Below the pieces are notes generated by a model. That model was not told where the DNA came from and did no database searches. It saw only the letters and a program-made list of their open reading frames with translations. Positions 1 to 64,000 of a DNA stretch of 64,000 nt are shown piece after piece. Position 1 is the stretch's first letter. The number at the start of each line of letters is the position of its first letter. The translations under genes and the position numbers were made by a program. The stretch comes from Saccharothrix sp. HUAS TT1 (GTDB lineage Bacteria; Actinomycetota; Actinomycetes; Mycobacteriales; Pseudonocardiaceae): the NCBI RefSeq assembly GCF_040744945.1, contig NZ_CP160454.1, positions 124,001 to 188,000 on the forward strand. Direction: 5' to 3'.

Positions 1-531
1 ACCCTCGACCCCGAGGCCGACGACCCGGCGGAGCTGGAGCTGGCCGACACGCTCAACCGGACGCTGTACGAGCTGAACCGGATGAACCACCCGCAGCACT
101 CCGGCGACAACTCGTGGGAGGTGCGCACCGGCCGCGCCGTCGAGCTGAACGTGTACGCGCACGTGCAGGCCGCGCTCATGCAGGTGCTGGAGCGCCTGGC
201 CGGCACGAAGGACCGCGCCGACGAGCTGCGCGGACACCTGATCGACTGCGTCGACGAGGGCGCCGCGTACGTGCTGGCGCAGGTGCGGCCGGAGTGGGCG
301 CACGAAGACGCCGAGAAGGCGCTGGAGCAGCACCCGACGGCCGTGCTGGTGCGGCGGCTGCTCGACGAGCAGCCCGATTCGCGGGCGTACGAGGCGATGG
401 TGGCGCAGTTGGTGGCCGCCGGCGCGATGTGGTGGTGCGGCGAGTGCGACTGGCACACCGTCTCCGTCGCCGACACCTGCGGCAACTGCGCCTCGCCCCG
501 CCCCGAGCAGGCCGACCGGCCCGCCGCCTGA
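1..531 (+). CDS. C-terminal part of an unknown protein with a zinc-ribbon tail
   Basis: The reading frame is open at the left edge of the window, so the start lies outside it; 176 residues are visible. The body is acidic and helical-looking. The end carries a C-x2-C-x10-C-x2-C cluster preceded by two tryptophans (WWCGEC ... CGNC), which resembles a RanBP2-type zinc finger or zinc ribbon. The next gene follows after 73 nt with its own ribosome binding site, and the first four genes are likely one operon. I do not recognise the family; the function is unknown. Confidence 0.8.
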   Translation, partial: TLDPEADDPAELELADTLNRTLYELNRMNHPQHSGDNSWEVRTGRAVELNVYAHVQAALMQVLERLAGTKDRADELRGHLIDCVDEGAAYVLAQVRPEWAHEDAEKALEQHPTAVLVRRLLDEQPDSRAYEAMVAQLVAAGAMWWCGECDWHTVSVADTCGNCASPRPEQADRPAA

Positions 532-604
532 CCGACCCGGAACCGATGTGGGGGGTCGCCCATCCGGGCGGCCCCCATCCGACCATGCGCGAAGGAGAAC
601 GACC

Positions 605-1144
605 GTGCGAACCGTGATCCGACGGGGACCCGACCGCGAGACGGTGAGGGAGGTGATCACCGCCCACGTGGGCGAGGGCACCGCCGCGGAAGTCCTCGCG
701 GACCTCGACGGCGAGTGGCAGGACGTCGACCCCGGCGACGCCGACGCCCTCGGCGCCGCCGACCTGCGTCACGTCGAGGCGGCGCAGGTGCTGCTGACCG
801 CGCTGAACGGCCTCGACGCCCTGCCGCCGTCGATCGTCGCCGGCGACGTCGACTACGGCACGAACAACACCTACCGCCGCTACCTGGGCGAGGACGACGC
901 GCTGAGCCCGCTCGCGCACGTGCGCAACGCGCTGCTGGTGCCGCTGATCGCCCTGACCGGCGACGCCGACCGCGCCGAGGAGTTGCTGTACGACGCGCGG
1001 GAGAACGACTGGGACGTGGCGACCGCGCTCCGCGTCAAGCGCCGCGACTGGGCCACCGAGCAGGCCGGGCACGAGCGGCGCACCGCCTGCGCCGCCTGCG
1101 GTCGGCCGCGCCCCGACGAGCACGAAGGACCGGTGACACGGTGA
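605..1144 (+). CDS. unknown protein with a C-terminal CxxC motif
   Basis: 179 residues. The GTG start at 605 is chosen because GAAGGAG lies about 9 nt upstream; a longer frame from 548 would cover that site. The protein is acidic and mostly helical, and ends with a single CAACGRPRP cysteine pair that could form half of a zinc site. Its stop overlaps the next start as GTGA at 1141, so the two are probably translationally coupled. No family recognised. Confidence 0.85.
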   Translation: MRTVIRRGPDRETVREVITAHVGEGTAAEVLADLDGEWQDVDPGDADALGAADLRHVEAAQVLLTALNGLDALPPSIVAGDVDYGTNNTYRRYLGEDDALSPLAHVRNALLVPLIALTGDADRAEELLYDARENDWDVATALRVKRRDWATEQAGHERRTACAACGRPRPDEHEGPVTR

Positions 1145-1497
1145 GCGACGCCACCCGTCCCAAGATCGTGATCGAGTTCGTCGAGGTGCTGGCCGCGCTG
1201 GAGTGGTTCGACGGGCTGCGCGCCGCCGGGCACGTGCCCGCCGACTGCGAGCTGTACCAGGCCGACGGGCTGGACATGGCGCGCGGCGGCGACATGCGCA
1301 CCTTCCTCGTCCGCAGCGCCGGCGACCGCCCCGACGGGATGGCCGTGCGCAACCGGCTGCCCGCGCTGATGACCCGCGCCGAACGCGACCGCACCGACCC
1401 CCTCGTCCTGCGCGGGGCCGCCGCCGCAGGCTCCGCCCGCACCGCCACCACCCCGACCACCCCGACCACCACCGACACCAGCCCGGAGACGCCGTGA
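1141..1497 (+). CDS. unknown 118-aa protein
   Basis: It starts at the GTG that overlaps the previous stop. The first 85 residues look folded (a hydrophobic strand/helix pattern around KIVIEFVEVLAALEWF). The last 30 residues are a Thr/Pro/Ala-rich, probably disordered tail. The stop overlaps the next GTG. No family recognised; an operon role with its neighbours is inferred only from the coupling. Confidence 0.8.
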   Translation: MSDATRPKIVIEFVEVLAALEWFDGLRAAGHVPADCELYQADGLDMARGGDMRTFLVRSAGDRPDGMAVRNRLPALMTRAERDRTDPLVLRGAAAAGSARTATTPTTPTTTDTSPETP

Positions 1498-2327
1498 ACA
1501 GCACGTCCACCACCACGACCGGATTCGCCACCATCCCGCCCGACGGGCCGCTGGACGTCGAGGTGGTCGCCGAGGAGCGGCACCCCGAGCCCGTCCACGA
1601 CGGCCCCGTGCTCGTGGCCGAGCTGGTCGACGACGACACCCCCGGCCACGACGGGCAGGACGAGCCGGGCGACGTCGACGACCACCCGCGGCTGGGCTGG
1701 CACGCCGGACGCCGCTCCGGCGCGATCCGCACCAGCGAGGGCCTGGTCACCATCACCCTCGACGGCCGCTCCCTGCTGGGCATCGACCTGCCCGCCGGCG
1801 TGATCGGCATGTGGCCGGACGACGACGACGAGGAGTGGGTGCGGGTCGGGAAGTTCGACACCACGCCGTTGCCGCCCAGCCCGAACCGCCGCCCGGCCGC
1901 CGCCGGGTACGAGTTGCTGGTCGGCGTCGCCGAGGAGTTGGGGGCCGCGCTGGACACCTGGCAGCGCATCCACGAGGGCGACAGCGTCGACGACGACGAC
2001 CTCCGCGAGGCGCGCGAGACGATCAGCACGGCGACGCAGTCCTCGCTGGAAACCCTGACGCGGCTGCTGGCCGACGGCGAGGAGCTGAGCATCAACGCCA
2101 CAGGGCCGGAGATCGACGCGTTGCAGCAGCTCGCGCCGCCGTCGTGCGCCGCGCTGTACGAGAGCGACGCGGTCGGCCGCGTCCTCCCGGAGGGCCGGGA
2201 GCACGGCACGCTGCGGTTCCACGGCGGCAGGGAGGTCGCCGTGCACGTGGTGCGCACCGCGGGCCGCCGGTCGCGCGGCGAACAGCGCGAGGCGCTGAGG
2301 GCGCTGCTCGCCCGCATCCGCGCCTGA
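1494..2327 (+). CDS. unknown acidic 277-aa protein
   Basis: It starts at the GTG coupled to the preceding gene (overlap 1494-1497). The N-terminal 80 residues are rich in Asp and His and look disordered. The middle (about 75-130) has a strand-rich stretch, and the C-terminal half is helical. It ends the first operon: a hairpin and a new promoter follow at 2365-2449. No known domain recognised. Confidence 0.8.
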   Translation: MNSTSTTTTGFATIPPDGPLDVEVVAEERHPEPVHDGPVLVAELVDDDTPGHDGQDEPGDVDDHPRLGWHAGRRSGAIRTSEGLVTITLDGRSLLGIDLPAGVIGMWPDDDDEEWVRVGKFDTTPLPPSPNRRPAAAGYELLVGVAEELGAALDTWQRIHEGDSVDDDDLREARETISTATQSSLETLTRLLADGEELSINATGPEIDALQQLAPPSCAALYESDAVGRVLPEGREHGTLRFHGGREVAVHVVRTAGRRSRGEQREALRALLARIRA

Positions 2328-2364
2328 CCCACCCTCCTCAACCGACCCTTCCGGACATCATCGA

Positions 2365-2404
2365 GGGGGTGTGACCTGCACAAACAGATGGGTATCACAC
2401 CCCC
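2365..2404 (+). terminator. hairpin that carries the GGGTATCACA box in its loop and 3' arm
   Basis: GGGGGTGTGA (2365-2374) pairs with TCACACCCCC (2395-2404) around a 20-nt loop. The GGGTATCACA box (2390-2399) spans the end of the loop and the 3' arm. It lies between the operon ending at 2327 and the promoter for the gene at 2497. It could end the upstream transcript and present a protein site at the same time. The same design recurs at 4852-4903. Confidence 0.5.
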
Positions 2405-2410
2405 CACGAC

Positions 2411-2449
2411 CTGCATTACATGTACATCATGTGCAGGGCATATTAGGTT
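2411..2449 (+). promoter_or_regulatory. class-2 operator and promoter for the gene at 2497
   Basis: The palindrome (2411-2437) is centred on ATGTACAT with outer arms CTGCA and TGCAG. A second -10 candidate, TAGGTT (2444-2449), starts 44 nt after the GGGTATCACA box; the copy at 4883 has the same 44-nt distance. The leader that follows (GAAGATCCACA, CCCTCACGGAA, CGGGAGCA) is nearly repeated in front of the gene at 4988. Confidence 0.5.
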
Positions 2450-2496
2450 GATCGAAGATCCACAACACCAACCCTCACGGAACCACCGGGAGCACC

Positions 2497-3237
2497 ATGA
2501 CCATCCGACTGTTGGTCGCCACCGCCCGAGGCCAGGGCAGGCGGGACAACGACTTCCACTGGGCCGCCGAAGGCGAACCCGTCCGCCTCGCGTCGATGTG
2601 CGACAGCGACCGCCGCAGCCCCGACTCGCGCTGCGGCTGCGGACGCGCCTTCGTCGGCCTCGACACCTCCAGGTCCACCAGCACCACCCGGGTCGCCGAA
2701 CTCGACCTCACCGTCGAGGACTACGCGCGACGGCTGTTCGAGGACCAGAACCTGTTCACCCTCGACGAGTGCCGCGAGGACGCCGAGGACCTGATCCGCG
2801 CCGTTCGGGACTTCCCGGTCGGCATGGTCGTGGAGCGGCGCGGCAACACGTTGCAGGAACGCCGCGTCGTGTCCGCCCACTACCGGGTGACGTCCCTCGT
2901 CGTCCGCGAGATCCCCGGCTGCGGCGACCACGACGACGCCCTGCGGGCCGCGCACACTGAGCTGCTGGAACACGGCTGGCTGCTTCCCCGCCGCACGCAC
3001 CGCGTCCACGACGTCGCCCCGCACCCGCGCCCCGGGCCCGGCGCTGCCCGCCCGTACGCCGTCGTGACGACCGTGGCCCGCGAGATCGACGGCGACGGAC
3101 CCCGGCACGCCCTGGAGCTGGAGAACGCGGCGCTGCGGGAACTGGGCTGGACCCCCACCACCCGCAGGGGCGACACCTCCCGGGTCAAGGGCATCCGCCG
3201 CAGGCCCGCCGCGACCCCGACCGCGGGGAGGAGCTGA
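2497..3237 (+). CDS. conserved actinobacterial protein, DUF7715-like
   Basis: 246 residues. The ATG at 2497 has CGGGAGCACC in front. The first 80 residues resemble a small family common in Streptomyces and relatives: VATARGQG, then a DFHW box, a cysteine before a DR pair, CGCGRAF, and a TTRV strand before DLTVEDY. I recall this family as DUF7715, but could not check it. The second half is two similar strand/helix units (about 125-160 and 185-220) that resemble those in the next gene. First gene of the operon 2497-4834, behind a class-2 promoter. Function unknown. Confidence 0.85.
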   Translation: MTIRLLVATARGQGRRDNDFHWAAEGEPVRLASMCDSDRRSPDSRCGCGRAFVGLDTSRSTSTTRVAELDLTVEDYARRLFEDQNLFTLDECREDAEDLIRAVRDFPVGMVVERRGNTLQERRVVSAHYRVTSLVVREIPGCGDHDDALRAAHTELLEHGWLLPRRTHRVHDVAPHPRPGPGAARPYAVVTTVAREIDGDGPRHALELENAALRELGWTPTTRRGDTSRVKGIRRRPAATPTAGRS

Positions 3238-3238
3238 C

Positions 3239-3604
3239 GTGGAGCGCTACTCCGTGATCATCCCGGCGGTGCGGGAGATCGCCGCCGCCGACGCCGACCG
3301 TGCCCTGGACCAGGCGTGCCTCGCGCTGCGCGCGCAGGGCTGGACCGGCATCAACGAGGGCGCCGAGATGTTCGACGTCACCACCGGCGGCACCGACGCG
3401 CACGGCCGCCGCCGCTACGCCGTGATCATCGCCGCCCTGCGCGACGTGCACGCCGACGGGCCACCCGACGTCGACATCGCCCGCGCCGAGCTGACCGGGC
3501 TGGGCTGGACGCCGCTGCCCGACGGACACGAGGTCCACGACCACAGCCCCACCGGCCGCGACCCGGTCGACGACGACCAGGCGGGAGCCGGCGATGTGGA
3601 TTGA
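3239..3604 (+). CDS. unknown protein made of two repeated alpha/beta units
   Basis: 121 residues, GTG start with GAGGAG 7 nt upstream, one base after the preceding stop. Two units can be aligned: YSVIIPAVREIAAADADRA with a later LRAQGWT, and YAVIIAALRDVHADGPPDV with a later LTGLGWT. The C-terminal half of the preceding protein contains the same kind of unit (VVREIPGCGDHDDA ... LLEHGWL and VAREIDGDGPRHA ... LRELGWT). This suggests internal duplication followed by gene splitting. Function unknown. Confidence 0.8.
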   Translation: MERYSVIIPAVREIAAADADRALDQACLALRAQGWTGINEGAEMFDVTTGGTDAHGRRRYAVIIAALRDVHADGPPDVDIARAELTGLGWTPLPDGHEVHDHSPTGRDPVDDDQAGAGDVD

Positions 3605-4202
3605 GCTGGGCCGCGGACGCGGCCACGTGTGGAGCGACCGGCCCGGCGACGCCTGGCCGTGGGGCGCGGACACCGCGTGGGACGTGGTGCTGGGCGGGGT
3701 GGTCCGCGTGCCGCACGAGGTCACCCCGCACCGCGACGACGCGCAGGGCCTGGTCGCCCGCTTCCAGTCCCGCGAGCCGCTGTTCCGCGACGTCAGCGGG
3801 GTCGTGCTGACCGAGGTGTCGGTGCACTCGCTGCGCGGGCCGTTCGAGTCGCGCGGCCGGGCCATGCCCGACTCGTGGCAGGAGGAGCAGGAGATCGGGC
3901 CGGTGCCCGAGCCGCCCGCCGGCGACGGGCTGTTCCCGCCGTGGACCGAGGTGGTCCGCCACCTCGACCCGGCCGCCGACCACCGGTTCGTCACCCTCGT
4001 GGTGGCCGCCCACCACGACCGACCCGGACCGCACGGCGTGCACGACCCCGGGCAGGCCGCCGCCGCCGGGCTGGAGCTGACCCGCGACGGGCAGGCCGGC
4101 GAGACGCCGTGGCTGGTGTGGGACCGCAGGACCCGGGTGCTGCACCGGGTGGAACAGGCCGACGTCGACGGCGCGATCGACCACGACCGGGACGGCCGAT
4201 GA
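3594..4202 (+). CDS. unknown protein, paralogous to the next gene
   Basis: 202 residues. The ATG lies inside the end of the preceding gene (11-nt overlap). Residues 110 to the end (DGLFPPWTEVVRHLDP ... LVVAAHHD ... LELTRDG ... WLVWDRRTRVLHRVEQADVD) match the N-terminal half of the following gene. The first half is strand-rich with many Trp and Val. The stop overlaps the next ATG. Function unknown. Confidence 0.8.
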   Translation: MWIELGRGRGHVWSDRPGDAWPWGADTAWDVVLGGVVRVPHEVTPHRDDAQGLVARFQSREPLFRDVSGVVLTEVSVHSLRGPFESRGRAMPDSWQEEQEIGPVPEPPAGDGLFPPWTEVVRHLDPAADHRFVTLVVAAHHDRPGPHGVHDPGQAAAAGLELTRDGQAGETPWLVWDRRTRVLHRVEQADVDGAIDHDRDGR

Positions 4203-4834
4203 GCGCCGGCGGGTTCCGGGCCGCGCTCGGTGACGGCCTGTTCCCCGACTGGGAGGACGTGCTGCACCCGTCCGCGATCGACCGGCAGGAGCCTCCCCGG
4301 TTCCTGGCGGTCCTGGCGGTCGCCTACGACCCGACCACCACCGCCGGAACCGTCACCACCCCCGAGCTGGCCGCGTCCGCCGCGCTCGACCTGACGCGGG
4401 GCGGCGGGTCGTGCTTCACCGAGTGGACGGTGTGGGACCGGCAGACCCGCACGCTGCACCGGCTGGAGCAGGCGGGGTTCGACCGGCGCAGCCGCACCCG
4501 CGGGCACAGCGGACGGCCGCGCGGCACGCGCGTGGTCGACGTCGAGGAGCACGACCCGTTCGACGTCGAGGGCGTCGAGGTGTTCGTGCGCGAGCAGACG
4601 TGGAACGGCGGCGGCGTCAGCTACGACGTGGTCCGCCTGGACGACGGGGAACTGCTCACGCTCGACGAGTCGTTCGACCGCTACCCCACCCCCGACGAGA
4701 TCGCGCCGCTGGTGGAGACCGTGGTGTGCAAATTCTGCGGAAAGGCCGCGTTGGCGTCGCGTGCGCACATCCACCAGAACGAATGGGTGGGAGACGAATG
4801 CTGCTGGGATCACCGACCCGGCTCGACCGCCTAG
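4199..4834 (+). CDS. unknown protein: repeat of the upstream domain plus a C-terminal zinc finger
   Basis: 211 residues, coupled by ATGA overlap. Residues 10-95 repeat the domain in the previous gene (DGLFPDWEDV ... LAVAYD ... LDLTRGG ... WTVWDRQTRTLHRLEQAGFD). About residues 115-165 are a separate strand-rich section. The end carries CKFCGKAA ... DECCWDH, a likely zinc-binding site. Codons near the end (AAA TTC TGC GGA AAG) are less GC-rich than the rest, perhaps a more recent segment. Last gene of its operon. Confidence 0.8.
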   Translation: MSAGGFRAALGDGLFPDWEDVLHPSAIDRQEPPRFLAVLAVAYDPTTTAGTVTTPELAASAALDLTRGGGSCFTEWTVWDRQTRTLHRLEQAGFDRRSRTRGHSGRPRGTRVVDVEEHDPFDVEGVEVFVREQTWNGGGVSYDVVRLDDGELLTLDESFDRYPTPDEIAPLVETVVCKFCGKAALASRAHIHQNEWVGDECCWDHRPGSTA

Positions 4835-4851
4835 GGTCGGTCGGCTGACCG

Positions 4852-4903
4852 GTCGCAGGGGGTGTGAGCTGCGCAAATAGACGGGTATCACACCCCCTGC
4901 GAC
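4852..4903 (+). terminator. perfect 16-bp hairpin with the GGGTATCACA box
   Basis: GTCGCAGGGGGTGTGA (4852-4867) pairs without mismatch with its complement at 4888-4903 around a 20-nt loop. The GGGTATCACA box (4883-4892) spans the end of the loop and the 3' arm. The arrangement and loop length match 2365-2404, so this looks like a duplicated control unit rather than an ordinary terminator; there is no T-run. Confidence 0.55.
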
Positions 4904-4942
4904 CTACATATGATGTACATGTGATGCAACGCCGAATAGGCT
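4904..4942 (+). promoter_or_regulatory. class-2 operator and promoter for the gene at 4988
   Basis: The palindrome (4904-4930) contains TATGATGTACAT; TATGAT is at 4909-4914. A second possible -10, TAGGCT, lies at 4937-4942, again 44 nt after the GGGTATCACA box. Which -10 is used cannot be decided from sequence. The leader is nearly the same as that at 2450-2496. Confidence 0.5.
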
Positions 4943-4987
4943 GGATGAAGATCCACACCAACCCTCACGGAAACATCGGGAGCAATT

Positions 4988-5245
4988 ATGACGGCCAAGG
5001 AACTGAACGCGGTCCGGATCTATTTCGCCCGCAAGCCCGACGGCGAATACGAATTCGTCACCGACTGCCTCAAGGGCGTGCGCGGCGAGCCCGCGAAGTA
5101 CGCCGCCGAGTCGGTCGTGGTCGGCGCGGTCGAGGCCGGCTACATCGGCGACGACAAGCGCATCGCCGACGAGATCGTGGCGATGGTCGAGTCCGAGGAG
5201 CGCGCCGACACCGAGGACACCCTGCACGCCGGGACGTCGCGGTGA
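4988..5245 (+). CDS. unknown 85-aa protein
   Basis: The ATG has CGGGAGCAATT upstream. The protein is acidic, with an N-terminal strand pair (NAVRIYFARKPDGEYEFVT) followed by helices. The stop overlaps the next GTG at 5242. It heads the operon 4988-6902 behind a class-2 promoter. No family recognised. Confidence 0.8.
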   Translation: MTAKELNAVRIYFARKPDGEYEFVTDCLKGVRGEPAKYAAESVVVGAVEAGYIGDDKRIADEIVAMVESEERADTEDTLHAGTSR

Positions 5246-5517
5246 GCAACACCTGGGTCGACAACCTCGCCGACGAGCAGCGCGACCAGGTCGCCGAGGT
5301 GTTCGCCACGCTGCCCGAGAACGACTCGCTGCGCCGCTACGCCGGCGACGACGTCGACTTCGGCATCTGGCTGCTCGTGGTCGACGGCGCCTGCCGCCGC
5401 AGGCTCACCGTCGGCATCTTCGACCTGCCCGACCGGCTGTGGCGCGACTGGTACGACGACGACATGACGCCGGTCCAGGCGCTGCGCACCCTGCTGGAGG
5501 AGGGCGTGGACGCGTGA
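5242..5517 (+). CDS. unknown protein, paralogue of the gene at 6349
   Basis: 91 residues, coupled to both neighbours by GTGA overlaps. The core YAGDDVDFGIWLLVVD ... DRLWRDWYDDDMTPVQALR aligns with the gene at 6349 (GDEDYAIWLVELIQ ... DPKWRGFYDRDLPACDAIR). That gives a shared pattern of acidic-Phe/Tyr-x-IWL, then W-R-x-(W/F)-Y-D. The two copies are separated by one gene. No function can be assigned. Confidence 0.8.
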   Translation: MSNTWVDNLADEQRDQVAEVFATLPENDSLRRYAGDDVDFGIWLLVVDGACRRRLTVGIFDLPDRLWRDWYDDDMTPVQALRTLLEEGVDA

Positions 5518-6323
5518 GGTGCCGCCGCGACACGCACGCGCACTTCACCGAGGTCCCCGCCGGTGGCGAACTCGTCACCGGCGGGGACCGGGTGTACGCC
5601 ATCGAGTTGCACGACGGCTCGGACGACGTCCGCTGGTCCATCGGCCGCGTCGTCGGCTCCGGAACCCACTGGATCGCGCTCGTCATCGGCCTGGACCACT
5701 GGACGCCCGCGTTCCCCAGCCGGGGCAGCCTCGCCGAGGCGCTGCTCATGGTGCGCGGCGAACACGCCCGCTGGCGCTGGAAGCCCTGCCGGCTGCCGCG
5801 CCCCGGCCGCTGGACTACTCCCACCCCGCGAGGAGCTGAACCGATGACCAGCGGCAACATCGACCCCGCCGACGACACCGGCGCCGCCCCGGCCGTCGCA
5901 CCGCCCTACCGCTACACCGTGGTCGGCCTCGTCGACGGCGACGCGGGGGAACTGCTCGTCGCCGCGGTGTTCGACGGCGAGCACCCCCGCGTCGACGTCG
6001 GCAAGACCCCCGGCTACGAGCGTGTGGCGCTGCTCGTCGACGCCGACAACCGCGTGCAGGCCGAACGGTTCGCCGCGATCCTGGCGGCCACGGGCGGGCT
6101 GCCCGAACAGGAGAGCGCCGACCGGATCGAGCCCGGCGACACCGTCGTCCACACCCTCACCACGCCGCGCGCCGGCCATGACGACCCGCGTGAAGCCGAC
6201 ACCTCCGAGGTCGACCGCGTCGGCCGCACCCCCGACGACGACGTGCTGCTGTGGCTCGACGAGGACGACACCCCCACCCAGCACGACCCCAGCGAACAGC
6301 TGTGGATCGTCAAGGGAACCTGA
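5514..6323 (+). CDS. unknown protein, probably two genes joined in one frame
   Basis: 269 residues from the GTG coupled to the previous stop. The frame stays open through 5838-5846, where a typical gene boundary is visible: GAGGAGCTGA then ATG at 5844. In the neighbouring frame the first part would end with a stop at 5837-5839 after a normal-looking SHPARS ending. So either the first gene (about 5514-5839) lost or gained a base near 5800 and fused to a second gene starting at 5844, or the fusion is real. The N-terminal part is a strand-rich domain of about 100 residues. The second part is acidic and ends in LLWLDEDDTPTQHDPSEQLW. No family recognised. Confidence 0.65.
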   Translation: MRCRRDTHAHFTEVPAGGELVTGGDRVYAIELHDGSDDVRWSIGRVVGSGTHWIALVIGLDHWTPAFPSRGSLAEALLMVRGEHARWRWKPCRLPRPGRWTTPTPRGAEPMTSGNIDPADDTGAAPAVAPPYRYTVVGLVDGDAGELLVAAVFDGEHPRVDVGKTPGYERVALLVDADNRVQAERFAAILAATGGLPEQESADRIEPGDTVVHTLTTPRAGHDDPREADTSEVDRVGRTPDDDVLLWLDEDDTPTQHDPSEQLWIVKGT

Positions 6324-6348
6324 CCCCGCACCGAGGAGGACGAAGAAC

Positions 6349-6651
6349 GTGGTGGTGACCAGAAGCAGCCCGATGCCCCAGGACGAACGCGGGCCGGTGC
6401 GGTACCTGTTCGACCGCACCCCGGTCGGCCGCGGCGCCGTCGAGGCCGCGGGCGGCGACGAGGACTACGCGATCTGGCTGGTCGAGCTGATCCAGACGCA
6501 CTGGCGGGTCGGGCACCGGCCCGTCGACGACTTGCACGACCCGAAGTGGCGCGGCTTCTACGACCGGGACCTGCCCGCGTGCGACGCGATCCGCCACGCC
6601 GAGGTCGTGCCCCCGCCGCTGCCGACCCGGCCGAGGTGGGAACGGCGGTGA
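6349..6651 (+). CDS. unknown protein, paralogue of the gene at 5242
   Basis: 100 residues. The GTG at 6349 is chosen for the GAGGAGGA 10 nt upstream; a later ATG at 6373 lacks such a site. It shares the IWL and W-R-x-x-Y-D core with the gene at 5242 (see there). The stop overlaps the next GTG. Function unknown. Confidence 0.78.
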   Translation: MVVTRSSPMPQDERGPVRYLFDRTPVGRGAVEAAGGDEDYAIWLVELIQTHWRVGHRPVDDLHDPKWRGFYDRDLPACDAIRHAEVVPPPLPTRPRWERR

Positions 6652-6902
6652 GGGGCGACGTCCGCGACCACCTGCTGCGCACCCTGGAGGACGCGGGCCT
6701 CGGACCGTGGATCACCGACGCCGACGGCGCCGTGCACCGCCTGCACCACTGGGTCGACGACGTGGTGCGCGGCGTGGTCGACCAGTACTCCGACACCGAC
6801 GCGCCGGAGAAGCTGGCCGCGCTGCTGGAGGAGCTGGACTCCAAACCCGACCGCAAGTCGGTCTCGGTGAAGATCGTCCGCGAGATCGTCGCCCCGGCGT
6901 AG
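6648..6902 (+). CDS. unknown 84-aa protein
   Basis: Starts at the GTG overlapping the previous stop. Acidic, with a helical C-terminal half (KLAALLEELDSKPDRKSVSVKIVREIV). Last gene of the operon; a strong hairpin terminator follows 38 nt later. No family recognised. Confidence 0.75.
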   Translation: MRGDVRDHLLRTLEDAGLGPWITDADGAVHRLHHWVDDVVRGVVDQYSDTDAPEKLAALLEELDSKPDRKSVSVKIVREIVAPA

Positions 6903-6939
6903 ACGGAACCCACGGTGGACGGACGCGGACGGCACGCGC

Positions 6940-6973
6940 GGGGGCCCCGGCACCACCCGGTGCCGGGGCCCCC
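6940..6973. terminator. bidirectional terminator between convergent genes
   Basis: GGGGGCCCCGGCACC (6940-6954) and its exact complement (6959-6973) enclose a 4-nt loop. It lies between a plus-strand gene ending at 6902 and a minus-strand gene ending at 6993, so it can serve both. No T-run, as is usual in GC-rich actinomycetes. Confidence 0.7.
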
Positions 6974-6992
6974 GCCGTCGCGTGCCGGGCGG

Positions 6993-8165
6993 TCAGTCGG
7001 CGCACTTCTCCAGCGCCGCCGCCAGCAGCGGCCGGTGCGCTCCGTAGAGCCGTCCGCCGTCCGCCTCCAGCGCGGCGACCAGGCCGTCCAGGTCGGCCGC
7101 GGGCACCCAGCGGGCCTCGACCGCATCGTCCGCGCCCGTGGCCGGCACCACCTCCGGGACGCGGAACACGGCCAGGGTCGTGACGACCCACGAGTTGTCG
7201 GTGACCCGCCAGTCCTCGACGTAGGTGCGAGAGATGATCAGCGGTTCGACGCCGGCCACGTCCACACCCGTCTCCTCCCGCAACTCGCGCACGAGGGCGT
7301 CGCGGGCCGTCTCGCCCTCGTCCAGCATCCCGCCGGGCACCGCCCACTCCTCGATGTCTCCGCGCTTGACCAGCAGCGCCCGCCGGTCCGCGCCGGTGCC
7401 CGCGAGCACCAGGGCATCGGCCGCCTGCTTCTCGCCCCAGTGCCCGAACAGCCTGCCCACGCGCCCGGTCCGGCCGAACGGGTTGAGCGGCCAGCGGCGG
7501 TCGTCGAAGTCGAACGGCACGAGCGCGCGGGCCTGCCGGTCCCGCCAGTCCGGCACCTCGGACGGCGTCGGGTAGGGCTCGGCCCACTCGGGCGTGCCGG
7601 CGTCCCGCATCCCCTCGGCGGTCAGGTGGTCGGGGGTGACGTCCACCGGGATGTAGCCGTGCCACGGCGTCTTCCACGTGCGGAGGTTGGCGGGCACCTT
7701 GGCGCCGGGGTGCCGGCCGTCGACGCGGGTCCCGGTCGCCCACAGCTCGGCCGGGGACGGCTCGCTCCTGGCGAGGGTGTCGCGGCGGTACTGGGCGGTG
7801 GTCTTCGTGACGCCCGTGCAGTTCGCCAGCGAACCGTAGGAGCCGCCGTCGGCCTGGTGGGCGCGCGTGGCGGCGTCCAGGACGCCCTCCAGGCGGGCCA
7901 GCAGCGAGCTGGTGTCCTGAAGCACCCACTCCGACCAGAACCTGCCGGCGCTGACCGGGCTGTCCTTGAAGCTGGTGCCCGCCCCGGGTGGGACGTGCGG
8001 ATCGCGGCCCTGGCGCAGCGCGGCGATGCCGACCAGCACGGTGTCGACCGCCTCGCCGATCAGGGCGGCATCGGTGCCCAGGGCCTCCGCCTGGTCGGGC
8101 GTGAGCGACAGGACCAGGTCCAGGCCGCCGCGGGTCGAGTCGGCGCCGGTGCGGTAGTTCAGCAT
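6993..8165 (-). CDS. NUDT9-like Nudix hydrolase with an extra N-terminal domain
   Basis: 390 residues. The ATG at 8165 is chosen because GGAGG lies 6 nt upstream; the open frame extends further but would run through the operators. Residues 279-301 form a complete Nudix box (GGMLDEGE ... RELREETG), so the catalytic glutamates are present. Upstream, NPFGRTGRVGRLFGHWG (228-244) and downstream VEDWRVTDNSW (316-326) match segments specific to NUDT9-type ADP-ribose pyrophosphatases. ADP-ribose to AMP plus ribose-5-phosphate is therefore the likely reaction, inferred from family. Residues 1-165 are a separate domain I do not recognise, with an HTH-like stretch (LANCTGVTKTTAQYRRD, 113-129). Monocistronic behind phased CCGTACG repeats. 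Confidence 0.85.
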   Translation of the reverse strand: MLNYRTGADSTRGGLDLVLSLTPDQAEALGTDAALIGEAVDTVLVGIAALRQGRDPHVPPGAGTSFKDSPVSAGRFWSEWVLQDTSSLLARLEGVLDAATRAHQADGGSYGSLANCTGVTKTTAQYRRDTLARSEPSPAELWATGTRVDGRHPGAKVPANLRTWKTPWHGYIPVDVTPDHLTAEGMRDAGTPEWAEPYPTPSEVPDWRDRQARALVPFDFDDRRWPLNPFGRTGRVGRLFGHWGEKQAADALVLAGTGADRRALLVKRGDIEEWAVPGGMLDEGETARDALVRELREETGVDVAGVEPLIISRTYVEDWRVTDNSWVVTTLAVFRVPEVVPATGADDAVEARWVPAADLDGLVAALEADGGRLYGAHRPLLAAALEKCAD

Positions 8166-8179
8166 CCCAACCTCCAAAA

Positions 8180-8220
8180 CGTACGGTTTTTCGTACGGCA
8201 AGCGTATAGATTTCCGTACG
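8180..8220 (-). promoter_or_regulatory. helically phased CCGTACG operators upstream of the Nudix gene
   Basis: Read on the plus strand, CGTACGG occurs at 8180-8186 and 8192-8198, the related CGTATAG at 8203-8209, and CCGTACG at 8214-8220. The starts are 12, 11 and 11 nt apart, about one helical turn, so a protein could bind all four on one face. The third copy, read on the minus strand, holds a plausible -10 (TATACG). The array ends 15 nt before the start codon, which suggests repression, perhaps by the gene product itself. Confidence 0.6.
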
Positions 8221-8348
8221 ACCCTGGCAAGAGGCCCGATCGGGTGAACCCCGACCCGCCGAGCCCGCCCGCTCCACCCGCGCGCAGCAGTCCGCCCCGC
8301 CACCCGAAGGCGACGGGGCGGACGGGACGTCGTCCGGCGCGACGCCGT

Positions 8349-8990
8349 TCACCGCGCCCGGCGCCCTCCCTCCCGACGGGCCCGCTCGACGGCCGCCACC
8401 GGGTCCACCGGCAGCACCGACAGCTCCACCGTGTCCGGCCCCCACGGACCACCGTCGGCCACGACCACCTCGTACGGCCGGGTGTGGCGGCCGTGGTGGT
8501 CGCGCCGCAGGTACCCGATCCGGCCCAAGTCCGGAGCGGGCGTCCGCAGCACCAGGCCCAGGTACTCGTAGGCGAGGTGCAGGCCCGCCGCCGACCACGC
8601 CGCGACCGCCTCGGCCGCGCCCTCGTGGTGCGGGGCCAGCGCAGCCGTCACCGCCTCCGGATCCAGGGCGGCCTCCGCCCACGTGGGAGGTTGGTACTCC
8701 AGCACCTCCAGCACCTCGACGTCTTCCGGCCACAGCCACGGCGACACCCCGACGTCCGGATTCGACGTCCAGGACGTCCGCTCCCGCACCGCCTGTCCGG
8801 CCTTGCCCGACAGGCCCATCACCACGACCTCACCCTGGCGGAACGTCCGGGCCGCGCTCTCCCACGGCGCGACCGTGTGGTTCCGCAGCACCCGCAGCCG
8901 GGCGCGCACATGCCACGGCCGCTCCGGCACCGAACCCACCACCGGGCCGACCCCGCCCACCCGCACCACCCGGTCGTCCTGCCGCGTCAT
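8349..8990 (-). CDS. unknown 213-aa protein
   Basis: The ATG overlaps the stop of the upstream gene (ATGA, 8987-8990), so the two are coupled. The middle (about 45-75) is strand-rich, with a KAGQAVRERTSW segment; residues 110-150 are helical. About 170-195 contains a VVVADGGPWG turn. I do not recognise the family. Its partner carries a C-terminal HTH and a palindromic operator, so the pair may be one functional unit. Confidence 0.78.
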   Translation of the reverse strand: MTRQDDRVVRVGGVGPVVGSVPERPWHVRARLRVLRNHTVAPWESAARTFRQGEVVVMGLSGKAGQAVRERTSWTSNPDVGVSPWLWPEDVEVLEVLEYQPPTWAEAALDPEAVTAALAPHHEGAAEAVAAWSAAGLHLAYEYLGLVLRTPAPDLGRIGYLRRDHHGRHTRPYEVVVADGGPWGPDTVELSVLPVDPVAAVERARREGGRRAR

Positions 8991-9748
8991 CGCCCCTGCT
9001 CCTCTCCCGGCGAGTCCTCGGCCGCCGCGTCGGCGGCGTGGACCTCCTTGCGGATCTGGTACACCCGGGCGCGGGACAGTTCGGCGGCGTCCCACACCTG
9101 TTTGTGCGGCACCTTGTGCGGCGTCTTGGAGTCCAGGGCGTCGACGATCGCCCGGTGGAACACCGCCGTCGACTGCTCGCCGGGCGCCCAGTACATCGCC
9201 ACCTTCGCGTTGTGGATCGCGGCCACCATGCGCTCGACCGGGTCCCGCTTGCGGCTGTCCGGGGTCAGCTCGTCGAACCCGATCGAGGTGGGAAGCCGGT
9301 CGGCCAGCCAGCGCGCGGTCCGCTCGGCGGGGTTGCCCAGCCGGCGCAGGGTGCCGTCGGCGAGCAGCACCACCCGGACGTCCTCCCGGTCGTGCAGGCT
9401 GATCTCCCACCCGGCGAAGTCGGACTCCAGCGAGTCCGGCCGCTCCAGCCGCGGCAGCGTGGCCAGCGGCTTGCGGCTGTCGAGCTTGTCCATCTCGGCC
9501 GTCGGCATCAGGCCCACGACCATCACGCTCGCGAAGCGACCGACGCCGCCCAGCTCGGCCCACGTGAGCAGGTTGGTCGCGTGCCCGCGGGGCAGGGTGG
9601 TGCGCAGATTGCTGGGCAGCGTGCCGCCCAGGGGGAACGAGCTGCTGTGCCACGACAGCTTGATCGGCCCGCCCGGATCGTCGGCCAGAGCCCCGGTCGT
9701 CGAGGCCAGGCCGTCTTCCCGGTGCAGGTTGCGCTCCATCACATCCAT
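8987..9748 (-). CDS. putative DNA-binding protein with a C-terminal helix-turn-helix
   Basis: 253 residues from the ATG at 9748; a second ATG at 9739 is also possible and neither has a clear ribosome binding site. The first 190 residues are an unrecognised domain. Residues about 212-235 (VPHKQVWDAAELSRARVYQIRKEV) read as an HTH: a helix, a turn, then a recognition helix starting SRARVYQ. The gene starts 8 bp from a very long palindrome (9756-9794), so autoregulation is a reasonable inference. No known regulator family recognised. Confidence 0.75.
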   Translation of the reverse strand: MDVMERNLHREDGLASTTGALADDPGGPIKLSWHSSSFPLGGTLPSNLRTTLPRGHATNLLTWAELGGVGRFASVMVVGLMPTAEMDKLDSRKPLATLPRLERPDSLESDFAGWEISLHDREDVRVVLLADGTLRRLGNPAERTARWLADRLPTSIGFDELTPDSRKRDPVERMVAAIHNAKVAMYWAPGEQSTAVFHRAIVDALDSKTPHKVPHKQVWDAAELSRARVYQIRKEVHAADAAAEDSPGEEQGR

Positions 9749-9755
9749 ACCGGAT

Positions 9756-9816
9756 GTCTACCCCACTGGACTGAAACAGTCCAGTGGGGTAGACCTTTTT
9801 GTCCAGTGAGGTAGAT
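9756..9816. promoter_or_regulatory. 18-bp inverted repeat plus a third half-site
   Basis: Two perfectly complementary 18-nt arms (9756-9773 and 9777-9794, GTCTACCCCACTGGACTG and its complement) are separated by AAA. A third, direct copy of the right arm with three changes (GTCCAGTGAGGTAGAT) follows at 9801-9816. It lies between a minus-strand gene (9748) and the class-2 promoter of the gene at 9916. It looks like an operator with two and a half sites; as RNA it would also form a strong hairpin. Confidence 0.7.
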
Positions 9817-9843
9817 ACTGATCACCGACACACCCCCGACCGC

Positions 9844-9889
9844 TCCACGAGCTACATGTGATCGACATATGATGTACATGACATGCACC
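9844..9889 (+). promoter_or_regulatory. class-2 promoter and operator for the gene at 9916
   Basis: The palindrome (9863-9889) contains TATGATGTACATGACATG. TATGAT at 9868-9873 is a good -10. A weak -35, TCCACG (9844-9849), stands exactly 18 nt upstream, the spacing seen in the other class-2 promoters. Confidence 0.55.
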
Positions 9890-9915
9890 TCACCGACAGC
9901 ACGGAGCCACCGCCG

Positions 9916-10395
9916 ATGACCAGCCCGAACACCTGGTACACCTGTTCGTTCCCCGAGTACGCACTACCCGCCGACGAGGCGATCCCGGTGCGCTCCGCGA
10001 ACGGCTTCCCCCGCTACAAGATCCGCTACCCGCTCGTCCACGCCCTGCCCTCCACCTTCCCCGCGAAGGAGTGGGTGTTCGGCGGACTCGGCCGCGACGA
10101 GTTCACCCAGCGCTACCTCGACATGATGAACACCGACGGCTACGTCGACCGGGTCCGCGAGGAGGCCGCGGTCATCCGCCGCGCGATGGGCGTCGCCGAG
10201 GACTTCCCCCTCGCCCTGCTCTGCTTCGAGCAACTGGCCAAGAAGCCCGCCAAGGGCAAGGGCACGCCCTGGTGCCACCGCACCATCTTCGCCGCCGGCT
10301 GGACGCAGCTCACCGGCGAACCCGTGCGGGAACTCGGCGCCGTGCCGATGCCCGAGACCGCCGCCGAGGAACGCGCCCTCGACGGCCTGTTCTGA
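9916..10395 (+). CDS. DUF488-like protein
   Basis: 159 residues. The ATG at 9916 (ACGGAG 9 nt upstream) is preferred over 9883, which lies in the operator. The C-terminal half has LALLCFEQL (LLCFE box), then WCHR and an AAGWTQLTGEPVREL helix. This is the pattern of DUF488-type proteins, whose CHR motif lies in a pocket of unknown use. The gene at 11502 is a paralogue with the same boxes. Transcribed from a class-2 promoter. Activity unknown. Confidence 0.75.
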   Translation: MTSPNTWYTCSFPEYALPADEAIPVRSANGFPRYKIRYPLVHALPSTFPAKEWVFGGLGRDEFTQRYLDMMNTDGYVDRVREEAAVIRRAMGVAEDFPLALLCFEQLAKKPAKGKGTPWCHRTIFAAGWTQLTGEPVRELGAVPMPETAAEERALDGLF

Positions 10396-10416
10396 CCGAC
10401 CCGGAAACACCGGGAC

Positions 10417-10484
10417 GGGTATCACAAAAACAATGCGCGCACAGGCCGGTAAAACTGGCTTGCGCGCGCATTGTCGAATAGGAT
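10417..10484 (+). promoter_or_regulatory. class-1 promoter for the gene at 10535
   Basis: GGGTATCACA box at 10417-10426, -35 CTGGCT at 10455-10460, 18-nt spacer, -10 TAGGAT at 10479-10484. An ACAATGCGCGCA arm upstream of the -35 pairs with a complementary arm inside the spacer, around CCGGTAAAACTGG. An A-rich leader (GCAAAAAGAAAGACAAAG) follows, which is striking in this GC-rich DNA. Confidence 0.7.
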
Positions 10485-10534
10485 TAAAGGAGACGAAAGC
10501 AAAAAGAAAGACAAAGAATCACAAGGGGTGCGCA

Positions 10535-10840
10535 GTGAGCGAATTCGATCCGTCGATCGAGCTGGCCGACCAGGTCGCCGAGGGGCCGCGCAAGTACGAG
10601 ACCGGCGCCGACGTCATCGACCACGTCATGGACCTGCTGCGCCCGAAGGTGCAGCGCTGGAACCTCGACCGCGGTGTCACCCTCACCGAGGAGCAGTTGG
10701 GCCTGCGCACGCTGACCACGTTCGGCGTCATGTTCCCGCGCTTCCTCGACAACCTCCGCGCCGCCTCGCCGCGCCTGGCCGCCTGGCTGGAGCAGGAGCT
10801 GGTCGACGAGTTCGAGAACGCCGAGCCGCTCGATGCCTGA
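10535..10840 (+). CDS. unknown 101-aa helical protein
   Basis: The GTG at 10535 follows AAGGGG and the A-rich leader of a class-1 promoter; the open frame runs back through the promoter, so the longer version is rejected. The protein is acidic and helical throughout (EYE-type heptads absent). The next gene starts inside its end (8-nt overlap). No family recognised. Confidence 0.78.
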   Translation: MSEFDPSIELADQVAEGPRKYETGADVIDHVMDLLRPKVQRWNLDRGVTLTEEQLGLRTLTTFGVMFPRFLDNLRAASPRLAAWLEQELVDEFENAEPLDA

Positions 10841-11360
10841 CCGCGACGACGTCACCGCACCCGACGTCACCGCGCCCGTGGAGTGCGTCGGGTGCGGTGA
10901 CGAGGTGCCCGCCGAGCGGGCCGAGCTGGGCTATCGGCACTGCGTGAAGAAGGAGTGCCGCGACCGGCACGGACAGGGCCTGACCATCACCACCGTCGCC
11001 GTGAACAAGAGCTCGCCGGTCGTGCTGGTCGGCGACGCCGCCGACATCGCCCGGCGCGGCGCACGCGGCGAGTTCGCGCCCAAGGACTCCGGGCTGGGCC
11101 TGGACTACCGCAGCCGCACACCCGCCGGGCAACCGGCCGCGCCGCCGCCGGCACGCCGGCCGGTCACCCGGCCGGCGCCCGTCCGGCGGCCGTGGAGCGA
11201 GCAGCAGGAGAAGGTCGTGCGCCTGTACGCGCAGATGGGGTTGAGCCCCCGCGGGATCGCCGAACGGGCCCAGGCGAACACGCCCGCGCTGAGGATCACC
11301 GCGCGTCTCGCCATCCAGATCCTGTGCACGCCGCCGCCGCGTCGGCGACCCGGCGTCTGA
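10833..11360 (+). CDS. unknown protein: N-terminal zinc knuckle, C-terminal HTH-like segment
   Basis: 175 residues. Cysteines at about 18, 21, 37 and 42 (CVGCGDE ... HCVKKEC) suggest a zinc site. A Pro/Ala-rich linker (about 95-120) leads to a helical end (EKVVRLYAQMGLSPRGIAERAQ) that reads like a helix-turn-helix. DNA binding is possible but not shown. The gene overlaps the previous one by 8 nt. Confidence 0.75.
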   Translation: MPDRDDVTAPDVTAPVECVGCGDEVPAERAELGYRHCVKKECRDRHGQGLTITTVAVNKSSPVVLVGDAADIARRGARGEFAPKDSGLGLDYRSRTPAGQPAAPPPARRPVTRPAPVRRPWSEQQEKVVRLYAQMGLSPRGIAERAQANTPALRITARLAIQILCTPPPRRRPGV

Positions 11361-11396
11361 AATCGCCGCGACAACCACACGAAATCAATCCAAAAA

Positions 11397-11449
11397 TTCG
11401 CGCGCACAACCCGGTAAAACTGGATCGCGTGCGCGAATTCGAATAGGAT
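11397..11449 (+). promoter_or_regulatory. class-1 promoter for the gene at 11502
   Basis: -35 CTGGAT at 11420-11425, 18-nt spacer, -10 TAGGAT at 11444-11449. A TTCGCGCGCAC arm upstream pairs with GTGCGCGAA in the spacer, and CCGGTAAAACTGG spans the -35. No clear GGGTATCACA box is present, unlike most class-1 sites. Confidence 0.65.
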
Positions 11450-11501
11450 TGGATTACGGAAATCAACCGGAAAAAATCGGGAATCGCTGTAGGGGAAAGG
11501 G

Positions 11502-11954
11502 GTGGCGGTGTTCGCGTCGTGCAGCTACACGCAGTTCCGGCCGTGGATGGGGGTGCCGGTGCGCACCAGCGTCGGCGCGCCCCGCCATACCCCCGGCTAC
11601 CTGCTGGAGCACCGGATGCCGCAGTGGACGCCGCGCCGCGACACGCTGCACCTGCCCTACGACGAGTTCCGCCGCGCCTACCGGCACCAGTTGCACCGCA
11701 CGCAGCGCCAGGCCCTCGACCAGGCCGACATCCTCCGCGCCGCCGCCGGCGTCGGCGACGACGTGCCGCTGGTGCTGTTGTGCTTCGAAGACCTCGCCAC
11801 CGTCGGCCTCTGGTGTCACCGCACCCTGCTGGCCGAGTGGATCTCCGCCAAGACCGGGCTGGAGGTGCCGGAGTACGGCGACCACCTGATCGCCTCGCCC
11901 GTCACCCTGCCGTCCGCGCCCGCCGAGCCGCAGTTGGCGCTCGCGTTCGACTGA
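11502..11954 (+). CDS. DUF488-like protein, paralogue of the gene at 9916
   Basis: 150 residues from GTG 11502; GTG 11508 is equally possible, as AGGGGAAAGGGG serves either. It shares LVLLCFEDL, WCHR and a WISAKTGLEVPEY end with the gene at 9916, plus an N-terminal SYTQF/PEY-type strand. Unlike that copy it is driven by a class-1 promoter, so the two paralogues are probably under different control. Function unknown. Confidence 0.75.
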   Translation: MAVFASCSYTQFRPWMGVPVRTSVGAPRHTPGYLLEHRMPQWTPRRDTLHLPYDEFRRAYRHQLHRTQRQALDQADILRAAAGVGDDVPLVLLCFEDLATVGLWCHRTLLAEWISAKTGLEVPEYGDHLIASPVTLPSAPAEPQLALAFD

Positions 11955-11986
11955 CCCACCGCCCGGCCTCCTCCACCCGCTTCTTC

Positions 11987-12015
11987 CACCCCGCTCCGGA
12001 CGCCGGAACGGGGTG
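11987..12015 (+). terminator. hairpin after the DUF488-like gene
   Basis: CACCCCG (11987-11993) pairs with CGGGGTG (12009-12015), and the inner TCCGG/CCGGA also pair. It is 33 nt after the stop at 11954 and ahead of the gene at 12046. Confidence 0.55.
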
Positions 12016-12045
12016 TTCGCCGACCCTCACGGAGACGTGCAGCCC

Positions 12046-12366
12046 ATGAACGACGCCCGCCCACCCGTTCTCCCCGAGCCCGCCCCCGAGGCGGCAGCGG
12101 CCCGCGCAGGCCGTCCCCGCCGCCCGCTGGTCGCCTGGTCGGCGGCCGTCGCGGTGCTCGCGGTCGGCGTCACCGGCGCCGCGTGGCTGGCCGCCGCCCA
12201 CCCGCCCCGACCCGCGCGGATCGTGCCGGAGAGCACGTCGACCTCCGCCGTGCGCGTGGTGCCCGCGACGTCCGCCACCCCGACCCCGTCGACCGGCGTC
12301 GCGGTCGAGGGCGCGTCGCCGCGCACCCGTCCGCCCCGCTGCGCCCGACCGGTCGACGGCCGGTGA
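12046..12366 (+). CDS. small single-pass membrane protein
   Basis: 106 residues. The ATG at 12046 has CACGGAGACG upstream, within the recurring CCTCACGGA leader motif. A Pro/Ala-rich cytoplasmic head with RRPLVAW leads into one membrane helix (about 28-48, AVAVLAVGVTGAAWLAAA). A Pro/Thr/Ser-rich, probably extracellular tail with one cysteine follows. The stop overlaps the GTG at 12363. No family recognised. Confidence 0.75.
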   Translation: MNDARPPVLPEPAPEAAAARAGRPRRPLVAWSAAVAVLAVGVTGAAWLAAAHPPRPARIVPESTSTSAVRVVPATSATPTPSTGVAVEGASPRTRPPRCARPVDGR

Positions 12367-13202
12367 ACCGGCCGCCGCCGTCCGGGCCCGCACCCGGTGG
12401 GGCCGGCTATCGTGACCCGGTGGTCCAGCCCGCCCCCGCCGGCCCGCCGTCACCGCCCCGGTCGTCGACCTGGTGTTCGCGCTGCGGCAAGCGCTCCTAC
12501 CGCAGCCGCGACTCCGCCCTGCGGTTCATCGCCAGATCCCGGCACGCCCTGCTGGCCACCGGCGTGTTCGAGTCCGGCACGCTGCCCGACGGTCTGCGAC
12601 CCGGGCGGGCCTACCAGTGCGAGGACGACCCGGCGGGCACCTGGCACGTCACGCGCAGGGAGCTGCTGCCGCTGGAGCTGCCGCGTCTCGACGGCGCCGA
12701 CGTCGACGTGGTCGGCGCGGTCGTGCTGGCCGTGCACCGGCAGCGCGGCAGGCTGTTCCCGACCCGTGAGCGGTTCGTCGACGCGCTCGGCGTCGCCCCG
12801 GTCGTGGCCGAAGGGCTGCGGCGGGTGCTCAAGGAGGCGCGGCTGCTGGTCTTCGACCACGACACGGCCATGCTGCGCACCACGCTGGCACCGCTGAACG
12901 TGCCGGTGTCGGTGCTGCGGGCCCGCGTGCACACCTTGACCTACTCGCAGTCGGGGCACACCTCGTTGACGCTGCCGCCGCGCCCGACCGCCCGCCCCGA
13001 CCTGGTGCCCGCCGTGCTGCTGGAGGCGGTGCTCGCGCACCCGCCCGGCACGCGCCTGCCCGGCGTGGGTCCCCTCTCGGACCACTTCCTGCTCCCCAAG
13101 CCGGAGATCCGGCGGATCAGGTCGGCGCTGGCCGAGCTGGGATGGCTGCGCCTCGACAGCGACCACTACTTCACCGCCCGCCCCGACCGGCCGTCCGGCT
13201 GA
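12363..13202 (+). CDS. putative winged-helix DNA-binding protein with a CxxC head
   Basis: 279 residues from the GTG coupled to the previous stop. A second start at GTG 12420 sits 6 nt behind a -10-like TATCGT and could be leaderless; the first 19 residues are low-complexity, so either is possible. WCSRCGKRSYRS (about 37-48) may bind metal. Two segments read as winged helices: about 115-165 (LFPTRERFVDALGV ... VLKEARLLVF) and 222-275 (PGTRLPGVGPLSDHF ... IRSALAELGWL), the latter GntR-like. It may regulate its neighbours; no target is known. Confidence 0.75.
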   Translation: MNRPPPSGPAPGGAGYRDPVVQPAPAGPPSPPRSSTWCSRCGKRSYRSRDSALRFIARSRHALLATGVFESGTLPDGLRPGRAYQCEDDPAGTWHVTRRELLPLELPRLDGADVDVVGAVVLAVHRQRGRLFPTRERFVDALGVAPVVAEGLRRVLKEARLLVFDHDTAMLRTTLAPLNVPVSVLRARVHTLTYSQSGHTSLTLPPRPTARPDLVPAVLLEAVLAHPPGTRLPGVGPLSDHFLLPKPEIRRIRSALAELGWLRLDSDHYFTARPDRPSG

Positions 13203-13203
13203 T

Positions 13204-13237
13204 CGGCACGCCGCACCCGGGCGGGTGCGGCGTGCCG
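13204..13237 (+). terminator. terminator hairpin
   Basis: CGGCACGCCGCACCC (13204-13218) and its complement (13223-13237) enclose a 4-nt loop directly after the stop at 13202. The next gene, at 13342, is therefore probably transcribed separately. Confidence 0.65.
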
Positions 13238-13341
13238 GCGGGCGGCGTCGGGAAGGTGGCGGCATCCTGCACGGTGGACATCGGTCGACTGGCGCATCGG
13301 GGCCGGGCCGCGGCAGCCGCACAGAGACGGAACCCGCAGCC

Positions 13342-14187
13342 ATGAACGGCCCCGACCTCATCCCCTTCCCCGAGCACGGCGACGAACCCGCCCCGGCCCG
13401 CACGGAGGGTTCGCGCCGCCGGCGCGCGTGGATCATCGCGTGCGCGCTGGTCGCCGCCCTCGCGGTGGCCGCCGTCGCCCTGGTGCACGCCGTCGACCGG
13501 CCGGAGCCCGCACCGTCCGTGGTGCGCGGCTCGTCCGCGCCGTCGACCGCGACCGGGTCGGTGACGCTGCGGGTGCTGCCCGGCCTCCCGCCCACCCCGT
13601 CCACCGCCGACCCGGGTGTGCCGGCCGCCTCGTCCACCGGCCTGTCCGACACCGACCGGCAGGTCGCCGCGCTCGTCGACGCCGACCCGGGCCTGCGTGA
13701 CGCCCTCGGCGGTGGCGACCGGGCCGCCCGCGCCGTGCGGCAGCTGTGCGGGCTGTTCGACCGCGACCCGGGCAAGGCCGCCAGCGACGTGCACGCCGCC
13801 GTGCACCGCATGGGCTGGTCCGACCATCCCGGCCGCAACGCCGCCTACGTCGAGCTGCTGGAGCAGGCCCTGCCGATCGCCTGCCCCGAGCACGGCGACG
13901 CCGTCGACGACGCCCGCCACGACCGGGTGCCGCTGGTGGTGGACGACGGGACGTGGCTGGTGCCGCAGCCGCACAGCTCGCCGTTCGAGCTGCGGGTGAG
14001 CATCGTGCCCGGCACCTACCGGCTCGCCGGGCCCGCCGTGGACTGCTACTGGGAACGCACCGCGCCCGACGGCACGATGCGCGAGCAGCGGTTCGCCCAC
14101 GACGAGCCCGAGGCGTCGGTGACCGTGCTGGCCACCGACGCCGTGTTCATCAGCCGCGGGTGCGGACGGTGGGTGCGGGCCCGGTAG
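13342..14187 (+). CDS. membrane-anchored extracellular protein with a DUF732-like domain
   Basis: 281 residues. After a short charged head (RRRRAW) one membrane helix spans about 29-51 (IIACALVAALAVAAVALV). A Pro/Thr/Ser linker follows. Residues about 98-180 hold two conserved cysteines (QLCGLFD ... IACPEH) in a helical layout like the secreted DUF732 proteins of actinobacteria. About 215-275 is a strand-rich module (GTYRLAGPAVDCYWER ... DAVFISRGCGRW), often seen in secreted actinobacterial proteins. The 3' end overlaps the convergent gene by 38 nt. Function unknown; surface location inferred. Confidence 0.8.
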   Translation: MNGPDLIPFPEHGDEPAPARTEGSRRRRAWIIACALVAALAVAAVALVHAVDRPEPAPSVVRGSSAPSTATGSVTLRVLPGLPPTPSTADPGVPAASSTGLSDTDRQVAALVDADPGLRDALGGGDRAARAVRQLCGLFDRDPGKAASDVHAAVHRMGWSDHPGRNAAYVELLEQALPIACPEHGDAVDDARHDRVPLVVDDGTWLVPQPHSSPFELRVSIVPGTYRLAGPAVDCYWERTAPDGTMREQRFAHDEPEASVTVLATDAVFISRGCGRWVRAR

Positions 14188-14668
14188 CGGCGGCCAGGCC
14201 CAGGGCGGCGGCGACCGTGTCCTCCAGGGTGTAGCGGACCGGCACGCCGTGCCGGCGGGCGACGTGCGCCAGGTACCGGTTCCGCTCGGGATTCGGACAA
14301 TCCGGAGGGACGCCCAGCACGGCGCGGCCGGTGTCGACATCCATGCCGAACTCGGTGTTCGTCGTCAACCCCGGCAGGGTGCGCATGTCCCGGGGGATCC
14401 AGAACATGATCGCCGCCACGGAGGCGCGCGAGTCGATCTCCCAGTCCACGTGCTCCTCATACGAGGAGGCGCGCAGCCCGTCGCGGGACTCGGGGCTGAC
14501 CACCACCAGCTCCCGCGGGTCCGACCAGCGCGCGGCGAGGACGTCGAACGCGGCCGGGCGCCACGACGGCGGGCCGCCGGCCTCCGGGGTGGGGCCGGCG
14601 AGGAACACCGACGGGCCGCGCAGCGGCACCGGCTCCCGGGCCATGACCAGGCGCACGCGGGCGTTCAC
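14150..14668 (-). CDS. nucleoside 2-deoxyribosyltransferase-like protein
   Basis: 172 residues, starting at the GTG that overlaps the HIT gene stop (GTGA, 14665-14668). Family marks in order: FLAGPTP (22-28), VVVSPESRDG (56-64), YEEHVDWEID (70-79), FWIPRD (89-94), TTNTEFG (102-108) and a late GVPPDCPNPERN. These match the two-domain-free, phage/actinobacterial type of nucleoside 2-deoxyribosyltransferase-like enzymes, which cleave or transfer the N-glycosidic bond of (deoxy)nucleosides. The substrate cannot be read. It is coupled to a HIT nucleotide hydrolase, suggesting nucleotide salvage or modification. Confidence 0.82.
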   Translation of the reverse strand: MNARVRLVMAREPVPLRGPSVFLAGPTPEAGGPPSWRPAAFDVLAARWSDPRELVVVSPESRDGLRASSYEEHVDWEIDSRASVAAIMFWIPRDMRTLPGLTTNTEFGMDVDTGRAVLGVPPDCPNPERNRYLAHVARRHGVPVRYTLEDTVAAALGLAAATGPAPTVRTRG

Positions 14669-15090
14669 CGGGCACCCGCCGGCTGCCAGCGCTGCTCCTG
14701 GCGGCGGGCTTCCTGCTGCGGGGTCCACAGCAGCGGCAGGCCGTCGCCCGGCTCGCGCGGCACCACGTGCCAGTGGGCGTGGAACACCGTCTGTGTGGCG
14801 TCGCTGCCCTTGGAGGTGATGATGTTCGCCGACGGCATCTCGTCCATCAGCACCGAGGCGCGGGCCATCATGGCGGCCGACACGACCAGGTCGGTGCCCG
14901 CGTCGGGCACGTGCACGCGGGGCACCACGAGCACGTGGCCGGGGTGGACTCCGCCGCTGCGCGGACGAATAGCGACAGCGTCCGACCACCGTCGGACGAT
15001 ATTCGCCGGAAGTGTTCCGGCGACAATGGCACAGAAAGCGCAGCCCGGCTCCGCGGAGTCGTGGGGTGGTGCGCATGGCGTCGAGGTCAT
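14665..15090 (-). CDS. HIT-family nucleotide hydrolase/transferase
   Basis: 141 residues from ATG 15090; the frame extends upstream but codon use there is not typical. CAFCAIV (17-23) is the usual HIT N-terminal zinc-knuckle start. GHVLVVPRVHV (51-61) and HAHWHVVPR (104-112) give the H-x-H-x-H catalytic triad. HIT proteins hydrolyse nucleoside phosphoramidates or dinucleotides. No ribosome binding site is seen; a -10-like CACAGT 6 nt upstream suggests a leaderless start. Coupled to the deoxyribosyltransferase gene. Confidence 0.87.
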   Translation of the reverse strand: MTSTPCAPPHDSAEPGCAFCAIVAGTLPANIVRRWSDAVAIRPRSGGVHPGHVLVVPRVHVPDAGTDLVVSAAMMARASVLMDEMPSANIITSKGSDATQTVFHAHWHVVPREPGDGLPLLWTPQQEARRQEQRWQPAGAR

Positions 15091-15298
15091 GAGACGACTG
15101 TGACGGGAGCACGACAGGTTGCGCCAGGTGTTTCCTGTTTCCCACCGCCTTGTCAACAGGCATTCACTCCGCAGGTCAGGCCGTTGCCCGACTCTGCCGC
15201 ACTTCTGCGGAGACGTCCCTGCCCGCACGATTGCGGACAGTCGTCGTAACTGGCCAGAAAGGTGACGAAAAGTGGACACGCCCGGCCGCCGACTAGAC

Positions 15299-15367
15299 GG
15301 GTATCACACCGCAAAAAGGGCTCCGCACCCGGTGAAACTGGATCGCGTGAGCGAAAAAGAATAGGAT
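15299..15367 (+). promoter_or_regulatory. class-1 promoter for the gene at 15411
   Basis: GGGTATCACA box 15299-15308, -35 CTGGAT 15338-15343, 18-nt spacer, -10 TAGGAT 15362-15367. CCGGTGAAACTGG spans the -35 as in other class-1 sites. Confidence 0.7.
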
Positions 15368-15410
15368 AAAGTTACAGAACAAACGGTTACCGGAAATAGT
15401 GGAGGGCGAC

Positions 15411-15746
15411 ATGGGCGACATCGTCAAGCGGGTCGAGGCGATCATGAGCGAGGCCGTGGGCAGCCCGGTCACCATGAAGGACCTCAACGGCTCCGCGTGC
15501 GCCGACCTCATGCTCTACGAGCTGGCCGGCCAGATCGCCGGGCACCGGGAGACCGTGCGCACCCGCACCGCCTCGATCATCAAGGACATGCAGCGTGTCC
15601 TCGACGGCGGAGAGGCCAGCACCCTGGCCTCGTCGTCGGATAGCCGCAACCACGACGCGGCCGTGGCCGCCCTGGACGCGCTGGCGAAGCCGCTGGCGAT
15701 GGCGGCGAACTTCTACCGCACCGAGCACGGACTCGACGGCAAGTAG
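15411..15746 (+). CDS. unknown 111-aa helical protein
   Basis: The ATG at 15411 has GGAGGGCGAC directly upstream, which decides it over the GTG at 15399. The whole protein is helical and ends LAMAANFYRTEHGLDGK. Its size and final AL-x8-ACAVAYKQAHGL-like helix resemble the protein at 42085, which is also first behind a class-1 promoter, so they may be distant paralogues. Monocistronic; a terminator follows at 15798. Confidence 0.78.
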   Translation: MGDIVKRVEAIMSEAVGSPVTMKDLNGSACADLMLYELAGQIAGHRETVRTRTASIIKDMQRVLDGGEASTLASSSDSRNHDAAVAALDALAKPLAMAANFYRTEHGLDGK

Positions 15747-15797
15747 GCGCGGAAGCCGAACGACGGACCCGAGGAGGTTCGCGGGTGAAGACGACGA

Positions 15798-15829
15798 AGG
15801 CCCGACCGGGGACGAACCCGGCCGGGCCT
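15798..15829. terminator. bidirectional terminator
   Basis: AGGCCCGACCGGG (15798-15810) pairs with CCCGGCCGGGCCT (15817-15829), with one mismatch, around a 6-nt loop between convergent genes. Nearly the same hairpin recurs at 16992-17023. Confidence 0.7.
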
Positions 15830-15870
15830 CGCGCGTCCCACCGCCTCCTCGACGGCGACCCGCCCGCGCA

Positions 15871-16173
15871 TCACTCCCACGGCTTCGGCGTGCGGTTCAC
15901 CACCCGGTCCAGCAGCAGCCGCATCGTGGGGGCCGGGTCGTCGCCGCGACCGATCTGCGCCAGCAGCACCGCCACCGACCGGCCACCCGAGCACAGCACC
16001 ACCGGCGCGTCGTCGGACACGTGGGACACGTCGCCGGGGATCATCAGCAGGTTGTGGCCGCGCAGCTCCCGCGCCATGTCCACCGGAGAGGCGTCGAACA
16101 CCTCGCGCACCGGCCCCGCGGTCGTGCCGACGAACCCGCCGCGCGCGGCGACCAGGCGCATCACCTCGTTCAT
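15871..16173 (-). CDS. C-terminal part of a likely frameshifted paralogue of the gene at 16274
   Basis: 100 residues from ATG 16173. It aligns with the C-terminal half of the protein at 16274: MNEVMRLVAARGGFVGTTAG against MADAMHRVREHGGSVATTAG, then a shared DDAPVVL strand. The frame remains open upstream (VEFPDTSQGARPR), which is coding in character. The matching N-terminal piece lies in another frame at 16170-16277. One inserted base near 16210 would join them. It may still be translated by coupling, since the ATG overlaps the fragment's stop. Confidence 0.65.
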   Translation of the reverse strand: MNEVMRLVAARGGFVGTTAGPVREVFDASPVDMARELRGHNLLMIPGDVSHVSDDAPVVLCSGGRSVAVLLAQIGRGDDPAPTMRLLLDRVVNRTPKPWE

Positions 16174-16277
16174 GCGCGGCCGGGCGCCCTGCGACGTGTC
16201 CGGGAACTCCACTCGGCCAGGTGCACCGTCCAGGCGATCAGGTCGGCGCCGCCGAGCACCGAGGGCGGCGCGCTCAT
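16170..16277 (-). pseudogene. N-terminal fragment of the frameshifted paralogue
   Basis: 35 codons from an ATG that overlaps the stop of the upstream gene (ATGA at 16274-16277). The first 22 residues (SVLGGADLIAWTVHLAE) look like a normal protein start; the last 12 are Arg-rich and look out of frame. The stop overlaps the ATG at 16173. Either a real two-peptide arrangement or one gene broken by a single missing base. Confidence 0.5.
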
Positions 16278-16921
16278 GCCCCGACCGCCCGGTCGCCCCA
16301 CGGGGTGCGACCGTCCACCGGCGCCCCCGCGGCCGGCCCGCGCCGCGCGAGGCCGTCCAGCACCTCCTGCACGAACCCGGCCACCGCCTGCCCGCCGCCG
16401 GTGTCGACGCGGCCGGCGGCGGCCACAAGCCGGCCCACCGCGTCCGAGACGTCGAACAGCACCACCGGCGCGTCGTCGGCGGCGTCGGGCAGCGCGGCGG
16501 GCAGCACATCCAGGTCGTGCACCGCCAGCCACGCGGCCGGCGGCGCGTCGGGCAGGCGGGCGAACACCGCGCGCACCGCCCCGGCGGTGGTCGCGACCGA
16601 GCCGCCGTGCTCGCGCACCCGGTGCATCGCGTCCGCCATCGCCGCGTGCGGATTGCCGTGCAGCCCGCCGGTCAGCGTGATCCGGACGCTGCTCGCGTCC
16701 AGCCGCACCGGAAGGTCCGGGTCGCGGTGCGCCCGGGACAGGCCGCGGGCGACGGTCACCAGGTCGTGCACGGCGGTCACCGGATCGTGCCCGGCGTCGC
16801 CGCCGACCCGGCCCGCCAGGTCCAGCAGCATCGACACCAGCTGCCCACCGGAGGGCGGGACCGGCCGCGCCACGTCCGACGCCACGGGCGACGGGAACAA
16901 GAACGGGGTGGTGGTGGTCAC
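16274..16921 (-). CDS. unknown 215-aa protein
   Basis: Start set at GTG 16921, 6 nt behind a -10-like CATACT and without a ribosome binding site, so probably leaderless. Helical N-terminal half (VSMLLDLAGRVGG, DLVTVARGLS), then RLDASSVRITLTGG and the conserved block shared with the broken paralogue at 15871-16277 (TTAGAVRAVF, DDAPVVLFDVSDAV). No family recognised. The two copies lie head to tail. Confidence 0.7.
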   Translation of the reverse strand: MTTTTPFLFPSPVASDVARPVPPSGGQLVSMLLDLAGRVGGDAGHDPVTAVHDLVTVARGLSRAHRDPDLPVRLDASSVRITLTGGLHGNPHAAMADAMHRVREHGGSVATTAGAVRAVFARLPDAPPAAWLAVHDLDVLPAALPDAADDAPVVLFDVSDAVGRLVAAAGRVDTGGGQAVAGFVQEVLDGLARRGPAAGAPVDGRTPWGDRAVGA

Positions 16922-16991
16922 CCGGTGAGTATGGCGCGGCACGCTGTGTGCATCCCCGCCGGTCTGCGGACACCCGACCGTGAACATGCCG

Positions 16992-17023
16992 AGGCCCGAC
17001 CGGCGACGTTGCCGATCGGGCCT
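16992..17023 (-). terminator. terminator after the DUF397-like gene
   Basis: AGGCCCGACCGGC (16992-17004) pairs with GCCGATCGGGCCT (17011-17023), one mismatch, 6-nt loop. It lies 39 nt past the stop of the minus-strand gene at 17062. Confidence 0.65.
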
Positions 17024-17061
17024 GCACACGCTGTAGAGGGTCGGGATGCGCCGAGCGGGTG

Positions 17062-17442
17062 TCAGGAAACGGTCGACGTGATGTCGACGGGCTCCACCTC
17101 GATCACCGTCGTCGGGATCGCGGTTCCCGCCGGGCCCGCCGCGGTGAGCGCGGCGAGGGCGGCCAGATCGTCGTAGCGGCCCGCCTTCGCATCGGCCAGG
17201 AACATCTCCCACTCGGCCGCGGTGTAGACGTGGGTGCGGGCCACGCGCTCCTCCGGGGAGAGCTTGTCGTCCTGCACCGAGACCACGAACTGCGGGCCGT
17301 CCTCGCCGTCGACCGCCACGACGGCCACCGTGAGGCACGTGGTGCCGGACGCGGTGCCCGTCGGCGGCAGGTGCGGAGCGGTCGCCGCCTGCCGGTACAC
17401 GGCGTCGGGAAGACCGGGGTAAGGGTTGGTCAAGGGGTTCAC
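17062..17442 (-). CDS. DUF397-like partner of the XRE regulator
   Basis: 126 residues; GTG 17442 has GGAGG 5 nt upstream. The segment about 50-105 (FVVSVQDDKLSPEERV ... VYTAAEWEMFLADAKAGRYDDL) resembles the second half of DUF397 proteins, where a strand is followed by EWxxFLxGxKxGEFD. DUF397 genes usually stand next to XRE/DUF5753 regulators, as here, and are thought to act as their partner or antagonist. The match is partial, so the assignment is tentative. The gap to the regulator gene is 63 nt. Confidence 0.65.
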   Translation of the reverse strand: MNPLTNPYPGLPDAVYRQAATAPHLPPTGTASGTTCLTVAVVAVDGEDGPQFVVSVQDDKLSPEERVARTHVYTAAEWEMFLADAKAGRYDDLAALAALTAAGPAGTAIPTTVIEVEPVDITSTVS

Positions 17443-17505
17443 GGTTCCTCCGGGGTGAGGGTCGGGAGTGGTGCGGCACAACAAGCCGGGCGGCGGGCCG
17501 ACCGA

Positions 17506-18372
17506 TCACAGGTCGGCGGCCACCCCGTGGAGGAAGGCGGCCGTCGCCGCCGGGTCCTCGGCGTTGCGCAACGCCCTGGCGAACATGTGGTTCGCCGCCG
17601 AGATGTTGTCATGATCCTCGTAGACGCCTCGGCCCACCTCGGCGTCCACCTCGACCACGTCGGGGTCGACGTCGTCGTCAAAGCCGTAGATCGCGCAGCT
17701 CGACACCGCCGGCCACGGGCCCTTCGCGTAGGGGAGGTAGCGGATGTCCATGCCCGCTTCGATGTCGACTTCCAGCCGCTTGAGCTGCCCCTTCATCACG
17801 CTACGGCCGCCGACAATCTGACGCACGGCCGTTTCGCCCATCACCACGACGAGGCCGCGGAACCCCGAACGCTTGAACAGGTGCTCGCGGCGCTCCATGC
17901 GCAGGTCGACCAGCTTCGGCACGTGCATCGGTCGGATGTTGCCGCCGGTCGCCGAGATCACCGCGTGCGCGTACTCCTCGGTCTCCAGCAGGCCCGACAC
18001 GAACATCGACTCGTAGATGCGCAGGGTGTCGGCGCTGTCCTCCAGTTCCAGCACGAACCGTAGGTCGGCGCCCAGGGTGGAGCCGTAATCGTCCCACCAC
18101 GCCGGCTGCTCGGTGCGCGCCAGCAAGGCCGTCAACTGCCCGGTCGTCTCGTCGCCCGCGTCCAGCCGCGCGCACAGCGTGGCCAGCTCGTCCGGATCGG
18201 GTCTCGACGAGCCGTTCTCGATCCGCGACAGGTAGCCCTGCGTGATGTGCAGGTCCTTGGGGCGGCCCGCGTTCACCGCCGTGCACGCCTGGGCCTGGCT
18301 CTTGCCGGTCTGCACCCGCAGGCGGCGGAGCCTGCGTCCGAGCTGCTTGGCGGGCAGCGTCCTGCGTGGCAT
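17506..18372 (-). CDS. XRE-family transcriptional regulator with DUF5753 domain
   Basis: 288 residues. ATG 18372 is chosen for the GGGAAAGG 10 nt upstream. Residues about 10-65 form the XRE helix-turn-helix (LGRRLRRLRVQTGKSQ ... HITQGYLSRIENGSSRP). About 105-280 matches DUF5753 (RIYESMFVSGLLETEEYAHAVI, RMERREHLF, DIRYLPYAKGPW). Such proteins regulate neighbouring genes in actinomycetes, often with a DUF397 partner, here just downstream. Tandem dyads at 18487-18508 are candidate operators. Confidence 0.92.
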   Translation of the reverse strand: MPRRTLPAKQLGRRLRRLRVQTGKSQAQACTAVNAGRPKDLHITQGYLSRIENGSSRPDPDELATLCARLDAGDETTGQLTALLARTEQPAWWDDYGSTLGADLRFVLELEDSADTLRIYESMFVSGLLETEEYAHAVISATGGNIRPMHVPKLVDLRMERREHLFKRSGFRGLVVVMGETAVRQIVGGRSVMKGQLKRLEVDIEAGMDIRYLPYAKGPWPAVSSCAIYGFDDDVDPDVVEVDAEVGRGVYEDHDNISAANHMFARALRNAEDPAATAAFLHGVAADL

Positions 18373-18486
18373 GAAGGCCACCTTTCCCTCGTTCGTCGTA
18401 TCGTGGCCTGTTCGCCCACCCTCGGGCCGCACGACGGGTTGGACGGTTGTCAATGTGATTCATCCCAATGGGCGACTGTCGCTGTC

Positions 18487-18508
18487 GGAATAATTCCGGA
18501 ATGATTCC
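18487..18508. promoter_or_regulatory. tandem 11-bp dyads, candidate operator of the XRE regulator
   Basis: GGAATAATTCC (18487-18497) is followed without a gap by GGAATGATTCC (18498-18508). Both are dyad-symmetric and their centres lie 11 bp apart, one helical turn. They are 115 bp upstream of the regulator start. Confidence 0.5.
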
Positions 18509-18635
18509 ACACAGAGCAGGACGGACGCAGGACGAGGCGAACGCCCAGCTCGGCCGGTAGTCGGATCGGCGGTATCGGTGCCCCTCGCACCGCTCCCCGA
18601 CCCGAGTCGCCGAACCCGGCTCCGGCTCCGGCGGT

Positions 18636-18701
18636 CCTCCGTACAGGTGCACTACCCGGCACCACAGGTGCAGTACCCGGCACCCATCCCCCGTACGGAG
18701 G
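18636..18701. repeat. direct repeats inside an inverted repeat
   Basis: AGGTGCACTACCCGGCACC (18645-18663) recurs with one change at 18666-18684, 21 nt apart. The pair is framed by CCTCCGTAC (18636-18644) and GTACGGAGG (18693-18701). It may be a regulatory array; no protein partner is known. Confidence 0.5.
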
Positions 18702-18782
18702 TCCGCCCACCAACACCGGGCGGCAGGGACAGGTCGTGGCCATGCGGAACCTCCTCGACACGACAGTCTCCCGCCCTTGCCA

Positions 18783-18830
18783 GGCCGGCCGCGTCGCCCC
18801 GACCCCCACGGGCCGTCGACGCGGCCGGCC
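18783..18830 (+). terminator. hairpin with 14-nt arms followed by a T-rich stretch
   Basis: GGCCGGCCGCGTCG (18783-18796) pairs with its exact complement (18817-18830) and is followed by TTTCGTCTT. It could shield the operon at 18894 from upstream transcription. The 20-nt loop is large for a terminator. Confidence 0.4.
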
Positions 18831-18893
18831 TTTCGTCTTCTCCGGGCCCGACCCGGCCCGGGACACCCCGCCCAGGAAGGCAGCGTCCCAGCG

Positions 18894-19523
18894 ATGACCA
18901 GCCCAACCCTCATCCGCACCACCCCGGCCGCCACACCCGCACCTCGCAACCCGGCCGGCCACCGTCCCGACGGCCGCCGTCACGGCGACCACGAGCCCGT
19001 CGACCCCGCCGCCGGGAACACCCGCTCCCTGGCCGACGCCGACGCCGTGCAGGCCGCCCTCGATGCCGTGACCGGCGTCCACACCGAACCGGCCGTCTAC
19101 TTCAGCGCCCTGGAGCACCGCCACCTCGGCGCTCTGCTCGACCGGCACCTGCCGGGCGTGGTGTTCACCCGCACGCTCCGCGCCGCCGGGCTGTGCTGCG
19201 AGGTGCTGTTCGTCGACACCGCCGCGCCCGCCGTCGTCCACGCACCCGACTGCGAGACCACCGACGGCGCCGCCTGCGCGCCCGGCTGCGTCGACCACGG
19301 CCCGGTCACCGCCGTGCGCGCCGTGCTCACCTGGGACTCCTCGATCAACCACACCGTCGTCGCCGTCGCCTCCGTCGGCGACCGTGCCCTGTGGGACCGG
19401 CTCGTGGCCTGCGGCGTCATGTGGGAGATGGCCGGCCGCCCGGTGCCCGCCCTGGACGCCGTGCCCACCATCGCCCGCGCCGTCGAAAACGCCACCGGGC
19501 AGAACGGCGGGCAGCGGTCGTGA
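18894..19523 (+). CDS. unknown cysteine-rich 209-aa protein
   Basis: ATG 18894, with AGGAAGG 11 nt upstream. The first 40 residues are disordered. The rest is mixed alpha/beta, with six cysteines between about 103 and 135 (GLCCEVLF, CETTDGAACAPGC) that could bind metal. The stop overlaps the next GTG. Heads a three-gene operon ending in an ASCH-domain gene. No family recognised. Confidence 0.8.
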   Translation: MTSPTLIRTTPAATPAPRNPAGHRPDGRRHGDHEPVDPAAGNTRSLADADAVQAALDAVTGVHTEPAVYFSALEHRHLGALLDRHLPGVVFTRTLRAAGLCCEVLFVDTAAPAVVHAPDCETTDGAACAPGCVDHGPVTAVRAVLTWDSSINHTVVAVASVGDRALWDRLVACGVMWEMAGRPVPALDAVPTIARAVENATGQNGGQRS

Positions 19524-19768
19524 GCACCCGCGTCCGCCACGCCCGCCACCTCGCCAGCGTGCTCACCCGCGACACCGGCACAGACGTCCAGCTCGTCTAC
19601 GTGCGCACGCCGGGCGCGATCACGGCCCCGCAGGGCGGCTACGAGGTCCGGTGGCAGGGCGGCCCCACCGAGGACGACATGCGCCGCGCCGCCGAAGCCA
19701 ACCAGGACGAGGCGCCGCTGATCCCCGTGCAGGCCCTGGCCTACGAGCGACGGAGGGCACGGTCGTGA
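19520..19768 (+). CDS. unknown 82-aa protein
   Basis: Coupled to both neighbours by GTGA overlaps. N-terminal helix, then TGTDVQLVYVRTPGAI ... GGYEVRWQGGPTEDDMR, a strand-loop-strand. No family recognised. Confidence 0.78.
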   Translation: MSTRVRHARHLASVLTRDTGTDVQLVYVRTPGAITAPQGGYEVRWQGGPTEDDMRRAAEANQDEAPLIPVQALAYERRRARS

Positions 19769-20295
19769 CCGCCGTCCTGACCCGCCCCGACCGGACCCGG
19801 CCGCCGCTGGTGTCCGACGCCGAGCTGGAACGCGCCCTGCGCGAACTGCTGCCCGACCCCGTCAAGGACGTCATCGCCCGCGGCGACGTGCGCACCATGA
19901 CCTGCCGCTCGCCGTGGAGCCTGCACATCTGCGACGGCCGCAAACCCGTGGAGAACCGGCCGAAGAACATCGCGGGCGAGTGGCGCGGGAGGCTGCTCGT
20001 CCACACCGGCCTCCAGCACGACCACGCCGGTGCCGCCTGGGCGGCGCGGCTCCTCGGCGTCGACCCGCCGACACCCGCGGCCTGCTCGCCGGGGCACTGG
20101 ATCGGCGCGGTCGACCTGGTCGACGCGCACCCCGCCGACGGGCAGTGCTGCGGCCCGTGGTCGCGGCCCGACGGCTGCCACCTGGTGCTGCGCAACCCCA
20201 CCCGGTTCCGCCGCCCCATCCCCGGCAGCGGCTCGCTCGGCCTGCGCAGGGTCACCGACCCGGAACTGATCGCCGCCGCCCTGCACGGCCACTGA
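19765..20295 (+). CDS. ASCH-domain protein
   Basis: 176 residues, coupled GTG start. After a 40-residue helical lead, the ASCH fold can be followed: SPWSLHICDGRKPVENRPK (about 50-68), WRGRLLVHTG (74-83), GHWIGAVDLVDAH (111-123), then HLVLRNPTRFRRPIPGSGSLGL (140-161). ASCH domains are PUA-like and are thought to bind RNA or modified nucleotides. The specific substrate here is unknown. Last gene of its operon; a terminator follows. Confidence 0.85.
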   Translation: MTAVLTRPDRTRPPLVSDAELERALRELLPDPVKDVIARGDVRTMTCRSPWSLHICDGRKPVENRPKNIAGEWRGRLLVHTGLQHDHAGAAWAARLLGVDPPTPAACSPGHWIGAVDLVDAHPADGQCCGPWSRPDGCHLVLRNPTRFRRPIPGSGSLGLRRVTDPELIAAALHGH

Positions 20296-20365
20296 CCGGC
20301 CACCACCACCGCGACGACAGCCCGGTGAAAGCCCGGTGACAGGCCGCCGGCAGATGCTCCACCCC

Positions 20366-20397
20366 GCGCCCCCGGCACCAGACGGTGCCGGGGGCGC
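20366..20397 (+). terminator. terminator of the ASCH operon
   Basis: GCGCCCCCGGCACC (20366-20379) pairs perfectly with its complement (20384-20397) around AGAC, 70 nt after the stop. Confidence 0.7.
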
Positions 20398-20558
20398 GCC
20401 GCGTCCGGCACCGCCCCGCACCCCGCCCCCGGCAGGTTTCCGGCACGCCGGCGGCGGAGGAACACGAAGCGGACCCGACAGGGCGCGGGCACCCCGACCC
20501 CTCCCCCTGTGGCCGGACCGGGGCGCCCGCGCACCCCGTGATCAGTTTGCCGGCATCC

Positions 20559-20592
20559 GTTGCTCCTTCTGCGTCAGGTGACGCGGAGCAAC
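20559..20592. promoter_or_regulatory. composite dyad upstream of the gene at 20620
   Basis: GTTGCTCC (20559-20566) and GGAGCAAC (20585-20592) form outer arms. Inside, GCGTCA (20571-20576) and TGACGC (20579-20584) form inner arms. It may be an operator or a leader hairpin; 27 nt separate it from the assumed start codon. Confidence 0.45.
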
Positions 20593-20619
20593 CGGAGCAA
20601 CATCGACAACCTGGTGTTC

Positions 20620-20979
20620 ATGCACACCGGGCACCTGCTCCTCACCCTCGCCACCACGGTCCTGCACCTCGGGCTGCGGCACCGCGAGCAGGCCGCCGCC
20701 TGGAGCCGCCGGCACCTCACCGGCCTGATGTGGGATGCGGCGGCGGCCCACCTCGGCCCGCTCGCGTGGGCGGCCCGCGCCGCCCTGCAGGTGCACCTCG
20801 CGCGCCGCGCCGCCCGCCGCGCCGACCTTGACGCCGCCGACGGCCTGGGCCAGCTCGTCGACGCGGTCGGCTTGCCCGCCGAGCTGGTGGACGTCGCCGC
20901 CCACGCCGTCGACGCGCTGCGGCTGCTCGCCCGCCGCGCCCGCCGCCGCGCCGCCGCCCGGCCCGCGCCGGCGTGCTGA
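20620..20979 (+). CDS. unknown Ala/Arg-rich helical protein
   Basis: 119 residues from ATG 20620. The frame is open further upstream (GTG at 20614 or 20578) and no ribosome binding site decides it. The N-terminal helix is hydrophobic (GHLLLTLATTVLHLGL) and could be a membrane anchor; the rest is basic and helical. Third-position GC is normal, so the gene looks real. Convergent with the PP2C gene. No family recognised. Confidence 0.6.
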   Translation: MHTGHLLLTLATTVLHLGLRHREQAAAWSRRHLTGLMWDAAAAHLGPLAWAARAALQVHLARRAARRADLDAADGLGQLVDAVGLPAELVDVAAHAVDALRLLARRARRRAAARPAPAC

Positions 20980-21040
20980 ACGCTTCACCCCGCCCACCGT
21001 GGCCGGTCGCCGGGACGGGTTTCCCCGGCCGGACACGGCG

Positions 21041-21071
21041 GAGGCCGCCCGGACCACGTCCGGGCGGCCTC
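21041..21071. terminator. bidirectional terminator
   Basis: GAGGCCGCCCGGAC (21041-21054) pairs perfectly with 21058-21071 around a 3-nt loop, between convergent genes ending at 20979 and 21108. Confidence 0.75.
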
Positions 21072-21107
21072 GCCTCGTCATCAGCCCCGCCCGAGCGGGC
21101 CGTCGGC

Positions 21108-21833
21108 TCAGACCGGCGGCACGAGCAGCACCGCGGTCGCGTCGTCGCGGTAGCCCTTCTTGTCCTTGGACGTGCTGCCCACCAGCGCCGTGACGAACGC
21201 CTGATGGTCGTCGCCGTGCTTGCGGAACAGCTTGGCCAGCTTCGCCGGCGACACCTCGTCCAGGCCGTCGGACAGCAGCAGCAGCGGCTCTCCGGCAGGG
21301 ACGGACGCGACCGCCACGTTCGTCGCGGTCGCCGTCGACAGCGTCACCCGCACCCAGTTGTCGTGCTTGACCGCGCGGCCGGAGTCGCCGTTCTGCCGCA
21401 GGTAGGCGCCCATCGTGTGCGGCGACGTGCGCAGCACCCACTTCTTCCCGTCCCAGCTGTGGATGTGCGAATCGCCCACCCAGCCGATCTCGGTGTCCTC
21501 GCCCGGCGTGGCCACCGCCAGCACCATCACCCCGTCGGGGTGGTAGTCCTCCACGCCCGGGTCCTCGATCACCGCGGCTGCCGCCAGCACCCCGGCCAGC
21601 GGGCCGCGGGTCGCGCCGATCCGGCAGCCGTTGTCGGCCATCAACTTCATCACCGGCGGGCCCGAACGGTCGTTGCCGATGCCGTCGACCACCGAGGCGG
21701 TCACCACCCCGGTCGACGCGCGAAAGGTGGACGAGGCGTCCATGTTGTAGCGGCGCACACCACGCCGCGTCGCCGCCACCAGCACACCGGCCGCCTGCGG
21801 GACGAAGGTCAGGGTTTGTTCCATGAGGGTCAT
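21108..21833 (-). CDS. PP2C-type serine/threonine phosphatase
   Basis: 241 residues. ATG 21833 lies 7 nt behind a -10-like GATACT with no ribosome binding site, so it is probably leaderless. PP2C marks: VVDGIGN (48-54), GWVGDSHIHSWDG (117-129), LLLLSDGLDEV (184-193), RDDATAVLLV (229-238). The metal-binding aspartates (about D50, D121, D189, D231) are kept. There is no membrane or sensor domain, so it is a stand-alone cytoplasmic phosphatase. The partner kinase is not in this window. Confidence 0.87.
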   Translation of the reverse strand: MTLMEQTLTFVPQAAGVLVAATRRGVRRYNMDASSTFRASTGVVTASVVDGIGNDRSGPPVMKLMADNGCRIGATRGPLAGVLAAAAVIEDPGVEDYHPDGVMVLAVATPGEDTEIGWVGDSHIHSWDGKKWVLRTSPHTMGAYLRQNGDSGRAVKHDNWVRVTLSTATATNVAVASVPAGEPLLLLSDGLDEVSPAKLAKLFRKHGDDHQAFVTALVGSTSKDKKGYRDDATAVLLVPPV

Positions 21834-21952
21834 GGCGGCGAGTATCCCGACCCGACCGGGACAACCGACCCACACTTCACCCACACTTTTGACGAACGCG
21901 GTTCGTCAAGGCCCCTGCCTGCGTGCGGTATCCGCCGGTGCGGGTCGGGCGG

Positions 21953-22864
21953 TCAGCGGGTCGACACGTCGAGGAAGTCGGCGACCATGATGTCGAGCAG
22001 CTGCCACGGCTTGCCCGCCTCGACCCGACCCGAGTCGACCGCAGTCTTCAACGCCCGGGTCAGCGCCACCGCGGTCCCGGACGGCACGGTGCGCGTACCG
22101 AGCACCACCTCCAGGCCCACGTGCCCCTTGTGGCGGGGTTCGGCGCCGTCCGGGTCCAGGTAGCCCTCTTGCAGGTCGGTGATGTGCTTCTCCGCCAACC
22201 CCACCAGCACGCCGAGGGCGGTGGCGACGTTGCCTACGTTGTGCGCCGAGTGCGCCGAGGCCAACGCGTCCAGCACCAGGTTGTAGTCCTTGTAGGCGGC
22301 CAGCCAGGTCTCGTCGGCCGCCCGGCCGAGCATGTCCAGCGCGTCGCGGGCCGCGTCCGCCTCGTCGGGCAGGAACACCAGCTGCACCGTCTGGAAGTCC
22401 AGGTTCGCCTCGCTCAACCCGCCGACCTCGACCTTGTCCAGCAGCTCCAGCGTCTTGTCGTCCAGGCCCGCGTAGCCGCGCCAGTCGACGTCGTCGATCG
22501 CCTCGTAGCGCTGCTTGAGGATCGCCAGGTCCGGTTCGCCGGTCAGCGAGTTGTGCGACAGCTCGATCGCGATCTGTCGAGCCTTGGGCAGCGGCTGGGT
22601 GATCAGCAGGAACCAGGCTTCCTCGATCCCCGCGTCCAGCGCGGCCTGCACCCGGTGGTTGCCGGAGAACACCAGCTCGTGGTTCTCCGGGTACAGCTCG
22701 GGTTCGCCGCCGTAGATCAGCGGGGTGGAGGTGAGCACCCCGTCCTCGCGCAGGTTCGACACCAACTGGTCGTAGGTCGCCTTGTCCATGACCTGCGCGT
22801 TGAGCTCCAGCAGCGTCAGGTCCGCCAGCTTTCGCCGGACGACGACGGGTTCCTCCAGGCGCAC
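21953..22864 (-). CDS. ParB-like N-terminal domain protein
   Basis: 303 residues; GTG 22864 is chosen for GGAGGG 7 nt upstream. Residues about 10-85 match the ParB/Srx fold (LADLTLLELNAQ ... LVSNLREDGV ... PLIYGG ... LVFSGNHRVQAALDAGI), with the SGNHR nucleotide-binding loop at 67-71. The remaining 200 helical residues are not ParB-like; no HTH is evident. Such proteins are common beside terminase genes in actinophages. Last gene of the minus-strand packaging-side cluster; a partition role is not supported because no ParA is seen. Confidence 0.82.
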   Translation of the reverse strand: MRLEEPVVVRRKLADLTLLELNAQVMDKATYDQLVSNLREDGVLTSTPLIYGGEPELYPENHELVFSGNHRVQAALDAGIEEAWFLLITQPLPKARQIAIELSHNSLTGEPDLAILKQRYEAIDDVDWRGYAGLDDKTLELLDKVEVGGLSEANLDFQTVQLVFLPDEADAARDALDMLGRAADETWLAAYKDYNLVLDALASAHSAHNVGNVATALGVLVGLAEKHITDLQEGYLDPDGAEPRHKGHVGLEVVLGTRTVPSGTAVALTRALKTAVDSGRVEAGKPWQLLDIMVADFLDVSTR

Positions 22865-23033
22865 CGCTCTGCCCTCCGCACACGCGCGTGATGTGCACCC
22901 GGCCACGAGGACGCCAGTCGATGCCCTGCCGGGCGGGCCGCGTCGACCTGCGGTTCCGGCGGCCGGCCCGCCGCGGATGCTAGCCGCCGCCCCAGCCCGC
23001 CGCCCGCCGGAAACGACCCGGTCGACGCGGTGG

Positions 23034-23228
23034 TCAGAGCACAGCCGCGTGGTGCGCCGTTCCCTGTCCGTCGACGGCCGCGCCGCACGTCGGACACCGC
23101 CGGTCCTCCGGCAGGTGCCACGCGATCGGCGTGCCGCAGCGGGCCGGGCACGACGGGCACGCCCGCCGTCGGGCCGGCCGCACCCGGTCGGGCCGTTGCG
23201 CGGCGGGGCGGACGTCGACTGCTGTCAC
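23034..23228 (-). CDS. small double zinc-ribbon protein
   Basis: 64 residues; GTG 23228 follows GGGGAG. Four Cys-pair elements are visible: ACPSCPARC (24-32) and RRCPTCGAA (44-52), with an Arg-rich head. Probably a structural zinc site; function unknown. Confidence 0.7.
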   Translation of the reverse strand: MTAVDVRPAAQRPDRVRPARRRACPSCPARCGTPIAWHLPEDRRCPTCGAAVDGQGTAHHAAVL

Positions 23229-23243
23229 CGCGGCTCCCCGGAG

Positions 23244-23579
23244 TCAGACGAACTCGACCTGGTCGCGCACCACGGCCCAGGCGATCGAGTCCTGGTGGAA
23301 CTCGGCGCGCAACGCGGTCAGGGTACGGCGCAGCGCCGCTTGGCCGTCGAGGTCGATCTCGAACGCCACGCACGCGTTCTGCCAGGGCGCGGTGGGCGCC
23401 GAGAACCACTCGCCGTGCACGCGCACCGCGTGGCGGCGCACGGTCTGCACGAACTGCTCGGCGTAGCGGCTCCACTGGGCCTGGGTGAGCCGGTCGTCGC
23501 TGTTGCCGATCGACACGTACACCGTGGGCAGCGCCGGCGAAGCCGCGGTGTCCGGAGCCGCGGTGTCGGGGGCGGTCAT
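23244..23579 (-). CDS. unknown 111-aa alpha/beta protein
   Basis: ATG overlaps the preceding stop. After a 15-residue Ala/Pro/Asp head there is VYVSIGNSDDRLTQAQWSRY, then HGEWFSAP ... QNACVAFEIDLDGQA ... LRAEFHQDSIAWAVV. The strand-helix pattern with SIGNSDD is shared by phage proteins of unknown function, as far as I recall. It lies downstream of the terminase nuclease gene. Confidence 0.75.
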   Translation of the reverse strand: MTAPDTAAPDTAASPALPTVYVSIGNSDDRLTQAQWSRYAEQFVQTVRRHAVRVHGEWFSAPTAPWQNACVAFEIDLDGQAALRRTLTALRAEFHQDSIAWAVVRDQVEFV

Positions 23580-24031
23580 GCCGAGCGTCCTTCGCCGCTG
23601 TCCGCGTCCTGGCCGCGCCGCCGTCGGCGGCGTTCCGCCGCGAGGAGCGCCAACGCGAAGTCCCGCAGCCGCTCGCCCGCCGTGTCCCCGGCCGGGAACC
23701 CGTCGGGCGGCACGGTGGCGACGATGCGGCCTTCCGGGTGCAGCTCCACCCGCCAGCCCTCGCCCGACCAGCACACCAGGTCCGGTTGTCCGCTTGTCCC
23801 GTCGTCGGGCAGGGGCGGTGTTCCGGGTCCGAGGTGCGCGACCTCGTCGAGCACGGCGGTGGCCGCGGCCCGCAGGTCGTGGTTGGCGCGGTCGACCGTG
23901 TCGACGAGCCGCCGCCACGCCAGGTCGAACCCGGGGTGGCCGGTCGCGTCCGCCGGCGCGTCGTCTCCCGCCGTCGAGGCCTGCGCCGCCGGTGCGGCGC
24001 CGGTGTCGCCGCTGTTGTCCGTGCTGGTCAA
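23576..24031 (-). CDS. unknown protein with a basic tail
   Basis: 151 residues. The start is taken as TTG 24031, which overlaps the nuclease stop as TTGA; no better start is seen in the first 30 codons. The head is disordered (Asp/Ala/Thr); about 35-70 is helical; about 85-115 is strand-rich (DLVCWSGEGWRVELHPEGRIVATV). The end is very basic (AERRRRRRGQD). Possibly nucleic-acid binding; unknown. Confidence 0.7.
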   Translation of the reverse strand: MTSTDNSGDTGAAPAAQASTAGDDAPADATGHPGFDLAWRRLVDTVDRANHDLRAAATAVLDEVAHLGPGTPPLPDDGTSGQPDLVCWSGEGWRVELHPEGRIVATVPPDGFPAGDTAGERLRDFALALLAAERRRRRRGQDADSGEGRSA

Positions 24032-24624
24032 ATCGGTACTCCCGCCTGCTGGTCGTGGAAAGTGTCGCCGGTCCACAGCGCGAGTTCCATCGCCAGGACC
24101 AGGTCGTCGTGGCCGCTGCCCGCGGCCTCGTGCTTCTGCCCGCCCCCGGCGGTGGGTTTGCGCACGAACCGGCGGGCCTGCTCGGTGAACGCCTCGCCGC
24201 CCGGTGTGTCGGGCACCAGCAGGCCCTGCTGCTCCAGCGCCACCTGGAGCACTTCGGTCAACCGGTGCTTGCCCACCGTGTACTCGTCGGGCGCGTGGTG
24301 GGTGAGGGTACGGCCGCCGCCGATCGTCAGGGCGATCACCTGGAGGTCGGGCGACCGGGTGCGGGCCAGCTCGACGACCGGCCCGCCCAGGCCGGTGGCG
24401 TCGATGGTGAGGACCACCGGGTAGCCGGCGATGCGGAACTCCAGCGCCAGGTCCACCGCGAGCGCGGCCAGCTCCTGGAACGGGGTGCGCAGCGCGATGT
24501 TGCCGACCTCCAGCACGTCCCACACCGGGCGGTGCGAGCCGTCGCGCAACCGGTCGGTGGCCTGGAGCACCGCCAACGCGGCCGGGTCGTGGTCGTGGCC
24601 GACGTCCATGCCGATCGAGATCAC
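24028..24624 (-). CDS. stand-alone RNase H-type terminase nuclease domain
   Basis: 198 residues from the GTG coupled to the upstream stop. It matches the C-terminal nuclease domain of phage large terminases: IGMDVGHDHDPAAL (4-17, catalytic D7), VLTIDATGLGGPVVE (71-85, D75), VGKHRLTEVLQVAL (117-130), and GHDDLVLAMELALW (171-184, D173/D174). No ATPase domain is attached. The ATPase is encoded separately and divergently at 27059, so the terminase is split across two operons. The role, cutting concatemeric DNA in packaging, is inferred from the family. Confidence 0.85.
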   Translation of the reverse strand: MISIGMDVGHDHDPAALAVLQATDRLRDGSHRPVWDVLEVGNIALRTPFQELAALAVDLALEFRIAGYPVVLTIDATGLGGPVVELARTRSPDLQVIALTIGGGRTLTHHAPDEYTVGKHRLTEVLQVALEQQGLLVPDTPGGEAFTEQARRFVRKPTAGGGQKHEAAGSGHDDLVLAMELALWTGDTFHDQQAGVPI

Positions 24625-24764
24625 CGGCGCTCGATCCGTCCGCAGCCGGTGCAGCGCAGCGCCTGCCACAACCCCAGGTCCAGCGGCCGGTGCCGCCACC
24701 CGTCGTGCCGGCACCACCGGCCGGTCCTCGCGCGGTGCAGCAGCGCGCACAGCAGGTTGATCAC
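24621..24764 (-). CDS. 47-aa protein with Cys/His pairs
   Basis: Very short but framed by GTGA overlaps on both sides and with typical codon use. WCRHDGWRH and LRCTGCGR provide two cysteine elements and could form a zinc site. Function unknown. Confidence 0.65.
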   Translation of the reverse strand: MINLLCALLHRARTGRWCRHDGWRHRPLDLGLWQALRCTGCGRIERR

Positions 24765-26227
24765 GCCTCCACCTCCACGGCCGCCGGCGTCGCCTTCGTC
24801 TTGCCCGCGCCCCGGCGACCCTTCTTCGGGGCGGGCGCGTCCACGGCGGCCTGCTCCGGCACCACGTTCTCCGCGACCACTTCCTCCGGGGCGGCCGTCG
24901 CCTTGCCGTGGCGCTTGCGCCACAGCTCCAGCGCCTCGGCCAGCGTCCACTGACCGAGCGGGCCGCCGTACTGGAGCTGATACCGGTGCACACCGTCGTC
25001 GCAGTTCTTGCGTGAATGCCGCTTCACGCCGGGAATGCCGCGTTCGTACTTCGCGGAAATCGGATTGTCCGTGAACGCCGTCGTCGCCCAGCCGACGACC
25101 CGCTTGGACAGGGCCCGCTGCACCAAAGCCTGCGATTCGGCGCTGATCGCCGCCATGACGACCAGTTTCGACAGGCGCTTGTATCGGGTGGGGCCGACCG
25201 CGAAATCCGACATCAGATAGGCGTCCAGACCGTATTTCGGGGGCAGCCAGCCGAACGCGCCGATGATCCTGCCGCCCGAGGCGACCGCGCACGCGAACAG
25301 CGGGGCGCCCGGGGCGATGCCCCGCGCCAGGTAGGCGGAGCGCAGGCCGTTGAACTGCGGCCCGGTCAGCGGGTGCAGGGTGAGGTCGTCGCCCAGCTCG
25401 TCGGCCGGGCCGAGACGCCTCATCAGCACCGGCTCCGACTTCAGGCGCGGCCCGACGAAGCGGGCGATGCCCGGCCGGGCGAACACCCAGATCGGCATGG
25501 ACCGGGGGCTGGTCTTGACGTAGCCGACCTTGTACGGCTCCAGCTGCGGCAGCTCGTAGTGCAGCCCGAGCAGCCAGTTCGGGCGGTCGACCACCAGGTC
25601 GATGATCTCCTGTTTGCCGTCGTCGTCGAGCGTGTCGTACGTCGGCTCATTCCAGTCGAAATGCTGCTCGATCCCCGCGAACATAACCTCATAACCGCGC
25701 GACCAAAATGGTGGGAAACTGAGAACGGGAGCCTCTTCGGGTACCTGGCGCAGATAGTCGCGCACGTCGCCGCAGTAGAAGTCGGCCAGTTTCAGCGGGT
25801 GCGCTTTCAGTTTCTCCACGGTTTCGGCGTGCATCCGGGGGAACTGTTTGTGGTAGGCGTCGACCATGCGCCGGTGGTAGCGGCCGGTCTTGCCGACGAA
25901 CTGGAACCAGCGGGTGCCGAGCATGAGGGTGGCCAGGGTCCCGGCGCCGTGGTCGAGGTAGTCCTCGTCGTGCAGCCAGCCCAGCAGCTCCAGCGACTCC
26001 TCCTTGACCACGAACTCCACCGGCTCCCCGGAGAAGAACCAGCCCAGCGCCGAGCTGTAGGGGTTGACGTCGTTGGAGTGCAGCCGGTGGCCCATCTCCA
26101 GGCCGTGCAGGGTGCGTTCGATCGTGAGGTTGCCCGAGCAGCCCACGTACACGTCGCCCGCGGGCCACAGCCGCGCGTGTTGGGCGACGATGGACCGCAT
26201 CTCGGGCGGAATGGTCCCCTGGAACAC
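24761..26227 (-). CDS. putative antirestriction adenine methyltransferase with a GNAT-like tail
   Basis: 488 residues; GTG 26227 follows GGGAGG. Residues 25-65 (VYVGCSGNLTIERTL, RLHSNDVNPYSSALG) and the later LSFPPFW (169-175, a variant of the DPPY motif) match actinophage proteins annotated as putative antirestriction adenine methyltransferases. The predicted action is protecting element DNA by N6-adenine methylation; this is annotation by likeness, not proof. From about 310 to 400 the sequence looks like an acetyltransferase (FACAVASGGRIIGAFGW ... YLMSDFAVG ... KLVVMAAIS). The end is a Lys/Ala-rich tail. First gene of the minus operon behind the tRNA. Confidence 0.75.
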   Translation of the reverse strand: MFQGTIPPEMRSIVAQHARLWPAGDVYVGCSGNLTIERTLHGLEMGHRLHSNDVNPYSSALGWFFSGEPVEFVVKEESLELLGWLHDEDYLDHGAGTLATLMLGTRWFQFVGKTGRYHRRMVDAYHKQFPRMHAETVEKLKAHPLKLADFYCGDVRDYLRQVPEEAPVLSFPPFWSRGYEVMFAGIEQHFDWNEPTYDTLDDDGKQEIIDLVVDRPNWLLGLHYELPQLEPYKVGYVKTSPRSMPIWVFARPGIARFVGPRLKSEPVLMRRLGPADELGDDLTLHPLTGPQFNGLRSAYLARGIAPGAPLFACAVASGGRIIGAFGWLPPKYGLDAYLMSDFAVGPTRYKRLSKLVVMAAISAESQALVQRALSKRVVGWATTAFTDNPISAKYERGIPGVKRHSRKNCDDGVHRYQLQYGGPLGQWTLAEALELWRKRHGKATAAPEEVVAENVVPEQAAVDAPAPKKGRRGAGKTKATPAAVEVEA

Positions 26228-26289
26228 CGTGTCGAGCCTCCCGGAGCTGCGACACGTCCGGCCACGATGCGCCAGGCGACGTAGAGGTG

Positions 26290-26364
26290 TGGAGCGTCGG
26301 ACCGGAATCGAACCAGGCGTCTTCCCGCCGGGAGCGGGACGTGCTGCCACTGCACCACCAACGC
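26290..26364 (-). tRNA. tRNA-Gly (anticodon CCC)
   Basis: A full cloverleaf can be drawn by hand: acceptor GCGTTGG/CCGACGC (one T-G pair), D arm GTGC/GCAC with a GG loop, and anticodon arm TCCCG/CGGGA with loop CTCCCGG. The anticodon CCC is at 26330-26332. A 5-nt variable loop and a T loop TTCGATT follow. The T stem CCTGG/CCGGT has a mismatched first pair and one wobble. The 3' CCA is encoded. It reads GGG codons. It lies 62 nt upstream of the methyltransferase gene in the same direction. Confidence 0.85.
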
Positions 26365-26482
26365 ACGACGCAGCGCAGCGTATCCGACACAGAGCGTGCG
26401 GGCCGTTTATGCTCGCCGTGATCAGCCGGGCCTGGCGCATCGTGGCCGCCGGAAGCGCGCACGTGGCTTCCGGGAGGGCCGG

Positions 26483-27055
26483 GTGGCAGCTGCTTTCCGG
26501 TTCGTGGCCGGTCGTGACGCGTGGGAGCGGCAGACCGGTGAACGCGGCGAGGAACACGACTGGTTCCTGCACTGGCTCAACGACGGGCACCGGCGCACGT
26601 TCGTGCGCACCGCCGAGCGCTTCGAGGTGTCCCGCGACCGGGTGACGGGGGCGGCGAAGCGCAACTGCTGGTCGGAGCGGCTGGCCGGGTTCAAGGCGCA
26701 CCAGTCGGCGCAGATCCGCGAGCGGTTCGACGATCTCACCGAGCAGGGCCTGGTGCCGTTCGCGCAGAGCATGGCGCGGCTCGCCGCGCACGCCGCCTCG
26801 GTCGACCTGGCCAAGGTGCCCGCGGACCGGGCGCTGCTGGCGGCGGCGACCGCGCTGCGGGTCATCAAGGAACCCGACGTGCGCGACCTGATCCGCCTGG
26901 CCGACGCCAACGCCGCCGCCGCCCGCGAGTTCGACGTCGCCGGCCTGATCCTCGACCAGCTCGCCGAGCACTTCCCCGAGGCCCACGACGCGGTGCTGGA
27001 CGCGCTGGACCGGATCGCCACCCAGCAGGCCGCCGGCACCGACCAGGCGGGCTGA
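26483..27055 (+). CDS. terminase small subunit-like protein
   Basis: 190 residues; GTG 26483 follows GGGAGG at 5 nt. Residues about 22-65 (FLHWLNDGHRRTFVRTAERFEV, RDRVTGAAKRNCW) form an HTH of the kind found in small terminase subunits. Long helices follow (65-180), suitable for oligomerisation. Directly upstream of the terminase ATPase (3-nt gap). DNA recognition for packaging is inferred from position and HTH. Confidence 0.78.
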   Translation: MAAAFRFVAGRDAWERQTGERGEEHDWFLHWLNDGHRRTFVRTAERFEVSRDRVTGAAKRNCWSERLAGFKAHQSAQIRERFDDLTEQGLVPFAQSMARLAAHAASVDLAKVPADRALLAAATALRVIKEPDVRDLIRLADANAAAAREFDVAGLILDQLAEHFPEAHDAVLDALDRIATQQAAGTDQAG

Positions 27056-27058
27056 GCC

Positions 27059-27886
27059 GTGGCGACCGTCGTGCAGATGAGCGACTGGCTGGTGCGCCGG
27101 GACGCCTCGCGGATCATGCGGCGCGCGGGGATGCCGCCGGACCGGTGGCAGTCGACGCTGCTGCGCCGCCGGCCGCACCGGGCGCTGGTCAACACCACCC
27201 GCCAGTCCGGCAAGTCCACCTCGTGCGCGGCGATGGGGCTGCACCGGGCGCACACCGAGCCGCACAGCACGATCGTCGCGGTCTCCCCGACGCAGCGGCA
27301 GTCCGCGCTGCTGGTGGCGAAGGTCAGGTTGTTCGCGCAGGCGTTGGGCATCGAGCTGGTGCGGGACAACGCGCTGTCGCTGCGCCTGGCCAACGGGTCC
27401 GAGGTGTACGCGCTGCCCGGCCACCCGGACACGGTGCGCGGCTACAGCCCGAACCTGCTGCTCATCGACGAGGCCGCCTACACCTCCGACGCCCTCTACA
27501 CCGCGTGCCTGCCGATGCTCGCCGCCACCAACGGCGACCTGGTCGCCATCAGCACCCCGAACGGGCAACAAGGGTGGTTCTGGCAGGAATGGTCCGGGCG
27601 CGGCGCCCGGGGCTGGCACAAGGTCGAGGTGCCGTACACGGAGATCAGCCGCATCACGCCCGAGTTCATCGTCGGCCAGAAGGCCAGCATGAGCCGCGAG
27701 CGATTCGCCGCCGAGTACGAGTGCCAGTTCAACAGCTCGACGTTCGGGCTGTTCAACGCCGGTGACCTGGCGGCGGCGATGCAGCGCCGCCCGGTCGAGG
27801 CCGAGGGCGGACTGCCCGACGCGCGGGAGATCATCGCCCGCAACCGGGCGCGCTTCACCGGCCAGGAGCAGGGGGCGACCGCGTGA
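27059..27886 (+). CDS. terminase large subunit, ATPase domain only
   Basis: 275 residues from GTG 27059. Walker A-type RQSGKST (48-54), Walker B LLLIDEA (133-139) and coupling motif ISTPNGQ (164-170) are clear and typical of phage packaging ATPases. FAAEYECQF near 220 matches the end of terminase ATPase domains. The protein stops there: the usual C-terminal nuclease is missing. Candidate nuclease partners are the next gene (27883) and the minus-strand gene at 24028. The stop overlaps the next GTG. Confidence 0.9.
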   Translation: MATVVQMSDWLVRRDASRIMRRAGMPPDRWQSTLLRRRPHRALVNTTRQSGKSTSCAAMGLHRAHTEPHSTIVAVSPTQRQSALLVAKVRLFAQALGIELVRDNALSLRLANGSEVYALPGHPDTVRGYSPNLLLIDEAAYTSDALYTACLPMLAATNGDLVAISTPNGQQGWFWQEWSGRGARGWHKVEVPYTEISRITPEFIVGQKASMSRERFAAEYECQFNSSTFGLFNAGDLAAAMQRRPVEAEGGLPDAREIIARNRARFTGQEQGATA

Positions 27887-28755
27887 CCCGGCCCCCGGAC
27901 CGGGAGGTCCGCGCCGACGCGCCCGCCGCACCGTCGGCGCGCGTCCTGGCGCTCGACATCGGCGTCTACGGCCACCGCGGCTCCATCTCGTCGATGTTCT
28001 GGTACCAGGCGGGTGGCCGGCTGCACACCCACGTCGCCGAGCTGCTGCCCGCCGACGCCACCGTGCTCGACCAGCTCGACGTCCTCGAAGCCCTCGCCGA
28101 GTCCTACCCCGAGTACTGGCAGGTGTCCCCGGTGGTGGTGATCGGGGTGACCGTGTTGTCCCCGGTCGGCCGCCGCGAGGTCCGCCACCACCTCGACGCC
28201 TGGTACAACCCGCCGTGGCGCCGCCGGCTGGTGTCGGTCGGCGACTACGCCGGCGAGCACACCGGCATCCGCGGCCTGATGTCGCGCAAGAAGCTGCGCG
28301 ACCTGCTCGCCCACCGGCTCACCGAGCACACCATCACGTTGACGCGCGCCCAGCACGACGCGGTCGCCCTCTACACCGGCCGCCGCGAGAAGCCCGGCCG
28401 GGACGACGACGACGAGTGGCGCACCGACGAAGCCGACGCCTACGCCCTGCCGGTCGCCCTCTCGTGCTACGCGGCCGGGGCGCTCCTGCCGCCGCCGCTG
28501 CCCGGCCCGCAGGAGCAGCACCGGCAGCTCGACCGGGCCGCCCGCGCCTGGCAACTCCAGCTCGGCGTGTCCGAGACCGAAGCGCTCGACCACGCCCGCC
28601 GGCGCGGCCACCCCCACCAGGTGGCCGCCGCCGCCACCAGCCCCACCCCGGACACGCCGGTGATCCGCCGCCCCGAGCCCGGCACCCCGATCCGTGGCCA
28701 GCGCGGCTTCCGCACACCGGCCACCGACCCCGACGGGAGCACGCGATGGGGTTGA
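27883..28755 (+). CDS. RNase H/RuvC-like protein following the terminase ATPase
   Basis: 290 residues, coupled by GTGA overlap. VLALDIGVYG (21-30) reads as the first strand of an RNase H-like fold with D25. VVVIGVTVLSP near 87 would be a later core strand. DEADAYALPVALSCYAAG near 182 resembles the acidic C-terminal helix. It occupies the slot where a terminase nuclease domain would be, but is more divergent than the gene at 24028. The last 80 residues are Pro/His-rich and probably disordered. Active or degenerate status cannot be decided. Confidence 0.65.
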   Translation: MTRPPDREVRADAPAAPSARVLALDIGVYGHRGSISSMFWYQAGGRLHTHVAELLPADATVLDQLDVLEALAESYPEYWQVSPVVVIGVTVLSPVGRREVRHHLDAWYNPPWRRRLVSVGDYAGEHTGIRGLMSRKKLRDLLAHRLTEHTITLTRAQHDAVALYTGRREKPGRDDDDEWRTDEADAYALPVALSCYAAGALLPPPLPGPQEQHRQLDRAARAWQLQLGVSETEALDHARRRGHPHQVAAAATSPTPDTPVIRRPEPGTPIRGQRGFRTPATDPDGSTRWG

Positions 28756-30515
28756 CCGCCCTCGCCGAACGCGTCCTGACGCAGCTGCTGCCGCCCAGGA
28801 CACCGTTCGAGCCGCTGGACCCGGCCGCCTACCAGGAGTGGGACCCGCCGCCGCTCGCCGACGCCGCCGTGGTGCCCGCCGCCGACCAGCACGCGCCGCT
28901 CGCCCTGACCGCCGCGACCCGCCCGGCCCGGCCGCCGCTGCTGCCGCTGTCCCAGCAGGCCCCGTTGCAGACCGAGTGGTCGACGCGGGCGTGGGCCTAC
29001 TACCGCTCCAGCGGCGAAGCCCGCCAGTCCGTCGACTGGGTCGCCGGTGGCATCAGCCGCTTCCACCTCTACATCGGAGAGGCCACCACCGACGGGTCCG
29101 GCGACCCCGAACCGCTCGCCGACCCCGGTGTCGCCGGCGAGGTCCTGGCCGAGCTGTTCGACGGACCGCTCGGCCAGCAGGAGATCCTGCGCAAGCTCGC
29201 CATCGGCCTGCTCGTGCCCGGCGAGGTGTGGCTGGTCGGCTACCCCAAACCGGCCGACGCGTTCGACGACCCCGAGGCGGACGGGCCGCGGTCGCTGCTC
29301 GACGACCGGCTGCCCGACCGGCAGCGCTACGCCGACTGGGACCGGCTCACCGACCCCGGCGCGCTCCCCGACGGCGGCGATCCGCGCGGCGTGTTCGACA
29401 TCGACGAGGGCACCCGCACCGGCGACACCGCCTGGACCGCGGTGTCGCGCAAGGAATGGCAGGAGATGGAGTCCGGGCGGCTGCGCGTCAAGCTGCCCGA
29501 AGACCCGCGGCGCTCCGCGGACCACTGGGTCGACTTCGGGCCCGACGAGGTCGTGCTCATCCCCGTCTACCACCCCGACCCGGAGGACTGCTCGCGCGCC
29601 ACCAGCGCGTTCGAGGCCGCGCTGAGCATCTTCGAGGAGTTGGACGGCCTCAACCGCAGGGTCGGCGCGGACATCAACAGCCGCCTGGCGGGCGCCGGTG
29701 TCGCCGTCGTGTCCGAGAACGCCACGATGCCCAACCCCGGGCCCGCGCAGGGCGGCGGCGCCAACCCGCTCAACGCGCACCCGTTCTTCACCGCCCTGAT
29801 GACCGCGATCAGCACGGCCATCGCCAACCCGGACGCCGCCTCCGCGGTCGCCCCGATCACGCTGATGGTGCCCGACGAGGCGTTCCAGGGCGCCGGGCCG
29901 ATCAAGCACATCACCTTCTCCACGCCGTTCGACGCGCAGGTGCCGGTGCTGCGCGCGGACGCCCGCAAACGCGTCGCCGTCGTCATGGACATCCCGGCCG
30001 CGATCGTCAACGGCATCGAAGACCTCAACCACTGGTCCAGCTGGTCGATCTCCGACGACGCCGTGCGCTCCCACCTCGGCCCGCTCGCGTCGCTGATCTG
30101 CTCCGCGCTCACCCGCCGCATCCTGTGGCCCGCGCTGCGCGCCGCAGGCGAGACCGACTGGAGGTCCAAGGTCATCTGGTGGGACCCGAGCGAACTCGTG
30201 CTGCGCCCCGACCGCTCCACCGAGGCTCTGGCCGCGCACGGCGCGCGGGTGATCTCCGACAAGACGCTGCGCCGCGTCCTCACCTTCGACGAGGAGGACG
30301 CCCCCAGCGAGGAGGAGCTGGCCCGCCGCGCCGCGCAGGACGCCGCCGCGAAGGGCGGCCAGGCCGCCCGCGCCGGCGGTGTGGAGCCGGAGGGCGGCCA
30401 GCGCACCCCGGGCGACCGGCCCGAAGCCCCGTCCCGGGAGGAGTCCGACCGGCGCCTGGCCCGCCAGGACGCCGCCGGCCCGCCCCGACAACCCGCCGCC
30501 CGCGTGCCCGGCTGA
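28746..30515 (+). CDS. phage portal protein
   Basis: 589 residues; ATG 28746 (GGGAGC upstream) overlaps the previous gene by 10 nt. Portal-type segments: ARQSVDWVAGGISRFHLYI (about 96-115), LNRRVGADINSRLAGAGV (300-317), then DARKRVAVVMDIPAAIVNG (about 404-422) and HWSSWSISDDAVRSHLGPL (427-445). The last 100 residues are charged and Ala/Gly-rich. Portals form the ring through which DNA enters the head. No capsid or tail gene follows; the next gene is a recombinase. Confidence 0.85.
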   Translation: MGLTALAERVLTQLLPPRTPFEPLDPAAYQEWDPPPLADAAVVPAADQHAPLALTAATRPARPPLLPLSQQAPLQTEWSTRAWAYYRSSGEARQSVDWVAGGISRFHLYIGEATTDGSGDPEPLADPGVAGEVLAELFDGPLGQQEILRKLAIGLLVPGEVWLVGYPKPADAFDDPEADGPRSLLDDRLPDRQRYADWDRLTDPGALPDGGDPRGVFDIDEGTRTGDTAWTAVSRKEWQEMESGRLRVKLPEDPRRSADHWVDFGPDEVVLIPVYHPDPEDCSRATSAFEAALSIFEELDGLNRRVGADINSRLAGAGVAVVSENATMPNPGPAQGGGANPLNAHPFFTALMTAISTAIANPDAASAVAPITLMVPDEAFQGAGPIKHITFSTPFDAQVPVLRADARKRVAVVMDIPAAIVNGIEDLNHWSSWSISDDAVRSHLGPLASLICSALTRRILWPALRAAGETDWRSKVIWWDPSELVLRPDRSTEALAAHGARVISDKTLRRVLTFDEEDAPSEEELARRAAQDAAAKGGQAARAGGVEPEGGQRTPGDRPEAPSREESDRRLARQDAAGPPRQPAARVPG

Positions 30516-30561
30516 CCGCTCGCGTCCACCTCACTCCGTGCTGGTCACCGGCTCCCGGCCG

Positions 30562-30583
30562 GTTTCACCGGCTCGCGTGAAAC
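30562..30583. promoter_or_regulatory. short dyad upstream of the recombinase gene
   Basis: GTTTCAC (30562-30568) and GTGAAAC (30577-30583) form a 7-bp dyad 47 nt before the start codon. It may be an operator; it could also be part of a recombinase site. Weak evidence. Confidence 0.35.
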
Positions 30584-30629
30584 GGAACCAAACGAGTCGT
30601 TGAATGCCCCTCAACCGAAGGAACCCCGC

Positions 30630-32042
30630 GTGAAACCGGCTCGACGACGGCTCTACGCCCTGTCCGACACCGTGAAGAAGCTGACCTTCCCGGCCAGCCC
30701 GTCACCGGCGGTGGCCGAGCTGGTGTCGTCGTGGCTGGGCGAGCGCTACGCACGCGCGGCGGCCACCGGCGACACCTACGCCTCGTGCCTGGCCGCCTAT
30801 CTGCGGTGGTGTGCGGTGCAGGAGGTGGATCCGCTGCTGGTGACCCGGCAGCAGGCCAGCCGGTTCGTGCTGTGGTTGGCCGACGAGCCGTCGGCGCACA
30901 CCGGCCGGTTGCGGTCGGTGTCGGCGCGGAACACGGTGCTGACCGCGTGCGCCCGGTTTCTCGAGTACGCGGTGGAGGCGGAGGCCCGGCCGGACGCGGG
31001 CCGGAATCCGTTCCTGGCGGTGTCGCGGCCGTCGGTGCAGCGCTACGCCCGGCAGCGGGCGAGGTTGACGGTGTCGGACGTGACCCGGTTGGTGTCGGCG
31101 GCGCGGGAGGACCACGTGCTCGGCGGCACGCTGGGCAAGGTGCTGATCGGGTCGCTGGCGTTGGTGGGGGTGCGGCCGACGGACCTGTGCCGGTTGGAGA
31201 TGGAGCACGCCGGCGACGACGGGCAGGGCGGGTACCGGCTGGACCTGACGGTGAAGCGGGGCAAGCAGCTGACGCGGTGGATGCCCGGCCAGGTGGCGGC
31301 CGACCTGTACGCGTACCTGCATCGGGAGCGGGTGGAGCCGGACGAGGAGTGGCAGGAGCACGATCCGCTGGGCCCGGCGCCGCTGCTGGTGCACCCGAGG
31401 TTGCGGCGCAGGGTGAACCGGGACGACGTGCTGCACCTGGTGAAGCGGTCGGCGTCGGCGGCGGACCTGCCGATCGGCACGGCGTTGACGGCGCGGGACT
31501 TCCGGCCGTTCTTCATCACCTCGGCGCGGGCGGCGGGGGCGGACCTGGAGGATCGGCAGCGGGCGGCCGGGCACGCCGACCCTCGCACGACCGGGATCTA
31601 CGACCAGACGGCGTGGACGCGGGAACACGACCCGGCGCTGCGGGTGGCCGCCATGTTCGAGGACTACCCGTCGGAGGAGCTGAGCAAGCCGTTGGCGTGG
31701 GCGAGGCCGCGGGGTCCGCGTCGGGAAGCGAAGTACGAGTGCGACTGCACGCCGCAGTGGAAGCACCTGCGGGTGTGGCTGGGCGGGCTGCACCGCGAGC
31801 TGGACGAGTACGGGCGGGCGGTGCCCACCGACCTGCCCGAGCCGGGTGTGGCCGCGCTGGACGCGCCGTCCTGTCCGGTGTGCCACGCCATCTACCTGGG
31901 CCCGTACCGGGTGGAGGCGATCCCGGGCGACCCGGACGGGCAGTTGTTGGCGTTGTGCCGGCGCGAGCTCACCGACCGGGCCGCCTACCCGTCCGCGTCC
32001 GCCCGCCGCGACGAGCGGAGGCGTCGTGACGGCACCGGCTGA
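30630..32042 (+). CDS. tyrosine recombinase/integrase
   Basis: 470 residues; GTG 30630 has AAGGAA upstream. Residues about 25-120 form a SAM-like core-binding domain; 145-330 the catalytic domain. Active-site candidates: R182 in ALVGVRPTDL, K209 or K212, R292 in TARDFRPFF, H315 in AAGHADPRTTG, Y324 in IYDQ. The usual His of the HxxR box is Arg289 here. A 140-residue C-terminal extension holds cysteine groups (CDCTP, CPVCHA) that may bind zinc. It probably integrates or resolves the element. No att site was recognised. Confidence 0.87.
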   Translation: MKPARRRLYALSDTVKKLTFPASPSPAVAELVSSWLGERYARAAATGDTYASCLAAYLRWCAVQEVDPLLVTRQQASRFVLWLADEPSAHTGRLRSVSARNTVLTACARFLEYAVEAEARPDAGRNPFLAVSRPSVQRYARQRARLTVSDVTRLVSAAREDHVLGGTLGKVLIGSLALVGVRPTDLCRLEMEHAGDDGQGGYRLDLTVKRGKQLTRWMPGQVAADLYAYLHRERVEPDEEWQEHDPLGPAPLLVHPRLRRRVNRDDVLHLVKRSASAADLPIGTALTARDFRPFFITSARAAGADLEDRQRAAGHADPRTTGIYDQTAWTREHDPALRVAAMFEDYPSEELSKPLAWARPRGPRREAKYECDCTPQWKHLRVWLGGLHRELDEYGRAVPTDLPEPGVAALDAPSCPVCHAIYLGPYRVEAIPGDPDGQLLALCRRELTDRAAYPSASARRDERRRRDGTG

Positions 32043-32213
32043 ACCACCCGGCCGTGCCGGAGGATCGTCGGCGGGGCCGGGTGATGCCCGTCGTCTGTCC
32101 GGCTCTTCCCGCGCCCGTGCCGACGAATCGACGGCGCGCTTGGAATGGGTGTGGCCGGGGAGGTCGCACGGGCCGCGTGCGCGTGATCGGGTCGACGTCC
32201 TCGACCATGACCT

Positions 32214-32393
32214 GTGCCGCATCGGCAGCCGCGGGGCTGCGGCGACGAGCGGACGGCGTGGTCTGCACGGCTCCGTGAACGCGAGAAGCGCCCGAACCGC
32301 TGGCAGGCGGCGCGGACGCTTCTCAACGTCATACGGTTCATCGCACGGATCGTCCTGTGGTTGCTCATCACCCAGGCGATCACCACAGGCTGA
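32214..32393 (+). CDS. possible 59-aa membrane peptide
   Basis: From GTG 32214 the frame ends with a coherent basic-then-hydrophobic stretch: REREKRPNRW, then TLLNVIRFIARIVLWLLITQAI. This fits an amphipathic or membrane helix. Codon use is mixed and there is no good ribosome binding site, so this may be a gene remnant or a chance frame. Confidence 0.3.
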   Translation: MPHRQPRGCGDERTAWSARLREREKRPNRWQAARTLLNVIRFIARIVLWLLITQAITTG

Positions 32394-32559
32394 TCATCCT
32401 CGGCTCCAGTGTGCCGCACCATCCCCGGGCCGGTCAACCGGCACCCGTCGGCGACCGGCCCCCTCGTCGGCGGCCCGCTTGTCGGGGCGCGCCGTCTCCG
32501 ACCCGGCGGCCGTGCGCCTCCGCACCGATCGCGAACACGATCAGCCACGCCGCCATGAC

Positions 32560-32617
32560 GGCAATCACATTCCACGGTTCCGGCATTCCGCCGCCGCGCC
32601 CCATTGTGGAATAGGAT
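32560..32617 (+). promoter_or_regulatory. divergent class-1-like promoter for the gene at 32659
   Basis: GGCAATCACA (32560-32569) is a changed GGGTATCACA box and TAGGAT (32612-32617) the -10, followed by the A-rich leader (GAAAAAGAAAAGG). The box lies about 10 nt closer to the -10 than in other class-1 sites and no TGG -35 is seen. Confidence 0.5.
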
Positions 32618-32658
32618 CAGGGAAAGCACGAAAAAGAAAAGGAAATGAGGCGGTAAGC

Positions 32659-33093
32659 GTGGCGTCGGTGTTGCTGAAGGTGACGGAATGGAATGGCGAC
32701 GAGGCGGGCGGGTCGCACCACTTCGGCCCGTTCGACCGCGCGGAGCAGGCGCTGACGTGGTTCGCGGAGCACGGGCCGCGGATGCTGCCGCGATGGAACG
32801 AGGGCCGCCTGCCCGACCAGGACCCCGCCTACACCGCCGAGGTCGTGCACGAGCCGCGGCCGTTGCCGCCCGTGCCGGTGGAGCTGTTCCGCCACTTCAC
32901 GCCCTACCAGCCGGGCAGGCGGGTGGAACTGGTGTCGATGGCTGACGAGCACACGCGTCTCCGGCCGGGCACGCGCGGCACCATCGCGTTCGTCGACGAC
33001 CTGCGCACCGTGCACATCGCCTGGGACAACGGCTCGCGGCTGGCGGCGATCGTGCACGACGGCACCGACGTGATCACCCTCCTGGAGAAGTGA
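32659..33093 (+). CDS. DUF4314-domain protein
   Basis: 144 residues from GTG 32659, behind GAGGCGG. The first 80 residues (LLKVTEWNGDE, HHFGPFDRAEQALTWF) are unrecognised. Residues about 85-142 match DUF4314: GRRVELVSMADEHTRLRPGT, RGTIAFVDD, TVHIAWDNGSRL. DUF4314 is a small SH3-like domain of phage and plasmid proteins with unknown role. Driven by a class-1-like promoter. Confidence 0.78.
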   Translation: MASVLLKVTEWNGDEAGGSHHFGPFDRAEQALTWFAEHGPRMLPRWNEGRLPDQDPAYTAEVVHEPRPLPPVPVELFRHFTPYQPGRRVELVSMADEHTRLRPGTRGTIAFVDDLRTVHIAWDNGSRLAAIVHDGTDVITLLEK

Positions 33094-33162
33094 GGCGCGG
33101 TGGTCGGAATCCACCCGACGGAAAGGAGGTCCCCAGGTATGCGCGCGACTCGTCTCGTGAGC

Positions 33163-33230
33163 GGTACCACATTATTAATATGCGCGTGCGGCCGGTGAAA
33201 CTGGCTTCCGTGAGTGCCGTCGAATAGGAT
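33163..33230 (+). promoter_or_regulatory. class-1 promoter for the gene at 33284
   Basis: GGTACCACA (33163-33171) is a variant box, -35 CTGGCT 33201-33206, 18-nt spacer, -10 TAGGAT 33225-33230. CCGGTGAAACTGG spans the -35. The box to -35 distance (29 nt) agrees with other class-1 sites. Confidence 0.65.
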
Positions 33231-33283
33231 TTTCTTACAAGATCAAGAAGATGAAGACGGCGCTCACGGAAAGCGGAAACGAC

Positions 33284-33532
33284 ATGGACCTGGCGGAGTT
33301 CGCGCACCTCGACGGCTTCTCCCTCCTGCTCGGCGCGGAGGACCTGGCCCACCTGATCGCCCGGCACCAGCACCAGGAGTGCAGCGCCATGTTCGACGGC
33401 GACGAGCTGGAGCGCATGGAGGCCGAGGCACAGGACCAGCTCGACCGCATCGACGGCGGAGTCCTCGACTTCGCGCAGGCCGTGGTCGACGCGCAGGGCG
33501 AGGAGACGGCCCGACGGCTCGGCTTCGCCTGA
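33284..33532 (+). CDS. unknown 82-aa acidic helical protein
   Basis: ATG 33284 is preferred over 33251 because it follows the CTCACGGAA leader motif seen before other starts. The protein is strongly acidic and helical throughout (LAEFAHLDGFSLLLGAEDLA ... MEAEAQDQLDRI). A DNA-mimic or small adaptor is conceivable, but nothing proves it. A terminator follows directly. Confidence 0.72.
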   Translation: MDLAEFAHLDGFSLLLGAEDLAHLIARHQHQECSAMFDGDELERMEAEAQDQLDRIDGGVLDFAQAVVDAQGEETARRLGFA

Positions 33533-33535
33533 CCC

Positions 33536-33562
33536 GGCCCCGGCGCACACCGCGCCGGGGCC
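33536..33562 (+). terminator. terminator hairpin
   Basis: GGCCCCGGCGC (33536-33546) pairs perfectly with 33552-33562 around a 5-nt loop, 4 nt after the stop at 33532. Confidence 0.7.
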
Positions 33563-33587
33563 GCCCACACGCACCCGAAGGAGCCCC

Positions 33588-33971
33588 ATGAGCGAGCCCG
33601 CCGGCACGGCCGACCCGGACACCGCGGTCGACGCCTCCGACCGGCCGGTCACCGAGCTGACCGACGACACCGTGCTCACGGTGGCGCAGTTCCGCCGGCT
33701 GTACTTCCTGCCCGTCTACGACCGCGACCTGCGTCCCAAGGAGATCGCCGTCGAGGCCCTGTTCGGGCCGTTCCCCACCGAGCAGGCGGCGCTGGACTAC
33801 CTGCGCGACACGGTGGGCACGCACCACCCGAACTGGGGGCCGCCGGTCGGCTTCGACGTGATACCGGTCAGCGCGCCCACCGACGAGGCGGCGCTGGCCG
33901 CGTGGCCGCGCGACGAGAACGACCCGCACCCCGACCCGGACTTCCCGTTCACGCACGTCCCACCCGGCTGA
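33588..33971 (+). CDS. unknown 127-aa protein
   Basis: ATG 33588 with GAAGGAG upstream. After a 25-residue disordered head there is a compact domain (VAQFRRLYFLPVYDRDLR, FGPFPTEQAALDYLRDTV, GFDVIPVSA). The FGPFxTxxxA element also occurs in the protein at 32659 (FGPFDRAEQALTWF), so the two may share a small fold. Function unknown. Confidence 0.78.
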   Translation: MSEPAGTADPDTAVDASDRPVTELTDDTVLTVAQFRRLYFLPVYDRDLRPKEIAVEALFGPFPTEQAALDYLRDTVGTHHPNWGPPVGFDVIPVSAPTDEAALAAWPRDENDPHPDPDFPFTHVPPG

Positions 33972-33991
33972 GCCGGCGGCACGCACCGCAG

Positions 33992-34020
33992 GCTCGGAAG
34001 CCCTGCCCCGGCTTCCGAGC
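33992..34020. terminator. bidirectional terminator
   Basis: GCTCGGAAGCC (33992-34002) pairs with GGCTTCCGAGC (34010-34020) around a 7-nt loop, between convergent genes ending at 33971 and 34061. Confidence 0.7.
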
Positions 34021-34060
34021 CCGCGTCGCGCGGTGCCGCCCGCGCCCGGCCGGCACCGGG

Positions 34061-34543
34061 TCAGGCGGACGGCGCCGCCGGGACGGCCGGCGGGGCGGTC
34101 CGGTCGCCGCCCACCGGCCGGTGCCCGACGTGGATCACCACCCGCGCCAGGCCGTCGCGGGTCTCGCCGAAGCCGATGCCGTCGACCGCGTGCCCGTCGC
34201 GTCCCTCGACGTCGTCGAGCCAGTCCGCCGCGCGGCGCAGCGCGTCGGCCGCGGTGAACCCGGTGACCGTGACCGTGCGCGCCGCGAACGGCGCCGAGGA
34301 GGTCACCGACAGGCCGCACGCCACGTCCGACAGGTGGCGCTCCGGCCAGTCCAGGGCGGTGGACAGCCTCTCCAGCGACGGCTCCCACGCCTGCGGCTCC
34401 CGGTAGGGGCCGGTGACGAACAGGAACGCGTCGACCGCCCCCGCGTCCAGATCCGACTTCTTCACCAGCGTCGCCCGGTTGATGCCCAGTTCCCGCATCC
34501 GCGCGTCCATCGCCGCCGACACCGCGTGCCACTGTCCGATCAT
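34061..34543 (-). CDS. putative XRE-like DNA-binding protein
   Basis: 160 residues. ATG 34543 lies 7 nt behind a -10-like TACCCT, so it may be leaderless. Residues about 8-75 (AAMDARMRELGINRATLVKKSDLDAGAVDAFL ... LERLSTALDWPERHLSDVA) read as an XRE-type HTH. Residues 85-140 are a strand-helix domain with a GFTAADALRRAADWLDD helix. Divergent from the gene at 34588, a likely target, with only 44 bp between starts. Confidence 0.72.
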   Translation of the reverse strand: MIGQWHAVSAAMDARMRELGINRATLVKKSDLDAGAVDAFLFVTGPYREPQAWEPSLERLSTALDWPERHLSDVACGLSVTSSAPFAARTVTVTGFTAADALRRAADWLDDVEGRDGHAVDGIGFGETRDGLARVVIHVGHRPVGGDRTAPPAVPAAPSA

Positions 34544-34587
34544 GACGCGCAGGGTACGGCGGGCGGGCCGGCCTCGCCGGGGACAGA

Positions 34588-35295
34588 ATGCGCGCCATGA
34601 CCCACCTGACCACGCCCGGCGCCCCGGCGCTCGACGTCCCGGCGATCACGCCCGCCACCGACCCGGCGCAAGCTCTGGGCACGGTGGTCGACCTGGTGCG
34701 CGACCACGGGGAGCTGTTCGCCGGCCGCTACCACGACGGGGACACCGGCCGGGTGGGGCTGGCCCTGCCGAAGGTGGTGCTCGACATGGTCGACGCCGTC
34801 CGGGACCAGCGCCCCGACCTGCCCGAGGTCGTGGAGCTGGTGGCGCTGCTCGACGAGCACCGCGAGAACGACGCCGTGGAGATGGCGTTGGACGTGCTGC
34901 TGCCCGCGCTGCAACGCGTCCTGGCCGCCCTGCACGCCGAAGCCGCCCCCGCCGAACCCGCCGGGCCGGTCGACGTCGCCGACGACGCCGGCCGGGACGA
35001 GGCGGTGGTCGAAGCCGCCGCGCGCCTGCTGCTCGACTACGTCGCCGGCGACGGCGCGCACGTCACCGACCCGGGCGCGCGGTGCCGTGCGATGGCGCTG
35101 CTGCTGGCCGACGCGGGCCTGCTGGCCGACCCCGACCCCGCGTCCCACAGCGAAACGGTGACGGTGCGGCGCCGGGACGGCCGGCTCACCACCGTGCCCC
35201 GCGGCCCGGCCCGCCCGTACCGGCCCGTCCCCAGGACCGCCGAACAGGGCACCCCCGGCCCGCGGCTGCGCGTGGCGCCCGAGCCGCAGTCCTGA
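34588..35295 (+). CDS. unknown 235-aa helical protein
   Basis: ATG 34588 (GGGGA 5 nt upstream) or ATG 34597, which sits 7 nt behind a -10-like CAGAAT and could be leaderless. Helical over most of its length (LGTVVDLVRDHGELFAG, VVELVALLDEHREND, LLPALQRVLAALHAE); the end is basic and Pro-rich. Divergent from an HTH gene. No family recognised. Confidence 0.75.
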   Translation: MRAMTHLTTPGAPALDVPAITPATDPAQALGTVVDLVRDHGELFAGRYHDGDTGRVGLALPKVVLDMVDAVRDQRPDLPEVVELVALLDEHRENDAVEMALDVLLPALQRVLAALHAEAAPAEPAGPVDVADDAGRDEAVVEAAARLLLDYVAGDGAHVTDPGARCRAMALLLADAGLLADPDPASHSETVTVRRRDGRLTTVPRGPARPYRPVPRTAEQGTPGPRLRVAPEPQS

Positions 35296-35315
35296 CCGGC
35301 CCGACCATCCGGGCG

Positions 35316-36191
35316 TCAACCGGCCGTCCCGCGCGTACGCACCCCGCCCGGGTGCGCTTCCGTGCGCACTTCGGGCAGGCGGCGCAGCGCGAACAGCGCG
35401 TCGGCCGCGACCGCCTCCGGGACGACCACCGCGGCGGCGCGCGGCCGGGGCTCGAACAGGTAGCCGGTGCCGCGTGCCAGGGCGCGGGCCGCCTCCGCCG
35501 GTGACGCGTCCCGCGACTCGAGGTCGCGGCGCAGCTCCTCCACGCTGAGCACGTCCAGCGCGCGCAGCACCGGCACCGTCAGCGGTGACCGCGTCCACCG
35601 CTCCAGCACCGCCAGGTCCAGGCCGCTGTGCAGCCAGGTGCGGCTGCCCGACCGGTAGACGTGCCCGACGCCGTCGACGTCCTCGTGGCGCAGCCACACC
35701 GGTGTCCACCGCGGCGTCGGCAACCCCGGCGCCGGCGACCCCGCCTCGGCGGCGGGCCGGTAGACCAGGGGCCGCTGCGCGTAGGCGGGCAGCCGGCGGC
35801 TGTGCACGCGCCGCAGCGTTCCCGGCGCGTCCGGGGGCGGGCTGATGCGGTCGCCGTCGAGCGGGCCGCCCAGCACCTTCACCGCGTCGTCGCCTACCGG
35901 CCTGCCCGCGTCGGGGTGGCGCAGCCGCTCCAGCTCCACCCGGAACCGGTTCGGCCCGGTCCGGTCGTGTTCGCTGCGGGCGATCAGGCGCAGCTCGTCC
36001 TCCAGGTAGGACAGCAGCGCCGACACCGTGCTCACCCGGCCCTGGGTGCGGGCGGCCAGGGCCTTGAGCGGCACCGGGCCGATCTCGCCGGTGTCGTCGG
36101 CGAGGCCGGCCAGCACGGTGAGCAGGAACCGGGCCTGCGGGGAGCGCAGCGGCGGCAGGCGTGCGACGAGGTCCAGCGCGAGCGACGACAT
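35316..36191 (-). CDS. putative winged-helix DNA-binding protein
   Basis: 291 residues. ATG 36191 stands 7 nt behind a -10-like TACCGT with no ribosome binding site: probably leaderless. Residues about 15-65 (FLLTVLAGLADDTGEIGPVPLKALAART, STVSALLSYLEDELRLI) form a likely winged helix. The rest is an unrecognised Pro/Arg-rich domain. It is divergent from a class-1 promoter only 54 bp away, so it is a candidate regulator of that promoter class. Confidence 0.7.
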   Translation of the reverse strand: MSSLALDLVARLPPLRSPQARFLLTVLAGLADDTGEIGPVPLKALAARTQGRVSTVSALLSYLEDELRLIARSEHDRTGPNRFRVELERLRHPDAGRPVGDDAVKVLGGPLDGDRISPPPDAPGTLRRVHSRRLPAYAQRPLVYRPAAEAGSPAPGLPTPRWTPVWLRHEDVDGVGHVYRSGSRTWLHSGLDLAVLERWTRSPLTVPVLRALDVLSVEELRRDLESRDASPAEAARALARGTGYLFEPRPRAAAVVVPEAVAADALFALRRLPEVRTEAHPGGVRTRGTAG

Positions 36192-36244
36192 GCCGCCCAC
36201 GGTAGTGCGCGCCCGGGATTCCGCAGCCCGAAAACACCATTGAC

Positions 36245-36313
36245 GGGTATCACACAAACAATTCACGCCAGCGCCATTCGACAATGGATTTGCGCGCAAT
36301 TCCATTATATGAT
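36245..36313 (+). promoter_or_regulatory. class-1 promoter for the gene at 36366
   Basis: GGGTATCACA 36245-36254, -35 ATGGAT 36284-36289, 18-nt spacer, -10 TATGAT 36308-36313. A dyad AATGGA/TCCATT encloses TTGCGCGCAA across the spacer. An A-rich leader (GCAGAAAAAGAAAAGCAG) follows. Confidence 0.68.
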
Positions 36314-36365
36314 TAAGGGGCAGAAAAAGAAAAGCAGACAACGGCCGGGAGAAAAGGTCACAGCC

Positions 36366-36776
36366 ATGCGCGCATCAACGCTCACCGCTCGTCTCGCCCT
36401 CACCGCCGGCCGTGCACCGATCGCGTTGACCACCGGCCGCAAGGTGTGCCTGCTGTGCGGGTCGCGGCTGCGCTCGATGGCGTCCATCAGGGCCGGTTAC
36501 AGCCGCCGCTGCCTGGCCAGGGTACGTGCCGCCCGCCAGGCGGAACTGCTCGCGCACTTCACCGAAGCCCAGATCGAGGCCGCGCGCGAACTGATCGCCG
36601 ACGGCGGCATCGTCCAATCGCACAAAAATGTGTGGACGGTCGTCTCGTCCAAGGGCGACCGGCGTTATCTGACCGCGCCGAACGCGTGCAACTGCCCCGC
36701 CGGTCTGCATTCCCGCCCCTGCTACCACCGGGCCGCCGTCGCGCTGTTGGCCGACGTCTCCCCGGCCGCCGCGTAG
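36366..36776 (+). CDS. small protein with a CxxC finger and a SWIM-like zinc motif
   Basis: 136 residues from ATG 36366. About 28-52 (CLLCGSRLRSMASIRAGYSRRC) resembles DUF6011-type phage zinc proteins. About 94-125 (VWTVVSSKGDRRYL ... CNCPAGLHSRPCYHR) has the CxC...CxH layout of SWIM domains, which bind nucleic acid or proteins. Such proteins are frequent in actinophages with unknown role. First gene of the operon 36366-37997. Confidence 0.8.
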   Translation: MRASTLTARLALTAGRAPIALTTGRKVCLLCGSRLRSMASIRAGYSRRCLARVRAARQAELLAHFTEAQIEAARELIADGGIVQSHKNVWTVVSSKGDRRYLTAPNACNCPAGLHSRPCYHRAAVALLADVSPAAA

Positions 36777-36808
36777 AACCACCGCACCCGATCAGGAAGG
36801 GCCCCGCC

Positions 36809-37486
36809 GTGCCCGAGTCACCACCACCGCCGGCACCGTCCCACCCGTCCACCGTGTCGTCGGCCGTGTTCGTCCCCGGCCTGCCGCACGTCCCCGACGT
36901 GCAGGTCGCCGGGGACGGCATCGCCTACGACGGGTTCGCGCTGCCGATCCGCGACGCGGTGCGCCTCGTGCTCGCCCACGCCGCGCCCGCGCACGGCGGC
37001 CACGGAGCCCGGCTGCGGCTGCGCGGCGCCCTGCGCGAACTCGCCCGGCGCGTCGCCGCCCTGGCCGACGTCGACGGCCGGCCCATGCCGATGGGCGATC
37101 CGCACCTGATGGCCGCCTGGCGCACCCCGGCCGGGGAGACCGGCATCCAGGCGGTGCAGCGCGTCGTCGGCGAGTGGATCACCCACCGGGCCGGGCTGCC
37201 CTCCGAACGCGGCAAGCTCGCGTGGATGCTCGGCAACCCCGCGCTGGCCCGGCTGCGGGAGCGGTTCGGCGAGCACCCGCCGCCGCCCGAGCAGCCGGTG
37301 ACCGCGCTGGACGCGCTGCGCGGCCGGCACCGGGCCGCCGACGCCGCCGGCAGGCCGCTGTGCAAGTGGTTCATCGCCTGCGGACGGCCCGCCACCGGCA
37401 CGCGCACCCACCCCGACCCGGCCGTGGGCGAGGTCGACGTGTGCGAGCGGCACGTGCGGCCCGTCGAGCGGACGGAAGCGCCGTGA
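36809..37486 (+). CDS. unknown 225-aa protein with C-terminal Cys/His group
   Basis: GTG 36809 with AGGAAGG upstream. Pro/Ser-rich head; helical middle (RLRLRGALRELARRVAALADVDG; VQRVVGEWITHRAGL). The end has CKWFIACGRPATGTR ... VDVCERHV, a possible zinc site. The stop overlaps the next GTG. No family recognised. Confidence 0.78.
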   Translation: MPESPPPPAPSHPSTVSSAVFVPGLPHVPDVQVAGDGIAYDGFALPIRDAVRLVLAHAAPAHGGHGARLRLRGALRELARRVAALADVDGRPMPMGDPHLMAAWRTPAGETGIQAVQRVVGEWITHRAGLPSERGKLAWMLGNPALARLRERFGEHPPPPEQPVTALDALRGRHRAADAAGRPLCKWFIACGRPATGTRTHPDPAVGEVDVCERHVRPVERTEAP

Positions 37487-37716
37487 GCGGCGTGAACGGC
37501 CGGTCGCGGCCGGTGTGGAACGTGCTCACGCCGGTGGTGGCGCTGGTCGAGGCCGACACCGCCGAGGACGCCCGGCGCGCACACCGGGAGCTGTTGGAAA
37601 GCCAGGGGCACCTGGTGCACGACGAAGGGCACGACGTGTTCGAGTCCGAGCCGCTGCCCACGGGCGACGGACCGGAGCTGAGCGTGCCCCCGAGGAGCGG
37701 GGAGGCGCGACGGTGA
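37483..37716 (+). CDS. unknown 77-aa protein
   Basis: Coupled on both sides by GTGA overlaps. VWNVLTPVVALVEADTAEDARRAH is a strand-turn-helix start resembling small alpha/beta folds; the tail is Pro-rich. No family recognised. Confidence 0.75.
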   Translation: MSGVNGRSRPVWNVLTPVVALVEADTAEDARRAHRELLESQGHLVHDEGHDVFESEPLPTGDGPELSVPPRSGEARR

Positions 37717-37997
37717 GCGGAGTGGACGCGCCCCGGCTGCGGCCGGGGCAGTACGCGGAGTGGGAGTGCCTGGAGGAGCGGAACTTCTACGGCGGCCCGA
37801 TCGTGGACCCCGGCCACTACGAGGGCGTGCACCGGCCGGCGTTCGTGCCGGCCGCCGCCGGGCTGCCGCCGTGGTGCTCGTGCGGGTGGACGCGCGTGCC
37901 CAAGGGCGGGGGCCTGTACGTCGAGCTGGTCGAGCACATCGCCGACCAGGGCCGGTTCGGGTCGATGCTCCCCGATCCCGGGGACGACGCGCGGTAG
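37713..37997 (+). CDS. unknown 94-aa protein
   Basis: Coupled GTG start. Aromatic and Gly-rich (WECLEERNFYGGPIVDPGHY) with PPWCSCGWTRVP near the middle, a CSCGW element also seen in the protein at 57791. Last gene of the operon. Function unknown. Confidence 0.75.
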   Translation: MSGVDAPRLRPGQYAEWECLEERNFYGGPIVDPGHYEGVHRPAFVPAAAGLPPWCSCGWTRVPKGGGLYVELVEHIADQGRFGSMLPDPGDDAR

Positions 37998-38048
37998 TGG
38001 GCCGTGGGTGGTGGCGCAGGTCTGCGGCACCACCCACGCCCGACCGTG

Positions 38049-38104
38049 TGAAAGCTACTTGCACCCGCGCCCAGCACCTGCATATGATGTACATATCATC
38101 GCAC
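38049..38104 (+). promoter_or_regulatory. class-2 promoter and operator for the gene at 38120
   Basis: -35 TTGCAC (38059-38064) within TGAAAGCTACTTGCAC, 18-nt spacer, -10 TATGAT (38083-38088). The palindrome 38078-38104 (core TGCATATGATGTACAT) covers the -10, so binding would block RNA polymerase. Confidence 0.7.
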
Positions 38105-38119
38105 TCATATGGAGGTTCT

Positions 38120-38374
38120 GTGACCGCCGCGACCACCACCTCCGCACCCGCCGGCACCGGCGCGCCGACCCTGCTGGGGCTCGTCGCCGCCCGCTTCCTC
38201 ATCGAGGACGACGTGTTCGAGTGGGGCGGCCGGCTGTGGACCGCGGACTACGCGCCCCCCGTGCACGACGGCATCGCCTACGTGCCCATCTCCGCCGACG
38301 GCTTCGCCGACTGCCTGGAGATCCCCGCGCACCGCACGGTGCGCCTGCACGACCGGCCCACGCCGGTCGCCTGA
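38120..38374 (+). CDS. unknown 84-aa protein
   Basis: GTG 38120 with GGAGG 4 nt upstream. After a Thr/Ala-rich head the sequence is strand-rich (RFLIEDDVFEWGGRLWTADY, GIAYVPISADGF). Single gene behind a class-2 promoter and followed by a terminator. No family recognised. Confidence 0.78.
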   Translation: MTAATTTSAPAGTGAPTLLGLVAARFLIEDDVFEWGGRLWTADYAPPVHDGIAYVPISADGFADCLEIPAHRTVRLHDRPTPVA

Positions 38375-38377
38375 CCC

Positions 38378-38416
38378 GCGTGCGGGCGGGGAACACCCCT
38401 CGCCCCGCCCGCACGC
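38378..38416 (+). terminator. terminator hairpin
   Basis: GCGTGCGGGCGGGG (38378-38391) pairs perfectly with 38403-38416 around an 11-nt loop, 4 nt after the stop at 38374. Confidence 0.7.
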
Positions 38417-38543
38417 TTCCCCCGACCCGTCGGGCGCGCAGTGGCACCTGCGCGGCCCGACGCCTCCCCGCCCCACCGGTACGTGCCCGTCCCCGCCGCC
38501 CCCACCGGCCCCGACCGCACCACCGACCCCCAGGGAGCACACC

Positions 38544-38747
38544 GTGCCCAGCGCCGCCGACCTCCGCGCCGCCCTCGACCGCATCCGCAACACCAGCGGC
38601 GCCGAACGCCAGCGCGCCGTGTCCGACGCCGCCCGCCTCGGCATCGACGTCACCCGCGAGGTCACCGCCGAGTCCGACCGCGACACCGGCAAGACGTTCT
38701 CCGACCGCTACGAGGCCGACCTGCGCGGCCGGATGCGCAGGGCCTGA
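38544..38747 (+). CDS. unknown 67-aa helical protein
   Basis: GTG 38544 with GGGAGC upstream. Charged helical protein (DLRAALDRIRNTSGAERQRAV, ARLGIDVTREVTAESDRD). No family recognised; probably in one operon with the next two genes. Confidence 0.7.
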   Translation: MPSAADLRAALDRIRNTSGAERQRAVSDAARLGIDVTREVTAESDRDTGKTFSDRYEADLRGRMRRA

Positions 38748-38835
38748 GCGACACGCCGGCCCGGCGGACGGCGCCGGCGCGGACGGTCCCGGATCATCGG
38801 GGCCGCCCGCGCCGTCGCCACCCCCGGAGAACCGC

Positions 38836-39141
38836 ATGGACCCCGACACCCCGCCCACCGCCCCGTCCGCCACCGCCCCGGGCCTCGCCCCGGTCGTCCG
38901 GATCGGCAACCCCGACAGCGGCTTCTCCGTCGCCGAGATCCGGGAACGCCTCGCCGACGTCGCCCGGACGTACCCCGACAACCCCGCGGTGGCGGACATG
39001 GCCGCCATCGCCGACGCCATGCTTGCGCTGCACGACTGCCACGAGCACATCCACGACGACCCGGACCCCGCGCCCGATCTCCACCACACCGGCCGCCTCG
39101 CCGACGTCCGCCCCCTGCACCACCCCACCCGCCGCCGCTGA
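38836..39141 (+). CDS. unknown 101-aa acidic protein
   Basis: ATG 38836 with GGAGAACC upstream. Disordered head, then two helices (VAEIRERLADVARTYPDN; VADMAAIADAMLALHDCHEHI) and a His/Asp-rich end. No family recognised. Confidence 0.72.
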   Translation: MDPDTPPTAPSATAPGLAPVVRIGNPDSGFSVAEIRERLADVARTYPDNPAVADMAAIADAMLALHDCHEHIHDDPDPAPDLHHTGRLADVRPLHHPTRRR

Positions 39142-39189
39142 ACCTCCGTCCCACGAGGCAGGCGGCGACACGAACCGGAGGAGACCACC

Positions 39190-41166
39190 ATGTCGCCCCG
39201 CCCCGCCGCCACACCGTTACTCGGGCCCTGGCCGGACGGCTGGCCGCCGCTGGACCGCATCACCGACCAGGACGTCGAGACCGCCGTGCGCGCGGCCGTC
39301 GCCGCCCGCGCCGCCGCGCTGGCCGAGATCCGCGACGACCCGCGCCCGCCGGCGTTCGCCGATGTCACCGCGATCGAACTCGCCCACGCCGCCGTGTGGC
39401 CGGCCAGGCAGGTGTGGTCGGTGCTGCTCAAGACCGCCGGCACCCCCGAACGGCACGCCCTCGACGCGGTGATCACGCCGCTGTTGGCCGACAGCGATGC
39501 CGCCGCCTGGCTCGACCCCGCCCTGTACGCGCGGGTCGCGGCCGTGCACGGCCGCCGCGACGAGCTCGGCCTGGACCACGAGGACCGGCTGCTGCTGGAG
39601 CGGGTGCACAAGGGATTCCGCCGCGCCGGCGCGCACCTGGGCGACCGCGACCGGGCCGTGCTGCGGACGCTGACCGGCCGCGAGGCGGAGCTGGAGACCG
39701 CGATCGAGGCCCGCCTGGCGATCGGCCTGGACGACGCCGCGGTGCACGTGACCGACCGCGCCGAGCTGGCCGGCCTGGACGACGACGAGGTGGCCGACGC
39801 CGCCCGCGCCGCCGACCGGCGCGGCCTGGACGGCTGGCTGCTCACCCTCGCCGCGCCCGCCGTGCAGCCCATCCTGGCCCGGCTGGAGAATCCCGCGCTG
39901 CGCCGGCGCGTCCACGCCGCCTCGGTCGGCCGCTGCTCGCACGGCGACGGCGACACCCGCGGCCTGGTGCTGGAGCTGTTCCGGCTGCGCGCCCGCCGCG
40001 CCCGGCTGCTCGGGTACCGCCACCACGCCGACCTCGTGCTGACCGGGCAGACCGCCGGGTCCGTTGAGGCCGTGCGCGACCTGCTGCGCGAGCTGGTGCC
40101 GCACGCGGTGCGCCTGGCCGCCGCCGAGGACGCCGCGCTGCCCGCCGGTCCGGGGCCCGTCGCGCCGTGGGACCGGCCGTTCCTCGCCCGCCACGCACCC
40201 GACTCGGCCGGGAACGGCGCGGCCCGGATCGACGTGCGCGAGTACCTGCCGCTGACCGCGGTCCTGGACGGTGTGCGCAGCCTGGTCCGCGACCTGTTCG
40301 AGGTGCGGCTGCGCGACCGGGTCGGGCTGCCCGCGCACGTTCCCGCCACCCGCGTGTGGGAGGCCGTCGACGCCGGGGACCGGACGCTCGGGCTGATCCT
40401 GCTCGACCTGCACCGGCGCCCCGGCAAACGCGCCGGCGCGTGGACCACGGAGATGACCGCCCAGTCCCGGCTGCTGCGGCAGCGCGCCGTGGTGTGCGTG
40501 TCGATGAACCTGCCCGCGCCGCGCCCGGACGGCGAGGTGCTGCTCACCCCCGACCAGGCCGCCACCGTGTGGCACGAGATCGGCGGGCACGCCGTGCACG
40601 CCATGCTGTCGCAGGTCCGCTATCCCGCCGACTCCGGGTTCTCACGACTGCCCCGCGACGTGGTGGAGGCTGCGTCCGTGGTGATGGAGATGTGGGCGCT
40701 GGACCCCGCGCTGCTGGCCGGCTACGCCCGCCACCACCTCACCGGCGCGCCCCTGCCCGCCGAGGCCCTGGCCGGGCCGGGCGGCGCCCGCTGCGGCGTC
40801 GGGCACCGGCTGCTCCAGGACCTCGCCACGTCCCTGCTCGACCTGGCGTGGCACTCGATCGGCCCGGACGACGCGATCGACTCCGTCGAGGCGTTCGAGC
40901 GGCAGGTCCTGGCCGATGCCGGCTTGGCCGGCACCGGAGTCCCGCCCCGCTACCTGACCGCGTTCTTCCGTCACGTCCTCGTCGGCGGCTACGACGCCCG
41001 CTACTACAGCTACACGTGGTGCGACGTGCTGGCAGCCCTGCTCCACAAAGAGGACAAATCAGGGGCACGACTGCGCGAGTTGATGACCCTCGGAGCCCTC
41101 GCGGCAGACCGGTTCCCGGCCCCGGACCCGACCGCGTTCCTGCGCAGGCTTGGGATCACGGACTAG
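39190..41166 (+). CDS. M3-family-like metallopeptidase with an altered zinc motif
   Basis: 658 residues, usual length for Dcp/oligopeptidase A enzymes; ATG 39190 has GGAGGAG upstream. M3 traits: helical N-terminal two thirds, LGLILLDLHRRPGKRAGAW near 400, the zinc region WHEIGGHAVHAML (461-473), DVVEAASVVMEMW near 492 with the third ligand, and a YYSYTWCDV element near the end. The canonical M3 site is HEFGHxxH; here one extra Gly gives HEIGGHAVH. Activity is therefore doubtful or changed. The family cleaves peptides in the cytoplasm. Unusual cargo for a phage-like element. Confidence 0.85.
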   Translation: MSPRPAATPLLGPWPDGWPPLDRITDQDVETAVRAAVAARAAALAEIRDDPRPPAFADVTAIELAHAAVWPARQVWSVLLKTAGTPERHALDAVITPLLADSDAAAWLDPALYARVAAVHGRRDELGLDHEDRLLLERVHKGFRRAGAHLGDRDRAVLRTLTGREAELETAIEARLAIGLDDAAVHVTDRAELAGLDDDEVADAARAADRRGLDGWLLTLAAPAVQPILARLENPALRRRVHAASVGRCSHGDGDTRGLVLELFRLRARRARLLGYRHHADLVLTGQTAGSVEAVRDLLRELVPHAVRLAAAEDAALPAGPGPVAPWDRPFLARHAPDSAGNGAARIDVREYLPLTAVLDGVRSLVRDLFEVRLRDRVGLPAHVPATRVWEAVDAGDRTLGLILLDLHRRPGKRAGAWTTEMTAQSRLLRQRAVVCVSMNLPAPRPDGEVLLTPDQAATVWHEIGGHAVHAMLSQVRYPADSGFSRLPRDVVEAASVVMEMWALDPALLAGYARHHLTGAPLPAEALAGPGGARCGVGHRLLQDLATSLLDLAWHSIGPDDAIDSVEAFERQVLADAGLAGTGVPPRYLTAFFRHVLVGGYDARYYSYTWCDVLAALLHKEDKSGARLRELMTLGALAADRFPAPDPTAFLRRLGITD

Positions 41167-41277
41167 CTTTCCGCAGCTCGGACCCGGTCTCGCGCGGCCG
41201 GGCCTGAACGACATGCTCGCGAACCTCAACCCGCACCGCCCCGACCTTCGACGCTCCGCGAACCGATGGGAACCACG

Positions 41278-41883
41278 ATGACCACGACGACCTACACCGA
41301 AGTCGCCACCGCCGCCGGTGCCTGGTGCTGCCGCGTGCTGCTGCCCGAAACCCCGTTCGAGGCGGTGTGCGCCCTGCTCAAGGACCTGACCACCGTCACC
41401 GGCACGCCGGTCACCGCGTTCCTGTTCGGCGGTTGCGGCGACCCGGTCGCCGAGCTGCTGCTCGTGCGCGACCCCAGCCGGACCCACGGGACCCCGGAGA
41501 TCGCGCTGTACGAGTCCTTGGCCCAGCGACTGACCGCCGAGACCGGCTGGTCGCTCGCCCCGGCCCGTGCACCACACAGCGGCGTCCTGGTCGGACTCGG
41601 ACTGCGTGAGGGCTACGCCCCCGACGCACCTCACCATGCGCCGGCCGAGGTCGAGCAGCACCTGGCCGGGCACGGCGCCGACTGGAGCTGCCGCACCGCG
41701 CGGCTGGTGTCGGCCAGGCTGGTCGACGGAGCGGTCCAGTGGTACGACGAGGTCGGCGTCGTGGTGCACACGCCAGCCGAGATGGCACCGACCATCGAGC
41801 GGATCGCCGCGCTGTTCGCCCAGCACCGATACGTCGTCACCGACTTCGGCTCCGGTTCCACGCGCGCCCTGGCCGCCAGGTAA
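41278..41883 (+). CDS. unknown 201-aa protein
   Basis: ATG 41278 is chosen over 41266 since GATGGGAACC precedes it. Two repeats of a strand-helix unit can be suspected (RVLLPETPFEAVCALLKDL, and a second half ending IERIAALFAQHRYVVTDFG). Likely monocistronic, behind the peptidase gene. No family recognised. Confidence 0.75.
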   Translation: MTTTTYTEVATAAGAWCCRVLLPETPFEAVCALLKDLTTVTGTPVTAFLFGGCGDPVAELLLVRDPSRTHGTPEIALYESLAQRLTAETGWSLAPARAPHSGVLVGLGLREGYAPDAPHHAPAEVEQHLAGHGADWSCRTARLVSARLVDGAVQWYDEVGVVVHTPAEMAPTIERIAALFAQHRYVVTDFGSGSTRALAAR

Positions 41884-41964
41884 GCCACCTGCGGCCGGCG
41901 TGCGCGCCTACCTCCGCACCGCGCGCCGACACGGCGCACCGGCCCGGCCAGATCCCCGATAGAC

Positions 41965-42034
41965 GGGTATCACAGTGAAAACAATGGCGCGTGAAGTCGT
42001 GTAAATGGCTTCACGCGCCATTCTGGGTTAGGGT
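41965..42034 (+). promoter_or_regulatory. class-1 promoter for the gene at 42085
   Basis: GGGTATCACA 41965-41974, -35 ATGGCT 42005-42010, 18-nt spacer, -10 TAGGGT 42029-42034. AATGGCGCGTGAAG upstream pairs perfectly with its complement in the -35/spacer region, giving a 14-bp stem. An A-rich leader (GCACGAAAAGAAAACGG) follows. Confidence 0.72.
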
Positions 42035-42084
42035 TGTTATATAGCACGAAAAGAAAACGGAAAGCCTCACGGAAGCGGGCGGAA

Positions 42085-42438
42085 ATGTACCTCAGCGATA
42101 CGGCGCGAAGCATCATCACGGGCCTGGGAATCGACGGCGACACGTTCGACAAGAAGTCGCCCACCGGCATCGCGCTGGGTGCCACCGCCGCCGAGTACGC
42201 GCGGCTCCAGGAGAGCGCGATGGACCACCTGGCGGGCGTCGGCCGGCGGATCACCGAGGCGATCGGGGCCGGCCGGACGATGCAGTTCACCTTCGCCGAG
42301 CAGAGCGACGTCCACCAGTACGACGAGGCCGCGGCCGGGCTGCGGGCGCTCAACGGCGTGCTGGCCGCGTGCGCCGTGGCCTACAAGCAGGCGCACGGCC
42401 TGGCCGCCGAGGCCGACGACGAGGCCGAGGCCGACTGA
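42085..42438 (+). CDS. unknown 117-aa helical protein
   Basis: ATG 42085, preceded by CCTCACGGAA and GGCGGAA. Helical (YARLQESAMDHLAGVGRRITEAI; LRALNGVLAACAVAYKQAHGL), with an acidic end. Similar in size and in its last helix to the protein at 15411. First gene behind a class-1 promoter; a terminator follows. Confidence 0.76.
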   Translation: MYLSDTARSIITGLGIDGDTFDKKSPTGIALGATAAEYARLQESAMDHLAGVGRRITEAIGAGRTMQFTFAEQSDVHQYDEAAAGLRALNGVLAACAVAYKQAHGLAAEADDEAEAD

Positions 42439-42446
42439 GGCCGTCC

Positions 42447-42477
42447 GCGCGGTCCCCGCCCGTCGCGGGGACCGCGC
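42447..42477 (+). terminator. terminator hairpin
   Basis: GCGCGGTCCCCGC (42447-42459) pairs perfectly with 42465-42477 around CCGTC, 8 nt after the stop at 42438. Confidence 0.7.
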
Positions 42478-42524
42478 ACGCCCCACCCGAGCTTCGCCCC
42501 GACCCGACACCAGGAGGGCCCGCC

Positions 42525-43106
42525 ATGCCCGTTCCCGCCACACCCGACACCCCCACCACGCCCGACGCCGCCGAGGACGCTCCGCAGGCCTGCGGCCCCG
42601 AGTACGAGGCGCTGGTCACGGCCTACGCCACCGGCGCCGACCCGCACGAGACGTGGGCGGCGATGGTGCGCGCCGACCTGCCCCACGAACGCCGCCTGGC
42701 CGCGCTGACCGCGGTGCTGCCGCGCCGTGCCGCCGAGCTCGGCGCGACCGCGGGCGCCGAGGCCGCCGCCGACGGGGTCGACGCCGACACCCCGCTGTCC
42801 CAGCTCCGCCGCATCGTGCACCTGGCCGACTCCGGATACGTGGTGACGTGGCGCGAGGAGTTCGGGCCCGACGCGCCGCTGTTCCAGCACGGCGGCGAGG
42901 ACGACGAGGGCAGCACGGCGTGGTTCGCCGCCCGGTTGGGCATGACGGCCGCGCTCGACGTCGACGACGCCGGCGGGGACCTGCTGTTCGCCTGCGCCGG
43001 TGTCTACAACGACGCCTACGCCGACGCGTGGCGGGAGACGCTGGTCGACCTCGCCCGTACCGCCCTGGCCGAGGACGCCGCCGAACGGCACGCGAACGCC
43101 GACTAG
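42525..43106 (+). CDS. unknown 193-aa acidic protein
   Basis: ATG 42525 with AGGAGGG upstream. Helical first half (YEALVTAYATGADPHETWAAM ... RRLAALTAVLPRRAAELG), strand-rich middle (IVHLADSGYVVTWREEFG), acidic end. The TAG stop is directly joined to the next GGGTATCACA box. No family recognised. Confidence 0.76.
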   Translation: MPVPATPDTPTTPDAAEDAPQACGPEYEALVTAYATGADPHETWAAMVRADLPHERRLAALTAVLPRRAAELGATAGAEAAADGVDADTPLSQLRRIVHLADSGYVVTWREEFGPDAPLFQHGGEDDEGSTAWFAARLGMTAALDVDDAGGDLLFACAGVYNDAYADAWRETLVDLARTALAEDAAERHANAD

Positions 43107-43108
43107 AC

Positions 43109-43177
43109 GGGTATCACATTCCAACAATGGCGCGCGGAGCCTTTTCAGTGGCTTTTCGCGCCATTTTCCATTAAGAT
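43109..43177 (+). promoter_or_regulatory. class-1 promoter for the gene at 43235
   Basis: GGGTATCACA 43109-43118, -35 GTGGCT 43148-43153, 18-nt spacer, -10 TAAGAT 43172-43177. AATGGCGCG and CGCGCCATT form the dyad. A-rich leader (GGAAAGCAAAAAGAAATC) follows. Confidence 0.7.
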
Positions 43178-43234
43178 TAAGACAGAACGAAGGAAAGCAA
43201 AAAGAAATCAGCGGGTCAAAGACAGGAGAGAGTC

Positions 43235-43414
43235 GTGGTGTTCACCGTGTGCGTGACCGGGAGCGGCGAGGACATGGGGTTGCTGGGCGTCGTCGAGGGC
43301 GACGTCCCGGAGATGACGTTCGGCGACCCCGGCGAGTACGTGGAGGTCGTCCGCGACGTCGCCTCGGAGGACGCCGCGCTGGAGGTCGTGTTCGGCCGCC
43401 CGTTCACCGGCTGA
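43235..43414 (+). CDS. unknown 59-aa protein
   Basis: GTG 43235 behind AGGAGAG; normal high-GC codon use. Strand-rich small protein (VVFTVCVTGSGEDMGLLGVV, GEYVEVVRDVASEDAALEVV). First gene behind a class-1 promoter. No family recognised. Confidence 0.7.
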   Translation: MVFTVCVTGSGEDMGLLGVVEGDVPEMTFGDPGEYVEVVRDVASEDAALEVVFGRPFTG

Positions 43415-43454
43415 CCCGCCCGCCTCGTCCACTCCCGATCGAAGGAGCCGCGCC

Positions 43455-43826
43455 GTGCGCGAAGAACTCGTCCCCGTCCTCCAGGCCGCGGGCGTCACCC
43501 ACACCCCCGACGAGATCCTGGCCCACCCCGCCGTGCCCCGGCCGGTGAAGACGCTGCTGCTCGACGCGGCGCGCCTGGCCGAGGGCAAGCGGTCCGACCT
43601 GCTCGGCAAGGCGCGACAGGTCACGTCCGTCGTGACGACCCTGGTCGCCAAGCTCGACGTGGGCCACTCGGTCAACCGGCTCGGCGAACTCCAGAACACC
43701 GGCCTCCAGCTCGACCTGCTGTGCGCCGAGTACGCCACCGCCGTCGACCAGCTGGAGGGCGTGGCCCGCACCTGGCTCGCCCTGACCGCCGACGTCGACG
43801 TGCCGCCCGCGCCCGCGACCGCCTGA
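43455..43826 (+). CDS. unknown 123-aa helical protein
   Basis: GTG 43455 with GAAGGAG upstream. Helical throughout (LVPVLQAAGV, VTSVVTTLVAKLDVGHSVNRLGE, LLCAEYATAVDQLEGVARTWL). Possibly a small coiled-coil protein. A terminator follows. Confidence 0.76.
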   Translation: MREELVPVLQAAGVTHTPDEILAHPAVPRPVKTLLLDAARLAEGKRSDLLGKARQVTSVVTTLVAKLDVGHSVNRLGELQNTGLQLDLLCAEYATAVDQLEGVARTWLALTADVDVPPAPATA

Positions 43827-43860
43827 CCACCACTTCCGCACCGACCACCATCCCCGCCCG

Positions 43861-43893
43861 CGCGGGCCCGGCCACCCCTCGGCCGGGCCCGCG
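43861..43893 (+). terminator. terminator hairpin
   Basis: CGCGGGCCCGGCC (43861-43873) pairs perfectly with 43881-43893 around a 7-nt loop, 34 nt after the stop at 43826. Confidence 0.7.
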
Positions 43894-43919
43894 CCCACCC
43901 CTGCCCGAAGGAGGCACCG

Positions 43920-44072
43920 ATGGCCCGCATGGCAGGCCGCACCGCCCGCGTCCAGACCTGCTGCCGCTCCTGCGTTCCCGCCGACCACCGGGCCGACCCG
44001 GTGCGGCGCGACCGCCGCGCCGGCAAGGCCGAGACCCGCCGCGCCGCGCTCGACGCCGCCGGCGACCGCTGA
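43920..44072 (+). CDS. 50-aa basic protein with a CCxxC motif
   Basis: ATG 43920 with AAGGAGG 6 nt upstream, which supports it despite its size. Sequence features: TCCRSC at about 13-18, then Arg/Ala-rich helix. Probably nucleic-acid binding or structural; unknown. Confidence 0.65.
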   Translation: MARMAGRTARVQTCCRSCVPADHRADPVRRDRRAGKAETRRAALDAAGDR

Positions 44073-44118
44073 CCGCGCGCGATCCGAGAACCATCCCACC
44101 CCGACCCGGGAGAACAAC

Positions 44119-44406
44119 GTGCAGGAACCACAGGAGAAGGTGGGCGCGGCCGACGAGGCGCCGCACCCGCCGTTCCACGTCAGCTGGAGCAGCGTCCACC
44201 ACTTCCAGGCCCTCATCGACCCCGCGCTGCCCGAGCACGCGGGCCTCACCCCGGCCGACTTCCCCCGCTACGACACCGAGCCGCTGTCCGACGAGGTCGA
44301 CACCCTGCTCGAAGACCTGGAGACCGGCGAGCACAGGGAGAGCCGCGACGGGCGCGAGGTCTCCACCGTCGTCGCCCTCGACGGCATCGAGCTGGGGGAC
44401 GGATGA
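44119..44406 (+). CDS. unknown 95-aa acidic protein
   Basis: GTG 44119 with GGGAGAAC upstream; the stop overlaps the next ATG. FHVSWSSVHHFQALIDPALPE and an acidic C-terminal half. No family recognised. Confidence 0.75.
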   Translation: MQEPQEKVGAADEAPHPPFHVSWSSVHHFQALIDPALPEHAGLTPADFPRYDTEPLSDEVDTLLEDLETGEHRESRDGREVSTVVALDGIELGDG

Positions 44407-45119
44407 GCGGCCCCGGCGTGCACCCCGGCACCGGCCTGCCTACCTGGCGCGGCCGGATCGTCCCGCACGTCACCGCGTGGAGCGGCGAACAGGTCGACCC
44501 GATCACGCGCCCCTTCGGCTACGTCACCCGCGACGACGGGCGGGAGTACCTGACCTACGAGCACGCCGAGGTCTCCGGCCTGGCCGCGGGCAGCCCGCTG
44601 CTGGAGCAGCGCGACCTGTTCGGGCTGCTGTGGTTCTCCGGCCACGACCGGCCCGGTGTCGGGGAGCCGCAGTTCGCCATCGTGCACGCGCAGCGACAGC
44701 GGGACTGCATGATCGGCCGCCGCTGCCAGGTGTGCGGGACGCCGTTCCCGCGCGGCGGGCCGGTCACGTTCCTGGTGCCCGAGCACGTGGTGCCCGAGGA
44801 CGGCCGGCCGTTCGAGACCGCGCACCCGCCGGTGTGCGGGCCGTGCCGCCCGTACGCGCTGGTGCAGTGCCCGCACCTGCGGCAGGTGCCGTTCGCGTGG
44901 GTCGTCGCCCGCGCCTACCGGCCCACCGGCGTGCTGGCCGACCTGTACGTGCCCGACCGCGGGACCGGCGGGATCGACGAGGAGACGGGCGTGGTGCTGC
45001 CGCTGGGGCACGTCCTGCTGCGGTACGCGGTGACCAAGCAGCTGCGGGTCACCGTGCGCTCCTACACCGTCGAACCGGCCGCACCGCACCGCGCCGACCG
45101 GGGGCCGGGCAGGCGTTGA
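44403..45119 (+). CDS. unknown 238-aa zinc-finger protein
   Basis: Coupled ATG start. About 100-160 holds four cysteines in pairs (RRCQVCGTPF ... PPVCGPCRPYALVQCPHL), a probable zinc site seen in plasmid and phage proteins of actinomycetes. The N-terminal part is strand-rich (RPFGYVTRDDGREYLTYEHAE). Function unknown. Last gene of the operon, convergent with the gene at 45178. Confidence 0.78.
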   Translation: MSGPGVHPGTGLPTWRGRIVPHVTAWSGEQVDPITRPFGYVTRDDGREYLTYEHAEVSGLAAGSPLLEQRDLFGLLWFSGHDRPGVGEPQFAIVHAQRQRDCMIGRRCQVCGTPFPRGGPVTFLVPEHVVPEDGRPFETAHPPVCGPCRPYALVQCPHLRQVPFAWVVARAYRPTGVLADLYVPDRGTGGIDEETGVVLPLGHVLLRYAVTKQLRVTVRSYTVEPAAPHRADRGPGRR

Positions 45120-45177
45120 AGCCGTCCGCAGCGCGTGCCGCGCGGTCGCCCGGCACTCCTCCATCGCGGAGAGCCGG

Positions 45178-45558
45178 TCATCGTTCGGTTCCTCGACGCG
45201 GGGTGGTCGGGCGTCGCCGTGGCACGACAGGGTCGGGGACGGGCGGCCGACCCGCCGGCCAACTCAAGGTACCTCCCAGCCTGCGGTAACGGTCCTGAGT
45301 GGACTGGCGGCTGATGCCCTCGTAGACGCGGTCGGCGACCTCCTGCCACCGCCATCCCCCGTCGAGCAGGGCTTCCAGGGAGGCGACCTCGGCCGCGTCG
45401 AGCGCGGCCCGCAGGCGCGGCAGCATTGTCAGCCACTGCGCCAACTGTTCCGGCGCGACGGTGCGCGGGTCGATCTCGGTCAGGTCGCGGACCAATTCGG
45501 GTAGCGCAGGACCGCCCGGGGTGGCACCGGGGTCTTCCGAACGGTCGGTGTGGCGCAT
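45178..45558 (-). CDS. putative HTH protein
   Basis: 126 residues; ATG 45558 with GGGAG upstream. Residues about 38-92 (LAQWLTMLPRLRAALDAAEVASLEALLDGGWRWQEVADRVYEG then RQSTQDRYRRLGG) fit a sigma-region-4-like or transposase-like helix-turn-helix. The tail is Pro/Arg-rich. Possible regulator; target unknown. Confidence 0.7.
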   Translation of the reverse strand: MRHTDRSEDPGATPGGPALPELVRDLTEIDPRTVAPEQLAQWLTMLPRLRAALDAAEVASLEALLDGGWRWQEVADRVYEGISRQSTQDRYRRLGGTLSWPAGRPPVPDPVVPRRRPTTPRRGTER

Positions 45559-45728
45559 CGGCGAATCTCCCGGATTTCACAGCGCAGGAGACCGGTGGCT
45601 CACAAGCCGGCCCGGTCGGCGCAGACGACACGGCTGCCGCACGTCCGGTTGCGCAGTGTAACGAAGGTCCGCGTGTTCGGTGGTGAGGAGAACGGCCCGC
45701 CGAAGCGCGTCGCGCGCCTCCGATCAGG

Positions 45729-45781
45729 TGACATGATGTCACATCACATGATTTCAATTCATGTGATGTGACATCATGTGA
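45729..45781. promoter_or_regulatory. large AT-rich palindrome, double operator before the gene at 45811
   Basis: Two 23-nt arms (45729-45751 and 45759-45781) are complementary with one mismatch around a 7-nt spacer. Each arm is itself nearly palindromic (TGATGTCACATCA, TGATGTGACATCA). The half-site TGATGT is shared with the class-2 operators, but here the halves are one base further apart. Probably a related but distinct repressor site. Confidence 0.65.
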
Positions 45782-45810
45782 ATGGTCCGGCCAACGACAG
45801 GGAGCACCCG

Positions 45811-46425
45811 ATGGCCCAGTACGACCTCACCGATCTCGTCACCCGCATCACCGCCGCCGGGGGCGACCCCGCCGACCTCCTCGGCGTCGCCGAGCGCATC
45901 GTCAAGCACGGCGGCACCTACTACGCGCACAACCGACAGTCCCAGTACGCCGCGCAGAACTTCACCGCCGACCTCGAACGGGCCGTGGCGGCCCGCGCCG
46001 CCGAGCAGGCGAAGCTCGCCGACCGCAAGGCCGCCGCGACCGAGATGCTGGCCAAGGTCCGCGCCGGACTGACGCTGTTCACCAAGACCCCTGGGCACGG
46101 CTGGACCATCGTCGGCCCCACCTCCTCCCTGACCTCCGGCGCGCAGCTCGACGTCACCAAGACCGACGGCACCACCAAGCCCGTGTTCGTCCGCTCGGTC
46201 ATCGCCTCGTTCTCCCGCGACGGGGTGGACTACTCCACCGCCACCTTCACCTCCCTGCCGCGCCTGACGGCCGGCCGGCCTCGCACGGCACGCACCCGGG
46301 GCCGCTGCGACGGGTGCGGCAACTACTCCTCCCAGCTCACCCTTGTGGACGACTCCTCCGGCGTGCAGGGGTCCTGCTGCCCGCGCTGCGCCCGCCTCGA
46401 CCCGCTGGAGCTCTCGTTCGGCTGA
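45811..46425 (+). CDS. unknown 204-aa protein with a C-terminal zinc site
   Basis: ATG 45811 with GGGAGC upstream. About 30-75 is a charged helix (YAAQNFTADLERAVAARAAEQ). The middle is strand-rich (GHGWTIVGPTSSL ... VFVRSVIASFSRDGVDYSTATF). The end has CDGCGNY ... GSCCPRCARL. Controlled by the double palindrome. No family recognised. Confidence 0.8.
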   Translation: MAQYDLTDLVTRITAAGGDPADLLGVAERIVKHGGTYYAHNRQSQYAAQNFTADLERAVAARAAEQAKLADRKAAATEMLAKVRAGLTLFTKTPGHGWTIVGPTSSLTSGAQLDVTKTDGTTKPVFVRSVIASFSRDGVDYSTATFTSLPRLTAGRPRTARTRGRCDGCGNYSSQLTLVDDSSGVQGSCCPRCARLDPLELSFG

Positions 46426-46495
46426 CCTGCCCCGCCCTCTCCGTGCCCGCCTCTTCGTTCCCGCACGTGCGGGACCTCATCCACAGGAGCCGTTC

Positions 46496-47554
46496 GTGAC
46501 CGTCCCCATCAGCACCACCGCCGGTGTGGTCGACGTCGACACCACCACCCTGACCCCCACCGCCGCCGCCCTCGCCCGCCTGTGGTCGGCCAACCCCCTG
46601 CACACCCCCGGCCCCGTCCACCTGGAGTCGATCCGCACCCTGCGGGAGATGACGCCTCCCGAGCAGATGGCCGAGGTGATCGCCTGGTACGGCGAGGACG
46701 CCCTGGACCGCCCGCACCGCGTGGTGTGGCCGTACCACGCCCGCGGTCACCGGGCGCACCCGCTGGCCGAGGAGCTGGAACGCCAGGCCGCCGCCCTGCC
46801 CGTCGGCTACCGGCCGGTCGGCTCCGCGCTCGACGAGGACGGCGACACCGCCCTGGTCGACGACGAGGACTTCATCACCAGCGACGAGGTGCTGGAACTG
46901 ATGACCCGGCACGGCCGGCCCATCGGCAGGACCACGCTGGCCAACTACAAGCACCAGCCGCCCGCCGGCTGGCCCGGCATCGCCCGCTACGTCGGCCGCA
47001 CCCCGCAGTGGTCGCGGCGGGGCGTGCTCGAGTACGTGTCCCGCTTCATCAGCGCCTACACCAGCTCCGGCACCGTCCGCGACTACGTCGTCGCCTTCCT
47101 GGGCGAGTTCGTGGACCACTACCACGTCGACCGCCTCACCGACGCCTTCCGCGAGGGCCTGCGCGACCACCTGCGCGAACACGGCATGGGCCTGGACGGC
47201 GACAGGTTCCTCGCGCCCCGCTCCATGCCCGAGGCCGAGGCCGAGGCCCACATCCGCGACGCGCTGTCCAGCGTCGAACTGGGGCAGATGATCGACGACT
47301 TCGACCGCCACGACGACGCCGAGCGCATGGTCGTCACGGTCCTCACCGCCCCGGACGGCACGCCGATGGAGCAGCGGGTCGTCCAGGACGAGCCCGTCGA
47401 CCGCACGAAGCGCCCCGACATCGACGCGATCCGGCTGGTCGCCGCGGGCCTGGGCGACGAGCCGGGCGAGATCGAGCCGGGCACGGTGTGCCGGGTGGCG
47501 CTGGTCGACGCCGACGGCGACGAGATCATGACCCGCGACGTCCGCACCTGGTAG
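46496..47554 (+). CDS. putative DNA-binding protein with an excisionase-like wing
   Basis: 352 residues from GTG 46496, CAGGAG upstream. About 120-185 (FITSDEVLELMTRHGRPIGRTTLANY, then WPGIARYVGRTPQWSRRGVLEYV) resembles MerR/excisionase-type winged helices. The rest is acidic and unrecognised; a GTVCRVALVDADGDEI strand set ends the protein. Same operon as the next gene. Role in DNA recognition inferred only. Confidence 0.72.
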   Translation: MTVPISTTAGVVDVDTTTLTPTAAALARLWSANPLHTPGPVHLESIRTLREMTPPEQMAEVIAWYGEDALDRPHRVVWPYHARGHRAHPLAEELERQAAALPVGYRPVGSALDEDGDTALVDDEDFITSDEVLELMTRHGRPIGRTTLANYKHQPPAGWPGIARYVGRTPQWSRRGVLEYVSRFISAYTSSGTVRDYVVAFLGEFVDHYHVDRLTDAFREGLRDHLREHGMGLDGDRFLAPRSMPEAEAEAHIRDALSSVELGQMIDDFDRHDDAERMVVTVLTAPDGTPMEQRVVQDEPVDRTKRPDIDAIRLVAAGLGDEPGEIEPGTVCRVALVDADGDEIMTRDVRTW

Positions 47555-47569
47555 AAGGGTGGGCCCGCG

Positions 47570-48253
47570 ATGCGCTACGGCGACCCCGACGGCTTCGGCC
47601 GTCACGGCATCCTCGACCTCGACGCCTTCGGCAACCCCGTCTGCCACGAATGCGGGCAGCCCTACCCGTTCCTCGGCCGCCACGTCCGCCGCCACGGCAT
47701 CGACCCCGACCGCTACCGCGAACGGCACGGCCTCGGCCGGCAGACCCCGCTCGCATCGCGGCAGATCCGCGCCGAGATGAGCAAGGTCGGCAAGACCAAG
47801 GTCGACGCGCCCTGGTGGCCGAAGTTCAGGGCCTCCCTCGACACCGAGGGCTCCCTCCGCGCCGCCCGCGCCGCGCACGCGCAGGGAACCCGTCCCGAGA
47901 CGCGGCGGCGCAAGCAGGACAACGCGGTCCAGGCGATGAGGGACGCCAACCTCGCCCGCCGCAATCCCACCGTGCACACCTGCCTGATCTGCGGGGCGCA
48001 GTGGTGCCGCATCGGCAAAGGCCGGCCGCCGAAGGTGTGCTCCGACGCGTGCCGGGTCCGGCAGCTCGGTTGGGACCCGCGCGCCGCCCGCACCATCCTG
48101 CTGCGCCCCGAGCGGGTCGACTGGAAGGCGCCCATCCCGGAGATCCGGGCGCAGTGGGTGGAGCCGCCCGAGATCGCCCGCGTCCTGGGCCTGTCGCGGG
48201 CCTACGTGTACCGGGTGCTGCGGCAGGAACGCGTCGACCCCGGCCGTCGGTGA
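47570..48253 (+). CDS. MucR-like zinc finger protein with a C-terminal HTH
   Basis: 227 residues, ATG 47570. About 24-62 (VCHECGQPYPFLGRHVRRHGI, YRERHGLGRQTPL) matches the MucR/Ros-type zinc-finger module found in many actinobacterial and phage proteins. A second group CLICGAQW ... VCSDACRVRQLG follows at about 140-165. The end (WVEPPEIARVLGLSRAYVYRVLRQ) is a clear HTH. Probably a DNA-binding protein; target unknown. Confidence 0.8.
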   Translation: MRYGDPDGFGRHGILDLDAFGNPVCHECGQPYPFLGRHVRRHGIDPDRYRERHGLGRQTPLASRQIRAEMSKVGKTKVDAPWWPKFRASLDTEGSLRAARAAHAQGTRPETRRRKQDNAVQAMRDANLARRNPTVHTCLICGAQWCRIGKGRPPKVCSDACRVRQLGWDPRAARTILLRPERVDWKAPIPEIRAQWVEPPEIARVLGLSRAYVYRVLRQERVDPGRR

Positions 48254-48297
48254 ACTCCACCGGACAGCCGCCGGCCGGATGGCCGCCGGACGCGACG

Positions 48298-48331
48298 GAG
48301 GGGCGGGCCGCCGGAGGGAGGCCCGCCCCTC
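48298..48331. terminator. bidirectional terminator
   Basis: GAGGGGCGGGCC (48298-48309) pairs perfectly with 48320-48331 around a 10-nt loop, between convergent genes ending at 48253 and 48339. Confidence 0.72.
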
Positions 48332-48338
48332 GCCCGCG

Positions 48339-48641
48339 TCAGCGCCAGGTGGCGGAGGCCGGGCAGGTGTCGGTGATCCTGGGCAGGGTGGGCATCTGCG
48401 CGCCCATCTCCATGCCGCCGAGGCCGGCCAGGTTCACCGACCCGGACGGGGGCAGCCACGCGACGATCTCGCCGTCCTTGACCACGAGCACCTCGTCGAA
48501 GGTGACACGGCCCCGGGTGGCGGCGAACAGCAGCACGGCGGCGTCGTCGGCGGCCGGGAGGTCGGTGTAGCGGGTCCACCTGCACCAGCCGCTCTTGACG
48601 ACCAGCGAGTAGACCGGGGCGGTGGTGGGCGCGGTGGTCAT
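48339..48641 (-). CDS. unknown 100-aa protein
   Basis: ATG 48641 with GGAGGA 4 nt upstream. Strand-rich (YSLVVKSGWCRWTRY, DAAVLLFAATRGRVTFDEVLVVKDGEIVAW). Controlled by the only class-2 promoter on the minus strand. No family recognised. Confidence 0.78.
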   Translation of the reverse strand: MTTAPTTAPVYSLVVKSGWCRWTRYTDLPAADDAAVLLFAATRGRVTFDEVLVVKDGEIVAWLPPSGSVNLAGLGGMEMGAQMPTLPRITDTCPASATWR

Positions 48642-48667
48642 CGGTTCCTCCGAGGCGGCTCGTCCTT

Positions 48668-48720
48668 GCTGCATGTCATGTACATGATATGCAGGTTTCC
48701 AGTAGCTTTGCAAGTAGCTT
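48668..48720 (-). promoter_or_regulatory. class-2 promoter and operator for the gene at 48641
   Basis: On the minus strand: TTGAAAGCTACTTGCAA holds the -35 TTGCAA (48708-48713), then 18 nt, then -10 TATCAT (48684-48689). The palindrome 48668-48694 has core ATCATGTACATGACATG and covers the -10. Confidence 0.7.
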
Positions 48721-48767
48721 TCAAAGCGTCGCTGGGTCACATCACCGCCCCCCGGCCGAGCCCACGG

Positions 48768-49001
48768 TCAGCGTGTCGCCCGGCCGACCCCGCCCGGCCC
48801 GGGGTGGTCCGGCAGTTCCTCGTAGGCGAAGCCGCTCGCGCCGGGCACCAGGTCCAGGCGGGCCAGCAGCGACGTCGACGCGGCCGTGCAACCGTCCGGC
48901 CGCCCGGCCTCGCCGACCGCCCCGTCCTCGACCTGCGCCCGGGTCACCCCGAACGCCGCGCACACCGCGTCCCGCACGTCCCGCCCCACCGACTCGTCCA
49001 T
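48768..49001 (-). CDS. unknown 77-aa protein
   Basis: ATG 49001; GGGATGATGGCGGG upstream is a poor ribosome binding site. Begins VGRDVRDAVCAAFGVTRAQV; the rest is Gly/Ala/Pro-rich. Codon use is normal. No family recognised. Confidence 0.55.
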   Translation of the reverse strand: MDESVGRDVRDAVCAAFGVTRAQVEDGAVGEAGRPDGCTAASTSLLARLDLVPGASGFAYEELPDHPGPGGVGRATR

Positions 49002-49152
49002 CCCGCCATCATCCCCGCACCCGGATTCCCGGGAACCCGGGAGCAGGTCGGGCCGGCGGCGGTCGCCGCGCCTACGATCGGCGGCACACGAATCCGCGTG
49101 CCGCCTGGCGAATCGGGGCCGGGCACGACCCCTAGGCCCCGAGGTGGACGCC

Positions 49153-49947
49153 ATGTCCGAACCGCTGTCCGAGTCCGAATCCGAGCCGCAGGCCCCGCGC
49201 GGCGGGCGCCGTCGCCGACCACCGCGCCCGGCCGCCCTGGTGTGCGGGGCGCTCGCCCTGGTCGTCGCCCTGCTCGCCGTGTTCCTGCTGCCCGCCCTGC
49301 TGCGCGACGATCCGCCCGCGACCGTGCCCGACCGCACGATGGAGAAGGCGCTGGAGCTGTACGCGGCGGCCCGCCTGCTCGACGGCAACGTGTTGTCCTC
49401 CAGCTCGGCGACCAGGGCGCTGGAGACGTGGTGCGCCGACCACGAGCTGGCCAACCCGCCCACGGTGCGCGCGGTGCGCGACCCGCTGGTCGACCAGCCC
49501 GCCACCCCCGAGGTGCGGACCGCGTTGCAGGTGGGCAGCGACGACCCGGTGGTCTACCGGGAGGTGGAGCTGCGGTGCGGGCAGCGGCTGCTGTCCACCG
49601 CGGGCAACTGGTACGTGCCCGGCAGGTTGACCGAGGACATGAACCGCACGTTGCGCGAGTCCGACACCCCGTTCGGCACCGTGGTCGCCCCGCTGGGCAT
49701 CTCGCGGCGCACCGTGGACGTCGAGCAGCTGTGGCCGCTGCTGCCGCTGCGGTGGGAGACCGCCGACGAGGCCGTGGTGCGGGCCTGGACCCGGGAGCAC
49801 GTCGACGACGCCCGGTTCCGGGAGGAGCGGGCGATGTTCCGGCACGAGGCGCTGGTCACCGGCACGCAGGCCCCGGCCGGAGGGTTGCCGATCGCGCTGG
49901 TGCACGAGACCTACCGGCAGGGCGCGCTGAAGTTCATGGACCGCTGA
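49153..49947 (+). CDS. membrane-anchored protein with a chorismate-lyase-like domain
   Basis: 264 residues, ATG 49153. Acidic head, GRRRRPP, then one membrane helix (about 29-49, LVCGALALVVALLAVFLLPAL). Residues about 95-260 contain YREVELRCGQRLLS, NWYVPGRLTEDMNR, SDTPFGTVVAPLGISRRT, LWPLLPLRW and HETYRQGALKF. This series is familiar from chorismate-lyase-like (UbiC/DUF98-type) proteins. An extracellular position would be odd for such an enzyme, so a ligand-binding role is possible. The end overlaps the convergent gene by 14 nt. Confidence 0.7.
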   Translation: MSEPLSESESEPQAPRGGRRRRPPRPAALVCGALALVVALLAVFLLPALLRDDPPATVPDRTMEKALELYAAARLLDGNVLSSSSATRALETWCADHELANPPTVRAVRDPLVDQPATPEVRTALQVGSDDPVVYREVELRCGQRLLSTAGNWYVPGRLTEDMNRTLRESDTPFGTVVAPLGISRRTVDVEQLWPLLPLRWETADEAVVRAWTREHVDDARFREERAMFRHEALVTGTQAPAGGLPIALVHETYRQGALKFMDR

Positions 49948-50260
49948 CCGTTGCCTTCCCCGTGCGGTGGATGCAGCCCTGCTCGACGCACTGCCGCGCC
50001 GAGCACCGGTGGTGGGAGATGTCGGCCGAGTCGTCCGACACCTCCGGGTCGACCCAGTCGCGGGCCCAGCAGCCACACGCCGGGCAGCGCCGGTCGAGCA
50101 CGTCGTCCAGGGCGTTGCGCAGCAGTGTCAGCGCGTCCTGCTCGACGGCGCCGCCGTCCAGCGACGTGTAGCCGCGCAGGAGGCGCGCCAGGTCCGGCGG
50201 CACAGCGAGAAGAAGAGAGTCGTCGGCGGGAGGCCGCGCGGCGTCGAAGTCGTTGTCCAC
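49934..50260 (-). CDS. unknown protein with C-terminal cysteine pairs
   Basis: 108 residues from GTG 50260. The start is uncertain: GGAGG is too close, and the frame is open upstream to about 50339 with protein-like sequence. One missing or extra base near 50345 would join it to the gene at 50340. The end has RRCPACGCWARDW ... HHRCSARQC, a likely zinc site. Function unknown. Confidence 0.55.
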   Translation of the reverse strand: MDNDFDAARPPADDSLLLAVPPDLARLLRGYTSLDGGAVEQDALTLLRNALDDVLDRRCPACGCWARDWVDPEVSDDSADISHHRCSARQCVEQGCIHRTGKATVSGP

Positions 50261-50339
50261 ACCCTCCGGTACCGGCGGACCGACGTGATGTGCAGACGAG
50301 GACGGGAATTCACCCGATCCGGCGTCCAGCTCCCCGGGG

Positions 50340-50858
50340 TCAGAGGTGATCTTCCCGTCTTCCCGGGTGGTTCGGGAACGGCTCGTCGATCCACATTCCG
50401 TGCGGGGTGGCGCCGAGCATCGGAGCGTCCCGGGTGACCGGTTCGGGGAAGTCGGGCGGGGTGCGGCCGTACGCCTGCCACAGCTCCGGGCGGGCCGGGC
50501 CGAGCCACGGGTCTCCGGTGGGCCAGTGGCAGGACGGGCAGTAGCGGTTCGCCACGTCCTGCGGGTGCGGCGTGGTCCTGCCGCACACCGGGCAGGCGAA
50601 CACCGGCCGCTCCTCAGGACGGTCCGTCCACAGCGTGCCGTCCTGCACCGAGGCGACCAGCTCGACGCGCAGGCCCAGGACCAGGGGCAGCGTCGGGGCG
50701 AGGGTGTCCCAGTCGTCGGGCAGCGGAAAGTCCTGCTCGGCGAACAGCGCTTCGGCCTGGGCACGGGTCAGCCGCAGCGGGCCGTCGAACGGCGGGCGAC
50801 GCTCGTCCTCCGCAGCACGGCGGGCGCGGTCGACGGCGGCCAGCACGAGTTGCCACAT
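50340..50858 (-). CDS. unknown zinc-ribbon protein
   Basis: 172 residues from ATG 50858; GTG 50861 sits 8 nt behind a -10-like TACCGT, so the transcript may be leaderless. FACPVCGRTT ... NRYCPSCHWPTGDPW (about 88-120) is a CxxC-x14-CxxC zinc ribbon, with the CP(S/C)CxW-P pattern often seen in CPCC-type bacterial zinc ribbon proteins. Function unknown. Confidence 0.72.
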   Translation of the reverse strand: MWQLVLAAVDRARRAAEDERRPPFDGPLRLTRAQAEALFAEQDFPLPDDWDTLAPTLPLVLGLRVELVASVQDGTLWTDRPEERPVFACPVCGRTTPHPQDVANRYCPSCHWPTGDPWLGPARPELWQAYGRTPPDFPEPVTRDAPMLGATPHGMWIDEPFPNHPGRREDHL

Positions 50859-50966
50859 CACGGTCGGTGACGGTAACGCGGCCGGTGACCGGTCGCGCCC
50901 CGACACGCGTCGACCCCCGCGGTCAGGGTCCGCAGGGGTCGACGCGGTGTCCGCCGGTTCCGGCGG

Positions 50967-51218
50967 TCACTCGGGGTGGAGCTCCGGAACGGGCAGGTCG
51001 CGCACGGCCAGGCCGTGCTCGGCGAGCACCGCGCGGCCCGTGTCGAGCAGGACGTCGCCGATCGCCTCCTCCAGCGCGGCGCGCACCCCCGGATGGTCGG
51101 CCGGTTCGTGGCCGAGGTGGAGCATCAGCTCGCCCACGACACCGGACAGGCCGCTGACCGGGCCCATGCCCACCCACATCCCGGAGGGCTCCGGCCACGA
51201 CCGCCAGGGCGCGGTCAC
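50967..51218 (-). CDS. unknown 83-aa protein
   Basis: GTG 51218 overlaps the stop of the upstream HTH gene. Helical (GVVGELMLHLGHEPAD, VRAALEEAIGDVLLDTGRAVLAEHGL). No family recognised. Confidence 0.72.
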   Translation of the reverse strand: MTAPWRSWPEPSGMWVGMGPVSGLSGVVGELMLHLGHEPADHPGVRAALEEAIGDVLLDTGRAVLAEHGLAVRDLPVPELHPE

Positions 51219-52603
51219 CGGCCGGCCGGGGCGGGGCGCGCGTCGACCAGGTGCACCACCGTCCCGCCGCCGGACACGCCGTCCTCGGCGGCGGTGCGGC
51301 CGGCGGACCGGTCGTCCGCGCCGAGCACCACGGTCAGCACGCCGGTGTCGTCGCGGTACACCGTGGCGTCCACGCGCTCCCCGTAGCGCAACTCGGGCAG
51401 CCCGGCGGCCGGGTCGACGTCGACGGCCGCGATGCCGGCGCGCCGCACGTTCCCCACGGTGGTGTGGGAGAGACCGAGCAGCCGGCCCAGCTCGCTGTCG
51501 TTGTCGCGCTTCTCACCCCACGAGAACACCACGTGCAGGCCCGCGTTGCGCAGGGCGACCCGTCGCTGCGCCCCCGCCGTGGCCACCGCGGCGTCCCGGG
51601 CCGTGGAAGCCAAGGCGGTGCGGTAGGCGTCGCGCAGCTCGCGGCGGCGCAGCGACGCCCACGCGGGCAGGCCGGTGAGGTGCACGCCGCGTTCCCGCCA
51701 CCGGTCCCGGGTGATGGCCACCCAGCCGGGCAGCTCGTCGTCGTGGGCGTCGCGCAGGCCCTCCACGTCGTCCACCGGCCACTCGGAGAACCAGGCGACG
51801 GCATCGCACACCTTCATCCCGCCGTGCGCCGCGTGGCGGGCCCCGTACAGCCAGGCGCGGGCACCCGCCACGGTGCGCCGGTGCGGGCCGTGCGCCGAGC
51901 CGTTCCAGCCGAAACGGTCGAACACGCCCGGCAGCATGTCGTCCACGTACTCGAACAGCAGGCCGCGGGCGAAGTGGGTGGCGACGAACTCGATCGTGTC
52001 GTCGGTGGCATCGCCGATGCCGTCCCGGCCGATCCAGCTGCGGATGCGGTCCAGGGCGTCGGGGCGGACGTCGAGCAGTTCGTCGATGTCGCGCAGGCCC
52101 GTCCACTCGACCGAGTCGTCGGGTTCGACCGGGTCGCGTCGGCACAGGTCGTGGACGGTCCAGCCGGCGCGCAGCGCGGCGGCGCTCCAGTCGAGTTCGT
52201 CGCGGCCGGGGATGGGGCGCAGGCCGGCGACGAGGGCCTGCGCGTAGGGCAGGACGCGAGCGGCGAGGGCGTTGCCCGCCGCGGCGTCGAGCCACGGCAG
52301 CTGCGGGACCACCTCCGGATCGCTGGAGTCGATCATCCAGGAGATCCGGGCGGGCACGCGCTTGAGGTCGAACGGCGGGAAGTGCTCGGCGCGTTCGTTC
52401 TCCAGGCGCTGCTGGAGCGGGACGCGCCAGTCCTCGCCGTGGAAGAAGAACTCGCCGGTCGTCAGGTCCAGCACCAGGTGCTGGTAGTGGCCGGCGCGGT
52501 CGCTCAGGTGCGGGATCGGCGGCAGTTCGTCGTCGGTGACAGCGCGCAGCCACACCTTCTCGGGTGGGGCGGCGGGCAGCCGGGCCGGGGTGCTCGTGGA
52601 CAC
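51215..52603 (-). CDS. large putative DNA-binding protein with an internal HTH
   Basis: 462 residues; GTG 52603 has GAAGGAG upstream. The first 60-100 residues include strands (YQHLVLDLTTGEFFFHGEDW). Long helical middle. About 365-395 (NDSELGRLLGLSHTTVGNVRRAGI) is a clear HTH. The end is strand-rich. The size and single HTH do not fit a known regulator family. It lies about 150 bp from the class-2 operator at 52770 and is one candidate for its regulator. Confidence 0.75.
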   Translation of the reverse strand: MSTSTPARLPAAPPEKVWLRAVTDDELPPIPHLSDRAGHYQHLVLDLTTGEFFFHGEDWRVPLQQRLENERAEHFPPFDLKRVPARISWMIDSSDPEVVPQLPWLDAAAGNALAARVLPYAQALVAGLRPIPGRDELDWSAAALRAGWTVHDLCRRDPVEPDDSVEWTGLRDIDELLDVRPDALDRIRSWIGRDGIGDATDDTIEFVATHFARGLLFEYVDDMLPGVFDRFGWNGSAHGPHRRTVAGARAWLYGARHAAHGGMKVCDAVAWFSEWPVDDVEGLRDAHDDELPGWVAITRDRWRERGVHLTGLPAWASLRRRELRDAYRTALASTARDAAVATAGAQRRVALRNAGLHVVFSWGEKRDNDSELGRLLGLSHTTVGNVRRAGIAAVDVDPAAGLPELRYGERVDATVYRDDTGVLTVVLGADDRSAGRTAAEDGVSGGGTVVHLVDARPAPAGR

Positions 52604-52750
52604 CGTGGACTCCTTCGAGGGTTGGGGATGTGCGCGGCCACCATCCCAGCGCCACACCCCATCTGCAAGGGGGTTGCAGCTTTGAGCATCGTTGTTCAAC
52701 CGTTCGGGCTAGCCAAGCCTGTGAACAGGGCAAATACAGCCGTTATCACC

Positions 52751-52796
52751 TTGCCGACCTACATGTGACCTGCATATGATGTACATGACATGCAAG
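52751..52796 (+). promoter_or_regulatory. class-2 promoter and operator for the gene at 52825
   Basis: -35 TTGCCG (52751-52756), 18-nt spacer, -10 TATGAT (52775-52780). The palindrome 52770-52796 has core TATGATGTACATGACATGCA. Confidence 0.7.
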
Positions 52797-52824
52797 AACG
52801 TCCCGATCATGGAGGTGATCCCCG

Positions 52825-53079
52825 GTGGCCCTCACGCCCACCCCGCGCACCCCGGCGCCGCGCACCATCGCCGCGTGGCTCGACGAGCACATCCCCGGCA
52901 TCGACCACGAACGCGCCGAAGGAGCCGGCAACGACCTCGCCGCCTGCTGGGCCGACGGCGACGACACCCGCTACGAGTCCGCGATGGACGTCCTGCGCGG
53001 CCGGCTGCTCGACACCGAGCAGCACCCGCGCGACTTCGTCGACCGCATGGCCGCCGACTTCGGCGTCACCCTCACCTGA
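52825..53079 (+). CDS. unknown 84-aa protein
   Basis: GTG 52825 with GGAGG 10 nt upstream. Helical and acidic (TIAAWLDEHIPGIDHERAEGAGNDLAA). First gene of the operon 52825-54702. No family recognised. Confidence 0.78.
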   Translation: MALTPTPRTPAPRTIAAWLDEHIPGIDHERAEGAGNDLAACWADGDDTRYESAMDVLRGRLLDTEQHPRDFVDRMAADFGVTLT

Positions 53080-53088
53080 GCGCCGGCC

Positions 53089-53418
53089 ATGCCCGTCGAC
53101 CAGCTGCTCACCGCCGGCGTCCGCGTCGTCGTCACCGAGGGCGGCGCACACCCGAGCGTCCTGCGGCGCAACATCCCCAACCTGACCTTCGGCGGCGCGC
53201 AGGCGCTGCTGGCCCGGCTGCGCGGCATTCGCGTCCTGGGCCCCGCAGACGTCGTGCTGTACACGCCCGACCGGCTCGACGACGTGCTCGCCGCGCTGCT
53301 GCGGCACAGCACCCTGCCGGAGGACCCCACCGCGCTGCCCACCGCCCGCGAGCGCGCCGAACAGGCCCGGCGCGAACGCGAGGCCGCCGCGAACACCAGG
53401 CCCCGGAGCCCCCGATGA
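53089..53418 (+). CDS. small protein with an FtsK-gamma-like segment
   Basis: 109 residues, ATG 53089. About 20-48 (GAHPSVLRRNIPNLTFGGAQ then LLARLRGIRVLGP) resembles the winged-helix gamma domain of FtsK (LLQRR...A..L...LE..GIVGP). The rest is helical and charged. Resemblance is by eye and short, so DNA binding is only a suggestion. The stop overlaps the next ATG. Confidence 0.65.
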   Translation: MPVDQLLTAGVRVVVTEGGAHPSVLRRNIPNLTFGGAQALLARLRGIRVLGPADVVLYTPDRLDDVLAALLRHSTLPEDPTALPTARERAEQARREREAAANTRPRSPR

Positions 53419-53765
53419 TCATCGGGCGGGACCCGGACGACCGCGACAGGTTCGCCCTGGACCGGCTGCTGTGGAACCACCGCTGGGACCGGGAGGCGGC
53501 CCGCGAATTCGGGCAGGGCCTGCTGCCGTTCGACGGCGCGGACGGCCACCTGGCCGACCCCGAACCCGAGTTCCACGGCACCTCCGTCGGCCTGCGCCGT
53601 CACGTCGAGGCCGGGCAGGACCTGTGCTCGCCGTGCCGGGCCTGGTTCGACGAACTCGCCGCCGGCGGCTACGCCACCGGACCCACGCCGGCCGACACCG
53701 CGGCATCCGACGACCCGGCCGGCGCTCGACCGGCCGACGAACCGAAGGAGACCGGCGCACCGTGA
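53415..53765 (+). CDS. unknown 116-aa protein with a CxxC motif
   Basis: Coupled ATG start. DRLLWNHRWDREAAREFGQGL, then VGLRRHVEAGQDLCSPCRAWF, a pattern known from small actinobacterial proteins where H-x10-C-x2-C lies near the end. The tail is disordered. Function unknown. Confidence 0.75.
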   Translation: MIIGRDPDDRDRFALDRLLWNHRWDREAAREFGQGLLPFDGADGHLADPEPEFHGTSVGLRRHVEAGQDLCSPCRAWFDELAAGGYATGPTPADTAASDDPAGARPADEPKETGAP

Positions 53766-54184
53766 CCACACCCTGCCCGCGGCGTCCGTGCCCGTCCGGC
53801 GGTCCGCCGCCGCACGGCGCACCCGGACCTGCGCCGCCCACGCGCCTCGACACCGGCGACCCGACGCTGCCCGCGACCATCCGCGCCCAGCAGCCGCCCG
53901 ACCACTGGCCCGCCTGCGAGTGCGGCAACGACCCGACCGGCGCCGGCTTCTACGCCGTCGCCGACACCGGCAGGTGGGTCGAACCCATCGAGGCCGACTG
54001 GCCGCGCCCGCTGATGGGCTGCAACAACCCCGCCTGCGGCCTGGTCCACGACCTCGACGGCTTCGACCCCGCGACCCTGACCTACCCGGTGGTCGGGCGC
54101 ATCGTCACCGGCCGCCTGGCCGCCGCCACGGCCGCCGCCGACGACCTCGACCATCCCCGCCCACACCAGGAGCGCACGCCATGA
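53762..54184 (+). CDS. unknown 140-aa zinc protein
   Basis: Coupled GTG start. Pro-rich head with two cysteines. About 54-102 holds ACECGNDPTGAGFYAV and LMGCNNPACGLVHDLDG, a likely zinc site. The end is helical. The stop overlaps the next ATG. No family recognised. Confidence 0.76.
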   Translation: MTTPCPRRPCPSGGPPPHGAPGPAPPTRLDTGDPTLPATIRAQQPPDHWPACECGNDPTGAGFYAVADTGRWVEPIEADWPRPLMGCNNPACGLVHDLDGFDPATLTYPVVGRIVTGRLAAATAAADDLDHPRPHQERTP

Positions 54185-54702
54185 CCGACACCCGCACTGA
54201 CCCCGCCGGAGCGCGCAGCCGCATCGAGGAGCTGAAGGCCGAGGTGGCGCGGCTGACCCGCGCCAACGCCGCGCTGGCCGAGCGGCCCACGGTGGACGCC
54301 TACCAGCGGGTGTGCGACTCGGTGGAGGTGCGGCGCAAGGCCCTGGCCGAGGCGATGGGCGCCGAGCCGGGCACCGCGTTCTGTGAGCTGGTCGACCGCG
54401 CCGCGATCCTCCGCGAGGCGTCGGCACGCGACCGGGAGCGCTGGCTGTCGCACTTCGACACGCTCTGCGCCGACGCACGGGCCGACCGGCCGGTGGACAC
54501 GCTGGAGATGAACGCCGCGTACACCGCGAGCATGGTCCTGATGTACGTGGAAGCGCTGCTGGGCGGGCACGCCACCGAGCCCGGCGCGCTGGGCAGCTAC
54601 GACTGGCTGCTCGACGCGATGAGCCTTGGCCGCAAGACCGTCGAGGACATCCTCGCCCGGCCGCGCCGCGTGCTCGCCGAGGACCCCGGCGACGCGCGCT
54701 GA
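54181..54702 (+). CDS. unknown 173-aa helical protein with an N-terminal coiled coil
   Basis: Coupled ATG. Residues about 12-36 (RSRIEELKAEVARLTRANAAL) form a short coiled coil. Further helices include NAAYTASMVLMYVEALLG, which could contact a membrane or pack in a bundle. Last gene of its operon; a terminator follows. Confidence 0.77.
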   Translation: MTDTRTDPAGARSRIEELKAEVARLTRANAALAERPTVDAYQRVCDSVEVRRKALAEAMGAEPGTAFCELVDRAAILREASARDRERWLSHFDTLCADARADRPVDTLEMNAAYTASMVLMYVEALLGGHATEPGALGSYDWLLDAMSLGRKTVEDILARPRRVLAEDPGDAR

Positions 54703-54711
54703 CCGCCTTCC

Positions 54712-54754
54712 CCGCCGTGCCTCTCGCCGCCGTGGGATGCGAGAGGCGCGGCGG
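54712..54754 (+). terminator. terminator hairpin
   Basis: A 16-nt arm (54712-54727) pairs with 54739-54754 with one G-T type mismatch, and is followed by TGCTTT. It lies 9 nt after the stop at 54702. Confidence 0.7.
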
Positions 54755-54787
54755 TGCTTTACCCGTGTTAACCAGGCCATATACCCC

Positions 54788-54833
54788 TTCACGTGACCCC
54801 CATCACCTACATATGATGTACATATGACGCAGC
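54788..54833 (+). promoter_or_regulatory. class-2 promoter and operator for the gene at 54854
   Basis: -35 TTCACG (54788-54793), 18-nt spacer, -10 TATGAT (54812-54817). The palindrome 54807-54833 contains TACATATGATGTACATATG. Confidence 0.65.
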
Positions 54834-54853
54834 CAAGCAGGCGGGAGCAGGGC

Positions 54854-55234
54854 ATGACCGACGCCGACACGCACACCGACTGGGGCGCGCTGGTGCGCAC
54901 CACGAAGAACCTGCTCGACGACTACCAGACCACCCAGGCCGCGCTCGCCCAAATGCCGCCCGAGCTGCGCGCCGCGCGGCGCGGCGACCGCGTCGAGTAC
55001 CTGATCGACGACACGCGCCTGGTGAAGACCTTCGCCGCGCGGGCCGCGATCGGCCGCGGGGATCGCGTGCGCGCCGCGATCCGGTTCACCGACGGGTCGG
55101 TCGCCGAGATCCGGTACATGACCGAGCTGGTCGTCTCGCCCACGCCCGAGGCCGAGTTGCCCGCGTGCGCGTTCTTTTCGGGCAGTGGCGCGCGGTGCGC
55201 GAACTGCCGTATCCGCCGCGCCATGCACGCCTGA
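54854..55234 (+). CDS. unknown 126-aa protein
   Basis: ATG 54854 has GGGAGCAGGGC upstream and is preferred over 54824, which lies in the operator. Helical head (LVRTTKNLLDDYQTTQAAL); strand-rich middle (RVEYLIDDTRLVKTF; RAAIRFTDGSVAEIRYMTELVV). The end, CAFFSGSGARCANCRIRR, is a possible zinc site. Monocistronic. No family recognised. Confidence 0.77.
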   Translation: MTDADTHTDWGALVRTTKNLLDDYQTTQAALAQMPPELRAARRGDRVEYLIDDTRLVKTFAARAAIGRGDRVRAAIRFTDGSVAEIRYMTELVVSPTPEAELPACAFFSGSGARCANCRIRRAMHA

Positions 55235-55263
55235 CCAGCCCATACTCTTCACTCCGCCCGCGT

Positions 55264-55308
55264 TGAAACCTACTTGCAGACCTCCATCATATGTGCATAT
55301 GATGGAGG
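55264..55308 (+). promoter_or_regulatory. class-2 promoter with the most symmetric operator, for the gene at 55345
   Basis: TTGAAACCTACTTGCAG holds the -35 TTGCAG (55274-55279); 18 nt later is -10 TATGAT (55298-55303). The 28-bp dyad 55281-55308 (CCTCCATCATATG and its mirror) is near-perfect but has TGTGCA instead of TGTACA at the centre. A GGTATCAC follows directly at 55308-55315. Confidence 0.68.
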
Positions 55309-55344
55309 TATCACGCAGCACACCGGATCGTTTCGGAGGCACCG

Positions 55345-55743
55345 ATGACCACCGCCACCCGCCCCGCCGGCACCACCACCGGCACGCTGTTCACCCGCCC
55401 CGGCGAGGTGCTGATGGAGATCGCCTCCCCGGACGCCGGCGTGTGCGCGGCCACCGGCAAGCCGCTGGCCGCCGGCCTGTTCGCCTGGGACCACCGCATC
55501 AGCTCCGGCCCCCAGTACGACCGCCGCCCGTGGACGCTCGGCGAGGACGCCTTCCCCTCCGTCCGCCACACCGACGGCACCGACTGCCCCTCCTGGGGCC
55601 GCTTCCACACCGGCTGCACCGCCAAGCCCCGCTGCGCCGGCTGCGGCGCCCACGACAGCCTCACCACCACCCACGAGACCTGGGACGACGTCACCACCTG
55701 CGGCGCGTGCGGCCACACCGTGCGCCGCCCCACCGGTGACTGA
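55345..55743 (+). CDS. unknown 132-aa zinc-ribbon protein
   Basis: ATG 55345 with CGGAGG upstream. The end carries CAGCGAHD ... TTCGACGHTV, a CxxC-x18-CxxC ribbon; an additional CTAKPRC precedes it. The first half contains GVCAATGKPLAAGLFAWDHR. Followed by a strong terminator. Function unknown. Confidence 0.78.
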   Translation: MTTATRPAGTTTGTLFTRPGEVLMEIASPDAGVCAATGKPLAAGLFAWDHRISSGPQYDRRPWTLGEDAFPSVRHTDGTDCPSWGRFHTGCTAKPRCAGCGAHDSLTTTHETWDDVTTCGACGHTVRRPTGD

Positions 55744-55755
55744 CCGTCCCCTGCC

Positions 55756-55794
55756 GGTCGGCCCGCCCTCCCTCCCCCGCAGGGCGGGCCGACC
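55756..55794 (+). terminator. terminator hairpin
   Basis: GGTCGGCCCGCCCT (55756-55769) pairs perfectly with 55781-55794 around an 11-nt loop, 13 nt after the stop at 55743. Confidence 0.72.
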
Positions 55795-55846
55795 ACCCGA
55801 CCACCACCCCAGTCGGCCCCGACACCCGGGAAGGAGCACGTCCGCG

Positions 55847-56500
55847 ATGGCACAGCACGGCCCGATGGACCCCGTCGTGAAGGCGCGCTGCCTCGACCTC
55901 ACCCGCGGCGACGTCGAGCACCCGCGCATCTGGGGCACCCGCCGCCAGGTCGAGGACGCGCTGCCCACCGCCGGCAACCGGTGGCTGCGGCCCATGCGCG
56001 CCCGCAACCGGTTCTTCTTCGGCTGGTGCGGCGCGCAGCTGATCAGCCTCTCCGACCAGCTGGTCACCGTCCGGTTCCTCGTCCAGGACGGCGTGGGCGG
56101 CGTGCTGACCTGTCCGCGCCCCACCGACGTCGACCCGCCCGAGCCGCGCGCCCTGACCGCCGCCTACGTCGACGCCCACCGCGACGTGCGGATGCGGCTG
56201 CGCGACGCCGCCGGCCCGGTCGACGCGACCCTGCTGCTGGCCGACGGCAGCCACGTCGTCTACCGCGACCACGACCTCGACCGGGTCGTCGCACGCCGCA
56301 TGGCGACCCTGTGGCCCGAGACGGTCGAGGTCCACGAGATCGGCTACAGCGCCGGCTCCGACGAGACCACCACGGCGGGCCGCTGGGCCTACCTCTACGA
56401 CGCGTGGTGCTCGTGCGGGCGGTTCGCCGTGCACGAGACCACCGCGGGCGCCCGCCGCCTGGCCGTCGCCCACCACCTGCGCGCCGGAGGTGCCGCGTGA
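55847..56500 (+). CDS. unknown 217-aa protein
   Basis: ATG 55847 with GGAAGGAG upstream. Mixed alpha/beta (RNRFFFGWCGAQLISLSDQLVTV; ATLLLADGSHVVYRDHDLDRV). CSCGRFAVHE near the end may bind metal together with the C-terminal His residues (AVAHHL). The stop overlaps the next GTG. No family recognised. Starts the operon 55847-60527. Confidence 0.78.
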   Translation: MAQHGPMDPVVKARCLDLTRGDVEHPRIWGTRRQVEDALPTAGNRWLRPMRARNRFFFGWCGAQLISLSDQLVTVRFLVQDGVGGVLTCPRPTDVDPPEPRALTAAYVDAHRDVRMRLRDAAGPVDATLLLADGSHVVYRDHDLDRVVARRMATLWPETVEVHEIGYSAGSDETTTAGRWAYLYDAWCSCGRFAVHETTAGARRLAVAHHLRAGGAA

Positions 56501-56703
56501 CGTTCAACCCGCGCGACGTGGTGGTGTGGAACAACGGGGAGGACCCGCCCGAGGAGGGCGTCGTCCTCTCCGTCGGCGCGTTCGGCGATGTCACCGTGTA
56601 CGTGCACGAGGACTACGACAGCTGCGGGCCCCATCGCCTGTACGTGTCCGACACCCACCTGACCAAGATCGGCGAGGGCGGTTACTACCCGACCGACTAC
56701 TGA
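56497..56703 (+). CDS. unknown 68-aa beta-rich protein
   Basis: GTG 56497, coupled, with CGGAGG upstream. FNPRDVVVWNN ... EGVVLSVGAFGDVTVYVHEDY reads like a small SH3/DUF4314-type barrel. Function unknown. Confidence 0.75.
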   Translation: MTFNPRDVVVWNNGEDPPEEGVVLSVGAFGDVTVYVHEDYDSCGPHRLYVSDTHLTKIGEGGYYPTDY

Positions 56704-56763
56704 CCGCCCCGCCGAACACCCCAACCCAACCCGAACCAACCTGCCCGACCCGAGGAGAACACC

Positions 56764-57249
56764 GTGTCCGACCAGCACAACCCGCCCGGCACCGGCACGT
56801 CCGGCACCGGCGGCCCCGCCGAGCCCGACTTCGCGGCCCTCGCCGCCGAGGCCGGCCTGAGCATGGGCCTGCCGCCCGCCGAGGACATCCCCACCGACCC
56901 GGCCGAGCTGGCCGCGCTGATGAACGAGATCGACGACGAGCACATGACGCGCCTGCACGCCCTGCTCGTCGACCGCCACGGCCGCGCCGACGGCGCGCGG
57001 CTGTGGGAGGAGGCGTTGCGGGTGATCGACGCCGAGTCCGAGCTGACCGGTGCGCTCGCCGTCTACACCGCCGCGCTGGACACGGTCGCCAAGGGCGCCG
57101 ACCGCGCCTTCACCGCGTTCGGCCGGCTGTCCCCGCTGCACGGCGAGTACGGCGACGGCACGAACACCGACGACACCCTGCACCTCCTCGACGGGATCGC
57201 GCGGGCCGTGCGGGCGCTGCGGCGCATCCACGCCGACGCCACCCGCTGA
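56764..57249 (+). CDS. unknown 161-aa helical protein
   Basis: GTG 56764 with GAGGAGAAC upstream. Gly/Pro/Thr-rich head, then helices (ALMNEIDDEHMTRLHALLVDR; LTGALAVYTAALDTVAKGADR; LLDGIARAVRALRRI). No family recognised. Confidence 0.77.
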   Translation: MSDQHNPPGTGTSGTGGPAEPDFAALAAEAGLSMGLPPAEDIPTDPAELAALMNEIDDEHMTRLHALLVDRHGRADGARLWEEALRVIDAESELTGALAVYTAALDTVAKGADRAFTAFGRLSPLHGEYGDGTNTDDTLHLLDGIARAVRALRRIHADATR

Positions 57250-57272
57250 CCACGGACGGGAAGGCGAATCCG

Positions 57273-57794
57273 ATGGCAGTCACACCACCGCCCGACGTGA
57301 TCGACGGGCTGCGGCCCAACCGCGCCAGCGTCGTCCACCACGAAGCCGGGCACGCCCTCGTGGCCGCGTTGCACGACCTGCCGATCAAGCACCTGGAGGT
57401 CGGCTACGCCAAGGGCGGCCTGTTTACCACCTGGTACACGGTGACCGGGGTCCTGCGCATGACCCACGACACCGACGACAACCCGCTGGAGCAGGCGTTG
57501 ACCGGAGCCGCCGGCGTCATCGCCGAGGCCGTGCACCGCCGCGCCGTCGACGGCGGCCGGCTGCCCGCGCGGATCAAGGAGGCGCGCAGGCGCAACAACG
57601 ACGTCGAAGGCCTCAACGACAAGAAGCTCGTCGCGAAGTACGCGCGCCTGGCCGGCCTGTCCGACGACAAGGTGTTCGAGCGGGCGCTTCCGCTCGTGCT
57701 GGACCGCTGGTCCACCGTGGAGGACCTGGCCGCCGAGCTGGACGCGACCGGCAAGCTCGACGCGCGCCGCATTCGCCGGGTGGTGGGCGTGTGA
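57273..57794 (+). CDS. M41-like HEAGH metalloprotease-type protein
   Basis: 173 residues, ATG 57273 (GGGAAGG upstream). SVVHHEAGHALVAALHDLPI (19-38) holds a correct HExxH at 23-27, in the HEAGHA form typical of FtsH/M41-type peptidases. Next, LEVGYAKGGLFTTWY and ALTGAAGVIAEAV follow as in that fold (the GGxxAE-type ligand region is weak). There is no ATPase or membrane segment. A small stand-alone protease or decoy is possible. The stop overlaps the next GTG. Confidence 0.72.
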   Translation: MAVTPPPDVIDGLRPNRASVVHHEAGHALVAALHDLPIKHLEVGYAKGGLFTTWYTVTGVLRMTHDTDDNPLEQALTGAAGVIAEAVHRRAVDGGRLPARIKEARRRNNDVEGLNDKKLVAKYARLAGLSDDKVFERALPLVLDRWSTVEDLAAELDATGKLDARRIRRVVGV

Positions 57795-58459
57795 CCGCCG
57801 CCGGATCCGAACCCACCGGACCCGACCCCGCCGGACCCGACCCGGGCGTGTCCGCCCCGGGCGACTCCGGCCCGGACGGGGTGGGGCGGCCGACGCCGAC
57901 GCGGATCGCGCGGATCGCGCAGGACGTGGTGCGGCAGACCCTGGCCGACAACGCCTCCGCCGGGCTCCAGCTCGCCGTCGCCGAGGTCGTCGGCATCAAT
58001 GACCAGTACGCCGGGATGGTGCTGCTGACGTCCGCGCTGCGCAGCGGCAGGATCGGCGCCGACCGCACCGCCCGCCTCCACCAGGCGATGGGCGCGCGGC
58101 GGCGGGCGGAGCTGGCCGGGTGGGCGCGCGGCATCGCCGACGTGCTCGCCGCCGCCGGCATCGACCTGGACGACCGGGGCACCACCGTGGACGGGCTGCG
58201 CCGCTACGCCGACCTGCTCGACCCGCGCGAGCACGTCGTCGGCGTCCGCGTCGACGAGCAACTGCGGGCGTGCGCGGCGACCTGCTCATGCGGCTGGCCC
58301 AAGGTGCTCGGCTACACCGACCCGGGCGAGCTGCCCGCGGTGCTGGTGCGGGCCGGGCTGTGGGGGCGGCGGCACGAACGCGAACCCGACCTCGACCACC
58401 AGGACGAGCCGCAGGACGAGCCGGACACCGGCGACGCGGGCGGGGACGTGACGGCATGA
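57791..58459 (+). CDS. first of three tandem paralogues of unknown function
   Basis: 222 residues, coupled GTG. Shared core about 112-155: ARGIADVLAAAGIDLDDRGT, VDGLRRYADLLDPREHV. TCSCGWPKVLGY (about 164-175) matches SNCGWGEVFPY in the next protein. Gly/Pro-rich head, acidic tail. See 58456 and 59097. No known family recognised. Confidence 0.78.
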   Translation: MTAAGSEPTGPDPAGPDPGVSAPGDSGPDGVGRPTPTRIARIAQDVVRQTLADNASAGLQLAVAEVVGINDQYAGMVLLTSALRSGRIGADRTARLHQAMGARRRAELAGWARGIADVLAAAGIDLDDRGTTVDGLRRYADLLDPREHVVGVRVDEQLRACAATCSCGWPKVLGYTDPGELPAVLVRAGLWGRRHEREPDLDHQDEPQDEPDTGDAGGDVTA

Positions 58460-59100
58460 CCGCCGGCGACCGGCCCGACCCGCCCGCCCGGGACCTGCCC
58501 GACATCGCCGCCGCCGTCGCCCGGCTGGCCGACCAGCGCTACCGGCGCACCGTCGGCATCCAGCCCGCGGCCGTCGAACGCGCCCGGCAGGCAGCCGCGA
58601 ACATGGCGCTGGCGACCGCCATCGGCAGGGTCGCGGGCGCGCTCGGCCCCGACTACGGGCCGCTGCGCATCCTCGCCGAGCACCTGCGCGTCGGCCGGCT
58701 CACCGGCGTCGACGTCGGCGACCGCCACCGGCAGGTGTTCCCGGAACCACGGGCCCGGCTGGTCGCCGACACCGTCCGCGACATCGCCCGCGTCCTGGCC
58801 GCCTCCGGCGTCGACCTGCTCGACGACGGGCGCACCGTCGCGGGCCTGTTCGCCTACGGCGACGCCCTCTCGCCACGCGAACACGTCACCGGCATCGCGC
58901 TGACCACCGGGGCGCTGCTGATGGCGACCGCCGGGTGCAGCAACTGCGGGTGGGGCGAGGTGTTCCCCTACGCGCGCCCCGGCGAGTCGGACCAGGCGCT
59001 GCGGGCCGCCGACGAGGCGGCCCGCGCGCACGAAGCCGACCCCGGCCGCACCCTTCCCGACGACACCGGCGACGACGCCGGAAAGGACATGATCCCGTGA
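58456..59100 (+). CDS. second of three tandem paralogues of unknown function
   Basis: 214 residues, coupled ATG. Core VRDIARVLAASGVDLLDDGR, TVAGLFAYGDALSPREHV (about 111-148), then GCSNCGWGEVFPYARPGE. The two Cys elements suggest a metal site in this copy and the first one. The order of core then Cys box is kept. Confidence 0.78.
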   Translation: MTAGDRPDPPARDLPDIAAAVARLADQRYRRTVGIQPAAVERARQAAANMALATAIGRVAGALGPDYGPLRILAEHLRVGRLTGVDVGDRHRQVFPEPRARLVADTVRDIARVLAASGVDLLDDGRTVAGLFAYGDALSPREHVTGIALTTGALLMATAGCSNCGWGEVFPYARPGESDQALRAADEAARAHEADPGRTLPDDTGDDAGKDMIP

Positions 59101-59735
59101 ACCAGCCCCCCGGCACCGATCCGCCCGCCGCGCCGCCGCCACCCGACGTCGGGGCCCTGGCCGCCCGCGTGGCCGACGCCTACGAGACCTCGCGCCACGC
59201 GACCGGCCCGCACGACCCGTCGCCGGACACGGCGTGCGCGGACGCGCTCACGGAGGCCGCGGACGTCGTGTTCGGCGCGCGTACCCCGGAAGCCACCACG
59301 TTCCGCGGCCTGGCCGTCCGCTTCCGCTCCTTCGCCGGGTCGGGCGCCGAGCTGGCCGCCGGCCACCTGGAGCAGTTCGGGCCGCACGCCCCGCCCGGCC
59401 GGGTGGCGTACGTGACCGCGCACGTGCGGCTGCTGGCCGACGTCCTGACCGCCTCCGGTGTGGACCTGCTCGACGACGGCCGCACCGTGGCCGAGCTGAA
59501 CGCCTACGCCGACGTGTTCGCCGCGCACCCGCTGCACGACGCCGCGCCCGCCTCGCGCGGACCCCGACCCGACCCGCGCACCCTGGGCGGCGCGCTGAAC
59601 CTGCTGCTGCCCGACTTCGTCGAAGACCTGCTCGACCGCGCCGCCGGCGACAGCCCGCCGGCCCACCGGCCGGCCGGCCACCCGCACCCCGGCCCCTCCG
59701 CCACGACCCCGCCACGAGAAGGACAGGACCGATGA
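59097..59735 (+). CDS. third of three tandem paralogues, lacking the cysteine box
   Basis: 212 residues, coupled GTG. Core VRLLADVLTASGVDLLDDGR, TVAELNAYADVF (about 110-141) is closest to the second copy. The CxxCGW segment is gone and replaced by a Pro/Arg-rich stretch; the tail differs (LPDFVEDLLDRAAGD). The stop overlaps the next ATG. Confidence 0.78.
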   Translation: MNQPPGTDPPAAPPPPDVGALAARVADAYETSRHATGPHDPSPDTACADALTEAADVVFGARTPEATTFRGLAVRFRSFAGSGAELAAGHLEQFGPHAPPGRVAYVTAHVRLLADVLTASGVDLLDDGRTVAELNAYADVFAAHPLHDAAPASRGPRPDPRTLGGALNLLLPDFVEDLLDRAAGDSPPAHRPAGHPHPGPSATTPPREGQDR

Positions 59736-60127
59736 CCACCACCACCCCCGCCGGCTCCACCAACGCCGGCCCGCCGCCCGCCCGGCCCGAGCCGCTGTCC
59801 GGTCCGCGCACCACCCCCGACGGCCGCACCTTCCCGTGGGGCCCGATCGACGCCGTGCACACCATCGGCCCCTACGAGATCGTCGAGTTCCGCTGGGACG
59901 CCAGCCGCGGGCCTCGCGGCAGGTGGACCCAGCACGGCACCACCTTCTTCCACCCCTACGTCAACGGCTGCGACACCGAGCGCTACCACAGCACCCTCGA
60001 CGGGGCGCTGGTCGACGCCGTCGCGTTCCGCTCCGAAGGCCCGAACAGCTCGGCCGGCTACTACTTCCTGCGCATGATCGGCGCGGGCACCGACGGGACG
60101 GACGGTGAGGGCGGTGGACGCGGCTGA
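59732..60127 (+). CDS. unknown 131-aa protein
   Basis: Coupled ATG. Disordered head, then GPYEIVEFRWDASRG, WTQHGTTFFHPYVNG and ALVDAVAFRSEG: a compact beta-rich domain. Overlaps the next gene by 23 nt. No family recognised. Confidence 0.76.
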   Translation: MTTTTPAGSTNAGPPPARPEPLSGPRTTPDGRTFPWGPIDAVHTIGPYEIVEFRWDASRGPRGRWTQHGTTFFHPYVNGCDTERYHSTLDGALVDAVAFRSEGPNSSAGYYFLRMIGAGTDGTDGEGGGRG

Positions 60128-60527
60128 GGCGTCGCGGCACGCCCGCGAGATCGCCGCCGACGTCGTCGGGGACCTCGACCCGGCGGGCCTGGCCTACGTC
60201 GTCGACCTCGATGTGGACGACGAGGCCCTGGACGCGATCCGGGGGGCGCTGGCCGACCTCGCGGCACGCCTGCGCCGCGAGCACCCCCACGGCGAGCACC
60301 CCGCCGGCGACCGGCCGGAGGAGGTGTCCGAGGACGACGGCCCCGAGGAGGAGCACGAGCCCACCGGGCGCATGGTGTGGCCGCCCGACGACGGGACCGA
60401 CGGCGGGCGGCACGCGTCGATCGTGGTGTGCGACCGGGCGCGGTGCCGTACGTCGGCATCGGCGTGGGTGCGGTCGCGCACCGGCCACGACGGCACGTTC
60501 CTGCCGTTCCGGCACGCGAGGACGTGA
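60105..60527 (+). CDS. unknown 140-aa protein
   Basis: GTG 60105 (GTG 60114 also possible). Helical head (ASRHAREIAADVVGDL; ALDAIRGALADLAARL), acidic middle, then SIVVCDRARCRTSASAW and a GHDGTFLPFRHART end. Last gene of its operon; a hairpin follows at 60560. Confidence 0.74.
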   Translation: MRAVDAAEASRHAREIAADVVGDLDPAGLAYVVDLDVDDEALDAIRGALADLAARLRREHPHGEHPAGDRPEEVSEDDGPEEEHEPTGRMVWPPDDGTDGGRHASIVVCDRARCRTSASAWVRSRTGHDGTFLPFRHART

Positions 60528-60559
60528 CAGGTAGCGGCTACCCTGAACGTCCCTCACCA

Positions 60560-60595
60560 AGGGGTGTGACCTGTGGAAACGCGGGTCACACCCCT
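60560..60595 (+). terminator. hairpin resembling those at 2365 and 4852
   Basis: AGGGGTGTGACC (60560-60571) pairs perfectly with GGTCACACCCCT (60584-60595) around a 12-nt loop. It shares the GGGGTGTGA/TCACACCCC stem with the two earlier hairpins, but has CGGGTCACAC in place of GGGTATCACA. It again stands between an operon end and a class-2 promoter. Confidence 0.6.
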
Positions 60596-60631
60596 ACTTG
60601 CCAGCTACACCATATGTACATAAGATGTAAC
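60594..60631 (+). promoter_or_regulatory. class-2 promoter and operator for the operon at 60671
   Basis: CCTACTTGCCA holds the -35 TTGCCA (60598-60603). The -10 is TAAGAT (60621-60626) with a 17-nt spacer, one less than elsewhere. The palindrome 60605-60631 has core CCATATGTACATAAGATG and is the least symmetric copy. Confidence 0.58.
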
Positions 60632-60670
60632 TGAACCCGATCCGTGTCTACCCACCGGAAGCGAGCGAAC

Positions 60671-61180
60671 ATGACCGATGTCGACGAGACCGACGCCGGT
60701 GTCGGACCACCGGTCGACCCCGACGACGAACTGCGCGCCGCCATCCGCCGCGTCCTGACCCGCGCCCGCCGGTCGACCGGACACGGCGCGCAGGACGCGG
60801 CGTCCGACCCGACCGAGGAGCTGACGGAGGTCTTCCGCGCCGCCCTGGTCGACCAGCAGGACGCCATCCGCGCCGCCCTGGAGGAACTGGCGCACGAGAA
60901 CCACCCCGACAACTGGCCCGGCGACCCGGCCGACCGGCTCGACCACGTCACCCTCCGGCGGATCTCGCGCCGCCTGCACACCCGGATGCTCACCCACCGG
61001 GTGGTGTCCCGGCCCCAGGAACACCACCTGCCCCGGTGGCGCGAATGGTGGTCCCTGCTCACCGGGCGTCCGCTCGTCGCCGCCTGCGGCGCGGAGCTGA
61101 CCGACCACCGTCGGCCCGGCCCCGAGTGCGTGTGGTGCTCCGCCGGGCGCTCCCGCTTCGGCTTCCGGCGGGCCCGGTGA
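60671..61180 (+). CDS. unknown 169-aa protein with a C-terminal Cys group
   Basis: ATG 60671 with GGAAGCGAG upstream. Acidic helical head (DDELRAAIRRVLTRARRS; LVDQQDAIRAALEELAHEN), basic Arg/His-rich middle, and ACGAELTDH ... CVWCSAGRSRF at the end. The stop overlaps the next GTG. First gene of the last operon. Function unknown. Confidence 0.77.
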   Translation: MTDVDETDAGVGPPVDPDDELRAAIRRVLTRARRSTGHGAQDAASDPTEELTEVFRAALVDQQDAIRAALEELAHENHPDNWPGDPADRLDHVTLRRISRRLHTRMLTHRVVSRPQEHHLPRWREWWSLLTGRPLVAACGAELTDHRRPGPECVWCSAGRSRFGFRRAR

Positions 61181-61734
61181 GCACCGCGACCACCGCCGAC
61201 CGCGAACCCCAGGCCGGGCCGCCGCTCGACCTGCACCACTACGGCCACGACACCGGCGACCCGCTCACCGGCCTGCACCTGGTGCACGGCGGGCCCGGCA
61301 CCGGGAAGTCCGCGCTGGCCCACCGGATCGCGCTGCGCCACGTCGACCTCGGCGTGCCCGTGTGGCTGGCCGGCGGCGGGACCGACGACGCGCCCCACCC
61401 CTGGAGCAGCCTGCCCACGCAGGCCCGCTGGAGCGACCCGGCCGCCGCGCTGCAAGCCGTGTTCGCCAAGATCCGCATCGACGGCGGGCCGCTCCTGCTG
61501 GTCGTCGACGAGGCCGGCACCGCCCTGTTCGAGGGCGACGCCGGGCACTGGACGCGCTACCTCGCCACGTGGGGGCGCGGCCAGCTCGTCGGCGCGGTGC
61601 TGCTCACCCGGCGCATGAACCAGGTGCCGCTGGAGACGCAGTCCGCCGCCGCCACCGTGACCGTGTGCCCCGACGGGCGTACGGCACGCCGACCGACCGC
61701 ACCGACCGACAGGACAGGAGACGCCGAAGGATGA
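61177..61734 (+). CDS. small P-loop ATPase, first of three
   Basis: 185 residues, coupled GTG. Walker A GGPGTGKSA (38-46), Walker B LLLVVDEAG (106-114). VHGGPGTGKSALAHRIALRH and the following PVWLAGGG parallel the two proteins downstream. A TRRMNQVPLETQ segment near 150 may be sensor-like. There is no helicase, AAA lid or membrane part, so the domain is minimal. Function unknown. Confidence 0.8.
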   Translation: MSTATTADREPQAGPPLDLHHYGHDTGDPLTGLHLVHGGPGTGKSALAHRIALRHVDLGVPVWLAGGGTDDAPHPWSSLPTQARWSDPAAALQAVFAKIRIDGGPLLLVVDEAGTALFEGDAGHWTRYLATWGRGQLVGAVLLTRRMNQVPLETQSAAATVTVCPDGRTARRPTAPTDRTGDAEG

Positions 61735-62363
61735 GCATCGAGGACCAGCACCGGCACGTGCCGGTGGATCCGGCGACGCACGGGCCGCCCGTCGCCGAGG
61801 AGGGCCGTCACCGGGCGCCGCTGCGCCCGCGGTTCGGACCGCCGCCGGTGGCGCCCGAAGGGATGCCGCTGGGCGTGCACGTCGTGTACGGGCCGAACGG
61901 CTGGGGTAAGACGCACCTGCTCGCCACCACGGCCGAACGGCTCGACCGCAACGCGCACCAGCGGCGGCTGCCGTGGCACGACCGCGTCGAGGTGTGGGCG
62001 TTCGACGGCCGCGGGCGGCCCCCGTCGTGGCGCGGCGAGCTCACGCAGCCGCCGCGCACGGCCTGGATCGACCTGGACGACCTGGTCGAGGAGCTGCGGC
62101 TGCGGCTGGTCCCGGAGCACCCGCGCGCCCACGCGCCGCTGCTGGTGCTGCTCGACCACCTCGACGTCGGCCGCGACGGACTTACCCGACCGTCGCTGCT
62201 CGGCACGCTGCTCGCCCTCACGGAGATGACAGCGCGCCCGATCGGCGTCATGGTGTGCACCCGGACGCTCGCCGCGTTCGGCGAGGGCCACGACGTGGAC
62301 CTGCTGCTGGCGGGATCGACCCTTACCCAGGTCGCCCGCTTCTCCCTCGCAGCAGGTCGCTGA
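61731..62363 (+). CDS. small P-loop ATPase, second of three
   Basis: 210 residues, coupled ATG with GAAGG upstream. Walker A GPNGWGKTH (54-62) within VHVVYGPNGWGKTHLL, Walker B LLVLLDHLD near 138-146. The third copy at 63672 has its P-loop at exactly the same position, preceded by the same VHVV-GP. VCTRTLAAFGEGHDVDLLLAG near 180 may be a sensor region. Function unknown. Confidence 0.8.
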   Translation: MSIEDQHRHVPVDPATHGPPVAEEGRHRAPLRPRFGPPPVAPEGMPLGVHVVYGPNGWGKTHLLATTAERLDRNAHQRRLPWHDRVEVWAFDGRGRPPSWRGELTQPPRTAWIDLDDLVEELRLRLVPEHPRAHAPLLVLLDHLDVGRDGLTRPSLLGTLLALTEMTARPIGVMVCTRTLAAFGEGHDVDLLLAGSTLTQVARFSLAAGR

Positions 62364-62455
62364 CCGGACCTCACCCACCCACCCGTCCCGACGACCCGAC
62401 CGCACAGGCACCGGCCGATTCCCCAACCCCTTTGCACGAGGAGAAGCACGTCGCC

Positions 62456-63595
62456 ATGAGCGCTGCCCGAAACACGCGTCAGATCAAGTTCCTGGGCACC
62501 ATGCCCGCCGAGTTCACCCCCGACCCGCGCAGCGCGATGCTGTGGGTCGCCGAGCACACCCCCGCCGAGCAGGCCGGCACCGTCGCGATGGTGTGCGACG
62601 TCAACCAGCAGTGGGTCGTCGAGCTGCTGGCCGCCTACGCCGACCGGCCCGGCCTGACCGTGCTGAGGTCGGGGCGGTTCTCCGACTACGAGGACTTCAC
62701 CGCCTACGACGTCGCCCCCGGCCACACCCTCACCCCCGCCGACGTCGCCATGAACCGGCAGGACGAGATCCGCGAGCGCCTGACCATCTGGCGGGAGCTG
62801 CGCGCCACCCTGCCCGGCTGGGAGGACGTGCCGTTGCAGGTGTCGCAGCCGCACCCGCTGGACCTGGCCATGTTCACGTTCGCGCCGCGCACCGTCGCCA
62901 AGGGCCTGCCGGCGTGGCCGCTGCTGCGGCACTTCCCCGACGTGACGCGGGCGCTGCGGCACCTGCCGGTGTTCGAGAAGGCCGTCGCGGACGAGATGAA
63001 CGAGCTGGCCGCCGAGTTCGGCAACGACCTGGTGTGGAACGTCGAGTCGCCGGTGGGGACGCTGGCCGTGGTGCGCGGCCAGTCCTTCGGCATGGCCGGC
63101 CTGTTCGGGCGCATGATCGGCGGCCTGCTGGCGCGCGGCATCGAGCCGATGCCGCTGACCGGCCGGCTGGACCTGCACCTGTGCTACGGCGACTACCGGC
63201 ACCGGGAGCTACGCGCCCCGCGCAACCTGCGCGCCGCGGTGGCCCTGCTCAACCCGATCACCGAGCGGCTGCTGCGCACCCGGGGCAGTCTGCCCGTCGT
63301 GCACATCCCCGCCGCCTACGGCCACCACGACGCGCCGCTCGACCCCGCCTTCTACCGGCCGCTGGGCGAGCTGCACCCGGCGTGGCGGGTCGTCGCGGGC
63401 GTGGTGTCCGGGGTGTCCGGGCCCGAGCACAGCCTGCGGGCGCTGGAGAGGTTCGAGGACGGCCTGGGCGCCACCACCGTGGGCGTCGGCACCGCCTGCG
63501 GTCTGGGGCGCACCCCGTCCGACGACGTCGAGCGCATCATGCGCACCCAGGTCGTCGCCGCGCAGGCCGACCTGGCGCACGTCGTCATGCGCTGA
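62456..63595 (+). CDS. MetE/UROD-like TIM-barrel protein
   Basis: 379 residues, ATG 62456; GAGGAGAAG lies 10-17 nt upstream. LDLHLCYGDYRHREL (about 238-252), then LPVVHIPAAYG, then HPAWRVVAGVVSGVSGPEHSL, and TTVGVGTACGLGRTPSDDVE. These follow the order of UROD/cobalamin-independent methionine synthase-like barrels (H-x-C-x-G-D, the VV-V strand, and the late TxCGLGR). The late cysteine is kept. Which methyl or substrate it handles cannot be told. It lies between two of the small ATPases. Confidence 0.68.
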   Translation: MSAARNTRQIKFLGTMPAEFTPDPRSAMLWVAEHTPAEQAGTVAMVCDVNQQWVVELLAAYADRPGLTVLRSGRFSDYEDFTAYDVAPGHTLTPADVAMNRQDEIRERLTIWRELRATLPGWEDVPLQVSQPHPLDLAMFTFAPRTVAKGLPAWPLLRHFPDVTRALRHLPVFEKAVADEMNELAAEFGNDLVWNVESPVGTLAVVRGQSFGMAGLFGRMIGGLLARGIEPMPLTGRLDLHLCYGDYRHRELRAPRNLRAAVALLNPITERLLRTRGSLPVVHIPAAYGHHDAPLDPAFYRPLGELHPAWRVVAGVVSGVSGPEHSLRALERFEDGLGATTVGVGTACGLGRTPSDDVERIMRTQVVAAQADLAHVVMR

Positions 63596-63606
63596 CCCGC
63601 GCCCCC

Positions 63607-63639
63607 GCCGGTCGGCCGGTCTCCCGCCGGCCGACCGGC
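63607..63639 (+). terminator. hairpin between the MetE-like gene and the last gene
   Basis: GCCGGTCGGCCGG (63607-63619) pairs perfectly with 63627-63639 around a 7-nt loop, 11 nt after the stop at 63595. It may end the operon or only reduce transcription of the following ATPase gene. Confidence 0.65.
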
Positions 63640-63671
63640 ACCCTTCCCGACCCTCACGGAACGGACCCCGC

Positions 63672-64000
63672 ATGACCCACGACCAGGAGCAGCCCGCCCG
63701 GCCGCACGACGGGCAGGAACCGGCCCCGCGCGGCGTGCACCTGCCCGACGCGTTCTTCGACTGGCTGTTCTCCGACACCGAGGCCGACCCGGTGCCGCCC
63801 GGGATGCCCACCCGCGTGCACGTCGTCCACGGCCCCGCCGGAAGCGGCAAGACCCGGCTGCTGCGCGAGCACGCCGCCGCCCTGCACCGGCACGAGCTGC
63901 CCCGCCCGCCCGAGGTGTGGCTGTTCGACCCCCGCGACGACGGGACGCGGCAGGCGATGTCCGCCCACCCGCCGAGGGAGTGGGAAGACCTCGACACGCT
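63672..64000 (+). CDS. small P-loop ATPase, third of three (3' end outside window)
   Basis: ATG 63672 behind the CCCTCACGGAA leader motif; 109 residues visible. VHVVHGPAGSGKTRLL (49-64) with Walker A at 54-61, the same position as in the second copy. EVWLFDPRDDG matches EVWAFDGRGR there. Walker B lies beyond the window or has not been reached. Paralogue of the proteins at 61177 and 61731. Confidence 0.8.
   Translation, partial: MTHDQEQPARPHDGQEPAPRGVHLPDAFFDWLFSDTEADPVPPGMPTRVHVVHGPAGSGKTRLLREHAAALHRHELPRPPEVWLFDPRDDGTRQAMSAHPPREWEDLDT

Follow-up and report, generated by a model that had tools for sequence, protein, structure and literature searches.

The analysed window, a stretch of 64,000 nucleotides, covers positions 124001-188000 of C2, a 200,347-bp replicon that forms a separate contig. 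Matches to protein families placed phage head, portal and tail genes on C2, which also encodes ParA and a ParB with an HTH_ParB domain. With these phage genes and parAB, C2 is by gene content a phage-plasmid. Genes were called with a script made for this analysis, which gave 261 predicted proteins, almost all of them without known function. The features of the window that concern us most are a portal gene and nine putative operators, given by window coordinates that start at the first base of a 30-bp unit, with the predicted promoter elements of each.

2409..2438, + strand: operator, group A; TGTACA centre at the -35 position, palindrome followed at exactly 5 bp by a TAGGTT -10; precedes 2497-3237 (DUF7715 protein)
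4902..4931, + strand: operator, group A; TAGGCT -10; precedes 4988-5245
9861..9890, + strand: operator, group B; TATGAT in the left half, poor -35; precedes 9883-10395, divergent from 8987-9748 (- strand)
28746..30515, + strand: phage portal protein (phrog_776, E 2.7e-98)
38076..38105, + strand: operator, group B; TTGCAC -35 inside GAAAGCTACTTGCA; precedes 38120-38374
48667..48696, - strand (the only one): operator, group B; TTGCAA -35 inside the direct repeat GAAAGCTACTTGCAAAGCTACT; precedes 48339-48641 (- strand)
52768..52797, + strand: operator, group B; TTGCCG -35; precedes 52825-53079, divergent from 51215-52603 (- strand)
54805..54834, + strand: operator, group B; precedes 54854-55234
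55280..55309, + strand: operator, group C; TATGAT in the right half, TTGCAG -35 18 bp upstream; precedes 55345-55743
60603..60632, + strand: operator, group C; TAAGAT -10, TTGCCA -35 17 bp upstream; precedes 60671-61180

The repeated palindrome

All nine sites of the original prediction were present at the positions listed above. They had been described as palindromes of 27-28 bp, which is slightly short, as the unit is a 30-bp palindrome with the halves ACCTRCATNNNATGT and ACATNNNATGYAGGT. Each operator consists of two overlapping 13-bp TRCATNNNATGYA dyads that lie 11 bp (one helical turn) apart and have the central ATGTACAT in common. The mean half-site symmetry was 10.6/15 for the operators and 4.3 for random intergenic 30-mers. 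Two operators are extended by a further 11-bp unit on their upstream side, at 9861 (from 9850) and 52768 (from 52757), and both of these face minus-strand genes (8987-9748 and 51215-52603). A long inverted repeat at 45731-45779, with ACAT/ATGT words like those of the operator, was rejected with a best matrix score of -9.8.

A scoring matrix trained on the nine window sites and run over the whole replicon returned 17 distinct loci with scores of 28.4-52.4, more than the nine noted before; the other eight lie outside the window, elsewhere on C2, and were not in the training set. Two additional placements above 30 were 11-bp shifts of the sites at 9861 and 52768. The highest score of any C2 position overlapping none of the 17 sites was 7.9, and the highest in eight third-order Markov simulations was 13.6, while leave-one-out scores ranged from 32.4 to 55.8. 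Exact TRCATNNNATGYA dyads occurred 20 times on C2 and were absent from each of 10 simulated sequences. Intergenic DNA makes up 12.1% of C2, and 16 of the 17 sites lie entirely outside predicted genes. The remaining one, at 9861, overlaps a predicted gene start by 8 bases, and this start may have been called too early. When the 17 sites were compared with the predicted genes of C2, none fell within a gene body and all were upstream of predicted operons. The operons that follow them encode small, mostly unknown proteins; PHROGs matched two of ten proteins from such gene runs, both in families of unknown function. The sites had been said to precede genes on both strands, a claim that depends on 48667 alone, with the plus strand faced by 16 of the 17.

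Position relative to predicted promoters

Core elements of predicted promoters are overlapped by 16 of the 17 sites, in three registers. Five sites have a TAGGNT -10 exactly 5 bp behind the palindrome, and 11 of the remaining 12 have a TATGAT-like -10 in its left or right half. Counted from the centre of the palindrome, the only offsets at which a TANNNT was common to at least three sites were -8 (seven sites), +3 (eight sites) and +20 (five sites), and the +20 set, which is outside the palindrome, reads TAGG[ACT]T. The probability of five of 17 sites sharing one offset was ~2e-7 for TANNNT, to be multiplied by 120 offsets, and ~1e-10 for TAGGNT, again times 120 offsets and for a form that was picked after looking. 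At C2 193924, all three offsets lacked a TANNNT. The earlier placement of the -10 within the palindrome needs correction at 2409 and 4902, where the TAGGNT 5 bp behind it is the better -10.

The -10 boxes of 16 sites were assigned by hand, partly with the start-codon distance in view, and with this assignment the -10 offset correlated positively with the distance to the start codon (Spearman 0.83, P 6e-5). Predicted leaders measured 23-51 nt in 14 of the 16 assigned sites. Relative to the predicted transcript start, the palindrome centre would lie at about -32, -15 or -4, depending on the register. Repression is favoured over activation because the registers vary in this way. Alternatively, the protein at these palindromes could be an activator or dual regulator that belongs to the element and comes on in phage development, and some of the promoters would suit it: the sole -35 of group A is TGTACA, which has four of six matches to TTGACA and lies within the palindrome, and a number of the other -35 boxes are weak. 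Those at 9861, C2 191049 and C2 191878 have two to three matches of six, which would also fit activator-dependent promoters. Against this, the registers are up to 28 bp apart, and a group B centre at about -4 would sit beneath the polymerase, a poor position for activation. We consider activation unlikely, if still the most plausible of the alternatives to repression.

The palindromes might also be DNA-level signals, such as replication iterons, packaging sites or recombination sites, with the overlap with promoters being secondary. A precedent comes from Cluster O mycobacteriophages: PMC4351075 describes 17-bp dyad repeats of Corndog, with more than 30 copies per genome and none in M. smegmatis, which lie mostly off promoters, eleven of them within genes, and which those authors deemed unlikely to serve transcriptional regulation. 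Both sets are dyad-symmetric and dispersed, but on C2 the sites avoid gene bodies, precede predicted operons in every case, lie entirely between genes in 16 of 17 cases and keep fixed registers to the -10 boxes. Hence, a purely DNA-level role appears very improbable.

Host, related genomes and candidate regulators

The chromosome (8.5 Mb) of the high-GC host was scanned with the mismatch pattern CTRCATNNNATGTACATNNNATGYAG, not with the matrix. Allowing up to 3 mismatches, this pattern recovers 13 of the 17 C2 sites (14 places, one being an 11-bp shift; 36, 162076, 193924 and 194436 are missed), and it had no match on the chromosome. A shorter, one-sided 16-mer, ATGATGTACATGACAT, matched 12 chromosomal places within 3 mismatches, all of them with 3, compared with three places in the whole genome for its reversed control; none of the 12 comes as close as 3 mismatches to the longer palindrome. 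With this caveat for the 16-mer, the motif showed no comparable density in coding or host DNA, with zero sites in gene bodies and zero chromosomal matches within 3 mismatches of the palindrome, as expected from the original prediction. These results bear on whether a host-encoded regulator recognises the sites and so wires the element to host physiology. The excess of the 16-mer over its control and the lack of an element-encoded regulator tied to the sites speak for it, whereas the empty chromosomal scan speaks against it, as does the search of 389 other genomes of the family, in which the pattern occurred in 12 and its reversed control in 10. We regard a host regulator as improbable, only marginally less so than a DNA-level role.

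With the host's own genome included, 13 of 390 family genomes carried the pattern within 3 mismatches. Most of the outside matches are probably due to chance, because the reversed control was about as frequent. Three outside single sites look real from their sequence, because flanks that are absent from the search pattern match too. They are one in genome G383 (matrix score 42.5; adjoining genes terminase-like by eye), one in genome G014 (36.2; near a gene that is FtsK-like by eye) and one in Streptomyces massasporeus (38.9; ~1.1 kb from parAB), for which no second site was found within 3 mismatches. No C2 regulator had a convincing relative beside these three sites; an XRE-DUF5753 relative lies near the G383 site (E 6e-23), and this family is widespread. 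Among viral_contigs, the long pattern had no exact match, nor did the pSTRVI02 palindrome (see below) or the second promoter type match; a loose core matched 102 stretches, with a single position in each of the 80 matches listed. One match to the pattern was found in genome_contigs. The operator was not found described in the open-access papers searched.

KorB of RK2 is both a partition protein and a global repressor, and a ParB of the C2 plasmid might likewise bind the palindromes and serve both roles. C2 encodes ParA and a ParB with HTH_ParB, and of all C2 proteins just these two have relatives at E 1e-3 on the 8-kb S. massasporeus locus. However, another palindrome, GATAACCNGGTTATC, has exactly three mismatch-free copies on C2 (62631, 63042 and 64845), all flanking parAB at 62709-64690, and these are likely parS-like ParB sites, judged by sequence and position; the nearest operator is 32 kb from parAB. 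With the exact GATAACCNGGTTATC confined to parAB, ParB is an unlikely binder of the 30-bp palindromes, and we rate this as the least probable of the alternatives.

Of the 261 predicted proteins, 70 were scanned against at least one of the collections Pfam, PHROGs and NCBIfam, as was one further ORF. Within this set, WhiB, XRE-DUF5753, actinobacterial IHF, ParB and weak HTH matches were found, none of them tied to the sites. The candidate regulators considered most closely are listed below.

8987..9748, - strand: candidate regulator, 253 aa; weak HTH match to phrog_686, E 0.0017; divergent from the extended operator at 9861
17506..18381, - strand: candidate regulator with XRE HTH and DUF5753; no operator upstream
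34061..34543, - strand: candidate regulator, 160 aa; XRE-like by eye, though without a match in Pfam, PHROGs or NCBIfam; no operator upstream
51215..52603, - strand: candidate regulator, 462 aa; divergent from the extended operator at 52768

Five HTH proteins had been named as candidate binders. Two of these, 8987 and 51215, are encoded opposite the extended operators, and the other three (34061, 35316 and 45178) have no operator in the 220 bases upstream. The 8987 gene is also accompanied by a long inverted repeat that is distinct from the operator (9756-9794). Global protein searches with the 8987 and 51215 products returned only the queries themselves, and the 34061 product had one relative. 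By tblastn, relatives of 51215 were found on five Streptomyces plasmids only, at 29-35% identity, and the dyad was absent from the portions examined (24.8 and 9.3 kb) of two of these five. Structure models built from the single sequences of 8987 and 51215 had mean pLDDT values of 37 and 36, respectively, too low to be of use.

Known repressor systems and the likely role of the sites

The closest parallel is P1, for which PMC8546580 gives 22 C1 operators dispersed over the phage-plasmid. Both elements are phage-plasmids with about 20 sites scattered before operons (17 on C2, where the repressor role is our reading), and in the annotated P1 stretch examined the operators lie on or beside -35 or -10 boxes, similar to those on C2. 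The operator at c1 of P1 is bivalent, and C2 has its two extended operators facing minus-strand genes. The P1 operators are 17 bp long and asymmetric, whereas those of C2 are 30-bp palindromes of two overlapping dyads, and no homologue of C1 was found at E 1 among the 261 predicted C2 proteins (blastp and phmmer; query C1.100). L5-type temperate actinobacterial phages likewise have more than 20 repressor sites genome-wide, which PMC9283540 describes for L5 as 13-bp, asymmetric, monomer-bound and partly positioned to stop elongation. Unlike these stoperators, the C2 sites are symmetric and confined to positions upstream of predicted operons. The actinophage repressor c of phiC31 acts at many conserved inverted-repeat sites near early promoters, which resembles the C2 set. 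A homologue of phiC31 c was not detected on C2 (no phmmer match at E 10; best blastp E 0.66), and phiC31 has no exact TRCATNNNATGYA dyad.

Two related Streptomyces phage-plasmids were examined whole, and one of them has the dispersed-palindrome design. The distantly related, 191-kb pSTRVI02 (NC_015952.1) has several proteins in common with C2, including head and tail proteins, for the most part with 25-45% identity across the stretches that matched. It carries a dispersed palindrome, CTAGCACATNATGTGCTAG, whose arms CTAGCA-N7-TGCTAG occur 13 times, always with an annotated start codon 56-68 bp downstream. Such a nearly fixed distance would be expected as much for an activator as for a repressor. 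Unlike that of C2, this palindrome is 19 bp long, differs in sequence and falls in one distance class; the HTH-type C2 proteins had no match in pSTRVI02 at E 1e-5. In pS1D4-14.2, a dyad search of the whole sequence found no set of the C2 kind. The long dyads that recur there are GC-only (GCCCCGG-N11 or N12-CCGGGGC, 13 places) and look like terminators.

The reading that we favour, with a probability of roughly 70%, is that the 17 palindromes are operators of a single DNA-binding repressor encoded by the ~200-kb phage-plasmid. The original prediction of one repressor silencing many operons thus stands in part. A single DNA-binding protein at many promoters is well supported, because the same 30-bp palindrome recurs between genes, is, by the search pattern used, restricted to the element, and lies on core promoter elements at 16 of 17 sites; repression is only favoured, and none of the candidate regulators could be linked to the sites. 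We infer that this one protein binds all sites, represses, acts in lysogeny and is encoded by the element. The overlapping dyads could accommodate two dimers side by side, or one dimer whose subunits are bipartite. Once bound, the protein would mask the -10 or the -35, or the two together, and so shut the set of operons off. The likeliest purpose would be to keep early phage functions silent for as long as the element is maintained as a plasmid (lysogeny and immunity), although an "early lytic" role is a guess because the controlled genes are almost all of unknown function. In the best reading, the C2 system works in the manner of P1 C1, except that its sites are symmetric and that no homologue of C1 or phiC31 c is detectable. 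More tentatively, and with less than even confidence, it could represent a new element-wide repressor family that lines up on 11-bp-phased overlapping dyads. Such a repressor could be placed on the core promoter in three alternative registers, also at a second promoter class specific to the element (GACGGGTATCACA ... TAGGAT), and a single protein would in this way override both promoter types of the jumbo phage-plasmid.

The separate set of pSTRVI02 suggests more than one origin or divergence of dispersed-operator control among such elements, and the same wiring may have evolved in distant phage-plasmids with a different palindrome, as in pSTRVI02. In a survey, prophage sequence was reported in 130 of 844 actinobacterial plasmids (PMC10023795), so phage-plasmids make up a sizeable share of these plasmids. 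For C2, the set of 17 sites points to the operons that the prophage is likely to control, allows immunity and induction to be tested with a single reporter and provides a bait for the repressor.

A putative palindromic operator set on the element

C2, the 200,347-bp replicon that contains the window (C2 124001–188000), has a G+C content of 73.5%. The original prediction had placed nine class-2 operators in the window, and every one of them was recovered in the sequence. A symmetric matrix built from these nine sites and scanned over the whole of C2 returned 17 distinct loci with scores of 28.4–52.4. The top score at any C2 position outside the 17 loci was 7.9, and that in eight simulated replicons was 13.6. 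Eight loci were absent from the training set, among them a perfect palindrome (15/15) at C2 191049.

C2 36, 20071, 97083, 120753, 191049, 191878, 193924 and 194436: newly found class-2 loci, matrix scan

The class-2 unit is ACCTRCATNNNATGT followed by ACATNNNATGYAGGT, and can be read as two TRCATNNNATGYA dyads spaced 11 bp apart with ATGTACAT common to both. Exact TRCATNNNATGYA dyads occurred 20 times on C2 versus none in each of ten simulations, and 29 of the 31 C2 dyads with at most one mismatch fell within the 17 loci.

Rather than recurring at equal density in coding DNA or on the chromosome, an outcome named with the original prediction as counting against it, the motif was found in no C2 gene body (genes called by a simple codon-bias script, not by a standard gene finder) and at no site on the 8.5-Mb chromosome C1 with up to three mismatches to CTRCATNNNATGTACATNNNATGYAG, a pattern that recovers 13 of the 17 C2 loci. 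The looser one-sided 16-mer ATGATGTACATGACAT had 12 chromosomal places, all with three mismatches (one at C1 113426), versus 3 places in the whole genome for the reversed control. Among 390 family genomes a match was present in 13, the own genome included, versus 10 for the reversed control pattern. The long pattern had no exact match in public viral contigs and one in the genome collection. Three lone sites in other genomes matched in their flanks too and adjoined mobile-element-like or plasmid partition genes. In the genomes and contigs searched, the regulon as a set was seen on C2 only. A perfect palindrome of 48 bp in S. massasporeus (NZ_BMSE01000029.1, 2083–2130), some 1.1 kb upstream of parAB, has the lone site of that genome at its core.

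Promoter registers and a second promoter family

When the sites were aligned by the middle of the palindrome and read in the direction of the downstream gene, TANNNT was common to at least three sites at only three offsets: −8 (seven sites), +3 (eight) and +20 (five). Four sites had two of these offsets, and C2 193924 had none. The +20 hexamers (TAGGAT twice, TAGGTT, TAGGCT twice) lie outside the palindrome, always 5 bp behind it, and have its central TGTACA 17 bp upstream, in the −35 position. At −8 the hexamer lies in the left half of the palindrome and at +3 in the right half, as TATGAT, TATCAT or TAAGAT; in five of them TTGCAC, TTGCAA, TTGCCG, TTGCAG or TTGCCA stands 17–18 bp upstream, and in others the −35 is poor. 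Sixteen of the 17 sites could be assigned to groups by the position of the −10: behind the palindrome (A, five), in its left half (B, six) or in its right half (C, five). The distance from centre to start codon increases from B through C to A (Spearman 0.83, 16 assigned sites), as it should if the assigned −10 determines where transcription starts; this is support rather than proof, because we assigned the groups ourselves, partly using distance.

Four class-2 promoters (window 38050, 48697–48722, 55265 and 60594) have a CTACTTGC box on their −35, present at window 48697 as the direct repeat AAAGCTACTTGCAAAGCTACT. A relative of this box, AAAGTAACTTGCAAAGCTTA at C2 16515, precedes the gene at C2 16529, whose 118-aa product looks like an HTH protein. 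These boxes are possibly the site of a further regulator.

A second promoter family has ten members, consisting of GACGGGTATCACA (0–2 mismatches) followed by GAATAGGATTA or a variant; the count leaves out two minus-strand matches without TAGGAT.

C2 120731, 123728, 126387, 128880, 134414, 139296, 156557, 160242, 165962 and 167106 (+): second-family members

In all members the box starts 102–184 bp before the start codon of a gene, and in several an inverted repeat was seen by eye between the two boxes. The class-2 regulator seems to be laid over a second control layer, since three of the ten members, all of them group A promoters, have the operator between GACGGGTATCACA and TAGG(A/T/C)T, the two boxes of this element-specific promoter type, at the place that the inverted repeat takes in several other members.

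The phage-plasmid and its candidate regulators

Besides a portal protein, C2 encodes a MuF/portal-family head protein, a major head protein and a major tail protein, as well as an integrase-family protein, ParA, ParB, an actinobacterial IHF and a WhiB protein. The palindrome GATAACCNGGTTATC, probably parS or a par operator, has exactly three mismatch-free copies (C2 62631, 63042 and 64845), all flanking parAB (62709–64690). Because portal, head and tail genes stand together with parAB, its parS-like palindromes and the other genes listed, C2 is, by gene content, a phage-plasmid of some 200 kb.

Window 28746–30515: portal protein (phrog_776, E 2.7e-98)
Window 26290–26364 (−): lone tRNA-Gly (anticodon CCC); no other tRNA was found in the window
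Window 24761–26227 (−): phage DNA adenine methylase-like domain fused to a phage GNAT-like domain

No class-2 site lies in C2 20,101–97,082, the stretch that contains the named head and tail genes except the portal gene. The 17 operators, 16 of them on the plus strand, precede runs of small genes that are nearly all of unknown kind: Pfam named two of the 17 first genes, as DUF7715 and DUF2786, both domains of unknown function, in protein-family scans that covered 70 of the 261 called C2 proteins.

Two operators, at window 9861 and 52768, carry an additional 11-bp unit upstream (shifted-frame matrix scores 35.0 and 32.8). Each lies between divergent genes, 8987–9748 (−) and 9883 (+) for the former and 51215–52603 (−) and 52825 (+) for the latter. 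As P1 is annotated with a bivalent operator at its own c1 gene, the extended operators beside the regulator candidates 8987 and 51215 may by analogy mark an autoregulated gene. Three HTH-type genes are preceded by long inverted repeats, all different.

Window 9756–9794: repeat about 8 bp from the start codon of 8987
Window 45731–45779: repeat about 170 bp from the start codon of 45178
C2 66831–66884: repeat about 0 bp from the start codon of C2 66884

These repeats are possibly autoregulatory sites. That before 8987, where a third half-site lies at 9804, suggests that this gene has an operator of its own.

Comparison with known systems and proposed mechanism

One putative repressor at many dispersed sites likens C2 to P1 C1, to the L5 stoperators and to the phiC31 repressor. 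P1 C1 binds 22 dispersed operators (PMC8546580). The C2 sites differ in being symmetric, whereas those of P1 and L5 are asymmetric, and in being absent away from predicted operon starts. Because of these differences, and since no homologue of C1 or of phiC31 c was found among the C2 proteins, membership of the P1 C1, L5 and phiC31 types fails in each case on the features tested.

The distant relative pSTRVI02 (NC_015952.1) has a 19-bp palindrome of its own, typically CTAGCACATNATGTGCTAG (0–3 mismatches). Thirteen copies of the arms CTAGCA-N7-TGCTAG lie in 63238–100049, each 56–68 bp before an annotated start codon and 11 with AGT directly behind the arms, giving TAGAGT; two more, with the left end altered, lie at 63238 and 65756. 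In another relative, pS1D4-14.2, no dispersed palindrome set of the C2 kind was found. Its repeated long dyads are GC-only (GCCCCGG-N11/12-CCGGGGC, 13 places) and look like terminators. Its short dispersed words include GGTTTAATTAA, 10 times, and GACCAAGGAA with differing leading bases, 8–14 times each.

On C2, the site covers the −35 in group A, the left-half −10 in group B or the right-half −10 in group C. Steric repression tolerates such changes of register and activation seldom does, so repression fits better. Most likely, the regulon works through a single element-encoded repressor, a putative protein that would bind the 30-bp unit and block RNA polymerase from the core promoter.
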